From assembly GCA_027603945.1 (NCBI GenBank), contig JADIIU010000060.1, positions 16,393 to 80,392 on the forward strand: a stretch of 64,000 bases of DNA, given 5' to 3'. The notes under the pieces were generated by a model, which saw only the letters and a program-made list of their open reading frames with translations, was not told the origin of the DNA and made no database searches. Below are positions 1 to 64,000 of this stretch, one piece after another. Position 1 is the first letter of the stretch. Each line of letters opens with the position of its first letter. A program made the position numbers and the translations under genes. This DNA comes from Terramyces sp. JEL0728. Its lineage: Eukaryota; Chytridiomycota; Chytridiomycetes; Rhizophydiales; Terramycetaceae.

Positions 1-424
1 CTAACAAGGCTCTTTTGGTTTACAAGCCAAATGGGAGATTTATGTCCTGGCCTGCTATTACGGGTTCTTACTTGGTGCTTCCCAATCTTCTTGCAGAGTA
101 ATGTTTTCAGACCTGCTACCATATGGCCAGGAGGCAGAGTTCTTTTCCTTGTATGAAATCACTGATCGGGGAAGTAGTTGGATCGGGCCATTGGTAGTTG
201 GTGCAATTGGCGACGCCGGTGATAAACGCTATTCGTTTGTCTTTCTGCTGTTCATGCTGATGATACCTGTCTATATCTTTAGTAAGGTAGATACTGTAAA
301 AGGCAAGCGAGACGCCATTCAGTTTGCGTCCAAAGAGGAAGAGATGATTGCATTACGGACAACAATTCAGTCCGAGCCGCAAGAAGAAGATTTGCAACGG
401 TTGATTCAGGAACCCAATCCCTAG
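1..424 (+). pseudogene. Duplicated 3' fragment of ATG22-like transporter gene
   Basis: This stretch repeats the last exon of the transporter gene at 14297-15894. Window position 1 corresponds to 15471, inside that gene's 18-nt third intron, so the copy begins at or before the window edge. Only two differences were seen over 692 bp (A265 against C15735, A301 against G15771), both synonymous. The encoded tail (MFSDLLPYGQEAEFF... to the stop at 422-424) is identical. Whether a complete second gene lies upstream cannot be seen here; given the abrupt end of homology at 692 it is probably a fragment or an assembly duplicate. Confidence 0.8.
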
Positions 425-550
425 TTATTCATCCATAGATTTAATAAATAATACTCTTGCACATTAATCTTCCTTTGCTGCTGATGAAGATTCCAGCTCT
501 GCTTATGGAGTGTCAAAATAACTTTTCCATCTCTTTGCCACGTATATAAA

Positions 551-692
551 ATGGCTTCAAGAGATACAGACAAGGAAGTGCTAGAGTAAAACTATATTTA
601 ATTCTAGCTTTTTGGAATCCCTGGATTCACTTGATATTAAAGGATCTCAAGGACAGAAACCAGCAGCAAAACCGACATCTCAGAAACCATTT
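551..692 (+). pseudogene. Truncated 5' fragment of Mtc1-like gene
   Basis: Copy of 16021-16162: the ATG, the 35-nt first exon, the 22-nt intron and about 85 nt of exon 2 of the Mtc1-like gene. Homology stops abruptly after 692, where unique sequence of the PhzF-like gene begins. No continuation of this reading frame exists, so the fragment cannot make the parent protein. It now lies antisense to, and supplies, the 3' end of the PhzF-like gene. Confidence 0.8.
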
Positions 693-1444
693 CGCTTTCT
701 CGACAATAATATTCACTATGCACTTGCGTTCAAGTAGATGCCCTTGCTCCAACTGAAAAGTGCCATACATTCCTTTTTTCTGTAGCAATCTTCCTAGACA
801 TGCACACGCACTGCCAGTTCCTATATCAAATGTAAAATACCTGGGTCTTCAATAATTTGGTTTCCCCCATCGAAAAAGAATCGTGAAGTGACCTTGAATC
901 CATCCAGTACATACAACAGAATCATATTGACTCTTAATCTTTTCATTTCAGTAATATTTGACACTGCTTTGAATAAAGAGTCAGTGTTGTCGACTTGGGC
1001 CATTAATTCTCTGATTCCAGAATGAACCCAGGTGGATTCAACAATATCCACTCCAACACAAGTATTGACATTGCGGGTCTCTTGTTCAAATGTAGCTGGG
1101 TTAGCATGGAACTTGAAATAATCATTTCTGTGTGAAATTGGAATTATCCCTGCTTTTGTTTCTATTTGATTGCACTTTCCAAACATTTTGTTGATAACGA
1201 ATGAGCTGCCCAAGGTTGGATGGCCAGCAAAAGGCAACTCAGTTGATGGTGTGAATATTCGTATTTTTTTCGTTTCTGTCAGAGTGTCTTGGATGAATAC
1301 AGTTTCCGAGAGATTGAACTGCAATGCTAATTTCAACATCCACTCTTCTGGTGTAGGAGAGGTAAAGACGCAGAGCGGATTTCCTTGCAGAATGTCTTTT
1401 TCTTCAGGACAAAACACATTTACCAATTTGTATTCCAGTTTCAT
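627..1444 (-). CDS. PhzF-family isomerase-like protein with replaced C-terminus
   Basis: Exons 841-1444 and 627-820, intron 821-840 (20 nt). The predicted protein is 265 aa. PhzF/DAP-epimerase-fold signatures are GNPLCVF near the N-terminus, FAGHPTLGSSFV, and EDPGTGSACA, the last restored only when the intron is removed. The family includes the bacterial phenazine isomerase and eukaryotic MAWBP-like proteins; the substrate here is unknown. The last about 17 codons (KWFLRCR... to the TGA at 627-629) are antisense to the duplicated Mtc1 fragment and bear no relation to a PhzF terminal strand, so the duplication breakpoint at 692/693 has replaced the native end. The gene may be slightly truncated yet could still fold; activity is uncertain. 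Confidence 0.78.
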
Positions 1445-1637
1445 TCCGAGATTGCAAATTTAATTGGAAACATTGCCAAGAATATTCTTACGGGACATCA
1501 AGCAAACGCAGTTGACAGCTCGATTACAAATACTACCATGTAGGAATGAGGAAAGTATTTCACGGTGTTGGCCATTGACGAAATTATTATCCCTGCTTAG
1601 TTTCATGCGAATGTGTTGGAGCTGTTAACACCTTTTA

Positions 1638-1994
1638 TTAAAAGAACTTTGCAATTATTGCGATTGCACATTGCACAATCGAAGCTACTATCGCCAACCA
1701 GCTTGAAACAGTAACAACATCTTTTTGAGAGTGGAGAGCAATTGCTGGAGCTTGGATTGAAACAATAGCAACAAGAACTATACCTATGAGCTTTAAAGCT
1801 TTTTTCCCTGGGCTTTCAACCAGCACAATTCCTGCTTTTGGGTCTGGATTGCTAGCATCTTCACCCTCGAATGGAAGGTCTGCCTTTTCACCTTTGAATG
1901 GAGGGATGGCTTCATTTTCAACCTTGATTGGATCAATTTGGACTTCCTCTAGTTCGTATTCGGTTTCCTCATTTTCTTCTTCTGGCTTTAGCAT
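1638..1994 (-). CDS. Small acidic membrane protein, unknown function
   Basis: Single-exon ORF of 118 aa starting at an ATG. The first about 65 residues are strongly acidic (EEENEETEYELEEVQ). Two hydrophobic segments follow: residues about 68-85 (LKLIGIVLVAIVSIQAPAI) and about 97-116 (WLAIVASIVQCAIAIIAKF). I do not recognise a family. It may be a tail-anchored or hairpin membrane protein. No intron is needed. It lies between the PhzF-like gene and phosphoglucomutase with no sign of a functional link. Confidence 0.55.
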   Translation of the reverse strand: MLKPEEENEETEYELEEVQIDPIKVENEAIPPFKGEKADLPFEGEDASNPDPKAGIVLVESPGKKALKLIGIVLVAIVSIQAPAIALHSQKDVVTVSSWLAIVASIVQCAIAIIAKFF

Positions 1995-2485
1995 TGTTTC
2001 AGACTATATTTTTGCAATATTTCTGATTCATTTATACTCACAGTGTTAATATCTGTGCCTTATGTGACTCCGGAGGAAAAGTCCGACATCCGAATGTCTT
2101 TTTCAATTGATGTGATAAGGATACTTTGTTACAGCAGTATTCATGTGGAACATTGAGTGTAGATATATCAACGGTAATCTTTTTTATGGTTTTTGAAAAA
2201 TACTGTCGTGATTACCCACATTCTACAATTAATCTGGTAATCTGAGCCTCTATGCCCATCTCGTGCGTATAATACCAATGGAAATTACCCTGGTATATCA
2301 AGAGAAATTGAGTTTATTCAAACTTTTGAACCTGCTCAGCAAATATCGTCCCAGATAAATTGGCTAACGAGCAGCAAAGTCAATGCAAGTCCACGTACAC
2401 ATATACCAATAGTCTGTCTAATAATTCAAAAGCCAAGGTTGAAATAAATGTTCCCACAAAAGTTTCACAAAAATTGAAATCACAA
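1995..2485. other. Intergenic, nothing recognised
   Basis: This is spacer between divergent genes. A reading frame runs upstream from 2486 to about 2360 but has no ATG, so I treat it as 5' leader of the phosphoglucomutase gene. No RNA gene or repeat was seen. Confidence 0.5.
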
Positions 2486-4263
2486 ATGGCAGACATTCAC
2501 TCTCTGGTACAAGAATATCTATCGCTCGATCAAAACCCAACTACAAACAAGGAAATTAAAGACCTTTATGGCAAAAAGGAGCTTGCCACCCTCAATTCAC
2601 TATTGACTGCCAGATTAGAGTTTGGAACTGCAGGATTGAGAGCGGAAATGGGTGCAGGATATTCTAGAATGAACGAGCTGACTGTCATTCAAGCTACGCA
2701 AGGATTATACAGCCATTTTAATTCTACTGTCCCAAATTTCGCTACTAAAGGAGTAGTCGTGGGGCATGATCACAGGTTCAACTCCGATTCATTTGCGAAA
2801 TTAACCGCGGCAGTGTTTCTATCGAAAGGAGTCAAGGTTTATTATTTAAAAGGATTGGTTCATACTCCGCTTGTCCCTTTTACAGTCACTGATACTGGTG
2901 CAGCTTGTGGTGTTATGATCACTGCCAGTCACAATCCTAAACAAGATAACGGATACAAAGTCTATGCCGGTAATGGATGTCAAATTATTTCACCAACTGA
3001 CAAGCAGATTGCACAGCAGATTTTGCAAAACTTGAAGCCATGGACTTGGGATTATGATTTGGTAAACAAAAGTGACTGTGTTGTTGAAAAAACAGTAGAG
3101 TTTAAAGAAAAGTATTTCAAGAGGCTGGCAGGAATCAGTCACTTTCCAACAAAGACAAAGAACGTAAAGTTTTTGTATACCGCCATGCACGGTGTCGGAC
3201 TGGAATTCGCCCAAAAATCATTTACAGCTTTTAATTTATCTGAATTTGAAGTGTGCCAAGAACAAGGTAGTTGTTTCTAACTCAGTCTTGCCTGACCCTA
3301 CTTTCCCAACCGTCAAATTCCCTAATCCCGAAGAAAAGGGGGCTTTGGATTTGGCAGTAAAGGCTGCAGATAGCGTGGATGCCAAGATCATCCTCGCCAA
3401 TGATCCTGATGCAGATAGACTTGCCCTCGCTGAGAAAGTCGGTGACAAGTGGCACGTATTTACTGGCAACCAAATTGGTATTATCCTCGCTAGTTTTATC
3501 CTTGAATCCTACAAGGAAAAAGGACAAACTGCAAATTTGGGTGTATTGACCACTGCTGTTTCCAGTCACATGCTGGAAGAATTTGCAAATGTCAATGGGC
3601 TAAGGTTTGAAGAAACTTTGACTGGATTTAAATGGCTGGGAAACAGAGCAATTGACATTGAAAGGGAGGGAACCAAAGCGATATTTGCATACGAAGAAGC
3701 TATTGGTAAGCTGCTTTAATGTAGGTTTCATGTGCCATGATGTTGTCAAGGATAAGGACGGTGTTTCTGCTTTAGGTGTCTTTGCAGAATGGGCAAACCA
3801 CTTGTACGGTAACGGCCAAACTGTTTACGGTCACTTGCAAAGTCTTTACAAATTGTATGGATACTGGGTATCTCAAAACTCTTACTTTATCTGTCACGAC
3901 AAGCAAACTATCGCTAAAATATTCGACAAGATTCGTTACGCTCTCAATACTACTGCTTTGGATTATCCAAGAGAAATAGGAGGCTTTAAAGTGATTTACG
4001 TCAGAGATTTGACTGTCGGATACGACAGTTTAGCTCCCGACAACAAACCCACTTTGCCAGTATCCAGCTCTTCGCAGATGATTACCTTCAAACTTGAAAA
4101 TAATTGTTTGATTACGCTTCGCACCAGCGGCACCGAACCTAAAATCAAGTACTACACAGAGTACAAAGGTAAAGATGCTGAATCTGGCAAAACTGAACTT
4201 GCAGCCATCGTTCAAAGCATGGTTGACAACCTCCTTGAACCTCAATTAAACAATCTTCAATAG
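2486..4263 (+). CDS. PGM2: Phosphoglucomutase/phosphopentomutase (PGM2 type)
   Basis: Exons 2486-3266, 3286-3705 and 3725-4263; two 19-nt introns (3267-3285, 3706-3724), each ending with a CTAAC or TTAAT box close to the AG. The protein is 579 aa, the usual length. It interconverts hexose- or pentose-1- and 6-/5-phosphates in the cytosol. Visible motifs: FGTAGLRAEMGAG, the phosphoserine loop ITASHNPKQDNGYKVY, the metal-binding DPDADR, the sugar loop EEAIGFMC (joined across intron 2) and the phosphate-binding LRTSGTEPKIKYY. The start is the first ATG before the conserved N-terminus (MADIHSLVQEYLSLD). Without splicing the frame breaks twice; with it the alignment to the family is continuous. 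Confidence 0.95.
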
Positions 4264-4312
4264 GCATCCAATAAATCATTGCTCGACTCTAGTGAATTTA
4301 CATGCGAAAAAG

Positions 4313-6030
4313 TTATTTTTTATTCAAGATTTTGAATTCGTATCCTTTCTGTGGTCGGTAAAACACTTCTTTAGATCCCTGGCCACTATATTGCATATCA
4401 ATTAGATTTTCAAACGCACTTGCGCTGCCTGATCTCTTCATGCTGGAAGAATTCGAATCCGCAGTAGGACTAGCTTGCAGCCTGTCGCTTGATTCAACAC
4501 GCTTCAAGTCTCTATTTTCAACTTTGATTTCGGCAGTACTGCGTTTTGAATCGTCTGCATTGTTTGTCATTATGCTATCAGATTTTAAATGAGTGGGTGT
4601 TCCTTTAGACGATGATCCGAAATTGTTTTTGCCAACTAGTTTTAGGGACTCGATGATTCGCAGAGTAAAGATAGAGTGCAGCAATAAACAAGTGGTTGTA
4701 TACGCAACAATATTGATTTCAACGAGATCGCTGCCAAATATCCCAGTGTACCAATCAAATATCTTTAAAACATAGTACAGCCCAAACACCAATACTTGTC
4801 CGCTTAAAAGATACACTAGGGCAGGGTCGATTTCGTTTAAAAGGTACAATACCCGCACAATTGACGTTTCTTGAGATCCAAACTTGACCATGGTGAATGC
4901 AAAGTACATTGGCCAAAAGCAATTCCAAATCAACATGAAAAAAGTCCTAATATTAATCAGATGTACCAATAAACCCCGAGCGAGTGCCATATAGTAAATG
5001 AAGAAATATATGCCTGAGTTGTTTGGAAATACCCACCCCCATTCAAATAGTAATTTGTATAACTGCCGCCATTCAGTCCAATATGGAGCAGGATAACTAC
5101 CACATAAACAATGGATTTGGAAATGTTGGAAAACTCGTACAACACTGAAAATATCAATGTGTTTGTCAAGAATGTACTTGCCAATGTTCCAATCCCATAT
5201 GAAATTGCAATAAATTCAGAGAAAATTGCCATTGATTCCGTTGATTTAAAGTAGTACACCCAGAATATATAAGATAAAATCCCCCAAAACAAGTAGAATA
5301 CCTGGCATGTGATTGTCATAATATGCACGTACACAAATCCAAGTTTTGACTGTACAATTTTGTAAATGCTTTGCAATAGTTTGGTAAACTGAAACATAAT
5401 TCCCAGCGATATTGCTATAGCGGCCAGATAATCATCCGCCTTGTTGAATTGCGGAATCAACAAAGCGTTTGGGATGGCTGCGACCCAGCTATACTGAAGA
5501 TTACCAGCAATTGCACCAAAATGCCCTTTAATTGAACCCAAAAATTGCGAATTAAATGCTTGCGGAGTCAGTGATAATTGGAACTCGTCAAACTTTCCAG
5601 TACACTGTTTCTTTTCAAATAATCTAAATGTTCCATTTTGAAAGCATTGGAACAAGCCATCGATGCAGTCATTTTGCGGTGTTAACAGCACCATTTGTTG
5701 TGTTTGGCTTGCTTGTATCGAACAGTACTGATGGGTAGAGGCACCTTGTGGGATATAGTTTGACAGGTCGCTCCCGAAACTATTGCTGCTAGCGAACGTA
5801 GATCCACTGCCAAAAGGAGCAGTCCACTGCGGAATAAGTGAAGAATAGCAGCAGTTACCACCGAGCATGTGGTTACCACAGCTCGTGAGTGGGACCAGCT
5901 CAGTAGTGAAATTGTAGAATACAGAATACTTGTTGTTGTTGAATACATAAATTACCGGCGGTGCTCCCGAGCAATCATTTGTATAGTATTGAGATTGGAC
6001 GATTACTGCAGCTACTGTTGGAAATATCAT
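4313..6030 (-). CDS. Seven-transmembrane protein with signal peptide and Cys-rich ectodomain
   Basis: Exons 4967-6030 and 4313-4946 with a 20-nt intron (4947-4966); 565 aa. A signal-like N-terminus (MIFPTVAAVIVQS) precedes a lumenal/extracellular region of about 180 residues with many cysteines (NDCSGAPP, TSCGNHMLGGNCCYS, QNDCIDGLFQCFQN, KKQCTG). A run of hydrophobic segments then fits seven helices, followed by a cytosolic tail of about 110 residues rich in Ser, Lys and Asp. The layout resembles orphan receptor-like proteins of early fungi and protists. I do not recognise a named family and no ligand can be inferred. It is convergent with the phosphoglucomutase gene, 49 bp away. Confidence 0.75.
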
Positions 6031-6229
6031 TAAAATTTAACGCCGTGGATTCGATGATTTAATATACAAACAAACCACTGACAGCTGTTTGGGATATTTT
6101 TTGCTTTTATCAAGTATCAAACCTGCCTGATGGATTCTGGAACTAGCCAACACTTGATTATCGCGCTGTGGTCCTTACGATAGCATTCAGCGTCTATTTT
6201 ATTGCCACCAACAATTTCCCAAATCTGAA

Positions 6230-7135
6230 ATGCCAATCATAGAGGTTAATGGAAATCAATTCAATTACGAATTAAAAACAGTTTCGCCAGCTTCGCCATT
6301 GCTCGTGTTACATCACGGAGGTGGCCATTCGCTCCATTCATTTTCACTGCTTGTAAAGAACTTGAATTACAACACACTGACTTTTGATTGCAGACAACAT
6401 GGATTAACAGACACTACGAATGACTCTGATTTATCTCTCGAAACGTTAACCAATGATCTTGTGTCCCTCGTCCAGAAATTTGAATACAAGGAGCTCGTGC
6501 TGGTTGGACACAGTACACCTATCTAATGTAGGTATGGGAGCACCAGTAGTAATATCGGCAATGCCGAGACTGAAAAAGGTGGTTGGGATAGTTGTGCTGG
6601 ATGTAGTGGAAGGCACGGCGATAGAAAGCTTGGGGATGATGACAAGTATCTTGATGCGCAGACCAAAAAGTTTCAAGAGCAAAGAAGATGCTATCGAATG
6701 GAGTTTGAAAAGCGGCGGAAAGAATTTGGAAAGCCTAAAGGTATCTGTTCCTGGACAATTAAGAAATGTCAATGGCAAGTACTACTGGAGGACAGACTTG
6801 GAATCGTCTAAAATATACTGGCAAGGTAAGAAACTATAGACTATTTGCGATATGTCTATAATACTTGGGTACTAATACCAGGGTGGTTTGAAAATATGAG
6901 CGAAAAGTTCCTCTCCTGTAAATGTGCAAAGTTACTGGTTTTGGCAGGAGCAGATAGACTAGACAAACCGTTAATGATTGGCCAGATGCAGGGAAAGTTC
7001 CAGCTGATAATCATCCCTGAAAGTGGCCATTTAATCCAGGAGGATGTGCCAGAGAAATTGGCGGTTATAATTGACGAATTTTACAAGAGAAACCAACCAC
7101 TAGATATTACCAAGATAAGAAAGCCATTGCAATAA
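6230..7135 (+). CDS. PPME1: Protein phosphatase 2A methylesterase-like (PPME1)
   Basis: Exons 6230-6512, 6532-6825 and 6882-7135; introns of 19 nt (6513-6531) and 56 nt (6826-6881). The 276-aa alpha/beta hydrolase removes the C-terminal methyl ester from the PP2A catalytic subunit. The nucleophile elbow GHSMG is created by splicing: AGT (Ser) is split by intron 1. Family-specific stretches are LHHGGGHSLHSFS, TFDCRQHGLT, RRPKSFKSKEDAIEWSLKSG, WRTDLESSKIYWQGWF and ESGHLIQEDVPEK, which carries the catalytic His. It is shorter than animal PPME1 because it lacks the N-terminal tail. The stop codon sits inside an AATAAA signal. The second intron is the longest resolved in this window. Confidence 0.93.
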
Positions 7136-7275
7136 AGCGAATCGTCCTATTTCTATAGTTGCCTCTCCCTTAAAATGCACTGCCGCAAATCCCTTGACTC
7201 TCCATGCAGAACTGGTAATAAATGAATTACTGGCAAACGTGCTCAGAAATGGGTTCAGAATTTTTTTGTTTCAGA

Positions 7276-8883
7276 ATGCTTGTTATTCTTGCAACTGGAA
7301 ATTTCCCAATAGACAAGCAGTTGGAGAAACCAAAGCCATTACTCCAGTATGGTATACATATGCTAACTAGGCGGCAAATCTCTTGTATCTCGGCTATTTG
7401 GAATAGACAAAAATACTCTGTTGGTAACCGATCAACAGAATTATCACCACTATGAGCATTTTGAAAATGTTAGATGCACAGGACTAGTTACAGAGTATCA
7501 TGTCAGAGATAGTTTAAAGAGCGTGATGGAATTATTGTTTCGGTTATTGGAAATCAAAGGAGAGCAAACCAAGTATTCAATCAATCCGGTTGTTTTGGGG
7601 CCAGGTGAAAATGTAACTGTGGTAACTGCAGATATGATTCCAATTGCAGAGTTGAAAGAAATTTGGACCGACGATTTCTGCAACTTTGCTTACTTGAAGA
7701 CAGCCAACCACTACCCGATATTTCAATTCAATTCAAAAGCAATACCTGCAATTAAAACATGGATCGAACATGGGAAAGGTTATTTTGATTTGCTAAAGAC
7801 CATTAAAAACAAGAATGGTTTTGAAATCCAAGGAAAAGCAAACGACTGGCTTCAAGATCGGCTAGATTTGAATGGATTTGACTGGTTTCCTTTGCTGTAT
7901 GCACCAATAGAGATTCACGAACGGGTTTATGCAAGAGTAGGATTGATCGGGAATCCTTCAGGTGATTTTTGCTAACCAAAGACGGGTTCAATGGAAAATG
8001 TATATCAGCAACTATTAAAAACTACTACGCAACGGTGATTTTAAAATCAAGTCCGGATTCTACTGTTAAGCTGTTATCTGGGGAATACTTGCCCTCAATC
8101 TCTGTTGCGAATCGCTCAATTTGTATTAATGGATATTATGGAACCAATAGGCTATTCCTGGCGACATTAAAACAATTCACTGACTATACCAAAGAAAATG
8201 AGGTCCGCCTTCATGAAAGAGGATTTACCTTGGCAATTAACACAAATATACCTAAACAAGTTGGGTTGGCTGGCAGTTCGGCCATCATCATTGGAATATT
8301 CAAGTGTCTGATGAAATACTACGACGTAACTATCCCGCCAGCGGTTTTATCCACAATTGCGCTGAACGTAGAGCTTGTAGAGTTGGGAATCCAAGCCGGA
8401 TACCAAGACCGAGTTGTTCAAAGTTACGGAGGAACTGTATACATGGATTTTACCGATACCGCAAAAGGATTTGGCAAATATGAAAAATTAAGCGTTAAAT
8501 TGCCCAAGATGTGGCTAGCTTACAATCCTAAGCCAAAGGAAAGCGGCCAAGTACACAACAATGTCAAGCAGAGGTACCTGGATGGAGATGCCCAAGTAAT
8601 CCACGTAATGAACCAACTGTCAACCTTGACAGATCAATTCTACACTGCATTACATACTGGCACGGATTTATCAAAAATGATCAAAAAGAACTTTGAATTG
8701 AGAAAGAGCATTTACAAAATCAGCGATGATATGCAAGAAATGATTTCGGTAGCGGAAAAGCATGGCAACAGTGCAAAATTCAGCGGTAGTGGTGGGTGTT
8801 GTATCGGAATATGTGTGGACAAAGAGTTACGAAAGGAATTGGAGCAGAGAGGATTTGTGTTTACAATTATTGAATTTGAATAG
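7276..8883 (+). CDS. Nucleotidyltransferase-like domain fused to glucuronokinase-type GHMP kinase
   Basis: Exons 7276-7351, 7371-7961 and 7982-8883; introns 7352-7370 (19 nt) and 7962-7981 (20 nt). 522 aa. Residues 1 to about 215 resemble a sugar-phosphate nucleotidyltransferase (MLVILATG start, EKPKPLLQYGGKSLVSRL, LLVTDQQNYHHYEHF), although the usual GxGTR loop after LATG is missing. From about residue 215 it matches glucuronokinase: YARVGLIGNPSDGFNGK, then the GHMP ATP loop QVGLAGSSAII, and GSGGCCIG near the end. Glucuronokinase makes glucuronate-1-phosphate, which a pyrophosphorylase converts to UDP-glucuronate, so the fusion could join both steps of a salvage route. That reading is inference; kinase identity is firm and the N-domain may be degenerate. 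Confidence 0.83.
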
Positions 8884-8926
8884 TAGCAATTTATTTGGAA
8901 ATAAATGTACTTTAGAGTGAGCGGTT

Positions 8927-10036
8927 TCAAATCGCTTTAGCAAAGCCAATAGTTCCATGACTTTCATCATAGACGGTATAGTAAGTGCGTGAAATGATAT
9001 TTCCAAAAATAACAAATGGAAATGAGCCATAGTTAAATCCAGTTACACACCACCCTTTGTGCTCAATCACGTAGTTGGACGCTGGAATAGACAAGACAAA
9101 GGAAGTAAAGTTGAGGACGACGTTCTTTCCAGTTTTGGCGCGGCTGCATAATATTGGGTATGCGCCTAAAGTAGAATTGTAAGGTAGTGCGCCAATTCCT
9201 TTGTTTATCTCTTCCGCGACAGCTTTCTCTAGATACATCTGTTCAGTGCCCACGTCCATTACAGCTGTACCCAGCCCAATCCCAAGCTTTCCTTTATACG
9301 TGCTAGCAGTAAACGTAACTCTGGTAATATTAAACTCCCAGTGCTGGTACGGTATCAACGAAACAAAATGAATATTTCCGGTAAATTTTGTATTGTCAAT
9401 TCCAAATAGCGATATTTCGCCAGAGTTATCGTTGGCAAGGTAGATTGAAAATATCGCTTTGCCGTACAAGAAGCCGAGGTCATTGAAGAATGTAGCCATC
9501 TGATCGGTTATATCGGCTATTTGCGAGCTACCTGGCAATCCAAATCCAATTACTCCGTCGCAGCCTACATAGCCGTCAGTCTCTCTGCTCACACCAAAGG
9601 GATAAGTAGCAACAAGGCCGCCCATGGTAACTGGTCCAGTATACACATCACCCCGCACAAAAGTCTTGCTGTCAAACTTTTGGTAGAATTTGTTTACCAA
9701 CTGCCGTGTACTAATCCTTTGGATACTGGAATCAGATACATTCAAGATATGTCCATGGCACGAATGATCAATGCTTTTACAATTTGGTCCTTTGACCCAC
9801 GTATCAGAGTACAGTGTAGAAATAGCCAGTTTGAATGTTTGTTTGCCAATCTTTACTGAAGCTTGGTAAAAATGATTTTGATAGTTGAATAGCGTTACAT
9901 TGTCAATCGATGGGATTTTCGGAAGCAGGATTTGGAATGGGTTTGATTTCGTGATTGGGATTATCACCGGGATTCGATCTGAGCCTAGTGACGGCATGCC
10001 TGCCAAGACACCAGATAGTAGGAATATAAGTTTCAT
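8927..10036 (-). CDS. Aspartyl-protease-fold protein (A1), probably catalytically dead
   Basis: Single exon, 369 aa, signal peptide MKLIFLLSGVLAGMPS. The two-lobed A1 fold is evident from family stretches (DGVIGFGLPGSSQI, GEISLFGIDNTKFTGNIHFV, FGNIISRTYYTVYDESHGTIGFAKA). The first catalytic motif, DTGS in active enzymes, reads ISTLYSDTWV here, so the catalytic Asp is Ser and the Gly is Leu. The second reads MDVGT instead of SDTGT. The frame is otherwise clean and long, so it looks like a retained pseudoenzyme rather than a decaying gene. Its neighbour at 10305-11437 keeps both motifs. Secretion is inferred from the signal peptide. Confidence 0.88.
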   Translation of the reverse strand: MKLIFLLSGVLAGMPSLGSDRIPVIIPITKSNPFQILLPKIPSIDNVTLFNYQNHFYQASVKIGKQTFKLAISTLYSDTWVKGPNCKSIDHSCHGHILNVSDSSIQRISTRQLVNKFYQKFDSKTFVRGDVYTGPVTMGGLVATYPFGVSRETDGYVGCDGVIGFGLPGSSQIADITDQMATFFNDLGFLYGKAIFSIYLANDNSGEISLFGIDNTKFTGNIHFVSLIPYQHWEFNITRVTFTASTYKGKLGIGLGTAVMDVGTEQMYLEKAVAEEINKGIGALPYNSTLGAYPILCSRAKTGKNVVLNFTSFVLSIPASNYVIEHKGWCVTGFNYGSFPFVIFGNIISRTYYTVYDESHGTIGFAKAI

Positions 10037-10304
10037 TGAACAGCGGAATATATTTGGAGCGTTTTAATATCAAGTCATTGCACATTTTTAATATATGGTA
10101 GAACACAAGAAATGCATAAAAAACAAGCACAGAATTAAAAAAAGACAGACAGTCGAAAGAAATTTCATTTGGGTCGTTAATTATTATACGGTATCCTTAT
10201 TTTAAGCCTTCCAGGTTTCGGGGTTGAAGTCGGAGTATGCCAGCAATTAATTCATCCCTCCAACCGAATCTTGGAACAAGAACTATAATCATAAACACAG
10301 TATA

Positions 10305-11437
10305 TTAAGAATGGAGGGCTTTGGCAAACCCAATTTGGCTATGCTGCTTGTCATACACGGTATAGTAAGCCCTAGTCAAGACATCACCAAAGATGTTGAA
10401 ACCGCCGGCTCCTCTATCGATGCCAGAAGCACAAATGCCACCGCCAAGATCAATAACATAGATACTACTTGGAATAGTTAGAGTAAAGGTGGGGAATTTA
10501 AAATCGATATTTGCACCAGTGCTAGCCTTTGCACAATCGATTGGATAGTACCCGCCACTAGCATCAAATGGCTGGGCACCAATAGCCTGGTTGATCGCAT
10601 CAGCAACCGGAGCATACAAGATAATCAGCGTAGTGCCAGTGTCAGAGATTGCATTTTTTACGACACTCCCAATCGATCCGGTCTTGGATCCAACTTTAAA
10701 CGAGACCTTACTGACATCAAACTGCCAGTAAGTCTTTGAATTGACAGGAACCCATTGCAATGTTCCTTTGAAGCGAGTATTGTCAATTCCGCCAATCGTA
10801 ACTTCGCCATAATCGCCATCAGCATAATTGGACAAGTAAAAAGAGAATTTCTGGTATCCAGATGTAAACCCTAATCCGTCAAAGTAGTTTGCGTTCTTGC
10901 CCGTGACAGCCGCAATGGTAGACAGGGAATTGTATGCTAATCCCACCAATCCCGCGTTGCCAGAAAATCCATTTTCGTATGTGGACACACCAATAGGAAT
11001 ATTTGCAATTGCCCCGCCGATATTGACTGTAGTGGTATAGATGTTTGCTGATAACTGCCCACTTCCATACGTTACTTGGAATGACTTGCCATATGGAACG
11101 ATAGTGTTATCCGCCAGACTAAGTTTCGAACCAGTGCATGAGCCATCAGTACTAGTACATGCAGGACCGCGTACCCATGTATCAGCAGAGCCAGTCTATA
11201 ATTAACAAAAGGTACATCGAGATCCAGCAAGAATAACTGCCCGTTGCCAATAGAAACGTACACAGAATAGAAATAATTCCCAATATTCTTCAGATTAACA
11301 TTCTTTGTAGTTGAATATCTGGCCAAAGTGCTTTTGGCAGAAGCGACAGGATCATTATTGAGCTTAGAAATCTTTAACGTGAACGTATGGTTCTTCTTGG
11401 CGCATACGAGCACTAGCAACAATAAATACAAGATCAT
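10305..11437 (-). CDS. Secreted aspartyl protease (A1 family), intact active site
   Basis: Exons 11216-11437 and 10305-11195 with a 20-nt phase-0 intron (11196-11215); 370 aa. Signal peptide MILYLLLLVLVCAKK, a basic pro-region, then the first catalytic motif LDLDTGSADTWVRGP assembled across the intron, which falls directly after the catalytic Asp codon. The second motif is AISDTGTTLI. Other family marks are VTYGSGQLSANIY, GLVGLAYNSLSTI and FGDVLTRAYYTVYDKQHSQIGFAKAL. It is a paralogue of the adjacent inactive copy and probably an extracellular or vacuolar digestive protease. Unspliced, the first exon runs into a wrong frame that hides the active site. Confidence 0.93.
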
Positions 11438-11531
11438 TGGCGATCATCAATCGCGGTTGCTTTTATACCGCCTTTTTAATATCAATTTTTAATTTACCAA
11501 AAAATTAAATCTACCCCTCCAAAATAAGACG

Positions 11532-12072
11532 ATGGAATTGGAGAAATTGCTGGACTGTATTGTATTTGCAGCAGAGAAACATAAAAATCAGCGACGCAAG
11601 GATAGCGGTGCGACTCCGTACATCAATCATCCCATTGGAGTGTAACAGATGTTAATATAGTGCGCACATTCTGATCAAGGAAAACATTAGCGATATTGAT
11701 ATCCTTTGTGGTGCGATTCTGCACGACACAGTCGAAGACACCGAAACTACATTTGATGAATTATCAAATACGTTTGGGCCAACAGTTACCGCTTACGTCC
11801 GCGAAGTTACTGATGACAAGTCCAAGCCAAAGCAAGTCAGGAAGCAATTGCAAATAGAAACAGCTGCGCACAAGTCGCATGGAGCGAAATTGATCAAGAT
11901 GGCAGACAAGCTTTATAATTTGAAGGATTTGGAACGGGCAACTCCACAAGGGTGGGATCAAGAGCGAGTCGATCAGTACTTTATCTGGGCAAAGAAGGTT
12001 ACAGATAACCTGCAGGTTCATGAGGGATTGCAAGGCCAATTAAGGGAAATCTATTCTCGCAACATCAAATAA
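11532..12072 (+). CDS. HDDC3: MESH1-type HD-domain (p)ppGpp/NADPH hydrolase
   Basis: Exons 11532-11641 and 11661-12072, 19-nt intron 11642-11660; 173 aa, the family length. Motifs: HKNQRRKDSGATPYINHPIGV, the metal-binding HDTVEDT, EVTDDK, AKLIKMADKLYNLKDLERATPQGW. MESH1/HDDC3 proteins hydrolyse ppGpp in vitro and act as NADPH phosphatases in animals; the physiological substrate here is unknown. The TAA stop lies inside AATAAA and inside a 39-bp tandem repeat. Confidence 0.93.
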
Positions 12073-12141
12073 ACGGGTTTCAAGTTGATCTCTGTAGTCC
12101 AAATCAAATAAACGGGTTTCAAGTTGATCTCTGTAGTCCAA
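12064..12141. repeat. Perfect 39-bp tandem duplication at a gene 3' end
   Basis: Two adjacent identical 39-bp units, 12064-12102 and 12103-12141, beginning ATCAAATAAACGGG. The first unit contains the stop codon and AATAAA of the MESH1-like gene, so the signal is duplicated. Confidence 0.95.
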
Positions 12142-12239
12142 AGGCAAAGTTTATTGAAGCTGCCAGGAGGATATCAAGCAGTTCTTGCAATGCCAGTTGG
12201 ATCATAATATCCTTGAAACGTTTCTATCAGCAATACATT

Positions 12240-13137
12240 TTATTCCTTCTTTTCTTTTGGCAGCAGCATTGGATACGGCCCATAAAAGACGAATTTGACT
12301 GGAACTCCTCTTACCAAGAACCGCATGTATCTACAGTGAACCACTTGACCATAGCATCCCAATCCAGTCAATAAATGCCACCATCCGTGGAACTGACTGA
12401 ACATACCGATATACCAAGGCACAGTCGTTCTCCATTCCTACATTAGCAATATTTACTCGGAGTGCATCACAGTGGTTATTATCAATATTCCACAGTACGA
12501 ATGCCAGCAAGTACATGCATACATTGAACGTATACATTCGTAGCAGCATCTTGACTTCATCTGGGTGCTTTGCACTCAGCTTGAAAGTTTGAATCAACGG
12601 AACTATTCCATAAACAACCGCAAGTATCCCATAGCTAGTTTGGAAGAATACAGGGATTCGAGTAATTTCATACACGGCAGTTACGATTATAGAGTATAAA
12701 CTCAATAGTACAATGGAAGATTTGATGTTCCTGTCGTACAGGTTGAATACATTGTATAGACATAGACAAGTCCCGTAAATCATTGGTAATTCATCAGACA
12801 ACTGCGTTGAATACAGCAAGGACATGTGGAACAACCAACTGCCTTCCGTTAGATCCGCTTACCAGCTCCAATAACAAGCAAAGCTATGCTCCCATTATGC
12901 TCTCTTAAATCCGATTTAGTAATATAAGCAGAATAGGTTCCAAGCAACCCTGGATTAGTATAAAGAACCTAGGAAAATGTAGTTGAGGTTTGTTACTGTG
13001 TTAAAGAATTCTGCAATGTATGGCGAGACGACGTAGTTTGGTTCGCACCAGTCCAATGTTGATGTTTGAGCCCCCCAGAATCCTTGTTGGTTTGCTGAAT
13101 CGTTTGGGAATTCGCTCCTGTGGATATTGAAAGTCAT
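12240..13137 (-). CDS. Alkaline ceramidase, copy A
   Basis: Exons 12969-13137, 12863-12949, 12457-12842 and 12240-12437; introns of 19, 20 and 19 nt (12950-12968, 12843-12862, 12438-12456). 279 aa multi-pass membrane enzyme that cleaves ceramide to sphingosine and fatty acid in the ER/Golgi. Motifs: [39 protein letters not shown] (the metal His is in SWLFHM) and [15 protein letters not shown], reached only after the third intron. The stop overlaps AATAAA. Head-to-tail paralogue of copy B; copy A has an extra intron at GAG/SWLFH. Confidence 0.93.
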
Positions 13138-13254
13138 GCAAAAAAAGAATTTCGGCCTAGAAAGTCATGATTACTTGTTTATATTACCAACTTCAACGCT
13201 CATTGAAATTCTCAAACCATTGCTATTTAACACGAATTTCTCTATGCAAATGAT

Positions 13255-14158
13255 TTATTGCAATGGTTTGACGTCCATTGCTTTTGTGCTTTCCAATCCA
13301 AGCGTCAGTGAAGGGTACGGACCATAAAATACCAATTTGACAGGCTTGCCTTTGACCAAACAACGGAGGTACCTGCAATGCACAATTTGGCCGTAACAGC
13401 CTAATCCAGTGAGCATATGCCACCACCCGTGCATTTGGCTGAACATTCCAAAGTACCACGGCACAGTGTCTCTCCAAGCCTGCGTTAATAATAGTTACCC
13501 GCAAGTGATCGCACAGGTTATTGTCGACATTCCAGAGGATAAAGGCCAGCAAATACATTGACAGGTTGAAGCAAAACATCTTCAACAAGACTCTAGCATC
13601 TCTCGGGTGCTTTCCACGTAACTGCAGTGTCTGTCTGACTGGTATGACTGCAAACACCAGCGACAAGAGAGCATAGCTGGCCTGGAACAACAGTGGAATG
13701 CGGAGTATTACGTAAATAACAGTGATGATGAGAGAATATGATATCAGACCAATGATTGATTTCTTGGAGTGTTTGTCGTATAGTGTGAGTACATTGTACA
13801 TGCACAAACAAGTCCCGTAGATCATTGGCAGTTCATCGCACAACTGCGTAGAATACAATAGCGTCATATGGAACAACCAACTACCAACACCGATAACCAC
13901 CAAGGCTAACGTCCCACTATGCTCCCTTGTTTCTAAATTGACTTTTTTGGCAGAGTACAGCAAAAAGAAACCTAAATCAGATAAATACTTGCCAAGCAAA
14001 ATATAGTTGAGGTTCGTTAGAGTATTAACGAACTCGGCAATGTAGTAACTGACTGCATAGTCTGGTTCGCACCAATCTAGAGTCGAAGTTGCGTTACCCC
14101 AATACCCTCGTTGGTTTAACGGATCAAGAGGATACTCGCTCCGTTCAATGTTGAACAT
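13255..14158 (-). CDS. Alkaline ceramidase, copy B
   Basis: Exons 13993-14158, 13499-13971 and 13255-13479; introns 13972-13992 (21 nt, GC-AG) and 13480-13498 (19 nt). 287 aa. It has the same motifs as copy [47 protein letters not shown]. The first intron has length 21 and no stop, so an unspliced reading adds seven residues (KYLSDLG) without breaking the frame; I place it by its match to the copy A intron and its CTGAT box. The second intron of copy A is absent. The start faces the ATG22-like gene across about 138 bp, presumably a shared promoter region. Confidence 0.92.
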
Positions 14159-14296
14159 ACGGATAGCTGCATCTTGCTATCTTTATACAACTTGCACCGC
14201 TTTTTGTGCTACAACGCTTTCCATTTTAGCTCTGCTGTCTTGATTCTGTACTACTTTCTTTAGCCTATTTTTTCCTCCCGGCACCCGCGACTAAAC

Positions 14297-15894
14297 ATGG
14301 ATACATCTCCAGTGACTGATAAAGAGATATTCGGATGGCAGTCGTATGGGTTTGCATCCGAGGCTTTTGCTGCGTTAGGCAAGTATCGCTAACATAGGTC
14401 TTGCAGTGTTTTTCCCTATAATACTGCAACAAATGGCAGCCCACTCGGCATACGATGTGAATCACCAGCCATGTAACATTACTGGATCATACAAATGCAC
14501 GATAGACATATTCTTTATCAGCGTCGACACTTCCTCAGCGGTTTTTTTTGCTTCTTCGATTTCAGTACTGTTTCAGTTTATTCTATTTATATGTCTAGGA
14601 TCTGTTGCTGATTATGGAGAGTATAGAAAGAAATTTATGATGGGGTTTGGATACCTTTCGGCTGTAGTCGGACTGGGAATGTTGCTAATTGTTGATTCAA
14701 AATTATTTAAAACCGCAATTCTAATTTATATACTTGGAAGTGTATTTCATGGAGCCTCCTATGTTTTCTTTTACAGCTATGTCCCGATACTAACGAGATT
14801 CCATCCAAAAGTAATTGAAAAAAAGAATACACAAGAGTATTATAAAGTAATGGATAAAATCGGTAACGATATCAGCAGCGCTGGATTCATGTACGCGTAT
14901 TTCGCCTCAGTATTTGAATTGGTGGTAGCTTCAATTATCGTCTTTGTACTTGGAAACGGCGAGGACTACGGATTGCCAGATGTATATCCGCTACAGATAG
15001 GAATCGCATTTGCTTGCATATGGCAAGTAGTTGTAATGGTTAAATACACTGAGCCTAATCTAAAATCCAGAGCTGGCCCGCCTTTACCTCCAGGAGAGAA
15101 TTTCGTTGTGTACTCAATCAAGAACTGTAATTAATATTAACCTAGTACAAATCACATTATCAAAAGCAAGGCAACTAAAGGAATTATTCATGTTTCTCTT
15201 GGGCTGGTTTGTATTCAGTGATGGGATAAGTACAGTTTCAACTGTCGCGATTTTGTACTGCCAATCAGAATTAGGTGTATCACAGATTGGCTTGCTGGCT
15301 GCCGCTATACTAACTCCACTAGCTGCTGGGATTGGAAACTTTACCTGGATTAGGATTCAAGCAAAGTACAAACTTACTACACAACAGACACTAGTTATAC
15401 AGTGTATAATGCACTGCTTGCTGCCTGTTTGGGGGTTAATTGGATTCTTTACACCTAAAGGTATTTGATACTAACAAGGCTCTTTTGGTTTACAAGCCAA
15501 ATGGGAGATTTATGTCCTGGCCTGCTATTACGGGTTCTTACTTGGTGCTTCCCAATCTTCTTGCAGAGTAATGTTTTCAGACCTGCTACCATATGGCCAG
15601 GAGGCAGAGTTCTTTTCCTTGTATGAAATCACTGATCGGGGAAGTAGTTGGATCGGGCCATTGGTAGTTGGTGCAATTGGCGACGCCGGTGATAAACGCT
15701 ATTCGTTTGTCTTTCTGCTGTTCATGCTGATGATCCCTGTCTATATCTTTAGTAAGGTAGATACTGTAAAGGGCAAGCGAGACGCCATTCAGTTTGCGTC
15801 CAAAGAGGAAGAGATGATTGCATTACGGACAACAATTCAGTCCGAGCCGCAAGAAGAAGATTTGCAACGGTTGATTCAGGAACCCAATCCCTAG
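14297..15894 (+). CDS. ATG22/UMF1-like major facilitator, vacuolar amino-acid effluxer type
   Basis: Exons 14297-14378, 14398-15126, 15146-15460 and 15479-15894. Introns: 19 nt with a GC donor (14379-14397), 19 nt (15127-15145) and 18 nt (15461-15478). 513 aa, about 12 membrane segments. Family marks: FGWQSYGFASEAFAALGLAV at the N-terminus and CRVMFSDLLPYGQEAEFFSLYEIT in the penultimate region. Fungal Atg22 exports amino acids from the vacuole after autophagy; that role is assumed by family. The last exon and its 3' flank are duplicated at window positions 1-550. Confidence 0.9.
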
Positions 15895-16162
15895 TTATTC
15901 ATCCATAGATTTAATAAATAATACTCTTGCACATTAATCTTCCTTTGCTGCTGATGAAGATTCCAGCTCTGCTTATGGAGTGTCAAAATAACTTTTCCAT
16001 CTCTTTGCCACGTATATAAAATGGCTTCAAGAGATACAGACAAGGAAGTGCTAGAGTAAAACTATATTTAATTCTAGCTTTTTGGAATCCCTGGATTCAC
16101 TTGATATTAAAGGATCTCAAGGACAGAAACCAGCAGCAAAACCGACATCTCAGAAACCATTT
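15471..16162. repeat. Segmental duplication, copy 2 of 2 (partner 1-692)
   Basis: This copy sits in intact gene context: the ATG22-like gene's last intron and exon, the spacer and the first exons of the Mtc1-like gene. It is therefore likely the source of the copy at 1-692. Confidence 0.9.
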
Positions 16163-17414
16163 GTTCCTTTTCAACCTAGTACACCGCCATCACTATCTAG
16201 ATCAGAGTCGCCAGTTAATCCTGGTTTAGCAAGACCACCTTCTGCTGGATTTGTTCCATTTAAACCTCCAACACCAACTGTTCCTACTGGCCAAAAACCA
16301 CTCACCACATCTCAAATTACCCCTCCTCCAATTACTGGTTCTGCACAGAGACCTCAACACACTCCAATCCAGCCTCCAATTATTCAAAATCAACCACCGT
16401 TTAATCCCATACAACCACCGCCAATGCCTGGACAAACACTCCCCCCACCATCAGTTACAGGACCTCCGCCCCAAGTCAGACCACCCGCCGAAGGATATCA
16501 CCAGCATAAACCACATCCAAAAAGGACTGGGTATGTAGCTTCATTTCAGCAGCAAACGGGTCCATTACCACCACCGGTTGAGCATGTGCCAGTCCAAGAG
16601 CAACCACAGCAACAGGATGGTGGATGGTCTTGGAACAATGTGTGGTCTACTGCATCTAAAGGGCTGGAGAGCGCTAAAGCAATGGCGGGAACAGTCACAA
16701 AAGATCTGGCGAGCAGCGAAACTGTCAAAGGAATATATCAGACAGTTACTCCAGAACTTCAAAACCTTGGTATTTTTGAATTAATTCAGCTTCGATTGCG
16801 ACTAAAGGAGTTACAACATTAGCAGATACACTAGCACCACCAATTACTCCTACCGGTCAATCATCCAAACTCCCAGGTGCAATTAACATCTGGATGTGTG
16901 TATCTGTTCAAGACCAGGAATTGAAAAACAAATTACACATGATAGCAAGTCAAGCAAGCCATGAAATATGGTTATCTAAGCGACATCCATACCTTGGACT
17001 TCAGCCAGTATGTGATCAAATTAAAGTCAACTTGGTTGATGATCATGAACCCATTGTACCGAATAATCTACAAAATGCAACATCAATGGCAGAAGTAAAT
17101 TAAAGTAACCATAGAATACAATGGAACGACTACAGAAACTCGCTGATACAGAAAATGATGGGTCTAGACAAACGCTTTTAGTTATCCAGCCATTCCAAAC
17201 TACAGTAGAATCAATGATATCTGATGCCAAAACACATTTATCCTACTATTGTGTATTGGTCTGTGATGTTCAGCAACGATTGGTTACTGCCAATACAATT
17301 TCTCAATCCGTATACGAAAATCATGCCAAGCCAGACTGGTTTAATGAACAGTGTTTCCGCGTCCTTGAAACCGCAATTGTTGACCTTGTTGAAGAATTTA
17401 TGCTCAATGTTTAA
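16021..17414 (+). CDS. Mtc1-like proline-rich protein
   Basis: Exons 16021-16055, 16078-16769, 16790-17094 and 17115-17414; introns of 22, 20 and 20 nt (16056-16077, 16770-16789, 17095-17114). 443 aa. The N-terminus EVLDFLESLDSLD, a Pro/Gln-rich linker of about 130 residues, then WSWNNVWSTASKGLESAKAMA and a conserved C-terminal domain resemble fungal maintenance-of-telomere-capping protein 1 (DUF5427). Molecular function is poorly defined. The ATG chosen is the only one that opens the LDFLESLD motif; its codons are joined by the first intron. Family assignment is moderate, gene structure is strong. Confidence 0.75.
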
Positions 17415-17517
17415 TACCTGTGTCTAATAAATGAATAATTTCCATTACTCTTCCATTCGCTAATTGCTAGTTGAAACTACCTTACCAAAAGGCACGTTCA
17501 AAAAAGTTCGCGTAAAA

Positions 17518-18521
17518 ATGATAGGGTACGACCAGGGAAGCTTAGTATACGGGATAGGACTACCATTGGTTACAGTCAGCACACTTTGCGCATTCCTGAC
17601 GATATTTTCTATCTGTAAAAAGTGGAGAAAGAACAAGCAATTCCCAATGACACTAAGGTTTCCCTTTTACATTGCTTTCACCGACTTGTTATTGTACATC
17701 AACATTTATATTAATCAGCTGAAGAACGTATTCACTGGGTCTGATTGGGATGGGTCAATGTGTACTGCAATTTCATTATCATTGGGATTCGCGGCTTATC
17801 TGAATATGACGCTTGTCGCTGGGGTTATATTTCAATTGTATGCGAATATAGTTTTGAATATTACTATCGACTTTGGACGCGGTGATTGGAAGTTGTTGCT
17901 TGCTGTCTTTTTGACATCTCTTACCATTGCGCTAGTCTCGATTGATTCAACAGGACAAGATCCGTATTGGTGCTTCAACCAGTAATCAAACTTGACTTAG
18001 AATGTATACGGGAGAAAAAGTGATTGAAGTTGTTTCGCTTGTGATTGACTCTGCAATGTTTGTTTTGATTCTATTCTGTGCTGGGATGGTTCTTTTGGCA
18101 CTGAAGAGAAAAGAGCTGACAAAAGCAAAGAAAACTGCAAAGCAGAATCAAATTACGGAAATCACCGTTAGAAAAATTTTGACATTTGTTGTCGTTTACA
18201 TACTAGAATGGACACCGCAAATGCCTGTGTTACTCTTTGCCGCCTTGAGCTTGTATCCGAACTGGGTATATATATTGTCCAATGTTGGGCTTGGCGTTGG
18301 AGGTGCTGTTGACTAACCAAGGGCTCTTCAACTACATTGGATTTAGATTGAACGAGAGACTAAAAGAAAAGATTGTTACAAAAGAAAAGATTGCTACAAA
18401 AGAAAAGATTGTTACAAAAGAAAAGATTGCTACAAAAGAAAAGATTGCTACAAAAGAAAAGATTGCTACAAAATCAAGTATCAAAAGAAGCCCTGCAGGT
18501 GGAACGGAATCAACTATGTAA
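17518..18521 (+). CDS. Class-E/Git3-like 7TM receptor, paralogue 1
   Basis: Exons 17518-17981, 18001-18302 and 18322-18521; two 19-nt introns. 321 aa, seven hydrophobic segments. Shared with its two neighbours: LVYGIGLPL in helix 1, PMTLRFPFYIAFTDLLLYI, SDWDGSMC, VFQLYANIVLN, GQDPYWCF, EWTPQMP and VGLGVGGLFNYIGF leading into a short helix 8. The overall shape fits cAMP-receptor/Git3-like fungal GPCRs; the ligand is unknown. The cytosolic tail contains six copies of a six-residue KEKIAT-type unit not present in the paralogues. Confidence 0.83.
18363..18470 (+). repeat. 18-bp minisatellite coding for the receptor tail
   Basis: Six tandem copies of AAAGAAAAGATTGYTACA, differing only at one C/T position. 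The unit is a multiple of three, so copy-number change would keep the frame and lengthen or shorten a lysine-rich tail. Confidence 0.95.
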
Positions 18522-18627
18522 ATTTTTAATATATACCCGCTAATTACCCACAAGTATTTCATGATTAAGGTTCCCTAGCAAATTTCGTCATCAACTTTGC
18601 AGATTGAATATTTGCACACATCACTTT

Positions 18628-19571
18628 ATGTCAACGAAGCCTGGCGAATATCTGGTGTATGGAATAGGGCTACCACTGGCTGCGATTAGTACAGTGTGCT
18701 CAGTAATAACAATATTCACAATTCTTCGAAAATGGAAAACGTTTGGCACATTTCCAATGTCATTGAGATTTCCATTTTACATTGCAATAACAGATTTACT
18801 AATGTACATTACGCTATTTATTAATCAATATAAAAATGTACTTACCGGGACGGATTGGGACGGTGTGATGTGCATCACAATCGCAACGTGTTTTGGATTT
18901 ACCGTGTACTTAAATATGGCACTGGTATCTTTGGTATTGTTCCAGCTTTACGCTAATATTGTTTTGAATGTTGTACTGGATTTTGGCAGGGGGGATTGGA
19001 AATTGTTTGTCATGGTCGTCATGGCAGCTGGCGGAATTGCACTCGGGTCGATTCCTAGCGCTGGGCAAGAGCGATACTGGTGTTTTGATCAGTAAACAGA
19101 ACTAACCTAGAATGAATTCTGCCGACAAGTCAATTGAAATACTGTCAATATGCATCTCTTCAATATTCTTCAATATAATTTGCTTCAGCGGCATAAAAGT
19201 ATATCAAGCAATCAACAGCCCAGATTTCAATAAGAATAACAAGGCTAAACTAAATCAGATTACGGAAATGACAATTCGCAAGATTTTGACATTTGTTATC
19301 GCGTATGCCCTTGAATGGACTCCTCAACTTCCAATCATGCTAGGTGGGATCTTTAATTATTACCCAGATTGGATCTATGTACTTTCAAATATTGGTCTGG
19401 GTTCGGGAGGTAGCATAATCCTAATTAGGAACTCTGAATTTTGTTGGCTTCATGCTGAATGAACGGCTAAAGGAAAAAATCACAAACAGGTCTGTGAAAA
19501 TAGTCTGTGCTCCAAATATTCCATCAGCTATTACTTTTCCGCCAACAGAAAAAACACAGAGAGCATCCTAA
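18628..19571 (+). CDS. Class-E/Git3-like 7TM receptor, paralogue 2
   Basis: Exons 18628-19091, 19111-19409 and 19429-19571; introns 19092-19110 and 19410-19428, both 19 nt. 301 aa. Both introns are at exactly the same codon positions and phases as in paralogue 1 (after WCFDQ and after GLGSGG). Sequence landmarks are the same (LVYGIGLPL, PMSLRFPFYIAITDLL, TDWDGVMC, EWTPQLP). The C-terminal tail is short and unlike paralogue 1. The start ATG is the first in frame before the conserved helix 1. Confidence 0.83.
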
Positions 19572-19668
19572 TTTCCAGCCGTTTCATTTTATCCCAGCAA
19601 AACAAGAGCTGAATTCAATAAAATTAGCAGCAGGGATTTTTGAAGAGTTTTAAAAACAAACGTCACAC

Positions 19669-20593
19669 ATGTCAAATCGCGATGATAGAAATCTAGTTTA
19701 CGGAATAGGGATACCGCTGATAACAGTCAGCACCATATGCTCAATACTGACTATCCTCTCTATTTTCCGGTTATGGAAACGGAACGGAGTCTTTCCAATG
19801 ACTTTGCGGTTTCCCCTTTACATTGCAATTACAGATTTAATTTTATACATATCATTATATTTTGACCAATTAAAGAATGTAATAACTCTTTCGAATTGGG
19901 ATGGTACAATGTGTACCGCCGTTGCAACCGCAGTTGCATTTGCTGCTGCATTAAACATGAGTCTGGTTGGGTCAGTGGTTTTTCAGCTGTACGCGAATAT
20001 AGTTTTGAACATAGTAATAGGATTTGGATATGGGGACTGGAAACTATTTGCTGGAATAATTATAGTTGCAAGTGCAATTGCAATAATGTCGCTTTCTAGT
20101 TTTGGGCAGGATCCATATTGGTGCTTTGATCAGTAATCATTTCTAACAAAGAATGTACAGTACCAACAAAACCATAGAGATATTAGCTTTAATGATTGAC
20201 GTGTTAATGTTTGCGTCGATATGTTACTTTTCGTTAATGATAATCTTGGAAATGTACAAAAACCGAGCACTAGAGTCCAAAAAGAAAAAAAAGATTAATG
20301 AAATCACGACAAGGAAAATATTAATGTTTGTGATTGTATACCTTTGCGAGTGGACACCTCAGGTTCCAATGTTGTTGGCAGGCATTTTTGATTACTATCC
20401 CGGCTGGATTTACATATTGTCCAATGTTGGCTTAGGTATAGGAGGTACAAGTTTAACTGACTGAGGAATATTAAACTTTGTTGGATTCCTGCTCAATCAA
20501 AAGCTAAAAGAACAGCTATCTACGACAGATACCACAATTAATATTAATGTCACTTTAGCAGCCTCGACCGTCAAACGAGCTGAGCTGCAATAA
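19669..20593 (+). CDS. Class-E/Git3-like 7TM receptor, paralogue 3
   Basis: Exons 19669-20132, 20152-20444 and 20466-20593; introns of 19 nt (20133-20151) and 21 nt (20445-20465). 294 aa. The first exon is 464 nt in all three paralogues, evidence for tandem duplication of one ancestral gene. Landmarks: LVYGIGIPLITVSTI, PMTLRFPLYIAITDLI, SNWDGTMC, EWTPQVPMLLAG, GLGIGGILNFVGF. The tail ends in a Thr/Asn-rich stretch. Confidence 0.83.
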
Positions 20594-20729
20594 TATAAAA
20601 GAAAACATTCGGACTGCGAATTTCCAACACGAGCAAAGATTGCCAACTTGTAAAATATTGTTATAAAATTGCAATTTATTCTTAAAAAGCATTCTTGGCA
20701 ACTATTCTTCACTAAGATTAGGGATAATA

Positions 20730-23700
20730 TTACTCCTCTTCCTCTGGCGAGTGTGTGTTTCCATTTGCAGCAGCATAATTTGGGGTTGCAGGGGAATAGT
20801 TTGGAGTTTGTGCATATGGGGATGCCGCACTTGGAGAATATGGCGAATACACTGGAGACGTTGGGGAGTACGATGGTGATTTTGGAGAGAATGCATTTGG
20901 TGCCGGGCTAACTGGTGAATAATTCGGACTAGTTGGCGAATATGCTGGACTAGTTGGTGAATAAGTTGGGCTAGTTGGTGAGTATGCTGGGCTGGTTGGT
21001 GAATAAGTTGGTGATGTAGGGGAATAAGCAGGGGAAGTTGGGGAATACGATGGACTAGTTGGGGAATAACTTGGTGAGGTAGGTGAGTACGATGGACTGG
21101 TTGGGGAATAGGACGGACTCGTAGGCGAATAGGATGGACTGGTTGGTGAATAGGATGGACTGGTTGGGGAGTATGAAGGTGAAGTTGGCGAGTACGAAGG
21201 ACTGGTTGGTGAATATGACGGACTCGTAGGAGAGTATGAAGGTGAAGTTGGGGAATAGGACGGACTAGTTGGGGAATATGACGGACTCGTAGGAGAGTAG
21301 GACGGACTGGTTGGGGAATAGGATGGTGATGTAGGCGAATAGGATGGGCTAGTTGGCGAGTACGATGGACTGGTTGGGGAATAGGACGGACTCGTAGGGG
21401 AATAACTAGGTGAGGTTGGCGAGTAGGACGGACTGGTTGGGGAATAGGACGGACTCGTAGGAGAGTATGAAGGTGAAGTTGGAGAGTATGACGGTGAAGT
21501 CGGTGAAAACATTGGTGTCAATGGGTTATAAGAAGGACTTTGAGCACCAAATATTGGATTGGATGGCGCATAGCTTGGAGTAGTTGGAGGGAATGCACCA
21601 CCACGAACTGGAGAGAACATGACATTTCGGATAGGAGATGAATTTTGAGGCGACATTGGCCCTGGGGAACTATGATCGAACCACGGAGTAGCAACAGGAG
21701 ACATTGGATTAAGTCCAAAGTTTTGTTCATGTGAAAATACAGGCTGTGCTGGAGCTTTAAGCAATTCGTCTTCATCCAAGACGATCCCAAATCCACCAGT
21801 ACCAATTGGTGCTAATTGTCCAAGCATAATGTTTTCTGACACACCTTTACAATCGTCCAATTCGGCAGCACCGGCTGCATCCATCAAAAGCTCCACAGTT
21901 TCTTCGAAAGATGCTCGAGCCAAAGCACCGGCTTCTGTTCTATTGATACCATGTCTTGTAATCGCCATCAAATTACCACTTTGCGTCATTGTATCAACCA
22001 ACATAGCCAAATGTCTGTAATTTACATAAGAACCGTCAAATTCGATAACCTTTCTGGTTTCTTTCAAAAGGGCAGCTCTTGCAGCCTCAATCCCCAACAC
22101 TGCTCTGATTTCTGGGGTAAAGTTGGAGTAAGTTCTCGTTGAATCAACACCGTCGTGAGCAAGTACTTCAAGGAGATTGTTTCCGTCGGTTTCCAAGAAA
22201 TACTCTTTGTTGTCGGCTTTGATGGACCCATTTTCATCTTCTGCTACATACTTGGTGTCGTTGATAAACACTTTTTGGATACCTTTGATGCCACACAAGG
22301 TAATTTCATTCAAAACAGTGTGTTCAATCTTTTTCAGGAATATATCTTCTGGCTCTTCGTCGTCGTCATCTTTTCCTGTAGTCAATCTAACCAGCAGGGA
22401 CAGCTCTTCGGCGTTATCATCGGAATGCCAGCACTTTACTTCTCCATTGAACAGCTCCATAACCTTTGCTGCAATCATATCCATATCCAAACCTTTAGCA
22501 ATCTTCTTTCGGGTATTCAGGATAATACGCAGAACCCAAGGTGAATATTTAGACATGTCGTCGTCTTCCATTTCATTATACATTCTCAAAATTTCTCCAT
22601 CCTGTTCATAAATTGATTCAAGCGGATCTGGATCATAGCAGATTTCTGTATAGTCGGCAAGCTTTTTCAAAGTAGTATGTTCAAGTGTGTTGTGAATTCT
22701 GTTTGCCATTTCCATAGATCTGCGGTAAGGATCCAATAAGTAAACTTCCAGCTGGGGTGTCTTGATATTGGTTGCAACATTGATCACTTCCTTTAATCTA
22801 GGCACACCAAGAGTCACGTTCTTTGCAGAAACACCAGCATAGTGGAAAGTGTTCAATGTCATCTGAGTAGCAGGTTCACCGATAGATTGAGCAGCAACAG
22901 TGCCCACCATTTCTCCAGGATGTACAATAGCTTGATTAAACCGAGCATCGATTTCTCCCAGTACCCAGTCGAATGCTTGTGTGGATAATCTGAATTCTTC
23001 AATCAATCTCTTTGAAGCCAGAGTACTTCTTAGCAGGATAGAAAACAAAAGAGTGGCATTCTTTTGGGCTTCAATAGACAACTGGTCCGAACCTCGCACT
23101 ACCAGCAAATTGTCCATTAGCTCATTGACATTCTTGATCACATGTAGTGGATTTAAATCAGTAGGCTTTGATCTATCGATACCAAAAGTATGTCTGGCAT
23201 TCCATATTAATCTTTCCAAATTGACGGGTAATGTCCACTTGTCAATCGAAGAGTTTTTAAAAATCACATTGCGCAGTGTGGTTCTGTCCTGTAGTAATTG
23301 ATTGTATTCTTTGTCGAGAATATCCTGAGATGACGGATTATTGATCAATTCATTGTATGTGGATTGTTCGCAAGATCCTGGTTTGAATACTTGAGGCTGT
23401 GAAATATCGATTTTATACTTTTTTTTGAAGACTGCATCACTCATTGTCATTGAAGGTAGCTTTTGCTTTTCCAAACGAGCACCATCCATACCGTCTTCAC
23501 CGTAGGAGAACTGGATAATATCACCCAAAGAGTTACGAACAGTGCCATCGTATTTAACAGTCGCATCTTCCAACGCTTTAACTAAACGACGTTGAATATA
23601 ACCTGTTTCAGCAGTTTTGACAGCAGTATCAATCAAACCTTCTCTGCCTCCCATAGCGTGGAAAAAGAATTCTTGAGGGGTTAATCCTCTCAAATAAGAA

Positions 23701-26210
23701 TTTTCCACAAACCCCCGGGATTCTGGAGAGTGATCATCTTTGGTAAAGTGAGGTAAAGTGCGATCTTTGAAGCCAAAAGGAATACGTTTACCCTCGACAT
23801 TTTGTTGTCCTACACACGCTGTCATCTGGGAAATATTCAGGAAAGAGCCTTTGGACCCAGCGACTACCATCTGCTTGACATTGTTAAATTCTTTGAGCGA
23901 TTTTTGGGCACTCTTACCAGCATTATCTCTCGCTCTGTTCAGTTCCATGTTAACCAAGGATTCGAACGATTGTCTAATTGTCATACCAGGCAAGCATTCC
24001 AATTCATTATTTTGAGCCTTGAGAATAATTCTATTTACTTCTTTTTTAGCATGAGCAATAGTATCATTAATCGCTTTCATTGTGCTCTTATCAGCAATAG
24101 TATCTCCGATACCAATCGAGAATCCGTTTTGCAATAGCCAGTAATTGACAACGGCTTGTGTTCCGTTAAAGAAATCCTTGGTAATTTCTGGTCCGTGTTC
24201 ATTCATAGAAGTGTGGATAACACCACTGGCGCTGGAGCCAACAGTTTTTTTACACAAAATTCCAGCAAGCAGCTCGCCGTTTTCAATGATTACTCTGGTG
24301 TCGCCGGGACTGATATCGGTTGTTTCATCATCCGGATGAGTGCTGTGGAAACCAATCATGTTGATTTGTGGGATGATGATAGACATTACTTGTTTGGCGG
24401 TCCATAAAGGAATAGGCTTCAAGATTGCAGGTTGTGGTATAATACCATCCCAGTTTGGCACCCACATTAGCAAGTTCATCAGCAAATCCCTATGCAAAAA
24501 GGTATCCCTTTTGGTGAATTTACGAATTCCACACAATGTGTCTTGTACAATACCCATAACAGGTGCGTTCTTTTGCGGCGAAACTATTTGCTTTGGCACC
24601 ATGCACAATTGCTGGATTTCTGCTCTGGTTTCGTGAGATTGAGGAACATGCAAGTTCATTTCGTCACCATCAAAGTCAGCATTATATGGTGAAGTTACAG
24701 ACAAGTTGAGCCTGAATGTGCTGTAAGGCATAATTTTAACCCTGTGGCCCATCATACTCATCTTGTGAAGAGATGGCTGACGGTTAAAAATGATATAGTC
24801 ATCATCCAGCAAGTGGCGTTCCACCTTGTATCCGTACTGCAAGTGAATATCTCCACCTCTTTTGCTATAACGAAGATCGATACGCTCACCAGTATCTCTG
24901 ATCACATACTTTGCTCCAGGGTGGAGATTAGGTCCATTTCGAACCATTTGAGAAAGGGTTTCAAGATTGTACGGAGTAACAGTTTCTGGAAAAGTCAAGT
25001 TTCTAGCAATTGATCTTGGCACCCCAACTTGATCAATTGAAAGATTAGGGTCACCGGTAATGACAGTACGTGCACTAAAATCGACACGTTTGCCCATCAA
25101 GTTTCCACGCAAACGACCCTCTTTACCCTTCAATCTAGCACGAATAGATTTGATCTAGTTTAGAATTAAAATACAGGTCTTCCGGACTTTTGCGACGCTT
25201 GTGGAATGCCAGCAGTTTCATTATTCATATAGGTACATACATGCCACTGCAGCAAATTTTCCAATTCTGCAATGATGTGACTTGGAGCACCATCAACATC
25301 ATGTTTTTTCAAATTTGTATTGGCTTTGATAATATCACTCAATTTGTGCGTCAAATCGTCTTCACCACGACCCATACCATCCATACTAATTGATGGGCGA
25401 ACAGGCATCGGAGGAACAGGAAGCACAGTTAAAATCATCCATTCAGGTCTGGCCCAGATTGGTGAGAGACCCATTTTCAAACACTCCTCGTCAGTAATCT
25501 TGATCAAGACTTCAAGAGCTTTAGAAGCAGATACTTCCATCGTTCTAGCTTCAATTTTTTCTCCATCCTTTTGTTAAAAAAAAATACTTCATCGCTGGAT
25601 GCTTTGAAACTAGCAGTTAAAGTTAGCCCTTTTAATCGAAAAGTAGGTTGTCTTTGGCCACATCCACCATGATTATGTTTGACTTTCCCTTGATCTCCTT
25701 CCAAATTCTCTTCAACAGCACAAATAGTTTTTCCTTTTGACAAACTCCATATTTCTTGAAATTTTCTCGCATTGTTTTTAACGGTTTGAGCTCTCTTGAA
25801 CCTGAAATCAGATTCATCGCTCTTGATCTTACTACAGAAAAAGCAAACAGTTTCTAATGTTTTTTTGATTTTTTTCAAATAACCTGAATAAGAAAGAGTT
25901 ACCAGCATGATATACAGGTTTAGCAAATTCAATATGGCCAAAATGCCCAGGACAGTCGGTCATACTTTCTCCACAAGTTTGGCACTTGAAATTGCGATCT
26001 ATTGTGCCCATTCGCGGATCTAGCAATCCTCCATGTTTTGGTTTGTCATTCTCCATCGTTTCTGGAAACTCAATTAACGCAACAGACATTGCTTTCTTAT
26101 GTTAGATTATAAATTACAGTTTCTTCTGGAGCCAAAATCCCAAATTGGACGTGATTGACCACTTTTAATGGAGCAGAAGAATGAGGAAATCCATGAACAT
26201 TTGCAGACAT
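20730..26210 (-). CDS. RPB1: RNA polymerase II largest subunit
   Basis: Exons 26118-26210, 25903-26095, 25588-25883, 25175-25567 and 20730-25154; introns of 22, 19, 20 and 20 nt. 1799 aa. Clamp zinc motif [20 protein letters not shown], second zinc site HNHGGCG, the active-site [10 protein letters not shown] with three Mg-binding aspartates, the trigger-loop region [17 protein letters not shown]. The C-terminal domain carries about 28 heptads, nearly all exact YSPTSPS, then a few variants (YSPTSPA/T/N) and an acidic end EEEE. All four introns lie in the first 360 codons; the 1475-codon last exon is uninterrupted. The ATG opens the family N-terminus ([18 protein letters not shown]). Confidence 0.98.
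20915..21520 (-). repeat. RPB1 CTD heptad-repeat array
   Basis: About 28 tandem 21-bp units coding for YSPTSPS. Codons vary between units although the peptide hardly does, indicating selection on protein rather than recent DNA expansion alone. Confidence 0.9.
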
Positions 26211-26741
26211 GTTGCTGTTGTGTTGTTCTGATGGTTTTTCGTTGAAAAGAAAACTTTTTCAGAAATTTTGTGCCTTTTTATAGACCCTGTGAGTCACTGT
26301 TGGTCGATTTTTTGAGTTTTTTACTGTAGATTGGGATTCCTGTAGTCGCAGAGCTTATATTCTGTGTTTGTTTTGTCCTGCTGCGCATTCCTGGTTGTTT
26401 GGAGCAGTCAGCTCCTGGTCGTTTTCATTTTGAGAAAGTTCAAAAAGTGGCTTGATGACGCACTTTTGTCAACTGGCGATTATAATCAAGAGGTTGTGCT
26501 GGAGTGCTTTAATTCGCTTGCTTTATCTGCTCTAGAATTCTGGCAAGCTGGTTGTGATTACTCGGAAACTATGCGAGATCAAAATATCCGATTGGTGCTA
26601 TGGATGTCGGACATAATGCATTAATTACAGTGGATCTCAGTCGCAGTAAATTAATCAGTGAAACTCAAATCTATACGGATGGGATGACGCAAATCAGTGA
26701 AACTCAAATCTATACGGATGGGATGACGCAAATCAGTGAAT
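26211..26741. other. Intergenic with uncertain 86-codon ORF
   Basis: A plus-strand open frame (26364-26624) has no ATG start and no family I recognise, so it is not called as a gene. Two 39-bp repeat units sit at 26653-26730, just past the 3' end of the SOD gene. Confidence 0.4.
26653..26730. repeat. Perfect 39-bp tandem duplication downstream of SOD
   Basis: Two identical units, 26653-26691 and 26692-26730, starting AATCAGTGAAACTC. A third partial unit (AATCAGTGAA) abuts the SOD stop and poly(A) signal. The ATCAGTGAATTTATTTAG string at this 3' end recurs at the aldo-keto reductase 3' end near 28603. Confidence 0.95.
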
Positions 26742-27243
26742 TTATTTAGCAATACCAATGACTCCACATGCAACTCTGCCACCAGCATTGCCAGTAGTCT
26801 TGGAGAATTCATGAGTAGTCTAAATTAGCAACAAGTTACCAAACCCAAATCATCTTGATCAGCATGCAAGACAACAGTTCTTCCAACAACGCTGTGAGGA
26901 CCGTACAGTTTGATTTGCGAATCAGTAATGGTAGTTTCAACTTTACCATTTGCATCTGCCTTTACATTTCCTAAATCACCGACATGGCGAACGGAAGCGT
27001 CTGGAGCACCGTGAGTATGGCCGTTTGGGTTAAAGTGGCCACCAGCGCTAACACATCCGTTAGTGTTATCACCGAATTCATGGACATGGAATCCATGTAA
27101 TCCTGAAATTAGTAATTTTTACCTGGGGTAAGACCAGAAAGGGAAATTTGGATGCTAGTTGGTTGAGATTCAGCTTCTTGAGTGAATGTTACAGTTCCGG
27201 TTGATGGAGAGTCGCCCTTCAATACGCAAACAGCCTTGACCAT
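26742..27243 (-). CDS. SOD1: Cu/Zn superoxide dismutase
   Basis: Exons 27123-27243, 26840-27102 and 26742-26819; introns 27103-27122 and 26820-26839, both 20 nt. 153 aa, exactly the family length. Copper/zinc ligands are visible in [30 protein letters not shown] and [27 protein letters not shown] closes the protein with the second disulphide Cys. No signal peptide, so cytosolic. The TAA stop lies within AATAAA. Confidence 0.97.
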
Positions 27244-27806
27244 TTTGTTAGATTACAAAAGAATTTCATCTGCATTTTAAGGGGCTCACAACCAGTAACA
27301 AAATTCCCTCATTAAATACCTTGCATAAAATGATCTAATAATAAACAAGTGACGAATTTGTTGTGGTAGCACTATCATGCGTGAGGTGAATTAAAGTAAC
27401 AATTTTACAACTTGTCCAAATTGAATGGTGATCCAAATTGGAATCAATCCTGTCTGCTGTTTCATCTGGAGACAATAAAAAATATACTGTCAGTGGCAGG
27501 AGACTTTGTTGGTCCGGATGCACTTTCATCGAACCCATTGCAATAGATCAGTTTGAACGTTTAATAACACATCCCCAGTTCCCAGGCAAACGGCACCACC
27601 AAACAATCCTCATTTGGAATATTTTTTTTCGAGAGAAAAAAGAAAGTGAAAATTACCATAACGATAATCAGTGTGTTTTTTCATTGTTTCTGAGTAGTAC
27701 TGAGTTGGAAAATGTAGGGTAAAGCCATGTCAGATGAAACCATACATTTGCCTAGCCCTAGAGGTTCTTAACCCTAGAGCTATTCTAAATTTTTCCTTTT
27801 TTTTCA
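27244..27806. other. Intergenic, no supported gene
   Basis: A plus-strand open frame at 27438-27722 (about 94 codons, no ATG, no recognised family) overlaps a minus-strand one. Neither has introns or composition that would support it. It probably contains the promoters of SOD and the zinc-finger gene. Confidence 0.4.
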
Positions 27807-28455
27807 ATGGAGAACGCAACAGCTTCACTTATTCCAAACCACTTGTATGGCACTTATGAACAGCACGCAATGTAATCCCTTTTAATATTAGGATCGCTTT
27901 CCAGCATCTAACACAGAAACAGCAACAAATTCAAATCGCAGCCAAAGTAGCGCTGGATACAGTAAACCAAGAAATGTATGAACAAGAGTTTATGGAAACC
28001 TCTCAAGATTTTGAAAAACCGCAAGAAGATGATGACGAGGAAGAAGATTTTGAAGAATCGAGCTCTAATTTCAAGCAGCGATATACCTGCCCTCGACCAA
28101 ATTGTTCCAAGATATATAAAAATAGAAACGGATTGAAATATCACTTACAAAAAGGTTTGTTTTGTTAATAGTAGGAAGTTGCAGGATATCGCAAGAGCCT
28201 ACTTTAGTGCTAGGGGCTGACGGCCAACTGGTGCAAATGCAAACACCTGTTCCTTCCACTCCAAACTCACCTTTACCTAGAGAACGTGTATTTAAACCAA
28301 TGATGGAGTTTGGAACTGATCCAGATGCTTATAACAGAGTTAAGCCATTCTGGTGCAGACTCTGCACAAAGAGATACAAGAATCCAAATGGACTGAAATA
28401 TCACGCTAAAGTTGAACATCCGGAATGGGACTTTGAAGAAATTAAAGGAATGTAA
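27807..28455 (+). CDS. Sfp1/JAZF1-like C2H2 zinc-finger protein
   Basis: Exons 27807-27871, 27892-28154 and 28175-28455; introns 27872-27891 and 28155-28174, both 20 nt. 202 aa. An acidic stretch (EDDDEEEDFEESS) precedes the first finger CPRPNCSKIYKNRNGLKYH; a Pro/Ser linker leads to the second, CRLCTKRYKNPNGLKYHAKV. The repeated K-N-x-N-G-L-K-Y-H core is typical of Sfp1 and JAZF1, which link nutrient signals to ribosome-related transcription. Role here is inferred from family only. Confidence 0.82.
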
Positions 28456-28617
28456 TGGCAATAAAGTTATTAATCAATTTCTAGTTCATGATCAGTGTTT
28501 GCGATCACTCCAGGCAGTCACAATAAGCTCTAGTGCAGACATTTCTGTCCTCAATCTTGGCAAGTGCCAGTAACTGATGACTCACTAATAATACGACAGA
28601 CCCATCAGTGAATTTAT

Positions 28618-29799
28618 TTAGAAACGAGCAGGCGGCAATTCGGGTTTGTTTTCAAGAATATCATCGATTTTCTTCATAATTTCATCAGACAATTTTCCAA
28701 CTACTGTCAACGAAGCTAGATTTTCTTTGACTTGAGAAGGCCGTGAAGCTCCAGTAATGACTGACGAGACATTCTTGTTCTTCAAGCACCATGCTAAAGC
28801 TAATTGAGCCAACGTGCAATCAAGTTCTTTAGCAATTGCTAATAGTGATCGGACTTTTCCTTGCTTGAGTTTCCCTTCATCGCTTTCAACCAAGTTCTTT
28901 CGCATTCTAGCCATCTATGTAAAATCAATATTACCATTGCATCGTTTTTGATTCCTAATCGCGAATCTGGAGGAATCCCGTCCAGGTATTTCCCAGTCAA
29001 AACTCCAGATGCTAGTGGAGACCAAATAGTTGTTCCAAGACCAAACTTTTTGTACAATGGCGCATACTCTAATTCAAATCTCTCGCGGTGGAACATATTG
29101 TATTGTGGTTGTTCCATCAAAGGACCAACTAGCCCCAATCTCTCTGCAACTCTGTGAGCATCCATTAATTGCTCCGCACTTTTTAGAGATGATGTACCTC
29201 CATTCGCTTGTCCCCCAGTAGAATGCAAGTCCTTGATCTATGCACCAATTGAATGCGCGCACCGTTTCTTGATTAATCAACAAATACCCTCCATTGGAGT
29301 ACTGCGTCAATTAAATATTACCTAATTGTTACAAACAAAAAACCAATCATCTAGAAATTAACGGATTATACCTGGTCGATGAGCAAATACCAAGTCGACA
29401 TAGTCCAGCTGCAACCTCTTCAAACTAGCTCGCAATCCTTCTGCAATATGCTTGCGAGACAATCCACGATCGTTAGGGCCGCTCCCTGCCCAGTAAAGTT
29501 TAGTTGAAATAACTAATGAGCTCCTCGGCCATTTATACTTTTTGATTGCCTCTCCGATAACCCTTTCGGATTCACCAGCAGCGTATACTTCGGCTGTATC
29601 AAAAAAGTTAATTCCAGCATCGTATGCTACCTTCAAGCATTCAAATGTCGTATCTGGTTAATTGCGATTTACCATCTGTTACTTGCTTACCGAATGTTAC
29701 CCACCCTCCAAGAGATAATGCGGACACTTTGAGGCCATCCGTTAATGAATTCGTACCTGAATTGCCCAAGAAGCGATATTCCATTTCAGCTGTACTCAT
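28618..29799 (-). CDS. Aldo-keto reductase, Kv-beta/YghZ subgroup, with 7-nt exon
   Basis: Exons 29673-29799, 29372-29653, 29344-29350, 29288-29301, 29198-29267, 28935-29178 and 28618-28914. Introns of 19, 21, 42, 20, 19 and 20 nt. 346 aa NADPH-dependent oxidoreductase. Motifs: [20 protein letters not shown] (Asp, Tyr), STKLYWAG (Lys), VFAHRP followed by [27 protein letters not shown] [39 protein letters not shown]. The only in-frame route from HRP to TPMEE uses a 7-nt exon ATGATTG and a 14-nt exon. A 21-nt intron-like segment at 29736-29756 is kept in this model because it lacks an AG. Confidence 0.87.
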
Positions 29800-29894
29800 T
29801 TCGAGATTGGGGAAATGAAAGCACTTGATCGGCCGCGCACGGAATCATGCAAAAGTTTAATAGGATACATTTATTACCCAATAGAATACACTTG

Positions 29895-32447
29895 TCACCA
29901 AGCCATCTTTGCGATGAATGATTTTGGAAAGGAGCGCACCAATGCCTTTCTGATCTCATCCATCAAAATGATGCCAATAGCCAGCAAGAACGGAATGCCC
30001 CAGTACTTGGCTGGGATAGAGGCGGTGTAGAAGGTGGTTTGAATGAATGGGAGGTACAAGGAGAGGATACAGATCAAGACAGATCCAGCCATAGAAATAG
30101 GAATAACCAAGTTTTGTCTAGGTCCCCAGAGTGGATTTGATTCGAGGATGGAACTAGTTCGGTTTCTGACTGCGAATAACGTACCAAATTGACAGATTGC
30201 GAGCGTTACGTAGTAGACACCCTCACCAATATAAACGAAATTGTTCAAGTCGTCCAAACTTTTGCCAGCCCATCCATCCTGCCATTTATCATAAACAAAC
30301 ATCAAATCGTAAAATGAGAGTCCATTTTCAGACATGAACAGGAACCACATACCCATCGCAGAAACCCATACCATTGCCCCAATGAAAAAGTATATCTGCA
30401 AAAAAAACTTCCAATCGGCCAAATGATCCGTTCTGGCATTTCTTGGTGGTTTGTTCATCAAGTTACTTTCAGCGGTTTCGTACATTAGAGAAATTGACAT
30501 GAACACATCGTTAGTTACACAGAACAAAACCTGTTGGAACGCTGTCATTGGTGCTTGCATTCCGAAAAAGACGGTTGAAATTGTAGCCATCAGTTCACCA
30601 TAACTTCCTGCAGGCATCAAGTACATGATTACTTTTTTCAGGTTTTCGAATACTAGTCTTCCATTTTCAATCCCAACCAACAGCGACGAGAAATCACTGT
30701 CCAATAAGATCATTGCTGCTGCTTCTTTGGCGACATCGGTTCCGTTCCCCATAGCTACACCAATGTCTGCAGCTTTCAACGCTGGAGCATCGTTGGTTCC
30801 ATCGCCAGTAACTGCTACAATGTTATCACCACGGCACTTTAAATGCTCCACAATCAACAGTTTCTGTTCAGGAGTAGTCCGAGCAAACACCATTTCTGAA
30901 AAGAATCTGGCAATAAAATCCCAGTCTTCTTCTGAAATGCTTGCCAAGTCTTTACCATTGAATACAATAGCATGAACCGGATCGCCAGGTTGAGGACGAT
31001 AATCGAAATTCTTCAAGTTTGGAGAGAGTGGGTGGTCTTTCTTTAATTTTGGTAAATCTTCAACACTGTAGGCAGTTTCAGTAGTAATAATCCCAACCTG
31101 CTTGGCAATTGAGAATGCTGTAAGTTCAAAATCACCAGTAACCATAAATACCCTGATTCCAGCTTTTTTCATAGCAGAGACAGTAGGCAGTGTTTCTTTT
31201 CTAGGGGGATCTCTAATAGTAAGCATTCCAACAAGTGCAAGTCCTTTAATTTCATTGATGATCAACTTTTCAAATTCATCCGGATCGCCTAGCGGAAGAG
31301 AGACACCCTTCAATGATTTTTTGCATAACGCCAACACTCTGAATCCATTTGAAGAAGCTTTTCGTTGATGGTCATTTACAATTGAAGCTACTTTGGATGT
31401 GTCCTGCGATTCTCCATCAGAGGAGTTTGCACTGGTACAAGAAGGCATCAAAATATCAGGAGCGCCTTTGATTAGCATTTCAACTTCTCCATCTTCATAA
31501 GCAACTACCTTGGCCATGAATTTGTTTTTGGAATTGAAAGCCAAAGAAAACAGAACTTTGGGTTTGACATCAAATATATGCTGTTGATAAGCTTCTGAAA
31601 ATCTTAAAATAGCCGAGTCGGTCAAGTCCCCGTTAACTGGTCTGTCTTTTATGGGAAGATTTTCATTTCCAGGTAAAAACGTTGCATCACAGCAAATGGA
31701 TGAAAAGTTTGCCACCATTTTAAATCCTGGGAATTTTTCAAGTCGGGCAGCCCTTTCCGCTCCAGAATCGCTGTCATCTTCAGGGATGCTTTGATCCACA
31801 AACATGACACCACAAACTTGCATTTTCCCCATCGTTAAAGTGCCAGTCTTGTCGGAACACAGGACCGACATGCATCCCAAGGTCTCAATTGTACTAAGGT
31901 TCTTGACGAGCACATTTCTATCAGACATTCTCTTTGCAATAATAGTCAGGGCAAGAGCAAAGCAAACTGGTAGCCCTTGCGGAACGAAAGCCGTCAAGCA
32001 GCCCAATGCGTTCACCATAGCAGTGGCAGCAGTTTCATATAGTGGATAAGAAGTTCTAATCCAGCAGACCCAGGCGAGGATAGAAACGATAAAGAAAGTA
32101 AAGGCCAGGGTGGAAATAATAATGGTGAAAGTGTTCAGTTCCTTTTGGATCGGTGTAGCCGCATTCTTTTGCTTACCAGACATTTGCACAATTTGGCCAA
32201 TGATAGTTTTGTCACCTGTTTGAAAGACAACTCCTTTTGCTTTTCCTCTGACGACAAATGTTGATGACAATGCCAAGTTTTTACTTTCAAGCGCGTTTTC
32301 ATCTGTTGGGGAAGTTGTGCCGTTGATCAACTTGCTCTCTCCGGTTAATAAGGATCGATCAAACAATAAATCAGAAGAAACCTCGACTAGTCTGATGTCA
32401 GCAGGAACTCTTTGTCCCATAGACAAAAGAACAACATCGCCGTCCAT
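29895..32447 (-). CDS. Na,K-type P-ATPase (IIC), N-terminally truncated copy
   Basis: Open frame of 850 codons beginning at a fortuitous ATG created at the junction (MDGDVVLLSMGQ). It covers the actuator domain (LLTGESKL), the phosphorylation site CSDKTGTLT, the nucleotide domain, the hinge VTGDGTNDAPALKAADIGVAMG and the full set of C-terminal helices to KSFIAKMAW. Helices 1-2 and most of the upstream actuator segment are missing. The sequence mirrors copy B with a constant offset of 2122 bp, near-identical in blocks and divergent in others. Ion specificity is unproven: helix 4 reads VPQGLP where Na,K-pumps have VPEGL. Without the missing part it is unlikely to pump. Confidence 0.8.
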   Translation of the reverse strand: MDGDVVLLSMGQRVPADIRLVEVSSDLLFDRSLLTGESKLINGTTSPTDENALESKNLALSSTFVVRGKAKGVVFQTGDKTIIGQIVQMSGKQKNAATPIQKELNTFTIIISTLAFTFFIVSILAWVCWIRTSYPLYETAATAMVNALGCLTAFVPQGLPVCFALALTIIAKRMSDRNVLVKNLSTIETLGCMSVLCSDKTGTLTMGKMQVCGVMFVDQSIPEDDSDSGAERAARLEKFPGFKMVANFSSICCDATFLPGNENLPIKDRPVNGDLTDSAILRFSEAYQQHIFDVKPKVLFSLAFNSKNKFMAKVVAYEDGEVEMLIKGAPDILMPSCTSANSSDGESQDTSKVASIVNDHQRKASSNGFRVLALCKKSLKGVSLPLGDPDEFEKLIINEIKGLALVGMLTIRDPPRKETLPTVSAMKKAGIRVFMVTGDFELTAFSIAKQVGIITTETAYSVEDLPKLKKDHPLSPNLKNFDYRPQPGDPVHAIVFNGKDLASISEEDWDFIARFFSEMVFARTTPEQKLLIVEHLKCRGDNIVAVTGDGTNDAPALKAADIGVAMGNGTDVAKEAAAMILLDSDFSSLLVGIENGRLVFENLKKVIMYLMPAGSYGELMATISTVFFGMQAPMTAFQQVLFCVTNDVFMSISLMYETAESNLMNKPPRNARTDHLADWKFFLQIYFFIGAMVWVSAMGMWFLFMSENGLSFYDLMFVYDKWQDGWAGKSLDDLNNFVYIGEGVYYVTLAICQFGTLFAVRNRTSSILESNPLWGPRQNLVIPISMAGSVLICILSLYLPFIQTTFYTASIPAKYWGIPFLLAIGIILMDEIRKALVRSFPKSFIAKMAW

Positions 32448-35160
32448 TTTCAGACATGAACAGGAACCACATTGTCATTGCAGTTATCCAGTCCATTGCA
32501 CCAATATAACAATATACTTGGAAAAAAAACTTCCAATCGGCCAAATGATCCGTTCTGGCATTTCTAGGTGGTCTATTCATTAAATTACTTTCAGCGGTTT
32601 CGTACATTAGAGAAATTGACATGAGGACGTCATTGAAAACACAAAACACCACTTGCTGAAAAGCGGTCATGGGGATTTGCATTCCAAAAAATACCGTCGA
32701 TATAATTGCCATCAGCTCACCATAACTTCCACCAGGCATCAAGTACATGATTACTTTTTTCAGGTTTTCGAATACTAGTCTTCCATTTTCAATCCCAACC
32801 AACAGCGACGAGAAGTCACTGTCCAATAAGATCATTGCTGCTGCTTCTTTGGCGACATCGGTTCCGTTCCCCATGGCTACACCAATGTCTGCAGCTTTCA
32901 ACGCAGGTGCATCGTTGGTTCCATCGCCAGTAACTGCTACAATGTTATCACCACGGCACTTTAAATGCTCCACAATCAACAGTTTCTGTTCAGGAGTAGT
33001 CCGAGCAAACACCATTTCTGAAAAGAATCTGGCAATAAAATCCCAGTCTTCTTGCGTTAAATTTGGCACATCTTTTCCATTAAGTACAATTGATCGAATT
33101 GGATCTTGAGGCTGTGGTCGAAAGTCAAATAACTTTAAATCTGGCGATAAAGGAAACTCTTTCTTTAATTTTGGTAAATCATCAACACTGTAGGCAGTTT
33201 CAGTAGTAATAATCCCAACCTGCTTGGCAATTGAGAATGCTGTAAGTTCGAAATCACCAGTCACCATAAATACCCTGATTCCAGCTTTTTTCATAGCAGA
33301 GACAGTAGGCAGTGTTTCTTTTCTAGGGGGATCTCTAATAGTAAGCATTCCAACAAGTGCAAGTCCTTTAATTTCATTGATGATCAGCTTTTCAAATTCA
33401 TCCGGATCGCCTAGCGGAAGAGAGACACCCTTCAATGATTTTTTGCATAACGCCAACACTCTGAATCCATTTGAAGAAGCTTTTCGTTGATGGTCATTTA
33501 CAATTGAAGCTACTTTGGATGTGTCCTGCGATTCTCCATCAGAAGAGTTTGCACTGGTACAAGAAGGAATCAAAATATCAGGAGCGCCTTTAATCAACAA
33601 TTCAACTTCTCCATTTTCATAAGAAACCACTTTTGCCATAAACTTGTTTTTGGAATTGAAAGCCAAAGAAAACAGAACTTTAGGTTTGACATCAAATATA
33701 TGCTGTTGATAAGCTTCTGAAAATCTTAAAATAGCCGAGTCGGTCAAGTCCCCGTTAACTGGTCTGTCTTTTATGGGAAGATTTTCATTTCCAGGTAAAA
33801 ATGTTGCATCACAGCAAATGGATGAAAAGTTTGCCACCATTTTAAATCCTGGGAATTTTTCAAGTCGGGCAGCCCTTTCCGCTCCAGAATCGCTGTCATC
33901 TTCAGGGATGCTTTGATCCACAAACATGACACCACAAACTTGCATTTTCCCCATCGTTAAAGTGCCAGTCTTGTCCGAGCACAGTACAGACATGCAACCT
34001 AACGTTTCAATTGTACTAAGGTTCTTGACGAGCACATTTCTATCAGACATTCTCTTTGCAATAATAGTCAGGGCAAGAGCAAAGCAAACTGGTAGCCCTT
34101 GCGGAACGAAAGCCGTCAAGCAACCCAATGCGTTTACCATAGCAGTGGCAGCAGTTTCATATAGTGGATAAGAAGTTCTAATCCAGCAGACCCAGGCGAG
34201 GATAGAAACGATAAAGAAAGTAAAGGCCAGGGTGGAAATAATAATGGTGAAAGTGTTCAGTTCCTTTTGGATCGGTGTAGCCGCATTCTTTTGCTTACCA
34301 GACATTTGCACAATTTGCCCAATGATAGTTTTGTCACCTGTTTGAAAGACAACTCCTTTTGCTTTTCCTCTGACGACAAATGTTGATGACAATGCCAAGT
34401 TTTTACTTTCAAGCGCGTTTTCATCTGTTGGGGAAGTTGTGCCGTTGATCAACTTGCTCTCTCCGGTTAATAAGGATCGATCAAACAATAAATCAGAAGA
34501 AACCTCGACTAGTCTGATGTCAGCAGGAACTCTTTGTCCCATAGACAGCAAGACCACATCGCCTGGAACAAGGTCAAGTGCATCAATTTCCAGTTGAATC
34601 CCACATCTAATAACCAATGCTTTTTGCGCAACCATATTTTGGATAGATTGCATTATTTTGGAGGCGTGATAGTCAACTGAAGCATAAAACATAGTAGATA
34701 CGAATATTACCAGAATTAGCAGCAACCCGACACCAAGTGCAAAAACTGGCGGATCATCACCTCCTAACGGTTTGTATGATATAAACGAAATAATTGCAGC
34801 CAACCACATCATTGCATTAAAGCCTCCAAAGGTATATCCCAAAAACTTTAACAGATAATTTGTTTTAGGCGGGGATAACTTGTTTTGTCCGTGAAAGTGC
34901 ACTTTGCGATCCAAGACACTCTTTTCTAACCCATTCGATATGTCAGTTGAGTATGCAATACATAGATCTGAATCTCGAAGTAAATGAGCTTTGATTGGTT
35001 CCGGCTTGTGCGAATCGTTTGAATCTCGGATTAGATCGCGATCGTTGTAAGTAGTCAGTGTTCGGAAGCCTACTAGTGTAGCCGCATCTGGAGGATCCTG
35101 GTGTTAGTATGTATTGACCAAACGCAAGATTCTTATTTCGTTTTCGTCTTGATTCTCCAT
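32398..35160 (-). CDS. Na,K-type P-ATPase (IIC), C-terminally truncated copy
   Basis: Exons 35119-35160 and 32398-35097 with a 21-nt intron (35098-35118, donor GTCAAT). 913 aa. N-terminal cytosolic segment, helices 1-2 (FGGFNAMMWLAAIISF), LDLVPGDVVLLSMGQ, LLTGESKL, CSDKTGTLT, TGDGTNDAPALK and helices 5-6. After FLFMSENG the frame runs into copy A out of phase, adding RRCCSFVYG... and stopping, so helices 7-10 are lost. Copies A and B overlap by 50 bp in different frames. This is either a real recombination product of tandem genes or an assembly collapse. Confidence 0.8.
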
Positions 35161-35415
35161 TTTTTGTTTGTATGAAAAAAAAGTAAGAATTTTGCTCAGA
35201 TAAACAAAAGGAAATAACTCGAATTGTAGCTGGAAGCTAGGGATGTGATACTGGCTGTGACTGCCATTATCAGAACTTGAAAGTAACTTTCAGACAGCAA
35301 CATGGCTGTCCAGCAAAACTCTTTTTTGAACTCGCTATACAGTTATCATCTTGATTGATATTGCTGCAGCTTTGCGGTATCCCTAATATTTGATTAATTT
35401 TTTCGCGTATTCGAA

Positions 35416-36209
35416 ATGGCAACTGGAGGAATCTATAGTGCAGAGCAAATCAAAATACCGCCAGAACTACCGGAAATACTAAAAAATTATGCAAAATTCG
35501 TTATAAAATCCAATCCTCCGAATATTATCGCTTCGTCGCAAGAGTACTTTTCTCGTTTGTCGAACCAGACCAAAGCAATGGTTGGCGGGAAATTATCAAA
35601 TGAGCAGTTGACGACTTTTTATAAAAAAGTAGGTTTTGTTTGATTTAGTTTACTTTACAAAAGACAATTGTTCCTAGGAAAGATATTGAGGAAGCTTGCC
35701 AGTGGGCAGATGTTCCTGCAGTCCAAATTGCAGATACTTTAGTTTTGGGAGGATGGAGTAGTGACCAAGTGCCATGGATATCGTTCTGGGCATTCCTAGT
35801 CGCATCCGTCGCAGGAGTAATCGTTTTTAATGTAGAATTTTGAAAGTACTTTGACATTATTGATTCAACTCTCTTCGGAAAACGGATCTAGCAATCTTAC
35901 CTTGGTCAGACAAGCATTTGATTTCCTGTCTTCCAAGGACACTTTGATTGACGCATATGTGTTGGAAGCTATTGGTGTAACGGTATCTTCTATCAACGGG
36001 TAATTAGCTTGTAATCTAGGAATGTTGTTTCTACTGAAGGGCTATTAGCTTCCATAAGTGCAGCATTTGTAGGCAAGCCAATAGAAGATGCACCTAAAGA
36101 CGAACCAATGGAAGAAGCACCACTGGAACCTGAGCCTGAAACTGTTGAAGCTGGCGAAGCAGGTGAAGCAGGTGAAGCGGTTGAAGCGGAACTAGTAGCT
36201 GAAGAATAA
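35416..36209 (+). CDS. ROPN1L: Ropporin-1-like protein (radial spoke RSPH11/ROPN1L)
   Basis: Exons 35416-35628, 35649-35816, 35836-35999 and 36020-36209; introns of 20, 19 and 20 nt. 244 aa. The N-terminus IYSAEQIKIPPELPEILKNY plus AKFVIKSNPP and YFSRLS is the RIIa dimerisation/docking domain of ropporin-like proteins, parts of the axonemal radial spoke. The C-terminus is acidic with Glu-Ala-Gly repeats (EAGEAGEAGEAVEAE). Its presence implies that the organism builds a motile flagellum. The stop overlaps AATAAA. Confidence 0.88.
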
Positions 36210-36271
36210 ATCTTGTGTATGGTTACAATATGCAATTATACTATGAAAGCATTGTGAGGGAAATTATATTA

Positions 36272-37651
36272 TTAAAAGGAAAAAGAAAACGTCTTTTCCA
36301 TAGTCAGCTTGCTCCATACTTCTTTAGCACCAGCTTCATCGAGGTGCTTGACTTTATCCCATACCTCAGGCATGTCCCGTTCCAGCCCTCTTTTGAATTC
36401 TTCATACAAGTCGCCATGACAGAACCCACTGACTTGTTCGGGCTTCTTTTTACAGAAATTTAATACGTTTTCCAAGTTTTCTCGTCCTACAAAGTTTTGT
36501 GTGAGCGCTATGCCAGGCTCGAGGTTCATTACACAATGCCACCACTTGTTTGGCACAAATAGTATCTCTCCTTCTTTACAAACCGCTTCTATAGGGCGGT
36601 GTTCAACAGGATCTTTTTGGATATCTTGGTAGTAATTGAGGAACCATTCTGTCAACGATACTGGGGAAGTAACTTCTGAGCCATCTTTTGAAGGATAAAC
36701 TCCTGGCGGAATGTGGTTTGGGGGGTACAAGATCCATTTCTTACTACCCTTAATTACCGCATTCCAGGCATTGGTAGAATTTGGATCAATGTGGAAGGTG
36801 GATCCGCTTCTTTCTGGCCCGACAATCAGCCATCGATAGTCTGGCCGTTTTTCTTTCAAAACACTGAATAGATCTTGATCGAAATAGCCAGGTATAGAGA
36901 AATCACCCTTCATCTTTTCATCAAACGTACATTTCTTGTCAAACAAGTACAGCGGAGCCTCTTCTTTGCATTGGGTCATGTACTTGTAGTAATTTGAAAA
37001 GGTAATGTCTACTGCTTCAGCTCTATATTTGAAATTAGTTGAAAGAAAGTATTCGAAATCCCATTTCTTGTATGCAGCCCAGTTTTGTACCACATCGGTT
37101 AATATCACTGGTTTGTTTGGGATAAGGTATTCCTCGACGAACGCCTGGAGTGTCATATTACTTTTTCGTTCAATATTGTCCTTTTCAATTCCGCACAAAT
37201 CGTCTAATGGAACTGAAACACACCTCCAAGAGGTATACAGCAAATCAGAATAAAACCCCAGAACTTTGATTGGAATATCTTTGACATAGTTCTGGTATTT
37301 TGATTTAAAAGTGTTTCTCCAATTGGTTCTGAATTCGAAATCTCCGTTAAACCTCTTGATTGTGAACTGTCTCCATAAATCGTCATGATAACCATAAACA
37401 TAGAATGCCTTTGATGTTTGGGCAAGTTTTGCAACCGCCTCTGGACCTAGATATACCAGAAAATCTAGCAGCTGCTGTTCCGGAAGCATGTTGAATATGG
37501 ACAGCCCAAGAGTTTTACACTCCTTGATTCCATTCGATGAATCAAAATATGAATTGCCCATCGGCTTGATACCAAATGGGTGATCAAAAGTAGATTGTTT
37601 GAGAACTGAGGCTCCCTTCTTTCGTTTCTGTGGAATGCTTGGAGCTGTCAT
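36272..37651 (-). CDS. F-box and JmjC domain protein, JMJD6-like hydroxylase
   Basis: Single exon, 459 aa. F-box-like segment at about residues 54-95 (LPEQQLLDFLVYLGPEAVAKLAQ). JmjC core from about 170: NKPVILTDVVQNWAAY, the Fe(II) facial triad HID in STFHIDPNSTNAWNA and the distal His in NKWWHCVMNLEPG, with the 2-oxoglutarate Lys/Thr environment around GSKKWILYPP. The family hydroxylates or demethylates nuclear proteins. Fungal homologues with the same F-box plus JmjC order exist; substrate unknown. Confidence 0.92.
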   Translation of the reverse strand: MTAPSIPQKRKKGASVLKQSTFDHPFGIKPMGNSYFDSSNGIKECKTLGLSIFNMLPEQQLLDFLVYLGPEAVAKLAQTSKAFYVYGYHDDLWRQFTIKRFNGDFEFRTNWRNTFKSKYQNYVKDIPIKVLGFYSDLLYTSWRCVSVPLDDLCGIEKDNIERKSNMTLQAFVEEYLIPNKPVILTDVVQNWAAYKKWDFEYFLSTNFKYRAEAVDITFSNYYKYMTQCKEEAPLYLFDKKCTFDEKMKGDFSIPGYFDQDLFSVLKEKRPDYRWLIVGPERSGSTFHIDPNSTNAWNAVIKGSKKWILYPPNHIPPGVYPSKDGSEVTSPVSLTEWFLNYYQDIQKDPVEHRPIEAVCKEGEILFVPNKWWHCVMNLEPGIALTQNFVGRENLENVLNFCKKKPEQVSGFCHGDLYEEFKRGLERDMPEVWDKVKHLDEAGAKEVWSKLTMEKTFSFSF

Positions 37652-38062
37652 AATTTTTTTTTGAAAAAATATTTGTCAACCAGTGGTGTTGACAATATTG
37701 CTAGTTGCAAAGCAAGAATATGATGCTGGTAAAGAGCTATGGTTTATCACCTATTGGTGCAGGGCACTTAAAAATACGATGTATGATGCAAATTCGTCAA
37801 TATCCTGCTCTGATTTAACCAATAGGTGGATTCCGAAATACACAGATGGCGGGATTCAAAGTCATTTAGCACTGCGATCACAAGATAAGATGCCAGTGTC
37901 TGCAGATATTTCGAGCAGATAGTCACTTGAATTCGTGGACAGTGCATTGAGCCAATACGTTTTAATCTTGTATAGGTGACAATTTGGAATACGTGTCTGA
38001 AAGGAATAAAAAGTCGCGGAATGACATCAGCCAAGATAGCCTTGTTGTTTTAATTTTTTAAA
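37652..38062. other. Intergenic, nothing supported
   Basis: Overlapping open frames on both strands lack clear starts, introns or recognisable motifs. It holds the JmjC promoter and the upstream region of the next 7TM gene. Confidence 0.4.
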
Positions 38063-39063
38063 ATGGGCTGGAGAATGGACGGATATCACTTGCTCTCGCC
38101 GGATCTCAAGAAACCCCTTACGTGGATAATGACGATCGTGATGGTAATTTATTTCATATGCACTGCAGTGTTATTTGTATTGGAGTTTTACAAGTTATTT
38201 ACCAGGCCATTCAGATGGGTGATGGGATACCTCGTATTAATATTATTTTCAGCAATGATGTTTTATGTTTTCCAAGCAATCCATATCTACATTGCCGATG
38301 TGCCGGTATTTTTCCATTGGTTTTTTCTATGGCTGGGAACGATGTTAACACTAATGGCGGTCTGTGGACAAGTAAATCCTATTAATCTAGCTGGAAATGG
38401 CAAAGCTATTCTCAATATTGATTCCAACGCTGGATGAAAAATTAATGACACGGCTGCAAATTATTGCGATCGTCGCTTACCCGGTATTCTACGTCTGTTT
38501 TTACTGTCTGTTGATTAATTTGGGTAGCGAACAGCCGACTTGGGCTGCTTTGGGATATAGTGTAGGAACTTCAGTTTCAGAACTAGCCTCGATCAGTCTG
38601 GATAACTACATTTCGATCACAGTGGTACGAAGCCTCATAAAAAATGTAAATAATCTCAAGGATGTCAGCGAGGTCAAATCGTTGCCCTTTTCTGAATCTG
38701 CAATGAAAACATCAGTTGGAAACGCGGCACCATCAAAAACCAGAACCACAAAAAAATCTTCAACGAGCAACGAAGGAATTAGTGTAACTGCAAAAAAACA
38801 TAAAACACTCGGCAGACTGAAACTTATATCTGACCAATCCAGATTCATTTATATATTCACAGTAACCATGGTTTTGGACTGGGTCGGAATAATAATCTGG
38901 CTAGCTTCTTGGCTAGTTTCCGATTATGTAGATTCCATCTATGTGAGCGCAATAGGCTGCACAATCATAGTTGGGCACGTATTATATAGTAACAATTGCT
39001 AATTTAGTCGTAATCATATTTAGAAACTATAAATTAATCAACAAGAGAGAAGTTACTCAATAA
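38063..39063 (+). CDS. Seven-transmembrane protein, unknown family, paralogue 1
   Basis: Exons 38063-38371, 38391-38988 and 39008-39063; two 19-nt introns (38372-38390, 38989-39007). 320 aa with seven hydrophobic segments and a long basic third cytosolic loop (SKTRTTKKSSTSNEG). Starts MGWRMDGYHLLSP. Conserved with the next gene: FHWFFLWLGTMLTL, CGQLEMAK, EQPTWAALGYSVGT, LDNYIS, DWVGIIIWLASWLV, SIYVSAIGCT. The third exon gives the tail IVIIFRNYK. I do not recognise the family; the layout is GPCR-like. Not obviously related to the 17.5-20.6 kb receptors. Confidence 0.78.
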
Positions 39064-39115
39064 AAAAGGTGCCATTATAGAATTTGATAACAATGAGTTG
39101 ACAAAACTTTTTCTA

Positions 39116-40042
39116 ATGGGATGGCGAATGGATGGCATACAGTTATTAGCACCCAATTTTGATAGTCCACTAACATGGATCATGACATTAGTAATGGCAA
39201 TCTACCTCTCGGCAACTACCATCCTCTTCTTTTCAGAATTATGCAAGTTGATAAAATCGTTCAAATGGGTAACGGGATATTTGGTAACACTATTATTCAC
39301 CACCATACTGTTTTATATTACCCAAGGGATCCATTTGTACGTTTCAGACGCGTCGGTTTACTATCACTGGATATTTCTATGGATAGGGACGCTGTTGACT
39401 CTGCTAGCAATATGCGGTCAAGTAAATACACTTAACATAGCTGGAAATTGCAAAAATGTTTGTAGTGATAATACCGCATGTTAAAAAAAAGTCCATTACT
39501 CAAATGCAGATTGCTTCAATTGTCATATATCCAATAGTGTATTTCTGTTTTTATGCCTTGCTGGCCAACATTGGCAGAGAACAGCCAACTTGGGTTACAC
39601 TTGGGTATGGTTTAGGAACATGCTTAGCCGGGTTAGGATCAATACTACTGGACAATTTCATTAGTATATTGATTATAAGATACTTGTATAAAACAATGAA
39701 TGAATTAAAGGACGCCAGAGGCAGCGCACTTATGACTACATCGCTCACTGGTGGGGAAATCAGTGTTGCCCGTAAGGAAAAACAGGAAATCAAACAGAAG
39801 CAGGGGCAGACAAACTCCAAGTTTATTTACATGTTTGCTTTTACACTTATTTTGGACTGGATTGCGTTGGCACTTTGGTTGGGATCGTGGCTAGTGCAAG
39901 ATTATGTAGCGTCGATATACGTGAGTGCAATAGGATGCACAATGATTGCTGGTCATATACTCGCAAGTAATCATTCTTGATATTAGTTGCTCTTACATTT
40001 AGAAATTACAAGCATATGGGGAATGCCAAGCAAGTTCAGTAA
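39116..40042 (+). CDS. Seven-transmembrane protein, unknown family, paralogue 2
   Basis: Exons 39116-39421, 39441-39966 and 39987-40042; introns of 19 and 20 nt at the same codon positions and phases as paralogue 1. 295 aa. Starts MGWRMDGIQLLAP. Shares YHWIFLWIGTLLTL, CGQLEIAK, EQPTWVTLGYGLGT, LDNFIS, SIYVSAIGCTM and a last exon of exactly 56 nt. The third loop is shorter but also Lys/Gln-rich. Tandem duplicate of the preceding gene. Confidence 0.78.
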
Positions 40043-40337
40043 ATCTAATAGTATACTTGCAAACAGAGCTATGGAATTTCACTTGACTTAATAAACATGC
40101 AAATGAAACCACTTTAATTTGGATCACGTTTCAAGTCATTTGATTACGAAATATTCACACCACATAGGTAACAACAGCCGTGTGCCATAACCTACGTGAT
40201 TTCGTTTAGCGGATCGACAAACACAGTCCTGCGGTTTACCTCTACTGCTTCCATCACAAACTCAATTGTTTCACTTGCCCGTTTGTGGCTGGTGTATGAG
40301 TTTTTTTATCGGACCCGTAATAACTTGCAAAAGTAGG

Positions 40338-41334
40338 ATGAAGGAAGAACCTGGACAAGCAAAGTAAAGCCTGTATTAATCAGCAGCTTGGCAAAGAAAC
40401 TGCTCAGCGGGGCTATAGCCGGGGTAATCGGAACCTGCATGTACATTAAAACTTACTTAGAATATTTCCTCTCGATATAATAAAGACCAGACTGCAAAAC
40501 TCATCAACGCAGTACAGGGGAATGTAATATTTATTAATGGCAGGTTGCATGCAGCCACAACAATGTTTAAAGCTGAAGGAATTGCAGGATTTTACCAAGG
40601 ACTTGTACCAAATCTTGCTGGTATTCAATTATTTATAAGGGATCATTCCAGAAAAAGCAATCAAATTAGCTGTAAATGATTATGCAAGGGAATATTGGGG
40701 AAGAGAGTTGAATATGCATGCAGACGAGATACCGTTGAAATACGGGATGCTGTCTGGAGCTACTGCAGGGCTTTGTCAAGTTATTGCTACAAACCCAATG
40801 GAAATTGTTAAAATCCAACTTCAGTTAGCAGGACTACAAGGGAAAACCCTCTCTGCGTCTCAGGTAGTTAAAGAAATGGGGATAAGAGGGCTATATCGTG
40901 GCACAACTGCTACGCTTGCCAGAGATGTGCCCTTTTCTATTGTATTTTTTTCGTCAGTATCATTATTTAAACAACTTGGAACGCCAAAGAACGAACCAAC
41001 GCCATTCTCTACTATTTTTGCAAGTGGAATTGGGGCTGGTGCTATCGCATCTGCATTAGTTACTCCTATGGACGTTGTCAAGACTAGATTACAAGTTAAG
41101 CACAGGGAAGGCGCTATTGTTTACAAAGGACAACTGGATTGCTACAAGTACTATTCCTTAATATAGATCAATCATTGCAAAAGAAGGTCCGCAAGCACTA
41201 TTTAAAGGATGTGTACCAAGAGTATTGATTGTATCTGTAACCTGTTTCTAATTTAGCCATTGTTTGCCATCACTGTTGTGGTTTACGAAATTCAGCAAAG
41301 GTTTTTTACATTCGAACAGCGACTTTTCGCTTGA
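40338..41334 (+). CDS. Mitochondrial carrier, glutamate/aspartate-glutamate carrier type
   Basis: Seven exons: 40338-40363, 40384-40440, 40461-40523, 40544-40620, 40640-41147, 41167-41236, 41257-41334; six introns of 19-20 nt. 292 aa, standard for SLC25. Three carrier repeats are visible: KLLSGAIAGVIGTCIIFPLD followed by IIKTRLQN, ATNPMEIVKIQLQ, VTPMDVVKTRLQV. The stretch IIPEKAIKLAVNDYARE is typical of the glutamate and aspartate-glutamate branch. Four introns crowd the first repeat. Inner-membrane location is inferred. Substrate assignment is by this branch-specific motif only. Confidence 0.92.
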
Positions 41335-41466
41335 TTTTATTTAATAAAAAGGATCTTTCAAGTGTAGCGTGGTTTTGATGCTAGATCTGTCTAGAATCGC
41401 GTGCAGATAATCCAAAGATTGCCTTAATGAAATTATTTATTGAAGCTATGTACAACCAGCAAAGAA

Positions 41467-41610
41467 TTATTTCTTTGGTTGATTGCTAAACAATAGCAGT
41501 GTCTCGGCAGCAACCAGTTCGTCGGTTAGCAAAAGGTTACCTTTATCAGTCTTTAGATTAAACATCACGTATCGCAGTTTTAGTCCCAATTGGATTGCCA
41601 AAAGATTCAT
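41467..41610 (-). CDS. C-terminal exon(s) of small gene, paralogue D2 (partial model)
   Basis: Frame from an ATG at 41610: MNLLAIQLGLKLRYVMFNLKT..., ending ELVAAETLLLFSNQPKK. It pairs with 42447-42597 through conservative replacements (I/V, L/M, Q/E, N/Q, D/E), showing that the minus strand is coding. Where the paralogue has a 19-nt intron, this copy has a 21-nt intron-like segment (41520-41540) with GTAACC donor and CTAACC box but ending in CG instead of AG; it is in frame and stop-free. Upstream exons were not resolved. Function unknown. Confidence 0.5.
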   Translation of the reverse strand: MNLLAIQLGLKLRYVMFNLKTDKGNLLLTDELVAAETLLLFSNQPKK

Positions 41611-42446
41611 CTTCACTATGGTGTTTTATTTCCATTATTTATGGAAAGCATCCAAGGATTCGCCACATGGTTTTAAATACCATCACATGCCGATTGCAAT
41701 ATTCTAGGTGATTGGCGGTTTATCACCAACAACTCAGGGACTGATAAGGATAAAAGGGGAGGATTGTCAAATTTTTCAGCACACGACATACTTGCACAAT
41801 TGTCCAAATTGATCTCAAATAGTAGCAACAGCATGCCAAGCAGGTGCGTGCAGTATCGTGGAAAGGGTCGCCAATATTTCTTTATCATGGCTGTAATTTA
41901 TCAAGAAATGCGAATTGTGGGATGGCGGGATAATGTCCCCAAGTGGTACAAACCCATTCAATGGACTGCAAAAGATAAACGTTTATCTGTTGAAGATACC
42001 AGAAATGGCACTTATGCGGCTTATCTGTCAAGCGGATGATATTCTCTCAATGTCATATCCTACTCCAAAATGCAACAGTTTCGCAAATAGTATACCTAGA
42101 GCTCCGAAACTAGATGATAGTTTGTTAAATTGACACAATAAAGTGTCAATTCATCACAAATAAGCGTCTGGGTCTAGCTGCTCTAACAGCAACCAAACCA
42201 GCTCTAATTCCGTTAACCGCGTATTAGAATTCAAATCAAATTACACAAAGCCTTTGGACATTCTTTGTCAAATCACATTGCAATTGATGGAAACCCCTGT
42301 TGCGGGAATTATAGCGTGTTGGGGCGTCAATACAGGAACGAAATCAACTGACTAAACGGCCAGCTCAATCCAACCAGCAAACCACAGATAGTTCATTCAG
42401 TAAATACAGCACACCTAAAAATACATTTATTCCAACATACGTACAA
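41611..42446. other. Unresolved region with plus-strand open frames
   Basis: Frames at 41764-42039 and 41915-42133 overlap on the plus strand; the first contains QYRGKGRQYFFIMAV and WYKPIQW, the second INVYLLKIPEMALMRL. I could not join them with a canonical short intron and recognise no family. The region may hold a decayed gene or the upstream part of the minus-strand D2 gene. Confidence 0.3.
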
Positions 42447-42597
42447 TTATTTTCTTTGGCTCAGCAAAATTAGCGATTCAGCAGCTAAAAGTTCTACATT
42501 AACAATGAATACCTTTCTCTGTTTTTAGCTGGAATAGGATGTATCGTAGTTTTACTGCCATTTCAACTGCAAGTTTGTTTATGGATTGCTCGTACAT
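42447..42597 (-). CDS. C-terminal exons of small gene, paralogue D1 (partial model)
   Basis: Exons 42513-42597 and 42447-42493 joined over a 19-nt intron (42494-42512) ending TTAATGTAG: MYEQSINKLAVEMAVKLRYI..., then ELLAAESLILLSQRK. An upstream minus-strand exon starting near 42762 (MEISSLHNVFNQNR) may belong to it, but the connecting intron is not clear. Helical, charged, no recognised family. Confidence 0.5.
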
Positions 42598-42767
42598 ACT
42601 GTGCACCGTGTTTTACGGGTATTTAACAAGGATAACCAAACAGCGTCCCATGAACAGTCATGATATTTGACGCCACTTTCTGTGCGAAAGGTTTTTGTTC
42701 TATTTTGGTTAAAAACATTATGCAGAGATGATATTTCCATGTATAACAATTCTGCGGAACAGCTAAT

Positions 42768-45167
42768 TTATTTTGCCAATTCAATAGCTTCATCAATATC
42801 CATAAACTCAAACTCTCCACCTTTCTTTACCTGACAGTACAAAACGTCGTCATCAATATACGCCAAAAGTTTGCCCATTCTGTACAAATCTCTACCGTTC
42901 TTTTGTTTGTTTGTAGGCACAAACTCGATATTCGCGTCTGCACACATACTTTCAATCAAATCTTGGAACGAGTATTCAAGTTCGGTACTAGCAGTAGGTT
43001 CCTGCTTCTTACTGACATTTGTCGGCACGAATTCAGTGTTGGTCGTTAAACCTTGGTTGATCATATCTAAACCGGTACGGAACCCATCTTTGAAACACTG
43101 TAATTGATCAAGATTGTTGTCTATAAAAAATGTTTTCCATGTGGTATACCATTGACTGATTTCTGAAAAATTCGATTCAGGCAGTTTAATCCATTCCCAG
43201 AGAACTTTTTGCCACTTGTTGAAGAACTCAGTTTGTAATAAATTAGAAAATAGATGTGGTGGGATTACTTGTGACCAGTTTAGTACCGTCATCAGCGGCT
43301 CGATCTGCTGGTTAGACGGATCGACTTCAAATTCATTTCGCAAGTACAAAATAAGTTGCGGTAAGATTGAATTTACTAGCAGCTGCTGCAATTCATCGTT
43401 CGTAAACACCTTTAATAAGATAAAGCTTACCTCTGACCACGCAGTGACAATTCGTAAAGCAGTATCGTCTGTAGGATGCCATTTCTTGAAAAATACTTGA
43501 AACTTTCTTCTAATAACAGGAAACAAGGGGTATATGCTTTCTTGAAGAATAGGCAACCACGGAAAGATCCATCCATGAATCTGATACCCATCCTGCCTAA
43601 TTCTATGTAATTCCAATGTCCTCTCCAGTTTAGGCAATATCAACTGATCAATAATATTTGAATACAGCCATATTGGTATTAAAGTGGTATATTTCGACCA
43701 ATTCTCAACCAACTCTACAATCGGTTCGGGTTTATATGGATCCCAGTCATTATTGATCGCTTGTCTGACTCTGGGTAACCAGTGCGAATAAACCATGTAT
43801 TCAAACTGCGACATTGTATCCTTGTCATTTGACGGCACAGCTAATCGACTCCATTGGTACAAATCATCCAACAAGAAAATTGGATTTTCTAATGGATCCC
43901 ATCTCTTCATATTGTTTTTAAATCCAGGAGTTAGAATGGATACTACCAGTGAATCCAGCTGATATTCTTGATATTCCTGTAAATATTCATTTACAATTGT
44001 ATTGAAATGGCTACCAAACAATTCGTTAATAATTTTTGGGTTGACATCAGGTGCTGATAATTTCCAACTGTTTGCAGCATTGATTTGCAGGATCTCCTTT
44101 ACGATTTCCAACACCTTTTCTAATTTTGACAGTTTTATTTGGTGTTTAGAAATAATGTCTTTTGTAGCTTTGATATCCTGAATATGCCGCTCCTGCATTG
44201 CAATTTCAATTCTATTCTGTCTTGCAATATGTAACAATTCGTTTTGGCACAAATCAGTGATTAGTTTCATATTATGTCGCAATTCCGGTAATCTGACAGT
44301 GCTTTCTTCCTTTTCCATTACCAATTCAGACATATCTGTGACTATTTTTTCCTCTTTTCCAGTCATATCTCTGATCTTGGTTGTAGTGGGTTGCGCAGTA
44401 ACAGGGACAGTCCCAGATTCAACTTGTTCTTGGATAAGTTGTTGAGCAGTTTTATATTTCGGTTTCCTTCTTTTAACTGATTTCTTCCAGGATGGCAGGT
44501 TGACTTGCTTTACTTGCTTTGCTTCTTGTTTCTTTGTTGATTTTGTCTTTTCTTCAACCATACCTAAACCAGCACCTTGGGGTCGTAAATTGACTTCAAT
44601 TGGAGTTGCAATACCGGCTCCGTCTTTACCAAGACCCTGTCCAGGTACATAACCTTGCTTCAACAGCATTTTCAGCCCGAATCCTTTCCCGTGTTTATTA
44701 AAAGCCCCAAAAGCTTGATCTAGGACTACAGGTTTGATAGGTTTTGCTTGAGCGTATTTGGTTTCATTTAGTGATTTTGGTGTTGATTTTTTCTCTGCTT
44801 CTGTTTTACCAACACTTGGTTTGTTTACATTAACATTTTCCATCCCTGCGAATTTAGGTTTGCCAAAGGAAGGTCTCTCGTCCTCATCCATGAAATTGGT
44901 TTGTGGTTTACCAAAAGAAGGACGTTCTTCCTCCTCCTCTTCATCTCTATTCCTCTGTACAGGCACATACCCCTCAGAATCAGAGTCCGAAACTGAACTT
45001 TCCATATCTGCATCAACTTGCTGTTTCTTTTGAAATTTGATTCCCCCTTTTTGAAGACTAATTCGAGATTTAGCTTCGTCTTCCATGAAATCCCCGTATA
45101 TTTCTTTTTCTTTTTTGGAATAGAATGCTTGTTCCTCGTCACTACTCGAATTCTCTTGCTCAAACAT
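42768..45167 (-). CDS. TFIP11: TFIP11/Ntr1-like G-patch spliceosome disassembly factor
   Basis: Single exon, 799 aa. Acidic, charged N-terminus (SDSDSEGYVPVQ), G-patch at about residues 155-200 (KHGKGFGLKMLLKQGYVPGQ, then GLGKDGAG and LRPQGAGLG), then a long helical GCF-type domain (FEYMVYSHWLPRVRQAINND, WIFPWLPILQESIYPLF, WHPTDDTALRIVTAW) and the C-terminal YSFQDLIESMC and GRDLYRMGKLLAYID. In other eukaryotes it activates the Prp43 helicase to release lariat introns. The stop overlaps AATAAA. It has no intron itself. Confidence 0.92.
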   Translation of the reverse strand: MFEQENSSSDEEQAFYSKKEKEIYGDFMEDEAKSRISLQKGGIKFQKKQQVDADMESSVSDSDSEGYVPVQRNRDEEEEEERPSFGKPQTNFMDEDERPSFGKPKFAGMENVNVNKPSVGKTEAEKKSTPKSLNETKYAQAKPIKPVVLDQAFGAFNKHGKGFGLKMLLKQGYVPGQGLGKDGAGIATPIEVNLRPQGAGLGMVEEKTKSTKKQEAKQVKQVNLPSWKKSVKRRKPKYKTAQQLIQEQVESGTVPVTAQPTTTKIRDMTGKEEKIVTDMSELVMEKEESTVRLPELRHNMKLITDLCQNELLHIARQNRIEIAMQERHIQDIKATKDIISKHQIKLSKLEKVLEIVKEILQINAANSWKLSAPDVNPKIINELFGSHFNTIVNEYLQEYQEYQLDSLVVSILTPGFKNNMKRWDPLENPIFLLDDLYQWSRLAVPSNDKDTMSQFEYMVYSHWLPRVRQAINNDWDPYKPEPIVELVENWSKYTTLIPIWLYSNIIDQLILPKLERTLELHRIRQDGYQIHGWIFPWLPILQESIYPLFPVIRRKFQVFFKKWHPTDDTALRIVTAWSEVSFILLKVFTNDELQQLLVNSILPQLILYLRNEFEVDPSNQQIEPLMTVLNWSQVIPPHLFSNLLQTEFFNKWQKVLWEWIKLPESNFSEISQWYTTWKTFFIDNNLDQLQCFKDGFRTGLDMINQGLTTNTEFVPTNVSKKQEPTASTELEYSFQDLIESMCADANIEFVPTNKQKNGRDLYRMGKLLAYIDDDVLYCQVKKGGEFEFMDIDEAIELAK

Positions 45168-45234
45168 AAAAAAATTTAGATCAGTTGGTAAAATTATTAA
45201 AATGGCATGGAATTAAAACAAGCCTACTGGCGGT

Positions 45235-46108
45235 TTATTTAGGACCGGGGTAATCAAATAAAACCCGTAACCGACTAACCAGCTCCAAAAACCCTTCTTC
45301 ATCGTTCAAATACCCTTTCCTAACAAGAAAATCAATCATCACAAGTGCTGCTTCGGGTTTAAACTTTTCTTGCACCAGCAACTCTTTAATGCTATCAATA
45401 GAAAGCAGCTGAAATGAATCCACTTCGTCGTCGTGCTGTTTAGGTACAAAATCGTGCGGCAATTGTAAATCAAATGTATAATTTGTCGCTGGTTCGCTTT
45501 CATATTCATCCAACCTCCAAAATGAAATACACCCAGTTTGAATTAAATCCTGGCACATTTCCCTGGTTATTCCTGCTTCTATTTTCAGTTGAATTTACCT
45601 TCCCATGCCTCTTTAATCATGCATTCTAATGGAGTGAATCCAACTGTAAGACTAGGTTAATGTAAACGAACCCTCCAGCAGCAATGTTATCCAAGTACCC
45701 AGGATAAGTTTGTTTGGTCAATGATCGTTTGCCAATCCATACTTTAATTTCATTTCCTTGTACAACGAATCCATTCATATGGCACCCGTATCCTCTAATT
45801 CCCAACAAGGTATTTGCAGACCGCTCAATTTCAAACAAAATCCCGTTCGATCCGTAGACATTGTACCGCTCGCTCCTCCATCCATTTAAACAAGTAAACA
45901 CCTTTTTCTGTTTCCATTCTAGTAACATTTGTTCTATTAGTTCAGTGGAATTTGTTGTCAGTACAATTTCATTTGGTTTTATTTCAAAGAATGAGGGTAG
46001 GAATGGGACGATTGACGGCTGGATGTGTCCGATTGTATCCGAATTGTATTTTAATGGGATTGGATTGAATTGTTGGAAATTACTGTATTTCTTTACCAAT
46101 TTCAACAT
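45235..46108 (-). CDS. Nudix hydrolase of the Tnr3-like DUF4743 family
   Basis: Exons 45672-46108, 45599-45651 and 45235-45578; introns 45652-45671 and 45579-45598, both 20 nt. 277 aa. The Nudix box is built only by splicing: GGLTVGFTPLECMIKEAWEE then AGI. Other family marks: RGYGCHMNGFV, YPGYLDNIAAGG, YTFDLQLPHDFVPKQHDDEV, FKPEAALVMIDFLVRKGY. Relatives hydrolyse oxidised thiamine diphosphates or sit on thiamine pyrophosphokinase in fungi; this protein has only the Nudix part. Its start is 39 bp from the divergent gene at 46148. Confidence 0.92.
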
Positions 46109-46147
46109 TAGTTATTAGATCTGGACAGTTTGCTAATCTAAAAAGTA

Positions 46148-46813
46148 ATGATTGGACAGATTATCACCGTCCAGCAGTTTCAAAAGTACAGTAAACTAAA
46201 GATACGGACAGATAAAATACAAGAATTTACATTGTTTAATTCAGTTGATGAAACGATGATTGGCAGATTTTGTTTTTTCAAATCCAAAAAGAATGTTCTG
46301 GATCAATTAACTTGGGTATATAAAGAGCCAACTAAAGATACTGATGTTGGCTATGTTGGAGTCCTAGAAACGATGCTGCAAGAGATTGTGGATTTCCTCG
46401 AATTAGATAAACTTGCTGTTTCTATGGACAAAGATACCCTGGCTAGCGATCCTGTGGATAGAGATATGCTGGTAAAGGGTGGTGCGGTTACGGATACACT
46501 GGCTATGGACAAGACGGTTTCCAAGACAAACAGCAAAAAGGATATTACAGAGATAGAAAATGAGCAACAGCCAAATGTAGAATTTAATGAAATGACAGTG
46601 ATAGAATATATGGCAGAGCTGGAAGATTCAGATGATCTGTTGATGGATGATCTAGAATCCTTCCTCAAGGACCTAGACTTGCAACAACTGGAAGACAAAG
46701 CTAATGAAGACCTTGGCGAATCAATAATTGACGAAACCATACTTGAGAGTATAAACGAGTCGGAAACAATGACATTTACACAGACCAACGACCTCCTCCT
46801 TCAATTACTATAA
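46148..46813 (+). CDS. Acidic hypothetical protein
   Basis: Single ATG-initiated frame, 221 aa. Residues 1-65 look globular (MIGQIITVQQFQKYSKLKIR); the rest is Asp/Glu-rich with predicted helices (EFNEMTVIEYMAELEDSDDL, DDLESFLKDLDLQQLEDK). No signal peptide or membrane segment. No family recognised. It shares a 39-bp divergent upstream region with the Nudix gene. Confidence 0.55.
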   Translation: MIGQIITVQQFQKYSKLKIRTDKIQEFTLFNSVDETMIGRFCFFKSKKNVLDQLTWVYKEPTKDTDVGYVGVLETMLQEIVDFLELDKLAVSMDKDTLASDPVDRDMLVKGGAVTDTLAMDKTVSKTNSKKDITEIENEQQPNVEFNEMTVIEYMAELEDSDDLLMDDLESFLKDLDLQQLEDKANEDLGESIIDETILESINESETMTFTQTNDLLLQLL

Positions 46814-46865
46814 TGCAGGACAAACAAAATGCAAAGATGCGAATGTAATTTATTCAACATGCAAT

Positions 46866-46973
46866 CTAACTAGTTCCCTTTGGTTTACCTGGGTTGCATC
46901 CAAAGAAACACATGATGTTTCTCTTTTCAGCAGGAAGAGCCAATACTACAGCCAACAAGACAAAAACCCTCAT
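46866..46973 (-). CDS. Short secreted peptide precursor P1 (Kex2-type site, C-x3-C)
   Basis: 35 codons, too short for usual gene callers. Hydrophobic signal MRVFVLLAVVLALPA, then EKR, then a 17-residue product NIMCFFGCNPGKPKGTS with two Cys three residues apart. AATAAA lies about 15 bp past the stop. The signal-dibasic-peptide layout recurs in four neighbouring ORFs on the same strand. A GT..CTAG segment overlaps the end and could be an intron, but removing it loses the nearby stop and poly(A) signal. Function unknown. Confidence 0.6.
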   Translation of the reverse strand: MRVFVLLAVVLALPAEKRNIMCFFGCNPGKPKGTS

Positions 46974-47360
46974 TTTGGATTACATATGTTTTTAACGTTT
47001 TTATACCCGAAAAGCGTTTCAATCTAAGGTGGAGTTTCTGTTTTTATTGTTCCAAAAATACATTAAAACTATCATTCTTTTGGAATTTGGATTTATTTGG
47101 TAGAGAAAGATCTTGCTTCCGGTTTACTAGCTGTTGCTTTATAGTGTACTTTTCGAGTAAAAGAAAGCTCTTTTAAATCTATAGCCTAAAAATACCCTAT
47201 TGTCCCCAATTATCCACGGTTTTATGATTGCATGTAGTCAGAAAGGATTACCTTTATAAGTAAAATCTACAGATTCTTGGTTATCAGCCCATTGGATCAC
47301 ACCTAAATCACCCATAATATATCCAAAAGTATTAAATAGAACAAAGAGAATAAACTTTAT
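46974..47360. other. Spacer between peptide-precursor genes; possible small gene unresolved
   Basis: A minus-strand ATG at 47315 opens MGDLGVIQWADNQESVDFTY and a donor-like site follows, but no downstream exon could be joined in frame. Not called. Confidence 0.3.
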
Positions 47361-47477
47361 TCAACTGTTTGTTGGCGCAGGTCGACCTGGTCTGTACGGA
47401 TCACATCTCCATTTACATACATCACGCTTGCCAAGTGGTGCAGCAAGTACAACTGAAATCAATGCCCAAATATTCAT
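47361..47477 (-). CDS. Short secreted peptide precursor P2 (KR site, C-x3-C)
   Basis: 38 codons. Signal MNIWALISVVLAAPL, dibasic GKR, then DVCKWRCDPYRPGRPAPTNS: a 20-residue Pro/Arg-rich peptide with two cysteines. TGA is directly overlapped by AATAAA (TTGAATAAAG), supporting a real transcript end. Same orientation and design as P1, P3 and P4. Confidence 0.7.
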   Translation of the reverse strand: MNIWALISVVLAAPLGKRDVCKWRCDPYRPGRPAPTNS

Positions 47478-47562
47478 GACTTATTGCAGGAAAATTCGCA
47501 ATCTCCATGGATGAAAATCCACTGTTTATTTACAAAACAAACAAAATAACATCTTTTTTATT

Positions 47563-47724
47563 TTAAGAGACGTTGTTTTCGCCTGTAATTGGTTTTACGA
47601 TTGAACATGGTGGGAATGGACATAGTTTGTTTCTTTTTTCCAAGTCCCGCTTGCCATACATTGGGTTATCGTTGATTACTGCCGGAGCTGCCAAAACTGC
47701 TGCAAGCAAGACAAAGAGCTTCAT
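47563..47724 (-). CDS. Short secreted peptide precursor P3 (two KR sites, CPFPPC)
   Basis: 53 codons. Signal MKLFVLLAAVLAAPA, a short pro-segment, KR, DLE, KR, then a C-terminal peptide beginning NKLCPFPPCSIVKP. The CPFPPC core recurs in P4. AATAAA follows the stop by a few bases. Probably processed by a Kex2-like endoprotease in the secretory pathway; activity unknown. Confidence 0.72.
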   Translation of the reverse strand: MKLFVLLAAVLAAPAVINDNPMYGKRDLEKRNKLCPFPPCSIVKPITGENNVS

Positions 47725-47909
47725 TATCTGGGTTATTTGAGTCGCAGAGTATTATAGGCTGCCAGGGGGTATTTTCTACCAATTATTGAACAATATCTGT
47801 TGGTATCTGATTGTTACACTCTATTGTTCCCAATGGAAAAAGAATAGCTGTCTGGTGGGACAATAAGAAAACAAAATAATGTTGATGAAATTTATTGGTA
47901 TCTGCTTGT

Positions 47910-48107
47910 TTAACCTTTGACATCAGGGCAAGGTGGGAAAGGGCAGAACCCAGCGTCTCTCTTGCTATTAGGCTTGACCACAGCTGGACATCCAATGCCA
48001 ATACAGAGATTAGCGTCTCTAGCAAGCAATTCAGGGCCCTGCATGGTAGCTCTTTTCATTGGTGGAAGTGCCATTGCTGTTACTGCAACTGCAAGAATAA
48101 ACTTCAT
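47910..48107 (-). CDS. Short secreted peptide precursor P4 (two C-x4-C units)
   Basis: 65 codons. Signal MKFILAVAVTAMALPP followed by KR, a spacer, then two related units: DANLCIGIGCPAVVKPNS, a KR cleavage site, and DAGFCPFPPCPDVKG. Each unit starts Asp-Ala and has a C-x4-C pair followed by Pro; the second carries the CPFPPC core of P3. The internal duplication and the dibasic linker are what a multi-peptide precursor would show. Confidence 0.75.
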   Translation of the reverse strand: MKFILAVAVTAMALPPMKRATMQGPELLARDANLCIGIGCPAVVKPNSKRDAGFCPFPPCPDVKG

Positions 48108-48495
48108 CTCTACTGTATCTGGATTAAAATTGGTAGTTGGCGAATTTATAGGTGATGTGTGGTGAGCGCCATTGGGAGATTCATTTGGCGCTCATAGTCA
48201 TTTGAAAATTCCCATTGTAAAAGTTTCAATTGTCTATTCATCTAGAAACAGAAAAACCCATTGTTCCCAGCTTTTGTTTCAATTCTGTCAGTGAGATTAG
48301 TTGGCGAATGACATATCTTTTTGCTTTGGCAAGGCATGTACAGCGGATGTGAATACAAGAGTCTGTGAATACAAGAGTCTGTGAATTCTAAAGCGGAAGC
48401 TAATTTACAGTTTGAACATGGGGATCTCACAACACATTGTAACTATTTACAAAAAAACTTTTTTAAAACCAGGTTTATTTCAATTGCTTTTGAGG
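48108..48495. other. Spacer in peptide cluster with 16-bp direct repeat
   Basis: Contains GTGAATACAAGAGTCT twice in tandem at about 48350-48381. A 62-codon minus-strand frame (48242-48430) has an ATG and several Cys but no signal sequence, and is not called. Confidence 0.4.
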
Positions 48496-48606
48496 TTAAT
48501 TTCCAGTCTCTTTTGGTGTTGGCATAAGTTGAAGTTTAGAAGGAGGTGCTAATCTGATTGGTAAATGGAGAGCAAAAGCAACCGAAATTAACGTGACGAA
48601 GCGCAT
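48496..48606 (-). CDS. Short secreted peptide P6, no cysteines
   Basis: 36 codons. Signal-like MRFVTLISVAFALHLP then IRLAPPSKLQLMPTPKETGN. It lacks a KR site and cysteines, so it is the least secure of the group; it is kept because of its signal sequence, orientation and place in the series. Confidence 0.45.
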   Translation of the reverse strand: MRFVTLISVAFALHLPIRLAPPSKLQLMPTPKETGN

Positions 48607-48820
48607 GCAGCAATTTACTCTGGCGGCGGGGTTTTATACTTGAATCATCGTGGATGCCATTGTGGTAAGCGCCTGGTCCATGTGTACGAAATTGCACAAT
48701 GGATGGAAATAAACTGACAATGGGTGAAGCGAACCCATGACCCAATGTGAGATTCTGTTGCAGAGGCAAAATGAAAATAGATGGCGTGAATTTATTGGGT
48801 ACACTTACATTTGAGTTCTT

Positions 48821-49189
48821 TTACATTTGGGCTTCTCTCTTTGCATTGTGGTGGCCAGAGTAATGTTCATGTTTGGTGGTTGGCGGATGATATGGAATTG
48901 GATTGGCTCTGTAAATTGCTTCTCTCTTAGCAGGACGTTGCCCAGAGTAATGTTCATGCTTGGTGGTTGGCGGGCGTGTTGGGATGGCATTTGCCCTGTA
49001 AATTGGGTCTGGAACAGCTTCCCTTTTTTGAAAATGACCACCAGCATGCTCGTGTTTCTTTAACGGATGGCCAAAGCTAATAGTAGGTGCTGGCTCAGGG
49101 ATAGCCTCCCTCTTGAGTATTTCATTTGATATTTGGCGCAAGAAATGAGGTGCTGCGTAGACTGCCAGTAAACAAAGACTGAATTTCAT
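48821..49189 (-). CDS. Pheromone-type prepropeptide with KR-EA repeats (P7)
   Basis: 122 aa. Signal MKFSLCLLAVYAAP, a pro-segment, then four KR-EA junctions at about residues 26-29, 55-58, 88-91 and 117-120. The units between them begin EAIPEPAP, EAVPDPIYRANAIP and EAIYRANPIP; the last two share the core PPTTKHEHYSG and the first has a related KKHEHAGGH. KR followed by Glu-Ala is the Kex2 plus Ste13 layout of yeast alpha-factor precursors. The start used is the Met before the signal sequence; an upstream in-frame Met at 49252 would spoil it. Mature peptides of about 28-31 residues are predicted. A mating or intercellular signal is a reasonable inference, not shown. Confidence 0.8.
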   Translation of the reverse strand: MKFSLCLLAVYAAPHFLRQISNEILKREAIPEPAPTISFGHPLKKHEHAGGHFQKREAVPDPIYRANAIPTRPPTTKHEHYSGQRPAKREAIYRANPIPYHPPTTKHEHYSGHHNAKREAQM

Positions 49190-49650
49190 ATTACAAGTAT
49201 GGAACCCGTGCTGGTATTTATATGGATTGGACCGTGGGAAATAACTATCCACAGAAAGTAAAACAATGTTACAGTTTTCTCCATTTGGGCTGGCATTGTC
49301 TATACCAGTCTTTTGCTTATTAGAGCCGTGGAGGTTATCGAATGGTCATCAACAATGCAAATCACTGTAGTTGAGAAAGTATACCCGGATATTGCTATCT
49401 TCTGCCAATCTGTTACCACATCAAGCTGTTGACAAGCTCGGCTACTACAAGATGTACTGTTGAATAGAGTTGGCATTGCGGTAAATATCAAGCAGGCGTT
49501 ATTATAATGCAACTTGGCTGGCATCCTTATGGGACAAATACCGCTAATGTTACAGCTGTTGCCGAACTACTAAAACTTGCTAATGAAATATTTTCAGATC
49601 CCCACTTTTTTCACAAGGAGAAACCTGTCTAGTAACTCATACCGATTATA
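49190..49650. other. Unresolved, possibly a broken gene on the plus strand
   Basis: Plus-strand coding-like pieces (VEKVYPDIAIFCQSVTTSSC, then QARLLQDVLLNRVGIAV in the same frame after a TGA, then MQLGWHPYGTNTANVTAVAE) follow each other between 49260 and 49632 but are broken by a stop and a frame change that no ordinary 18-22 nt intron resolves. It may be a pseudogene or contain sequencing errors. Confidence 0.3.
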
Positions 49651-50352
49651 TTAAACCATTTCTGCAAATCTATCCCCAAATCGTTTGAGAGCACTGTACA
49701 CTTTGATCTGCAGCTCATCGACGGGACAGTCGTGGATATCACACCGCAATTCCCATTCATCACCATCACATTCTACATCGTCACAATCAAAATATTCCAT
49801 CATAAACTGAACTTTTTTGATTATTTCTTGGATATCTTTCTTTTTCCTCTTTGAGGTTTCTAGGTCAGATAACCATTACTCCCTATTTCCTTCTTTTCTT
49901 CCTTTTCCTTTTCTATTTCGTTTTCTTTGAGAGACTCTTGTTTCTCTGGGGATTCTCTCTCTTTTTCTTCTTCCTTGTCGCTCGTCCTTCTCCTTCTCTT
50001 CTTTTCTATAGCAGGTTCCTCCAACATGGCATCAAAGTCAGAGATCCTTGAATTCATTGTATTCCTTCTTCCTCCTTCCCTTTTTTTTGTAACAAACAAT
50101 CTAGGTTAGGTAATAGATACAGATAATATGGATGTCCCTCTGGTTTACATTCCTCACAGTAATAATTTCTGCATTAGCAATTTAATACTTTGGTAATTTC
50201 TTGCTCAGGTTCATACATTCGCAGTGCTGCCAGACTGCACAGGTTTCACACTGGATCATTGTCCCCATGGATTCTAATTATTAGTAGATATTACCGCTAG
50301 CGCCACAGACGCAGCGAGTTACTTCATCATCGCTATCGTCTTTTCTCTTCAT
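49651..50352 (-). CDS. Cti6-like PHD-finger protein
   Basis: Exons 50295-50352, 50189-50273, 50121-50168, 49880-50100 and 49651-49859; introns of 21, 20, 20 and 20 nt. 206 aa. PHD finger assembled over two introns: CVCGASGESMGTMIQCETC, then WQHCECMNL, then YYCEECKPEGHPYY, giving the Cys4-His-Cys3 zinc ligands. RRNTMNSR after the finger is typical of fungal Cti6, a subunit of the Rpd3 large histone deacetylase complex that reads methylated H3K4. A long Lys/Glu coiled stretch and an acidic tail follow. None of the exons alone would be recognised. Confidence 0.87.
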
Positions 50353-50913
50353 ATCTCTGAGAGTTAAAATTTTTGAGGTTGTTTTACTTTACCAATGTGT
50401 GTGGCTTGGAAATTTACGAAAAGTTTTAAAGTCGTATTGGTGATAAAGCTGAAATACAGCGATCGAGCCATAAATAAGCTGGAAATAATGATTGAGTTGA
50501 TTTAGACAAATCCGCAGTCTCTTGGAAAAAATATTCTTTCCGGCTGAATGGGGATTCAGGGGCTGGCAGAACCAAAAGTAGGATTCCAAATCCATATGCC
50601 AAGTGGTTTCAGAGAATTGCTCTTCCGTAGTAGGTTTGTAGTGCAAAAAGTTGGACCGCTTTTAATTTGCGGCATTTCTGAATTGGGAAACTCTGAAACA
50701 ACTTCCGCTTTGAAAATCAGCGTTTTTTAAAGTAGATGCTGGCAGAGATTCTTTGCCGATATTATCGATAGCAAAGAACGCAATTGATCTCCTAAAATAC
50801 TTTATCGCAACTCTTCCTGACCACTATCAGGCTTATCCGCTGTCGCACAGGATATTTGGCATGTGAGCTATAGTTCTCTATAAATTGCGGCTTTGGTTTT
50901 TTTCACAACTCAA
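50353..50913. other. Intergenic with unsupported frames
   Basis: A minus-strand frame (50389-50646) and a plus-strand frame (50548-50730) overlap; neither has a clear start or known motif. The right end is the purine nucleoside phosphorylase promoter. Confidence 0.35.
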
Positions 50914-51924
50914 ATGACTACTCCAAACAACCTTCCAGCATCTACTAGCAATTACTTTGATATCACAACATATCAAGAAACCGCAACCTTCCTGATCAAT
51001 AAACTACCGTCCCACTTGAAAACTATCAAGCTTGGAGTTGTCTGTGGAAGCGGCCTTGGTGGACTAGTAGAATGCTTTGATGGAGAAACCGTATCGTTCG
51101 ATTACAAGGATATCCCTCACTTTCCTGTCTCGACTGGTAATTTTATCTTGATCTAGTTCATGGCCACGCAGGAAAGTTTGTATTTGGGATGATTGGCAAC
51201 ACTCCAACCGTTTGTATGCTTGGTAGAATGCACTTGTACGAAGGACATCCTCCAATTAGAACAGCCTTCCCAATTAGAATCATGCGTCAGCTTGGCGCAA
51301 CTAATTTGATTGTTACAAACGCTGGTATTTGATATTAATGGTAGCTGGCGGACTGAACAAGGATTTCAATATTGGAGATTTCATGATTATCAAAGATCAT
51401 GTTTCGTTTGCTGGCATGGCCGGCCAAAATGCTTTAATCGGCCACAATATCGAACAATTAGGACCTAGATTCCCGCCTGTATCTGACGCTTATGACTTTG
51501 ATTTAAGAGTCACGGCAGCACAAATAGGGTTTGATTTAGGATTAGAATCTACCCTTCGTGAAGGCATCTATACTTTTGTTGGTAAGCTTATCTAATGTTA
51601 GCTGGTCCTAGTTTTGAAACCAGGGCAGAAGCCAGATTCCTCCGTGATGCATTACATGGAGATTGCGTTGGCATGTCAACAGTACCGGAGGTTATTGTTG
51701 CCAAACATTGCGGATTAAGAGTGTTGGGCTTATCGCTAATTACAAACAAAGTTTCTGTTGGATACGGAAGATCCGCACTTGAGCATGTTCGCAACAAAGG
51801 CTCTTTGAATGGTTTGGCCGATGATGAATTGAATTTGGCCAGTCACGAAGAGGTCTTGGAAACAAGCAAAGCCAGGTCGATAGTGTTTACAGATTATGTA
51901 AAGAAAATTATCAAATCTCTTTAA
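50914..51924 (+). CDS. PNP: Purine nucleoside phosphorylase (trimeric type)
   Basis: Exons 50914-51136, 51157-51324, 51345-51581 and 51602-51924; three 20-nt introns, all phase 1 after a G. 316 aa. Cleaves purine nucleosides with phosphate in salvage. Motifs: [10 protein letters not shown] phosphate loop, [29 protein letters not shown] (restored by intron 2), [16 protein letters not shown] (restored by intron 3), [25 protein letters not shown] with the base-binding Asn. Confidence 0.96.
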
Positions 51925-51976
51925 TATAATACACATCGTTTATTCTGGCATTTAGTGATGCGGTTCCATTCAACAA

Positions 51977-52201
51977 TCAACAATGGCAGACATGGTCGCG
52001 ATTCCTAATCTGCACAGGAGATTCGCGCACTGGATATAAGAGTAGTCGCAATCCTCGTTTACATAGTTTATGTTGCCAAGGTCTGTGGTCTGGAAGATAT
52101 TCGCAGACCTCTTTGCCCGTAATCACCGCCTCAATCTTTGGAGGATCAGGTCCCCTTAACAAGATTCGCTTTCTGTGCAGCAGAAACTCAGCATATCTCA
52201 T
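51977..52201 (-). CDS. Small basic protein, uncertain
   Basis: ATG-initiated frame of 74 codons (MRYAEFLLHRKRILLRGPDP) rich in Arg, Leu and Pro. Other frames through the same region are also partly open, so it could instead be an exon set of a different gene. No family recognised. Its end faces the purine nucleoside phosphorylase stop within about 50 bp. Confidence 0.3.
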   Translation of the reverse strand: MRYAEFLLHRKRILLRGPDPPKIEAVITGKEVCEYLPDHRPWQHKLCKRGLRLLLYPVRESPVQIRNRDHVCHC

Positions 52202-52261
52202 TCTAATTGTAAATTTCTTTATTTAGATTTTCCATTGTATAAATTGACTTTTTCTCCAACA

Positions 52262-53400
52262 ATGAGTGATAAGACGACACTCCAGAAACTAGCTATGAAC
52301 AGAGATAAAAACGACAGATCTGAAGATATGATCGCCAGTAATATAGATTCATTTGTACAGGGAGATGGTATTTGTTATTAATGCAAGAAAAGGAATCGAA
52401 AAATGTAAATACGGTACTATCAGCAATGGCAGGGAAATCCAATTTCGACTATCCTTCAAACGATTCGCTTGTTGCGCTTGCAGAGGATAAAGCGAATTAC
52501 AAAGTGCAGATAAAGGATCATCAGCGAAAAACCTCCTTTTTAAAGCACGACAAGCTTCCTATTCCAGTCATCAAAGCAACTACAATACCTACCAACAGAC
52601 CATTAAGCGGCTACGGACATGCAAAATTAGGTAGCAATCAGAAAATCGAGAGCACAAGCAACAACAACGTATCTAATAATAATTCACAGTCTAATTTGTT
52701 GGATAAATCTAGCAATATACTGGACAAACCAGGAAACCAAGTAAAATCGCCTACATCGGCCCCTAGTTCTCCCACCAAACCTGCAACTAGCCCTACAATC
52801 GCAAAACCGTCCAGTCCTATCCCGCCTGATGACAAACAGAAAAAGAAGCCTCAGGAATTAAAAACTTTAGGTATACTTCAATCTTACATAGACACTTCAC
52901 ATGCATTAACTGCACAAGAGCTGGAATATTGGGAAGAATCAAAAACAGCTGGGGTTGGGCCGGGATTATCTTCGCCGCTTCCTCCTACTGATGACAGGAA
53001 AATCGCGGATACAGTTAGCTACTACCACCAAGTAAAACTCTACTCTGTCAAAGTATTAAGCTGCTGCGAACAATTAAAAAATGTAAGACAAGATGGTAGA
53101 ATTACGTTGCTACAAGAATTTGTATCGCACTTTAGACTAGTCAGAGATTGCTTAAGAAAATTCATTGATTTAATGGCTGGATCCACCAGTATTTTAGATT
53201 TGAAACGAAACGGTGTCGACCTGTTGAAATATGAAATCTTGATGACAACTGAATTTTTACTGGGAAACGGCTCCAGTCCCAATGCAATTGAATTTAAACG
53301 GCTGGTAATTGAAACCTAACCCAAGTTTGAACAGTTAAATACTAATATCGACACTGTAATGCGCAAATATCAACCTGCAAGCAAAGTACCTTCTTTTTAA
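52262..53400 (+). CDS. Hypothetical protein with disordered middle and helical C-terminal domain
   Basis: Exons 52262-52367, 52388-53304 and 53326-53400; introns of 20 and 21 nt. 365 aa. The N-terminus is charged; residues about 110-190 are Asn/Ser/Pro-rich and low complexity (SPTSAPSSPTKPATSPT); the C-terminal about 150 residues are helical (TVSYYHQVKLYSVKVLSCCE, LLQEFVSHFRLVRDCLRKF). No family recognised. The start is 60 bp from the minus-strand frame at 51977-52201. Confidence 0.7.
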
Positions 53401-53408
53401 TATAGACC

Positions 53409-54972
53409 ATGATCAAACAGTGTCCTGGGTTTAAAGAAGAATCGTGCTATGACGGGCCATTCTTTATTGCCGATGAGGTTTCCTACATTGATATGCCGTT
53501 GGAACATTTGCCAGATGTCCACTACTACAGAAGACACTTCGTAAATCAAGGTATTTAGTGCATAACCAAGACCATTCTACATTCGTTGGACACCTGGAAA
53601 AATATGGCCCTGTGATAATTTCACTAAAAAAAGAAGACCCAGTGGACAAGACGTTTGAAAACAAGGATGGGTCGTATAGGGTAATATTTAGATCCAAAGA
53701 CCACCCAGAGCGAAGAGAACTATTGCCTGGCACCCATATTAAAAAATCGTTCCTTGGTAGAAAACATTCTACAAAACAAGTCCTACAGCTTTTGCATAAA
53801 GATATTAATTTATCAAAATTAAAGCAAGTAGAAAGGGACCACAATATCGAAGGCAGGATATTGAAGCTGGACGAGCTCAAAGTAATTCCTCTTTGATATA
53901 GTTTCGCGATAAATACAAGTTTGGTGTATTGCTGGTAAAGCCTGGTCAAACAACAGATAATGAATACTTTAGTAATGGTAATCTGCTCGTAATTTAGTTT
54001 CCGGGAGTCCAGCTTATGACAAATTCTTGACCTGTTTAGGAGACAAAGTAGAACTATTGAATTTCAAGGGATTTTCCGGTGGTTTGGACACCACTCACGG
54101 CCGTACTGGAAAATATTCCATCTACAATGTGTGGAAAGACTACGAAATTATGTACCACTGCTCCACATACTTACCTTATAGCGAGGATGACGCACAACAG
54201 ATTGAAAGAAAAAGACATTTAGGAAATGGTAACTTTTGCTAAATTAGATATTATTAATATTGTATATTTGGATGGAGATGTACAGTTTGACCCGAAAAGT
54301 ATAAAAACGCAATTTACCCACATATATATAATAGTGAAACATGAAATTGTAAATGTTAATGGCCAAAATGTCGATGGATATAGAGTAGCAATGACAACTA
54401 GCGTCGATGTCCCTAAATTCGGGCCGCCATTGCCAAATCCGCCTGTATTTGACTCGTACATTCGGTTAAACCAATTCCTTATGGCCAAATGTAAGTGTTT
54501 GCTAACTGTAGTAATTAACGGGGAAAATTCAGCCCTCAAAGCACCAAAGTTTTCCAAACCAAATGAAAGAGCCCACCATGCTCTGTTCGATGATATTGTG
54601 GAAGAGTTCCTACAACCGGCAAGAGTTCCAAGCAGCAAATCAGACAGGAAAAAGGTTGCAAAATCAATGATTCTTTCCCCAACTGATAAAGAATCGCCAA
54701 TTACTGCCCACAAGATATTCACACAAGGGCTAAAGCAACGGCAATCTTTCCACGGCAGTGCTCCTGAAGTAGCTACACCAGTAACAGCCCAGTCGCCATA
54801 CAATATGCAAAATTATCCTATGCCGCCAATTATGCAAAAACCACGATCTAAAGATTCTTTAAACTCTCTGACAAAGCAGGAACAAGTAATGGAAACAATG
54901 GCTGATTCAAGCCCATTAGATTTAAGAAATTCTCACTCTAAATCTGAACCTATGTTGACAAAAGGAAAATAG
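53409..54972 (+). CDS. Rap GTPase-activating protein (Rap1GAP/SPA-1 domain)
   Basis: Exons 53409-53550, 53571-53881, 53902-53977, 53998-54228, 54248-54490 and 54512-54972; introns of 20, 20, 20, 19 and 21 nt. 487 aa. Catalytic domain marks: [78 protein letters not shown] with the catalytic Asn, and [14 protein letters not shown]. The 21-nt fifth intron is stop-free and in frame; splicing gives FLMAKLINGEN, as in animal Rap1GAP, so I remove it. The Ser-rich tail is probably regulatory. Convergent with the next gene, 26 bp apart. Confidence 0.93.
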
Positions 54973-54998
54973 TTAAATAAATATGATTTTAGACTTTA

Positions 54999-57829
54999 TT
55001 AGTCGTGCCATTCAGCACCAGTTGTGAGCGCGATAAAGGCATACATATCGGCTTTCTTTTCGAGGATCTTTGAAATAGGTTGGCCAGCGCCGTGTCCCGC
55101 TTTGATATCTACGTAAAGCAATAATTACCAATACGGCCTAGGACAGTGTTTCCTTTTTTGTGCTGCATTTCAGCAATTAGCTTTAATGAATGCAACGGAA
55201 CTACACGGTCATCATGATCTCCAGTCAAAATCATAATCGGCGGGTTCTTTCCAGTAACATTGTGTAATGGTGAAATCTTTTTCAAAACTTCAAAATCTTC
55301 CTTGACATCTGGGTCTCCATAGTCTGACTTCCAAGCATAGCCAATTGTGAATTTGTGGAATCTGTATAAATCCATGACACCAACTTCAGCTACCCCACAT
55401 CCAAATAGTTCAGGGGCTTGGTTAATGCAAGCACCAATTAACAGTCCGCCATTGCTTCCGCCATTAATAGTGATCAAATTATGAGACGTATATTTTTCCT
55501 GGACCAAGAATTTCGCTGCGTATTGGAAATCATCAAAGACGTTTTGCTTATTCTTCAATCTGCCCTGATTGTGCCAGTTTAATCCAAACTCACCGCCACC
55601 TCTCAGGTTGGCAAAACAGTAGATTCCATTAAAGTGCTCTACATACGAGAGAATAGGCGGAGAGAACGTTGGCAAGATCGGAACACCAAACCCTCCATAG
55701 CCATACAAAACTGCTGGATTGGACGAGTTCAATTCCATGTTTTTCTTGTGGATAATGTACATTGGGATTGTTGTACCGTCTTTAGATGGATAAAAGACTT
55801 GGGTTGTTGTGAGTGATTCCAGATCCATTTTAACTTTCTGTTTGATTATCGATTGGGAAGCATTAAAATCGTATTTAAGAATTTCACCAGGAATAGTGAA
55901 GGATGTAATCTTGTAGAAAAAGCAGTCGTCCTTTTCTTTCCCAATGATTTCAGCAACCATCGCTCCGGTAGGCAATTCAATGTTCTTTACAAACTGGCCA
56001 TCAATGTCGAATAACTCCAACACATGTTGAACATTTTCTAGCCTTACAGTTACAAAGTGGTTGTTGATCAAATCAACTTGCTCCAATACGCTATCTTTTA
56101 CAGGGATAACGGTGGTAAATCCTTGTTCGGGTTTAGAAACATCATAGGAAACCATTTGCTTGTTTGGGGCATTGTGAGTGCTATGGAAATAGAAGACACT
56201 ATCCCTGTTACAAACAAATGTGTATTGGAATTCAAATTTGTCCACAATTGGGATTAATTTCAATTCTTCTGTTGGATTTGCACTAAATTAAGTTTGTTTT
56301 ACACATAGTTGTTGAATTCTTCCATAGTAGCGTAGAATACAACATTCTGCGGCTCCGCTATCGGTTAACAAACGGTTACTTCCAGGCATGTCTTCAATGA
56401 CTATATATTTCCCATCTTTGGTTTGATGGGCATTGGAAAAGTTTGTGTTGATAGAAGATTGGAATATCTTGACATCCTTATCTTGGGGTTCATTTAATCT
56501 GTGGAAATACACTGCCGACCCCAAATTAAGGTCAGTTTCGGTTCCAGCTTTAGATTTATCAACAGCTGGCTTTGGATATTTGATGTACATAAACCCACTC
56601 TCATCAATTAGCCAATTAATTGAAGTGAACTTTGCCCTAGCATTACCATCAATTACCACTCCAATGGTTCTCCAATTTTTGCATTTGTCACTGTATCCAG
56701 TACATGAAGAGATACCCAATCAGAACCTGATTCTGATAATGCATACCCAAAATACCTACCGGATTTTGAAAAATCATAAGTTGATAAGGAAACAGTGCCA
56801 TCACTAGATAGTGTATTTGGATCAAAGAATATTTCTCCCTTTTCTCCCAATATCTTTGTTCGGTAAATGACAGACTGCCCTTGTAATCCGGCATTATAAA
56901 AGTAATAATAAAAATCTCCATGTTTTTGATAGGAAGAATACTTTTCATAGTCGGCAGTTTCCTTTAACTTTGCAGTAATCTTGTCTACAGGATAGTTGGA
57001 CAAGAATTTACGAGTAAGTGCAGCCTGTTCACGAACGAATTTTTCAGTTTCAGGCGAATCTGGATCTTCTAGCCAACGATACGAATCAGAAACAAGATAT
57101 CCGTGTAAATCTTCTGTTAAATCCTGTCTCCTTGCTTCAGGATATACAATTGGATACTTTGCTTTCAATGAGGTCAGTGGTTTCAGTAAGCTGTAAATTT
57201 GCGAATCATTGATATCAAGAGTTTCTCCGACTGCAATTTTCAAATCAGACAATGGAATATGGACCGAATCAAATCGAACAAGTTTCTTTTCGTCAATTTG
57301 AAGATCTTCCAATTTTGGTTCTTCAGATGAAGGGGAAGCTGATAAATCTCCGTTTGAAATTGCAGAATAATTGGACTGGATGTAAACTGAGACACCGACA
57401 TCTACCGGTTCATCTTCAAAATGAGGAATAAATCCTTTTGATCCGTAATACACTAATTTTTCATTGATTAAATGTTTTTGAATCGCCTCTCCGTAATCTG
57501 ACTGATATTTAAGGTGAAGAATATAATTTGATACAGGGATTTCCTTTTCAAATTCAATTTTTGCAACACCTCCAGCATTTGTGATTGAAACTGCTTCCTG
57601 AAAATCCCGGTTGGTTACAGGATCCTTTGCCCAGTTTAGAGGCTGGAAAGCAACTACAGAGCAGTCAAAAATTGACAAGTGATTTGCAGCTAAACTGATA
57701 CTTTTTGTTGGCTTGGATAAAGAAAAGCTTGTTAGTGTGAATCTACCTGATTGACAACTGGCCCGCGAATTTAGTCTTGCCAAATCCCACGGTAAGCTGA
57801 TATTTAGTCGCCTTTATCATTTTAATCAT
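54999..57829 (-). CDS. M1-aminopeptidase-type N-domain fused to prolyl oligopeptidase (S9A)
   Basis: Exons 57747-57829, 56657-57727, 56380-56636, 56303-56357, 55129-56282 and 54999-55108; introns of 19, 20, 22, 20 and 20 nt. 909 aa against about 710 for ordinary prolyl oligopeptidase. Residues 1 to about 130 match the beta-rich N-domain of M1 aminopeptidases (YQLTVGFGKTKFAGQLSISF, SISLAANHLSI, a short EIPVSNYILHLKY). After a linker, the S9A propeller starts at YPIVYPEARRQD and RWLEDPDSPETEKF. Catalytic triad: Ser in GGSNGGLLIG, Asp in GDHDDRVVP, His in IKAGHGAG, the last joined over the final intron. M1 catalytic HExxH is absent. The domains are joined inside one uninterrupted exon. Confidence 0.9.
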
Positions 57830-57974
57830 TGTAAAGTCAAAACGGCCAGCGGTTTTTATACTTTTTCAAAACCGCGTGACAAGTCCTTTGATCTGATTCG
57901 AAGCCAAAGCGGAATCATATATTTTCGTTTGCAGACGATTGGGAGGTGAGCGCCTTTAGAAAGGAAATTTCAAG

Positions 57975-58151
57975 ATGGTGGAGATTCTAGAAGGAAATCC
58001 ATCTCGTTTGGATTGCATAAGAACAAGGAATTTTCATGAATCAGTAAATTCCTTGCCGAAATATATTGGCTCAACATGGACTCTGCATGGAAAACTTGGT
58101 AATTCCCATATACAAATGGAAATAATGGTACCGTCTAATTTACCTTTTTGA
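57975..58151 (+). CDS. 58-codon ORF upstream of VPS53, uncertain
   Basis: ATG-initiated frame starting MVEILEGNPSRLDCIRTRNF and ending before the VPS53 start by about 90 bp. It could be a very small gene, an upstream ORF in the VPS53 leader, or chance. No family recognised. Confidence 0.25.
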   Translation: MVEILEGNPSRLDCIRTRNFHESVNSLPKYIGSTWTLHGKLGNSHIQMEIMVPSNLPF

Positions 58152-58240
58152 ATAAGTGCTTGGATTTGCTTGCAGTCTGTTGCTGATCGGATCGCTGTAT
58201 AGATAATTTTACCTGTCTCAATTTTTTAAACTTTTTGGAA

Positions 58241-60651
58241 ATGAACATTAAAATCCCACCAACCCCGACATTAAACACACCATCAGCAATAGCTCTGTTT
58301 ACCCCATTGGAAAATTCCGAATCGCCAACATCGATATTTGAGCAGAAATCACACGAGGAAATCACAATATCTTCCGAATTGAAGCAGCGCATTTCTTCTG
58401 TTTTAGCGACCGAAAGCCAGGATTTTCAAATTATTCCTACTTTAAATGAATTATTTCCAAATGAAGAATCACTAGAAAAGGCAGATGAAATCCTGGAAAA
58501 GACTAGAGGCAGTATAAAGAGGCTGGATTCTGCTCTTCACAATTTGATTCAGCAACACTCAAAGGAGAAAAATACAAAAATAATAAAGAGAATACAAACA
58601 GATATCAACGTATCTCAAGTCTAATTTAGGAATTAGTAAAGCGAACAGAGGAGATTAAAAAGAAATCAAGAGTCTGCGAGAGTGTGATTGTAGAAATTAC
58701 GCGTGATATAAAAGCGTTGGATGAAACGAAAAAGAATCTTGGGGTATCAACAAGGATATTAAAACGCATCTACTACGCTGTTAATGCGCTTGAACAATTG
58801 AAGCAGTTTGCAACAAACAAGCAATATGACCGCGTTGCAGAACTCATGGCGGTAATGCAGCACTAATCCAGGTAACCTTAAAGTTGATGGAACCATTAAA
58901 ACCAATGAAAGATGTTGCTCAAATAGTAGCGCTTTGTGAACGTTCAAAAGCATTTCAACAAGAAACCAGAAAGGCAATATTTACCGAATTTGAACAGGTA
59001 TTTGCTTCTGGATTGTTTTCAAACTCTGCACAGTTACTATTTGATTCGTGTTTAGTTTTGGAAACTCTGGAAGATGATGCAAAGTAACTGCTTTTAACGT
59101 TAGAGGAGGATTAATCAAATGGTATACAGATTTGCAATTGGCTGATTACAGAAATTTATTCAAAAAAAATCCAGAATTAGCAGGATTGTCAGATGTGTCA
59201 AGACGGTATTCATGGCTGAAGAGGTTCTTGAAAACGTTTGACGAACAGCATGCTCAACTTTTCCCAGAGCCCTGGAAAGTTGATGACGCAGTAACTCTAC
59301 AATTCTGTTTAGAAACAAAGAAGGATTTAGCTGCAATAATGACAAAATCTGAGCATGATAGCACTTTTGATACTATGGCCATGCTGCAGGCGATTCATAC
59401 TACTGTTGACTTTGAAGGAAAGCTGGATATGCGATTTTGCAAGCATCAAGAAGTTCACAAATACGCACATGTACTTACAAGTTCTTTTGATTCATTCTTG
59501 TGGCATTACATTGATATGGAAGATCACAACTTGTCTGAAAAGTTTGAACCACTAAAGCTAGCGCTAGGTGAAATGGAAGAAGGAATTTATTCATCCAGTG
59601 TAGATTTGTTCCTATCCTATAGACAAACATTTGGAACTTGTGCCAAATTGTCAATCAAGAAACCATTTTTCGATTTGTGCAAAATGTATCAGAAATGGCT
59701 CAACAAATATAAAGACTGCCTTTGTGCAAAACTGCCAAAGGACGATAGAAAATTACTTTCTGAAGACGAGTTGGTCAATCTTTGTGCGATAATTAATACA
59801 TCTGACTATTGTACCGCTACTACTACCCAAGTAATTTCAATATAACGCTAGCTCGAGGAGAAATTGATCGAAACGATAGATACCGATTTCAAAACGCTGG
59901 TTAGTTTTGCAACAGAAAGCGAGGCTTTTGCAACGTACAATACAGCTAATCTAGAACTACTGCAACTGCTTTACTGGTCTTGGTAAAGACGGTTGAAAAT
60001 TATTTTGGAAATGCCCTGAATATATTGTCTAAAAAGAATTGGTCGGCATTATCATCAGTTGGCGATCAATCTGAACATGTTACGCTAATAGCACAAGTAC
60101 TATCACAAAACATTCCAATAATTCGAAGATCGCTGACAAACCAAAAGCATTTCCGTTCATTCTGCGACAAATTTGTAGAAACTTTTCTCAATTCCATCCA
60201 AACTACGATTTTAACTAGATGTAGACCAATGTCTGAAGTTGGAGCTGAGCAAATGTTGCTTGATACTCACTCGATAAACAGTATTCTTGTTGCAATGACT
60301 ATGCTTGGAATCGAAGAAAAGACTCAACCACCAGCATCGTTCACCAAAATCCTTGCTCGGGGAATAGCAAGAATCGATAACCTTCTCAAAGTAGCACTAC
60401 GGCCAATTGATCCCCCAGAAGCTATTGTCGAGACATACTTTTTACTCTTTACCGACCCAAATGTCAATGAACTGCAGAAAATATTGGAGCTCAAGGTAAT
60501 TTGCAATTTATGCTAGGGTCTTAAACGCACCGATATGAATACTATATTGGACTTTTTTGTTCAGAAAGCACCTCCAAGTGCCAAGATCAAACTTGAACCC
60601 GAGCAGCCATCTAAATTCAGGTTGAATTTCAGCAATTTCATTAATAAATAA
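58241..60651 (+). CDS. VPS53: VPS53, subunit of the GARP/EARP tethering complexes
   Basis: Exons 58241-58609, 58630-58851, 58872-59083, 59104-59830, 59852-59934, 59955-60495 and 60517-60651; introns of 20, 20, 20, 21, 20 and 21 nt. 762 aa. Tethers endosome-derived vesicles at the Golgi. Family stretches: DIKALDETKKNLGVSTRILK, RIYYAVNALEQLKQF, ADYRNLF...RYSWLKRF, LFPEPWKVDD, LCAIINTSDYCTATTTQLEE and LELKGLKRTDMNTILDF. Long coiled-coil near the start. AATAAA and the TAA stop overlap. All splice junctions were fixed by matching the conserved sequence. Confidence 0.93.
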
Positions 60652-60706
60652 CTTGACGGTAAACTTATCCTTGGGTTCTCAGTAGTTGAAGCAAGTCTAT
60701 GTTTAT

Positions 60707-61441
60707 TTAGAATGGAGGTGTGATTTCACTTGGTGCTTGTTTTACAGGTGGATTGGGATACTGTTGTGGATACGCAGCGTCAGGATAATCTCCAGAACTA
60801 AATGTTGCATTAGAGGCATAAGTAGTGGTAGGGTAGCCAGCAGATTGTTGATAGCTGGGGTAAGTATTGTCCATAGCAACCCTTGGCTGTTCACCGCCTG
60901 GCTGGTAAGTGGATGGATAAGCTGGGCCAGCAGCGTAATTAGAAGGTAAATCAACAGGTCCTGAAAAAGCAGGTTCGACATACTTTTTCTTGAAGAACGG
61001 GAGAGTTGTTTTTCTTCTTGGGATAGTATTTGCTGGATCAAGGGATAATTTCGCATTGAATTTGTTGTCGTCTCTTCGTTTGTAGAGATAAGTTCCGACA
61101 ATAATTAATACGACGACGACGACAAATCCACCTCCAATCACTGAAGCAATAATTGCAGTGTTTGGTGAGCTGCTGTTGTCAGAAGTTGCGGTTGGAGATG
61201 CTGTTGCAAAAGTTGTAGTTGTCACACCAGTTGTGGTTTGGGACAGAGTTGTAGCCGGGGCTAAAGTAGTTGTAGGGGCTAGAGTCGTTGGGGCTGCCGT
61301 TGTTTGGACAGTTGTTGGTGCTGGTGTAGGCGCATTGGATGCTGCTGCTGTTGCTGATGATGGACAATTAATTTTAAAGAGACGACATGAAATGTCCTGT
61401 GCAGCTGCTCCTAGAATCAAGAAAGCTAAATTCAGTTTCAT
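60707..61441 (-). CDS. Mucin-like single-pass surface protein 1
   Basis: Single exon, 244 aa. Signal MKLNLAFLILGAAAQ, a short segment with two Cys, a Thr/Ala/Pro-rich stalk (residues about 32-90, TTTLAPATTLSQTTTGVTTT) likely O-glycosylated, one membrane helix (IIASVIGGGFVVVVVLIIVG), then a cytosolic tail with KRRDDNKFNAKLSLDP and Tyr/Pro-rich repeats. The shape resembles fungal wall-stress sensors or adhesins. The juxtamembrane AKLSL...RRKTTL motif recurs in the gene at 62711-64000. The stop overlaps AATAAA. Confidence 0.8.
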   Translation of the reverse strand: MKLNLAFLILGAAAQDISCRLFKINCPSSATAAASNAPTPAPTTVQTTAAPTTLAPTTTLAPATTLSQTTTGVTTTTFATASPTATSDNSSSPNTAIIASVIGGGFVVVVVLIIVGTYLYKRRDDNKFNAKLSLDPANTIPRRKTTLPFFKKKYVEPAFSGPVDLPSNYAAGPAYPSTYQPGGEQPRVAMDNTYPSYQQSAGYPTTTYASNATFSSGDYPDAAYPQQYPNPPVKQAPSEITPPF

Positions 61442-61690
61442 TAATAATTTGATTTTTTCTTGTCTTTGGTCCCCTTTAAATGCGATTTGACTCCCGAATT
61501 ACATCAAGGGACTCAGCCGCATGGCGAATGGTCTTTTAGTTACCCTATGAAGAGTATGCTCCAACGACAAGTGATTGGTAGATCAAGTTATTTACTCAAT
61601 TTCAGCAGCTTCAACGGCCCTTGAAATGTTCTCATTTGTGCACTGGTTTGACGCGGAAAACACAGAAAACTAGAAATACTCTATATTTTA

Positions 61691-62380
61691 TTACTTTTTT
61701 AGTAACGTTGGAGGAGTAAATGTGTCCTGCGGTTTGGTTGAAAGTAGCTCTGGTACTTTATATACTTTTGGCGGGGCAGTAGGCACAGGCTCCCAAGGTT
61801 TATCCTCCCTATATTTCGCACCAACCTGGCTTTGGTACTCGTTTACGATAGTGCTATTAACTTTGGTTTGAAATCCAACATCACTTTGGCTTTTTCTATC
61901 CAAAGGATCTTCTAATTCATTGTAATTTTTGAAATTATTAGTATATGGAAGATTGGTGCTAATGGTATTGTATCCTTGTGTTTGGGCCGGTCTAGGATAA
62001 GTTGTTGCATCAATAGTTGGGTCGAACAGCGCAATATCTACTTTTGATGGATATCCATAGGCTGCTGGCGGTGTTGGTGGGTTAAAAGCATTTTGCGGAG
62101 TATAAGTTGGAGTAGCTGGTTGCGAATATGTTGGGGTAACTGGTCGAGAGGAACCTTGCTGAGAATGATTGTTTGGCTCCATTTGAATAGTCGTACTAAC
62201 ATTCGATTCGCTGTGCTTTGGTTGCCAATGGGTGATTCTCCTCTTCATTTTATGATAAGAATCTTCTCTGGCCATATTTTCTTCCTTTTCTGGGAGATAG
62301 AATGATAACAGCAGTCCTCCAAATAACAGCACAAACACTGCAACTCCAATAATAGGCCCGACCGTTGCAAAATCAACCAT
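61691..62380 (-). CDS. Single-pass membrane protein with proline-rich cytosolic tail
   Basis: Single exon, 229 aa. One N-terminal hydrophobic segment (VGPIIGVAVFVLLFGGLLLS), then a basic cluster (HKMKRRI) and a Pro/Ser/Thr/Tyr-rich tail (PTYSQPATPTYTPQ, PTAPPKVYKVP). No ectodomain precedes the helix unless an upstream exon was missed. Lies between two genes of similar layout on the same strand; possible signalling partner, which is inference. Confidence 0.65.
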   Translation of the reverse strand: MVDFATVGPIIGVAVFVLLFGGLLLSFYLPEKEENMAREDSYHKMKRRITHWQPKHSESNVSTTIQMEPNNHSQQGSSRPVTPTYSQPATPTYTPQNAFNPPTPPAAYGYPSKVDIALFDPTIDATTYPRPAQTQGYNTISTNLPYTNNFKNYNELEDPLDRKSQSDVGFQTKVNSTIVNEYQSQVGAKYREDKPWEPVPTAPPKVYKVPELLSTKPQDTFTPPTLLKK

Positions 62381-62710
62381 TGATTGTCCAACTTTTCATC
62401 TGCTTTTAAAGTGCCTCTGGCCAGCGCCGCAGCGAGAGTTGAAACAGCAATCTCAAAACTTGAAGGCAAAGCGTGGGCTACATGAATAATACTAACCAAA
62501 TAAGTAATTTCGAATCGGCCTGTGAGCTTTGTTTATATTCTAATTGCTCGGTTGAGATTTGCGTTTCTCGGCTGTTTCCTTTTGCGTAATTCGGCACGGT
62601 ACAAAACGTGTTCAACCAATGACTCAAAATACTTTATTGTTAAATAACACACTGCAATACAGCCACTACATAGCTGCTGAAGCTACCACCACTAGCACTA
62701 CTATTTGGAA
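62381..62710. other. Intergenic, nothing recognised
   Basis: Short plus-strand frames here have no motif support. It separates two minus-strand membrane-protein genes. Confidence 0.45.
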
Positions 62711-64000
62711 TTATTCAAAACTTTCGGGTTGGTTTCCCAAACTTTCTTTTGTTGAAGTGGCATCTATCTCAGGGTCTACGATATCGCCCAAAGTATCTTT
62801 GAAATCGGGATTAGGATCACTGAATGGTTGAACAGGCGGGGTTTCATATCCAGACAGCGCTTCTCTACTTTGTTCAAGTTCCAAAGATCCTATTTCCGGA
62901 ATATCTGCAGCATTTTCAACCTGCTCGGACAAACTGTTATTAGCAGTTTCAAATCTTGGAGGTTGATCTCTGGTTTCTTCAATTGATTGCTCAGAATCTG
63001 TCACTTCAACTGGAATTGGAACATCTGGAACAATATTAGCTGCAGGCTCCAATGTGAATTCTTCTACCATTAATTGAAGACTAGGTTCTAATGTTTCATA
63101 CGGTAAATCCACTCCGCCGACAGCTGATTCTCTGGTTTGTTTCTCCAATTGTTCAAATGTAAGAGCTGTTTTTCCTTGCGCTTCCATTCTACTTTGTTCG
63201 CTTCCAACATAACTAATTGCTCTAATAGAATGATCAAGATCTGTTTGGAACACATCGAGCGCAATTTGAGAATCCTCGCCAGTGGTGTTAAAAATGTCTG
63301 ATGGGTGATATATATCGCTATGAATTCTATCCACTTGGTTTGCAGTGTGATACGAAGCAGACATGCTTGGTGAATTAACTGGGCTAATGTCCATTATTGG
63401 TGCAGTATTGAAATGCATATTATCTAATGAGGGATACTGACTGTACCGATCCGTTCCTATTATTGAAGATCTAGTAACAGAATAAGCGTCAACAGGGATT
63501 TGCGGTTCATGAAAATCGGCATAAGTATGCACTCCATTGTTGGGAATTACGTGTTCTGAATAATTACTTGAATTCCTGAACGAATCAGTATAATAATCCG
63601 ATTGCGATTGTCTTTGCGGATGTAAATAATATCCGGGAATATGCTCGTACTGAGGCTGTAGATAAGGGCTTTGAGGGTGAATTGGTGGATGATATGCGCC
63701 AGTAGAGTAATGACTGACGCTAGCGGTCGATATTGCTGGTGAATGAAAAGATAGATTTGAATGGATGCTCTCCGTTACTTGATCAAAGTGTGTCTCCTCT
63801 ATGGTAATCGCTTGCTCCGTCCTACTTTTTCGAAGAAATGACAGTGTCCCTTTTCTTTTTCTTTCCAGTGTCATTGGTTTCAATGATAATTTTGCTTCAT
63901 AGCGACTCTCTTTTTGATTGCAGCAGAAGGAACAGCAAGCGAATAAGATGATAATTCCCAATACTACGCCGCCCGCAATGTAGTATGTATTGTACTTTGG
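62711..64000 (-). CDS. Single-pass surface protein 2, 5' end beyond window
   Basis: The frame is open to the window edge, so the N-terminus is missing. Visible part: a membrane helix (IAGGVVLGIIILFACCSFCC), the juxtamembrane segment RYEAKLSLKPMTLERKRKGT resembling the 60707-61441 protein, and a long acidic, Ser/Tyr-rich cytosolic tail of about 380 residues ending NQPESFE. Probably a receptor or sensor with a large cytosolic region. No catalytic domain recognised. Confidence 0.7.
   Translation of the reverse strand, partial: PKYNTYYIAGGVVLGIIILFACCSFCCNQKESRYEAKLSLKPMTLERKRKGTLSFLRKSRTEQAITIEETHFDQVTESIHSNLSFHSPAISTASVSHYSTGAYHPPIHPQSPYLQPQYEHIPGYYLHPQRQSQSDYYTDSFRNSSNYSEHVIPNNGVHTYADFHEPQIPVDAYSVTRSSIIGTDRYSQYPSLDNMHFNTAPIMDISPVNSPSMSASYHTANQVDRIHSDIYHPSDIFNTTGEDSQIALDVFQTDLDHSIRAISYVGSEQSRMEAQGKTALTFEQLEKQTRESAVGGVDLPYETLEPSLQLMVEEFTLEPAANIVPDVPIPVEVTDSEQSIEETRDQPPRFETANNSLSEQVENAADIPEIGSLELEQSREALSGYETPPVQPFSDPNPDFKDTLGDIVDPEIDATSTKESLGNQPESFE

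Follow-up and report, generated by a model that had tools for sequence, protein, structure and literature searches.

The window examined in this study, a 64,000-nt stretch of DNA, carries genes encoding PPME1, RPB1, a Cu/Zn superoxide dismutase, an aldo-keto reductase, a mitochondrial carrier, a purine nucleoside phosphorylase, a prolyl oligopeptidase, a PGM-like protein and VPS53, and these genes are split by short segments whose removal restores reading frames and protein domains. In its RPB1 core, the window's genome matches Terramyces sp. JEL0728 (Chytridiomycota) at 100% identity, followed by Gorgonomyces (76%), Kappamyces (76%) and Batrachochytrium (74%). Judged from its proteins, the source is a chytrid fungus (Chytridiomycota, Rhizophydiales), either Terramyces sp. 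JEL0728 or a strain almost identical to it, which bears out the fungal-type genome proposed in an initial annotation of this DNA. The genome measures 15.0 Mb in a draft assembly of 231 contigs and was reportedly described, in all likelihood, by Amses et al. 2022. The window also contains a 692-bp repeat that is 99.7% identical.

Spliced alignment to homologous proteins, with no length preference between 12 and 400 nt, identified 26 introns in seven genes, 24 of which measure 19-22 nt, with one of 56 nt and one of 42 nt. For RPB1, the first 420 residues of each of six fungal RPB1 proteins were aligned under a flat length penalty. The PGM-like introns listed with them, like those of VPS53, are gene-finder predictions; the PDB relatives of the PGM-like gene were too distant for the aligner.

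3267..3285, + strand: PGM-like gene, predicted intron, 19 nt; gene finder and direct sequence reading
3706..3724, + strand: PGM-like gene, predicted intron, 19 nt, EAIGFMC restored on removal; gene finder
6513..6531, + strand: PPME1 intron, 19 nt, GHSMG region; spliced alignment, PDB 3c5w
6826..6881, + strand: PPME1 longer intron, 56 nt, GTAAGA donor, TACTAAT branch box; spliced alignment, PDB 3c5w
26096..26117, - strand: RPB1 intron 1, 22 nt; same boundaries in 6/6 homologues, junction identical in public Terramyces RPB1
25884..25902, - strand: RPB1 intron 2, 19 nt; 6/6 homologues, public RPB1 agrees
25568..25587, - strand: RPB1 intron 3, 20 nt; 6/6 homologues, public RPB1 agrees
25155..25174, - strand: RPB1 intron 4, 20 nt, at KSGRP^IKS; 6/6 homologues, public RPB1 agrees
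27103..27122, - strand: Cu/Zn superoxide dismutase intron, 20 nt; spliced alignment, PDB 6dtk
26820..26839, - strand: Cu/Zn superoxide dismutase intron, 20 nt; spliced alignment, PDB 6dtk
29654..29672, - strand: aldo-keto reductase intron, 19 nt; 6/6 homologues, 8/8 in second alignment set
29351..29371, - strand: aldo-keto reductase intron, 21 nt, then 7-nt exon ATGATTG; 6/6, 7/8 in second set
29302..29343, - strand: aldo-keto reductase, 42-nt intron or abutting 22 + 20 nt; 42-nt removal in 6/6, 7/8 in second set
29268..29287, - strand: aldo-keto reductase intron, 20 nt, preceded by 14-nt exon; 6/6, 8/8 in second set
29179..29197, - strand: aldo-keto reductase intron, 19 nt; 6/6, 7/8 in second set (not Boothiomyces protein P0121)
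28915..28934, - strand: aldo-keto reductase intron, 20 nt; 6/6, 8/8 in second set
40441..40460, + strand: mitochondrial carrier intron, 20 nt; 7/8 homologues
40524..40543, + strand: mitochondrial carrier intron, 20 nt; 7/8 homologues
40621..40639, + strand: mitochondrial carrier intron, 19 nt; 7/8 homologues
41148..41166, + strand: mitochondrial carrier intron, 19 nt; 7/8 homologues
41237..41256, + strand: mitochondrial carrier intron, 20 nt; 7/8 homologues
51137..51156, + strand: purine nucleoside phosphorylase intron, 20 nt; spliced alignment, PDB 1lv8
51325..51344, + strand: purine nucleoside phosphorylase intron, 20 nt; spliced alignment, PDB 1lv8
51582..51601, + strand: purine nucleoside phosphorylase intron, 20 nt; spliced alignment, PDB 1lv8
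56637..56656, - strand: prolyl oligopeptidase intron, 20 nt; spliced alignment, PDB 6jci
56358..56379, - strand: prolyl oligopeptidase intron, 22 nt; spliced alignment, PDB 6jci
56283..56302, - strand: prolyl oligopeptidase intron, 20 nt; spliced alignment, PDB 6jci
55109..55128, - strand: prolyl oligopeptidase intron, 20 nt; spliced alignment, PDB 6jci
58241..60651, + strand: VPS53 gene, six predicted introns of 20-21 nt; gene finder, spliced product matches Vps53_N and VPS53_C

The eighth mitochondrial carrier homologue is a truncated Boothiomyces model that aligned without introns. The Boothiomyces reductase protein P0121 supports only three of the six reductase introns, and at 29351..29371 it is the exception, giving a single 70-nt intron over 29302-29371. 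Read from the sequence, the 42-nt segment at 29302..29343 may be two introns, of 22 and 20 nt, that meet at AG/GT with an exon of zero length between them. The public Terramyces RPB1 model shares the first four RPB1 junctions and retains the fifth and sixth introns predicted by the gene finder. No exact public product of the reductase or carrier genes was found among the 120 matches listed; therefore, public models lend no support there.

The same lengths emerge without homologous proteins. Segments of the form GT[AG]..[CT]TAA[CT]..AG occur 23 times at 19 nt and 25 times at 20 nt in the window, compared to means of 4.3 and 4.8 in ten dinucleotide shuffles of it, and only these two lengths stand out comparably between 12 and 60 nt. 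A gene finder given a flat length prior (14-90 nt) called 391 introns in 264 kb, of which 206 fall at 18-22 nt, compared to 18-33 introns, and no peak, for each of six decoy splice dinucleotide pairs. After training, 421 of 478 intron candidates measured 18-23 nt (four at 18 nt, 116 at 19, 177 at 20, 81 at 21, 37 at 22 and six at 23), and 468 candidates had GT and 10 had GC donors, the only two that the trained finder allowed, the decoy pairs having given no peak. Together with the homology-only alignments, these results uphold the initial annotation's reading of the segments as spliceosomal GT-AG, rarely GC-AG, mini-introns. A general class of GT-TG introns was unsupported in a finder test of the decoy type (18 of 386 within 18-22 nt). 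Because the finder misses stopless 21-nt introns, stop-codon selection in introns of 3n length was tabulated without interpretation.

Within the window, 91 of the 108 introns predicted by the trained finder measure 18-22 nt (two at 18 nt, 27 at 19, 44 at 20, 12 at 21 and six at 22). The initial annotation had counted 81 of 83 introns at 18-22 nt; this agrees with the present proportions, including the 24 of 26 homology-supported introns at 19-22 nt, although the introns were not reproduced one by one. Its picture of near-uniform shortness holds for most introns, but a minority of longer ones exists. Of the 17 longer window candidates, the 56-nt intron at 6826-6881 is confirmed by homology, and many, judged by eye, join neighbouring genes; a second class at 50-53 nt in the trained finder's output likewise looked mostly like gene-joining artefacts by eye. 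At least two of the 91 short window predictions look false: the prediction at 29372-29390 is contradicted by homologues, and that at 21070-21090 was judged to be coding RPB1 tail repeats, the public RPB1 model containing no removal in that form. At least one intron was predicted in 123 of 151 predicted genes. A further 330 mini-introns were observed in 200 kb sampled on other contigs, and extrapolation from these suggests approximately 25,000 genome-wide.

Signals within the segments are spaced with little variation. The branch A chosen by a motif scorer, whose placement partly reflects the finder's own model, lies at intron position 14-16 in 385 of 421 mini-introns, and is followed by 4-7 nt in 390 of 421. 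The donor hexamer and the branch box are therefore separated by approximately 4-6 nt, which corrects the estimate of about 10 nt of donor-to-branch room in the initial annotation. The rarer longer introns have the same branch and acceptor signals as the mini-introns. Under strict filtering, G at +5 was present in all four longer introns and in 23 of 126 short ones (one-sided Fisher p 0.0015), three of the four having been known before the test was designed; in the unfiltered sets it was present in 13 of 61 longer and 93 of 523 short introns.

The initial annotation had pointed to SF1/U2AF and the snRNAs as components to inspect; SF1 and U2AF65 are present and U2 is canonical, while the U1 and U6 RNAs were not located. 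The U2 snRNA scores 140.2 bits and has an intact branch-binding GUAGUA. U2AF65, SF1 and a U1-C-like protein are encoded by genes that are themselves split by mini-introns. On removal of mini-introns, the U2AF_lg match, otherwise 251.7 bits with its end lying apart as a 27.9-bit piece, becomes a single one of 334.0 bits (cut-off 310.3), two SF1-HH pieces of 66.2 and 42.9 bits become one whole match of 113.5 bits, and zf-U1 extends from 52.4 bits over positions 7-38 to 69.0 bits over positions 1-38. The zf-U1 model exceeds its cut-off in the control E. coli genome as well, and the U1-C name therefore rests on the whole spliced match. Model and pattern searches of the genome, the model's first pass scoring only some candidates, found no U1, U4 or U6 snRNA; the best U6 and U4 scores were 27.4 bits (cut-off 44) and 20.3 bits (cut-off 46). 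The U1 RNA start pattern ATACTTACCTG matched four places, compared to 12 for the reversed control. Locus L039, considered as a U1 candidate, was rejected because its sequence reads as coding, with its own mini-intron; from a motif, we take it to encode a phospholipase-C-like protein. For U6, a first pattern matched no place, a second matched three places that all look protein-coding on reading, and a gapped pattern matched four places with no U6, judged from the matched letters only. Two weak U6 matches (L011 and L012) were rejected as they lack most of the conserved core.

The segments are most probably real U2-type spliceosomal introns of the chytrid with a nearly fixed geometry (probability approximately 0.93), and their removal would take place by splicing in RNA. 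A typical mini-intron would consist of a GTA donor, a putative branch-point A approximately 14-15 nt in, within a YTAAY box, and an AG approximately 5-6 nt further. SF1/U2AF and the U2 snRNP would read the branch box, and the donor could be specified by its first three or four bases only, because the distance to the branch box is short and fixed. U1/U6 and U2 would then assemble on a single compact unit of approximately 20 nt (intron definition), producing a lariat loop of approximately 14-15 nt and a tail of approximately 5 nt. We lean slightly towards such a fixed-geometry recognition mode, and the introns presumably shrank rather than arising small by gain. Unlikely on present evidence is a fuller version, a fungal splicing mode in which the mini-intron donor requires little beyond GTA, +5 G is dispensable, the space from branch to AG is too short for a pyrimidine tract, a stricter GTAAG-like donor persists in the small number of longer introns, abutting mini-introns and those flanking 7-14 nt exons are spliced stepwise, and the U1, U4 and U6 RNAs have perhaps diverged beyond general models.

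Several alternative explanations bear on this reading. Given a draft assembly of 231 contigs and the near-identical repeat in the window, the segments might be sequencing or assembly insertions, or mark frameshifted pseudogenes; however, errors would not bear GT...YTAAY...AG at a single length, the six decoy signals gave no peak, and distant homologues agree on exact boundaries, leaving this exceedingly improbable. Hardly more credible is removal at the DNA level, as for ciliate IESs, or translational bypass: repeated frame breaks are what eliminated or bypassed segments would produce, but RPB1 makes the organism fungal, signals for donor, branch and acceptor are present in the segments, and the genome encodes U2, U2AF65, SF1 and a U1-C-like protein. 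A branch-box consensus whose position hardly varies and the GT-AG rule are spliceosomal marks, and the rarer longer introns share the branch and acceptor signals; these observations make non-spliceosomal RNA removal (tRNA-endonuclease or Hac1-type cleavage and ligation) very unlikely, despite the extreme shortness of the introns and the failure to find U1, U4 and U6 RNAs.

A different alternative, which we consider unlikely but far more plausible than the preceding three, is that the mini-introns are real but ordinary for the group and already covered by the genome paper or database annotation. The public Terramyces RPB1 model removes four of these segments, and the segment corresponding to 29268-29287 is missing from the Boothiomyces reductase protein, which means that something is taken out at this point in its public model. 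In contrast, the literature matches listed include no report of ultra-short introns in chytrids, and the Boothiomyces reductase model contains a frameshift and apparently reads through a 19-nt intron.

Spliceosomal introns of this length (~19-22 nt), as interpreted here, appear to be near the lower size limit known for splicing, with previous examples coming from unrelated protists and the relic nuclei of algae. The passages of PMC4035089 on chlorarachniophyte nucleomorphs (Bigelowiella natans and Lotharella oceanica), relic endosymbiont nuclei of 0.37-0.61 Mb, describe 951 and 1,011 pygmy introns, mostly 18-23 nt (commonest 19) and GT-AG with few exceptions, and no bona fide snRNAs found in that of L. 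oceanica. Terramyces introns likewise fall mostly at 18-23 nt and follow GT-AG with few exceptions, but by extrapolation there are 25,000 of them in a fungal genome of 15 Mb, with a modal length of 20 and a longer minority. The initial annotation had such lengths known mainly from ciliates and nucleomorphs, to which published mikrocytid (16-17 nt) and Stentor (15-16 nt) introns should be added. In Stentor coeruleus, as outlined in PMC9505925, 18% of genes have introns, the GUA start is stringently conserved, the near-fixed branch A lies mostly at position 10 or 11, and the U2 GUAGUA is conserved. Terramyces shares the narrow length range, GTA start, near-fixed branch A and U2 GUAGUA, but its introns are 19-22 nt, with branch A at position 14-15, and occur in a much larger share of predicted genes. 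Mikrocytids, intracellular rhizarian parasites with a strongly reduced spliceosome, have similarly uniform spliceosomal introns (224 in M. mackini) in the account in PMC10245619; those of Terramyces are far more numerous, and U2AF65, SF1 and a U1-C-like protein are retained. Genome-wide ultra-short introns, around 25 nt, also characterize the ciliates Paramecium and Nyctotherus in the portion of PMC5014332 concerned, whereas those of Terramyces are 19-22 nt and belong to a fungus.

If confirmed by RNA, uniform 20-nt introns would have arisen in a fungus in which U2AF65, SF1 and a U1-C-like protein persist, and would not be confined to relic nuclei, to ciliates and to parasites whose spliceosomes are reduced. 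The minimum size of a spliceosome substrate could then be tested in a group of fungi for which public genomes exist. In addition, gene models in Terramycetaceae can be frameshifted through unrecognised introns, and the public Boothiomyces reductase, with its 19-nt intron matching 29179..29197, is an apparent example.

The window occupies bases 16393-80392 of one contig in an assembly of 15,016,339 bases and 231 contigs. Across the 1,454 residues searched, the spliced core of RPB1 was 100% identical to a Terramyces sp. JEL0728 protein, and the further named matches were Gorgonomyces haynaldii (76%), Kappamyces (76%), and Batrachochytrium dendrobatidis (74%). Terramyces belongs to the Chytridiomycota (Rhizophydiales, Terramycetaceae), and we take strain JEL0728 to be a free-living saprotroph. 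Members of the genus are recorded from soil and from river and lake water with pollen bait in the part of PMC11210171 consulted.

Introns were placed by homology alone with a protein-to-DNA aligner that applied a single flat penalty to any intron of 12-400 nt, using six RPB1 proteins (first 420 residues), six aldo-keto reductases, and eight mitochondrial carriers drawn from the 120 homologues listed per search. Fifteen introns with identical boundaries were recovered, on which 6/6 RPB1 proteins, 6/6 reductases, and 7/8 carriers concurred; the eighth carrier homologue, a Boothiomyces model of incomplete length, aligned without introns. An 80-nt segment at the start of the carrier gene, proposed by one carrier protein alone and supported nowhere else, was excluded from this count. 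PDB homologues of four further proteins added 11 introns, and forbidding introns shorter than 25 nt lowered every score: PPME1 from 509 to 485, purine nucleoside phosphorylase from 598 to 492, prolyl oligopeptidase from 1460 to 1387, and superoxide dismutase from 433 to 378. Altogether, 24 of the 26 homology-placed introns were 19-22 nt long, and the other two were 42 and 56 nt.

The motif GT[AG]..[CT]TAA[CT]..AG occurred in the window 23 times at 19 nt and 25 times at 20 nt, compared with 4.3 and 4.8 in 10 shuffles. A gene finder that relied on nothing but codon usage, plus a uniform penalty for each GT..AG segment of 14-90 nt, was run on 264 kb, comprising the window and 20 stretches of 10 kb selected by coordinates on 18 other contigs. 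Of its 391 introns, 206 were 18-22 nt long; with six decoy dinucleotide pairs, the same finder yielded 18-33 introns in that range. After training, 421 of 478 candidates in the same 264 kb were 18-23 nt long, and many of the remaining 57 resembled joined genes when judged by eye. Predicted genes carried a mean of 2.8 mini-introns, with at least one in 123/151, and the 330 mini-introns in the 20 sampled stretches extrapolate to 24,777 genome-wide.

In RPB1, the first four junctions match the public Terramyces protein, from which the finder's fifth and sixth introns are not removed. The fifth (21070-21090) was taken as coding repeats. The sixth is listed here with the RPB1 tail:
20712-20733, minus strand: candidate sixth RPB1 intron, placed by the gene finder and not removed in the public RPB1
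20702-21500, minus strand: RPB1 tail, containing a long stretch of near-perfect YSPTSPS repeats

For the reductase gene, a separate alignment with eight reductases recovered in 7/8 the same six introns as the six-reductase set. Two features of this gene are:
29302-29371, minus strand: in succession, a 21-nt intron, the 7-nt exon ATGATTG, and a 42-nt segment, from spliced alignment and sequence reading
29736-29756, minus strand: in-frame 21-nt insertion, absent from 9/9 aligned homologues
The 42-nt segment, which is followed by a 14-nt exon and then a 20-nt intron, reads as two putative introns, 22 and 20 nt long, that directly adjoin each other. The 21-nt insertion has a GTA donor and a TTAAC box, but its 3' end is TG; it may be either a seven-residue insertion or a rare GT-TG intron.

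Two public Boothiomyces macroporosus models, the reductase P0121 and the carrier P0253, look frameshifted or truncated at expected mini-intron sites. P0121, which was left out of the six-reductase alignment, gave introns of 19, 70, 20, and 20 nt instead when aligned to the Terramyces gene. Its sequence shifts frame after ...FAHRP and regains it via NGGIFILTSAEQ; translating the Terramyces 19-nt intron in that frame gives an insertion equal in length to the Boothiomyces one, from which we infer that the Boothiomyces reductase probably has a 19-nt intron at the corresponding site. The carrier model is truncated at 205 residues, consistent with a similar annotation problem. Metagenome homologues from JGI of RPB1 (P0011) and the reductase (P0124, full length at 333 residues) each lie on a 164,736-base contig, suggesting that gene order is shared in a relative.

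Among all 478 candidates, donors resembled GTA, with A as the third base in 399 and as the fourth in 257. T was the commonest base at positions 5 and 6 (213 and 270); G at +5, usual in fungal donors, was present in 79. Among the 421 candidates of 18-23 nt, the branch boxes TTAAT, CTAAT, TTAAC, and CTAAC together accounted for 266. The motif scorer placed the candidate branch-point A at position 14-16 of the intron in 385 of these 421 candidates, and in 390 the A was followed by 4-7 nt. Positions 5-9 were T-rich in introns of 19-21 nt, so any U-rich tract would lie upstream of the branch.

Longer introns are also present, as seen in the 56-nt intron within the conserved YWxGWF motif of PPME1. 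In 334 kb of loci, from which 11 overlapping or short loci had been removed, a strict filter requiring a branch box and coding sequence on both flanks was passed by 4 of 61 introns longer than 30 nt. All four had G at +5, compared with 23/126 short introns that passed the same filter (one-sided Fisher p 0.0015, which is post hoc because three of the four had been spotted before the test was designed). The contrast depends on few cases, since the proportions were 13/61 versus 93/523 without filtering and 24% of 21 versus 14% of 199 with a looser filter.

During splicing, the donor base-pairs first with U1 and later with U6, and the branch box with U2; SF1 binds the branch and U2AF65 a pyrimidine tract. 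Mini-introns leave no room for a pyrimidine tract between branch and AG; nevertheless, U2AF65 and SF1 are retained, and the spliceosome may recognise the mini-intron as a compact unit of fixed spacing. The U2 snRNA is canonical, with GUAGUA present. Rfam models, scoring part of the candidates (48/1,328 for U6), found no U1, U4, or U6, and pattern searches of the genome gave no U1 or U6; in fungi, introns can interrupt U6 genes. Removing predicted mini-introns made broken profile matches whole in splicing factors outside the window:
U2AF65 (locus L040), four predicted mini-introns: 251.7 bits and a separate 27.9-bit piece became 334.0 (cut-off 310.3)
SF1 (L048), three: helix-hairpin matches of 66.2 and 42.9 bits became 113.5
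U1-C-like protein (L053), three: zinc finger positions 7-38 (52.4 bits) became 1-38 (69.0 bits); so named because the zf-U1 profile also exceeded its cut-off in an E. coli control

These predicted introns have the DNA-readable features of ultra-short spliceosomal introns and would, if spliced as predicted, join the known ultra-short systems. The nearest published cases, in the parts of the sources consulted, are nucleomorph introns, mostly 18-23 nt (PMC4035089), Stentor (PMC9505925), and mikrocytids (PMC10245619). No report of uniform mini-introns in chytrids was found among the matches listed in the open-licence literature, and the word intron is absent from the available portions of PMC11797018 and PMC3207900.

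The window also contains a 692-bp direct repeat (1-692 and 15471-16162; 99.7% identity, about 15.5 kb apart). It carries the end of a gene that we take to encode an Atg22-like transporter. At 30320-34563 (minus strand), a presumably P-type ATPase-like gene occurs as a tandem direct repeat, its copies about 2.1 kb long and 93.9% identical.
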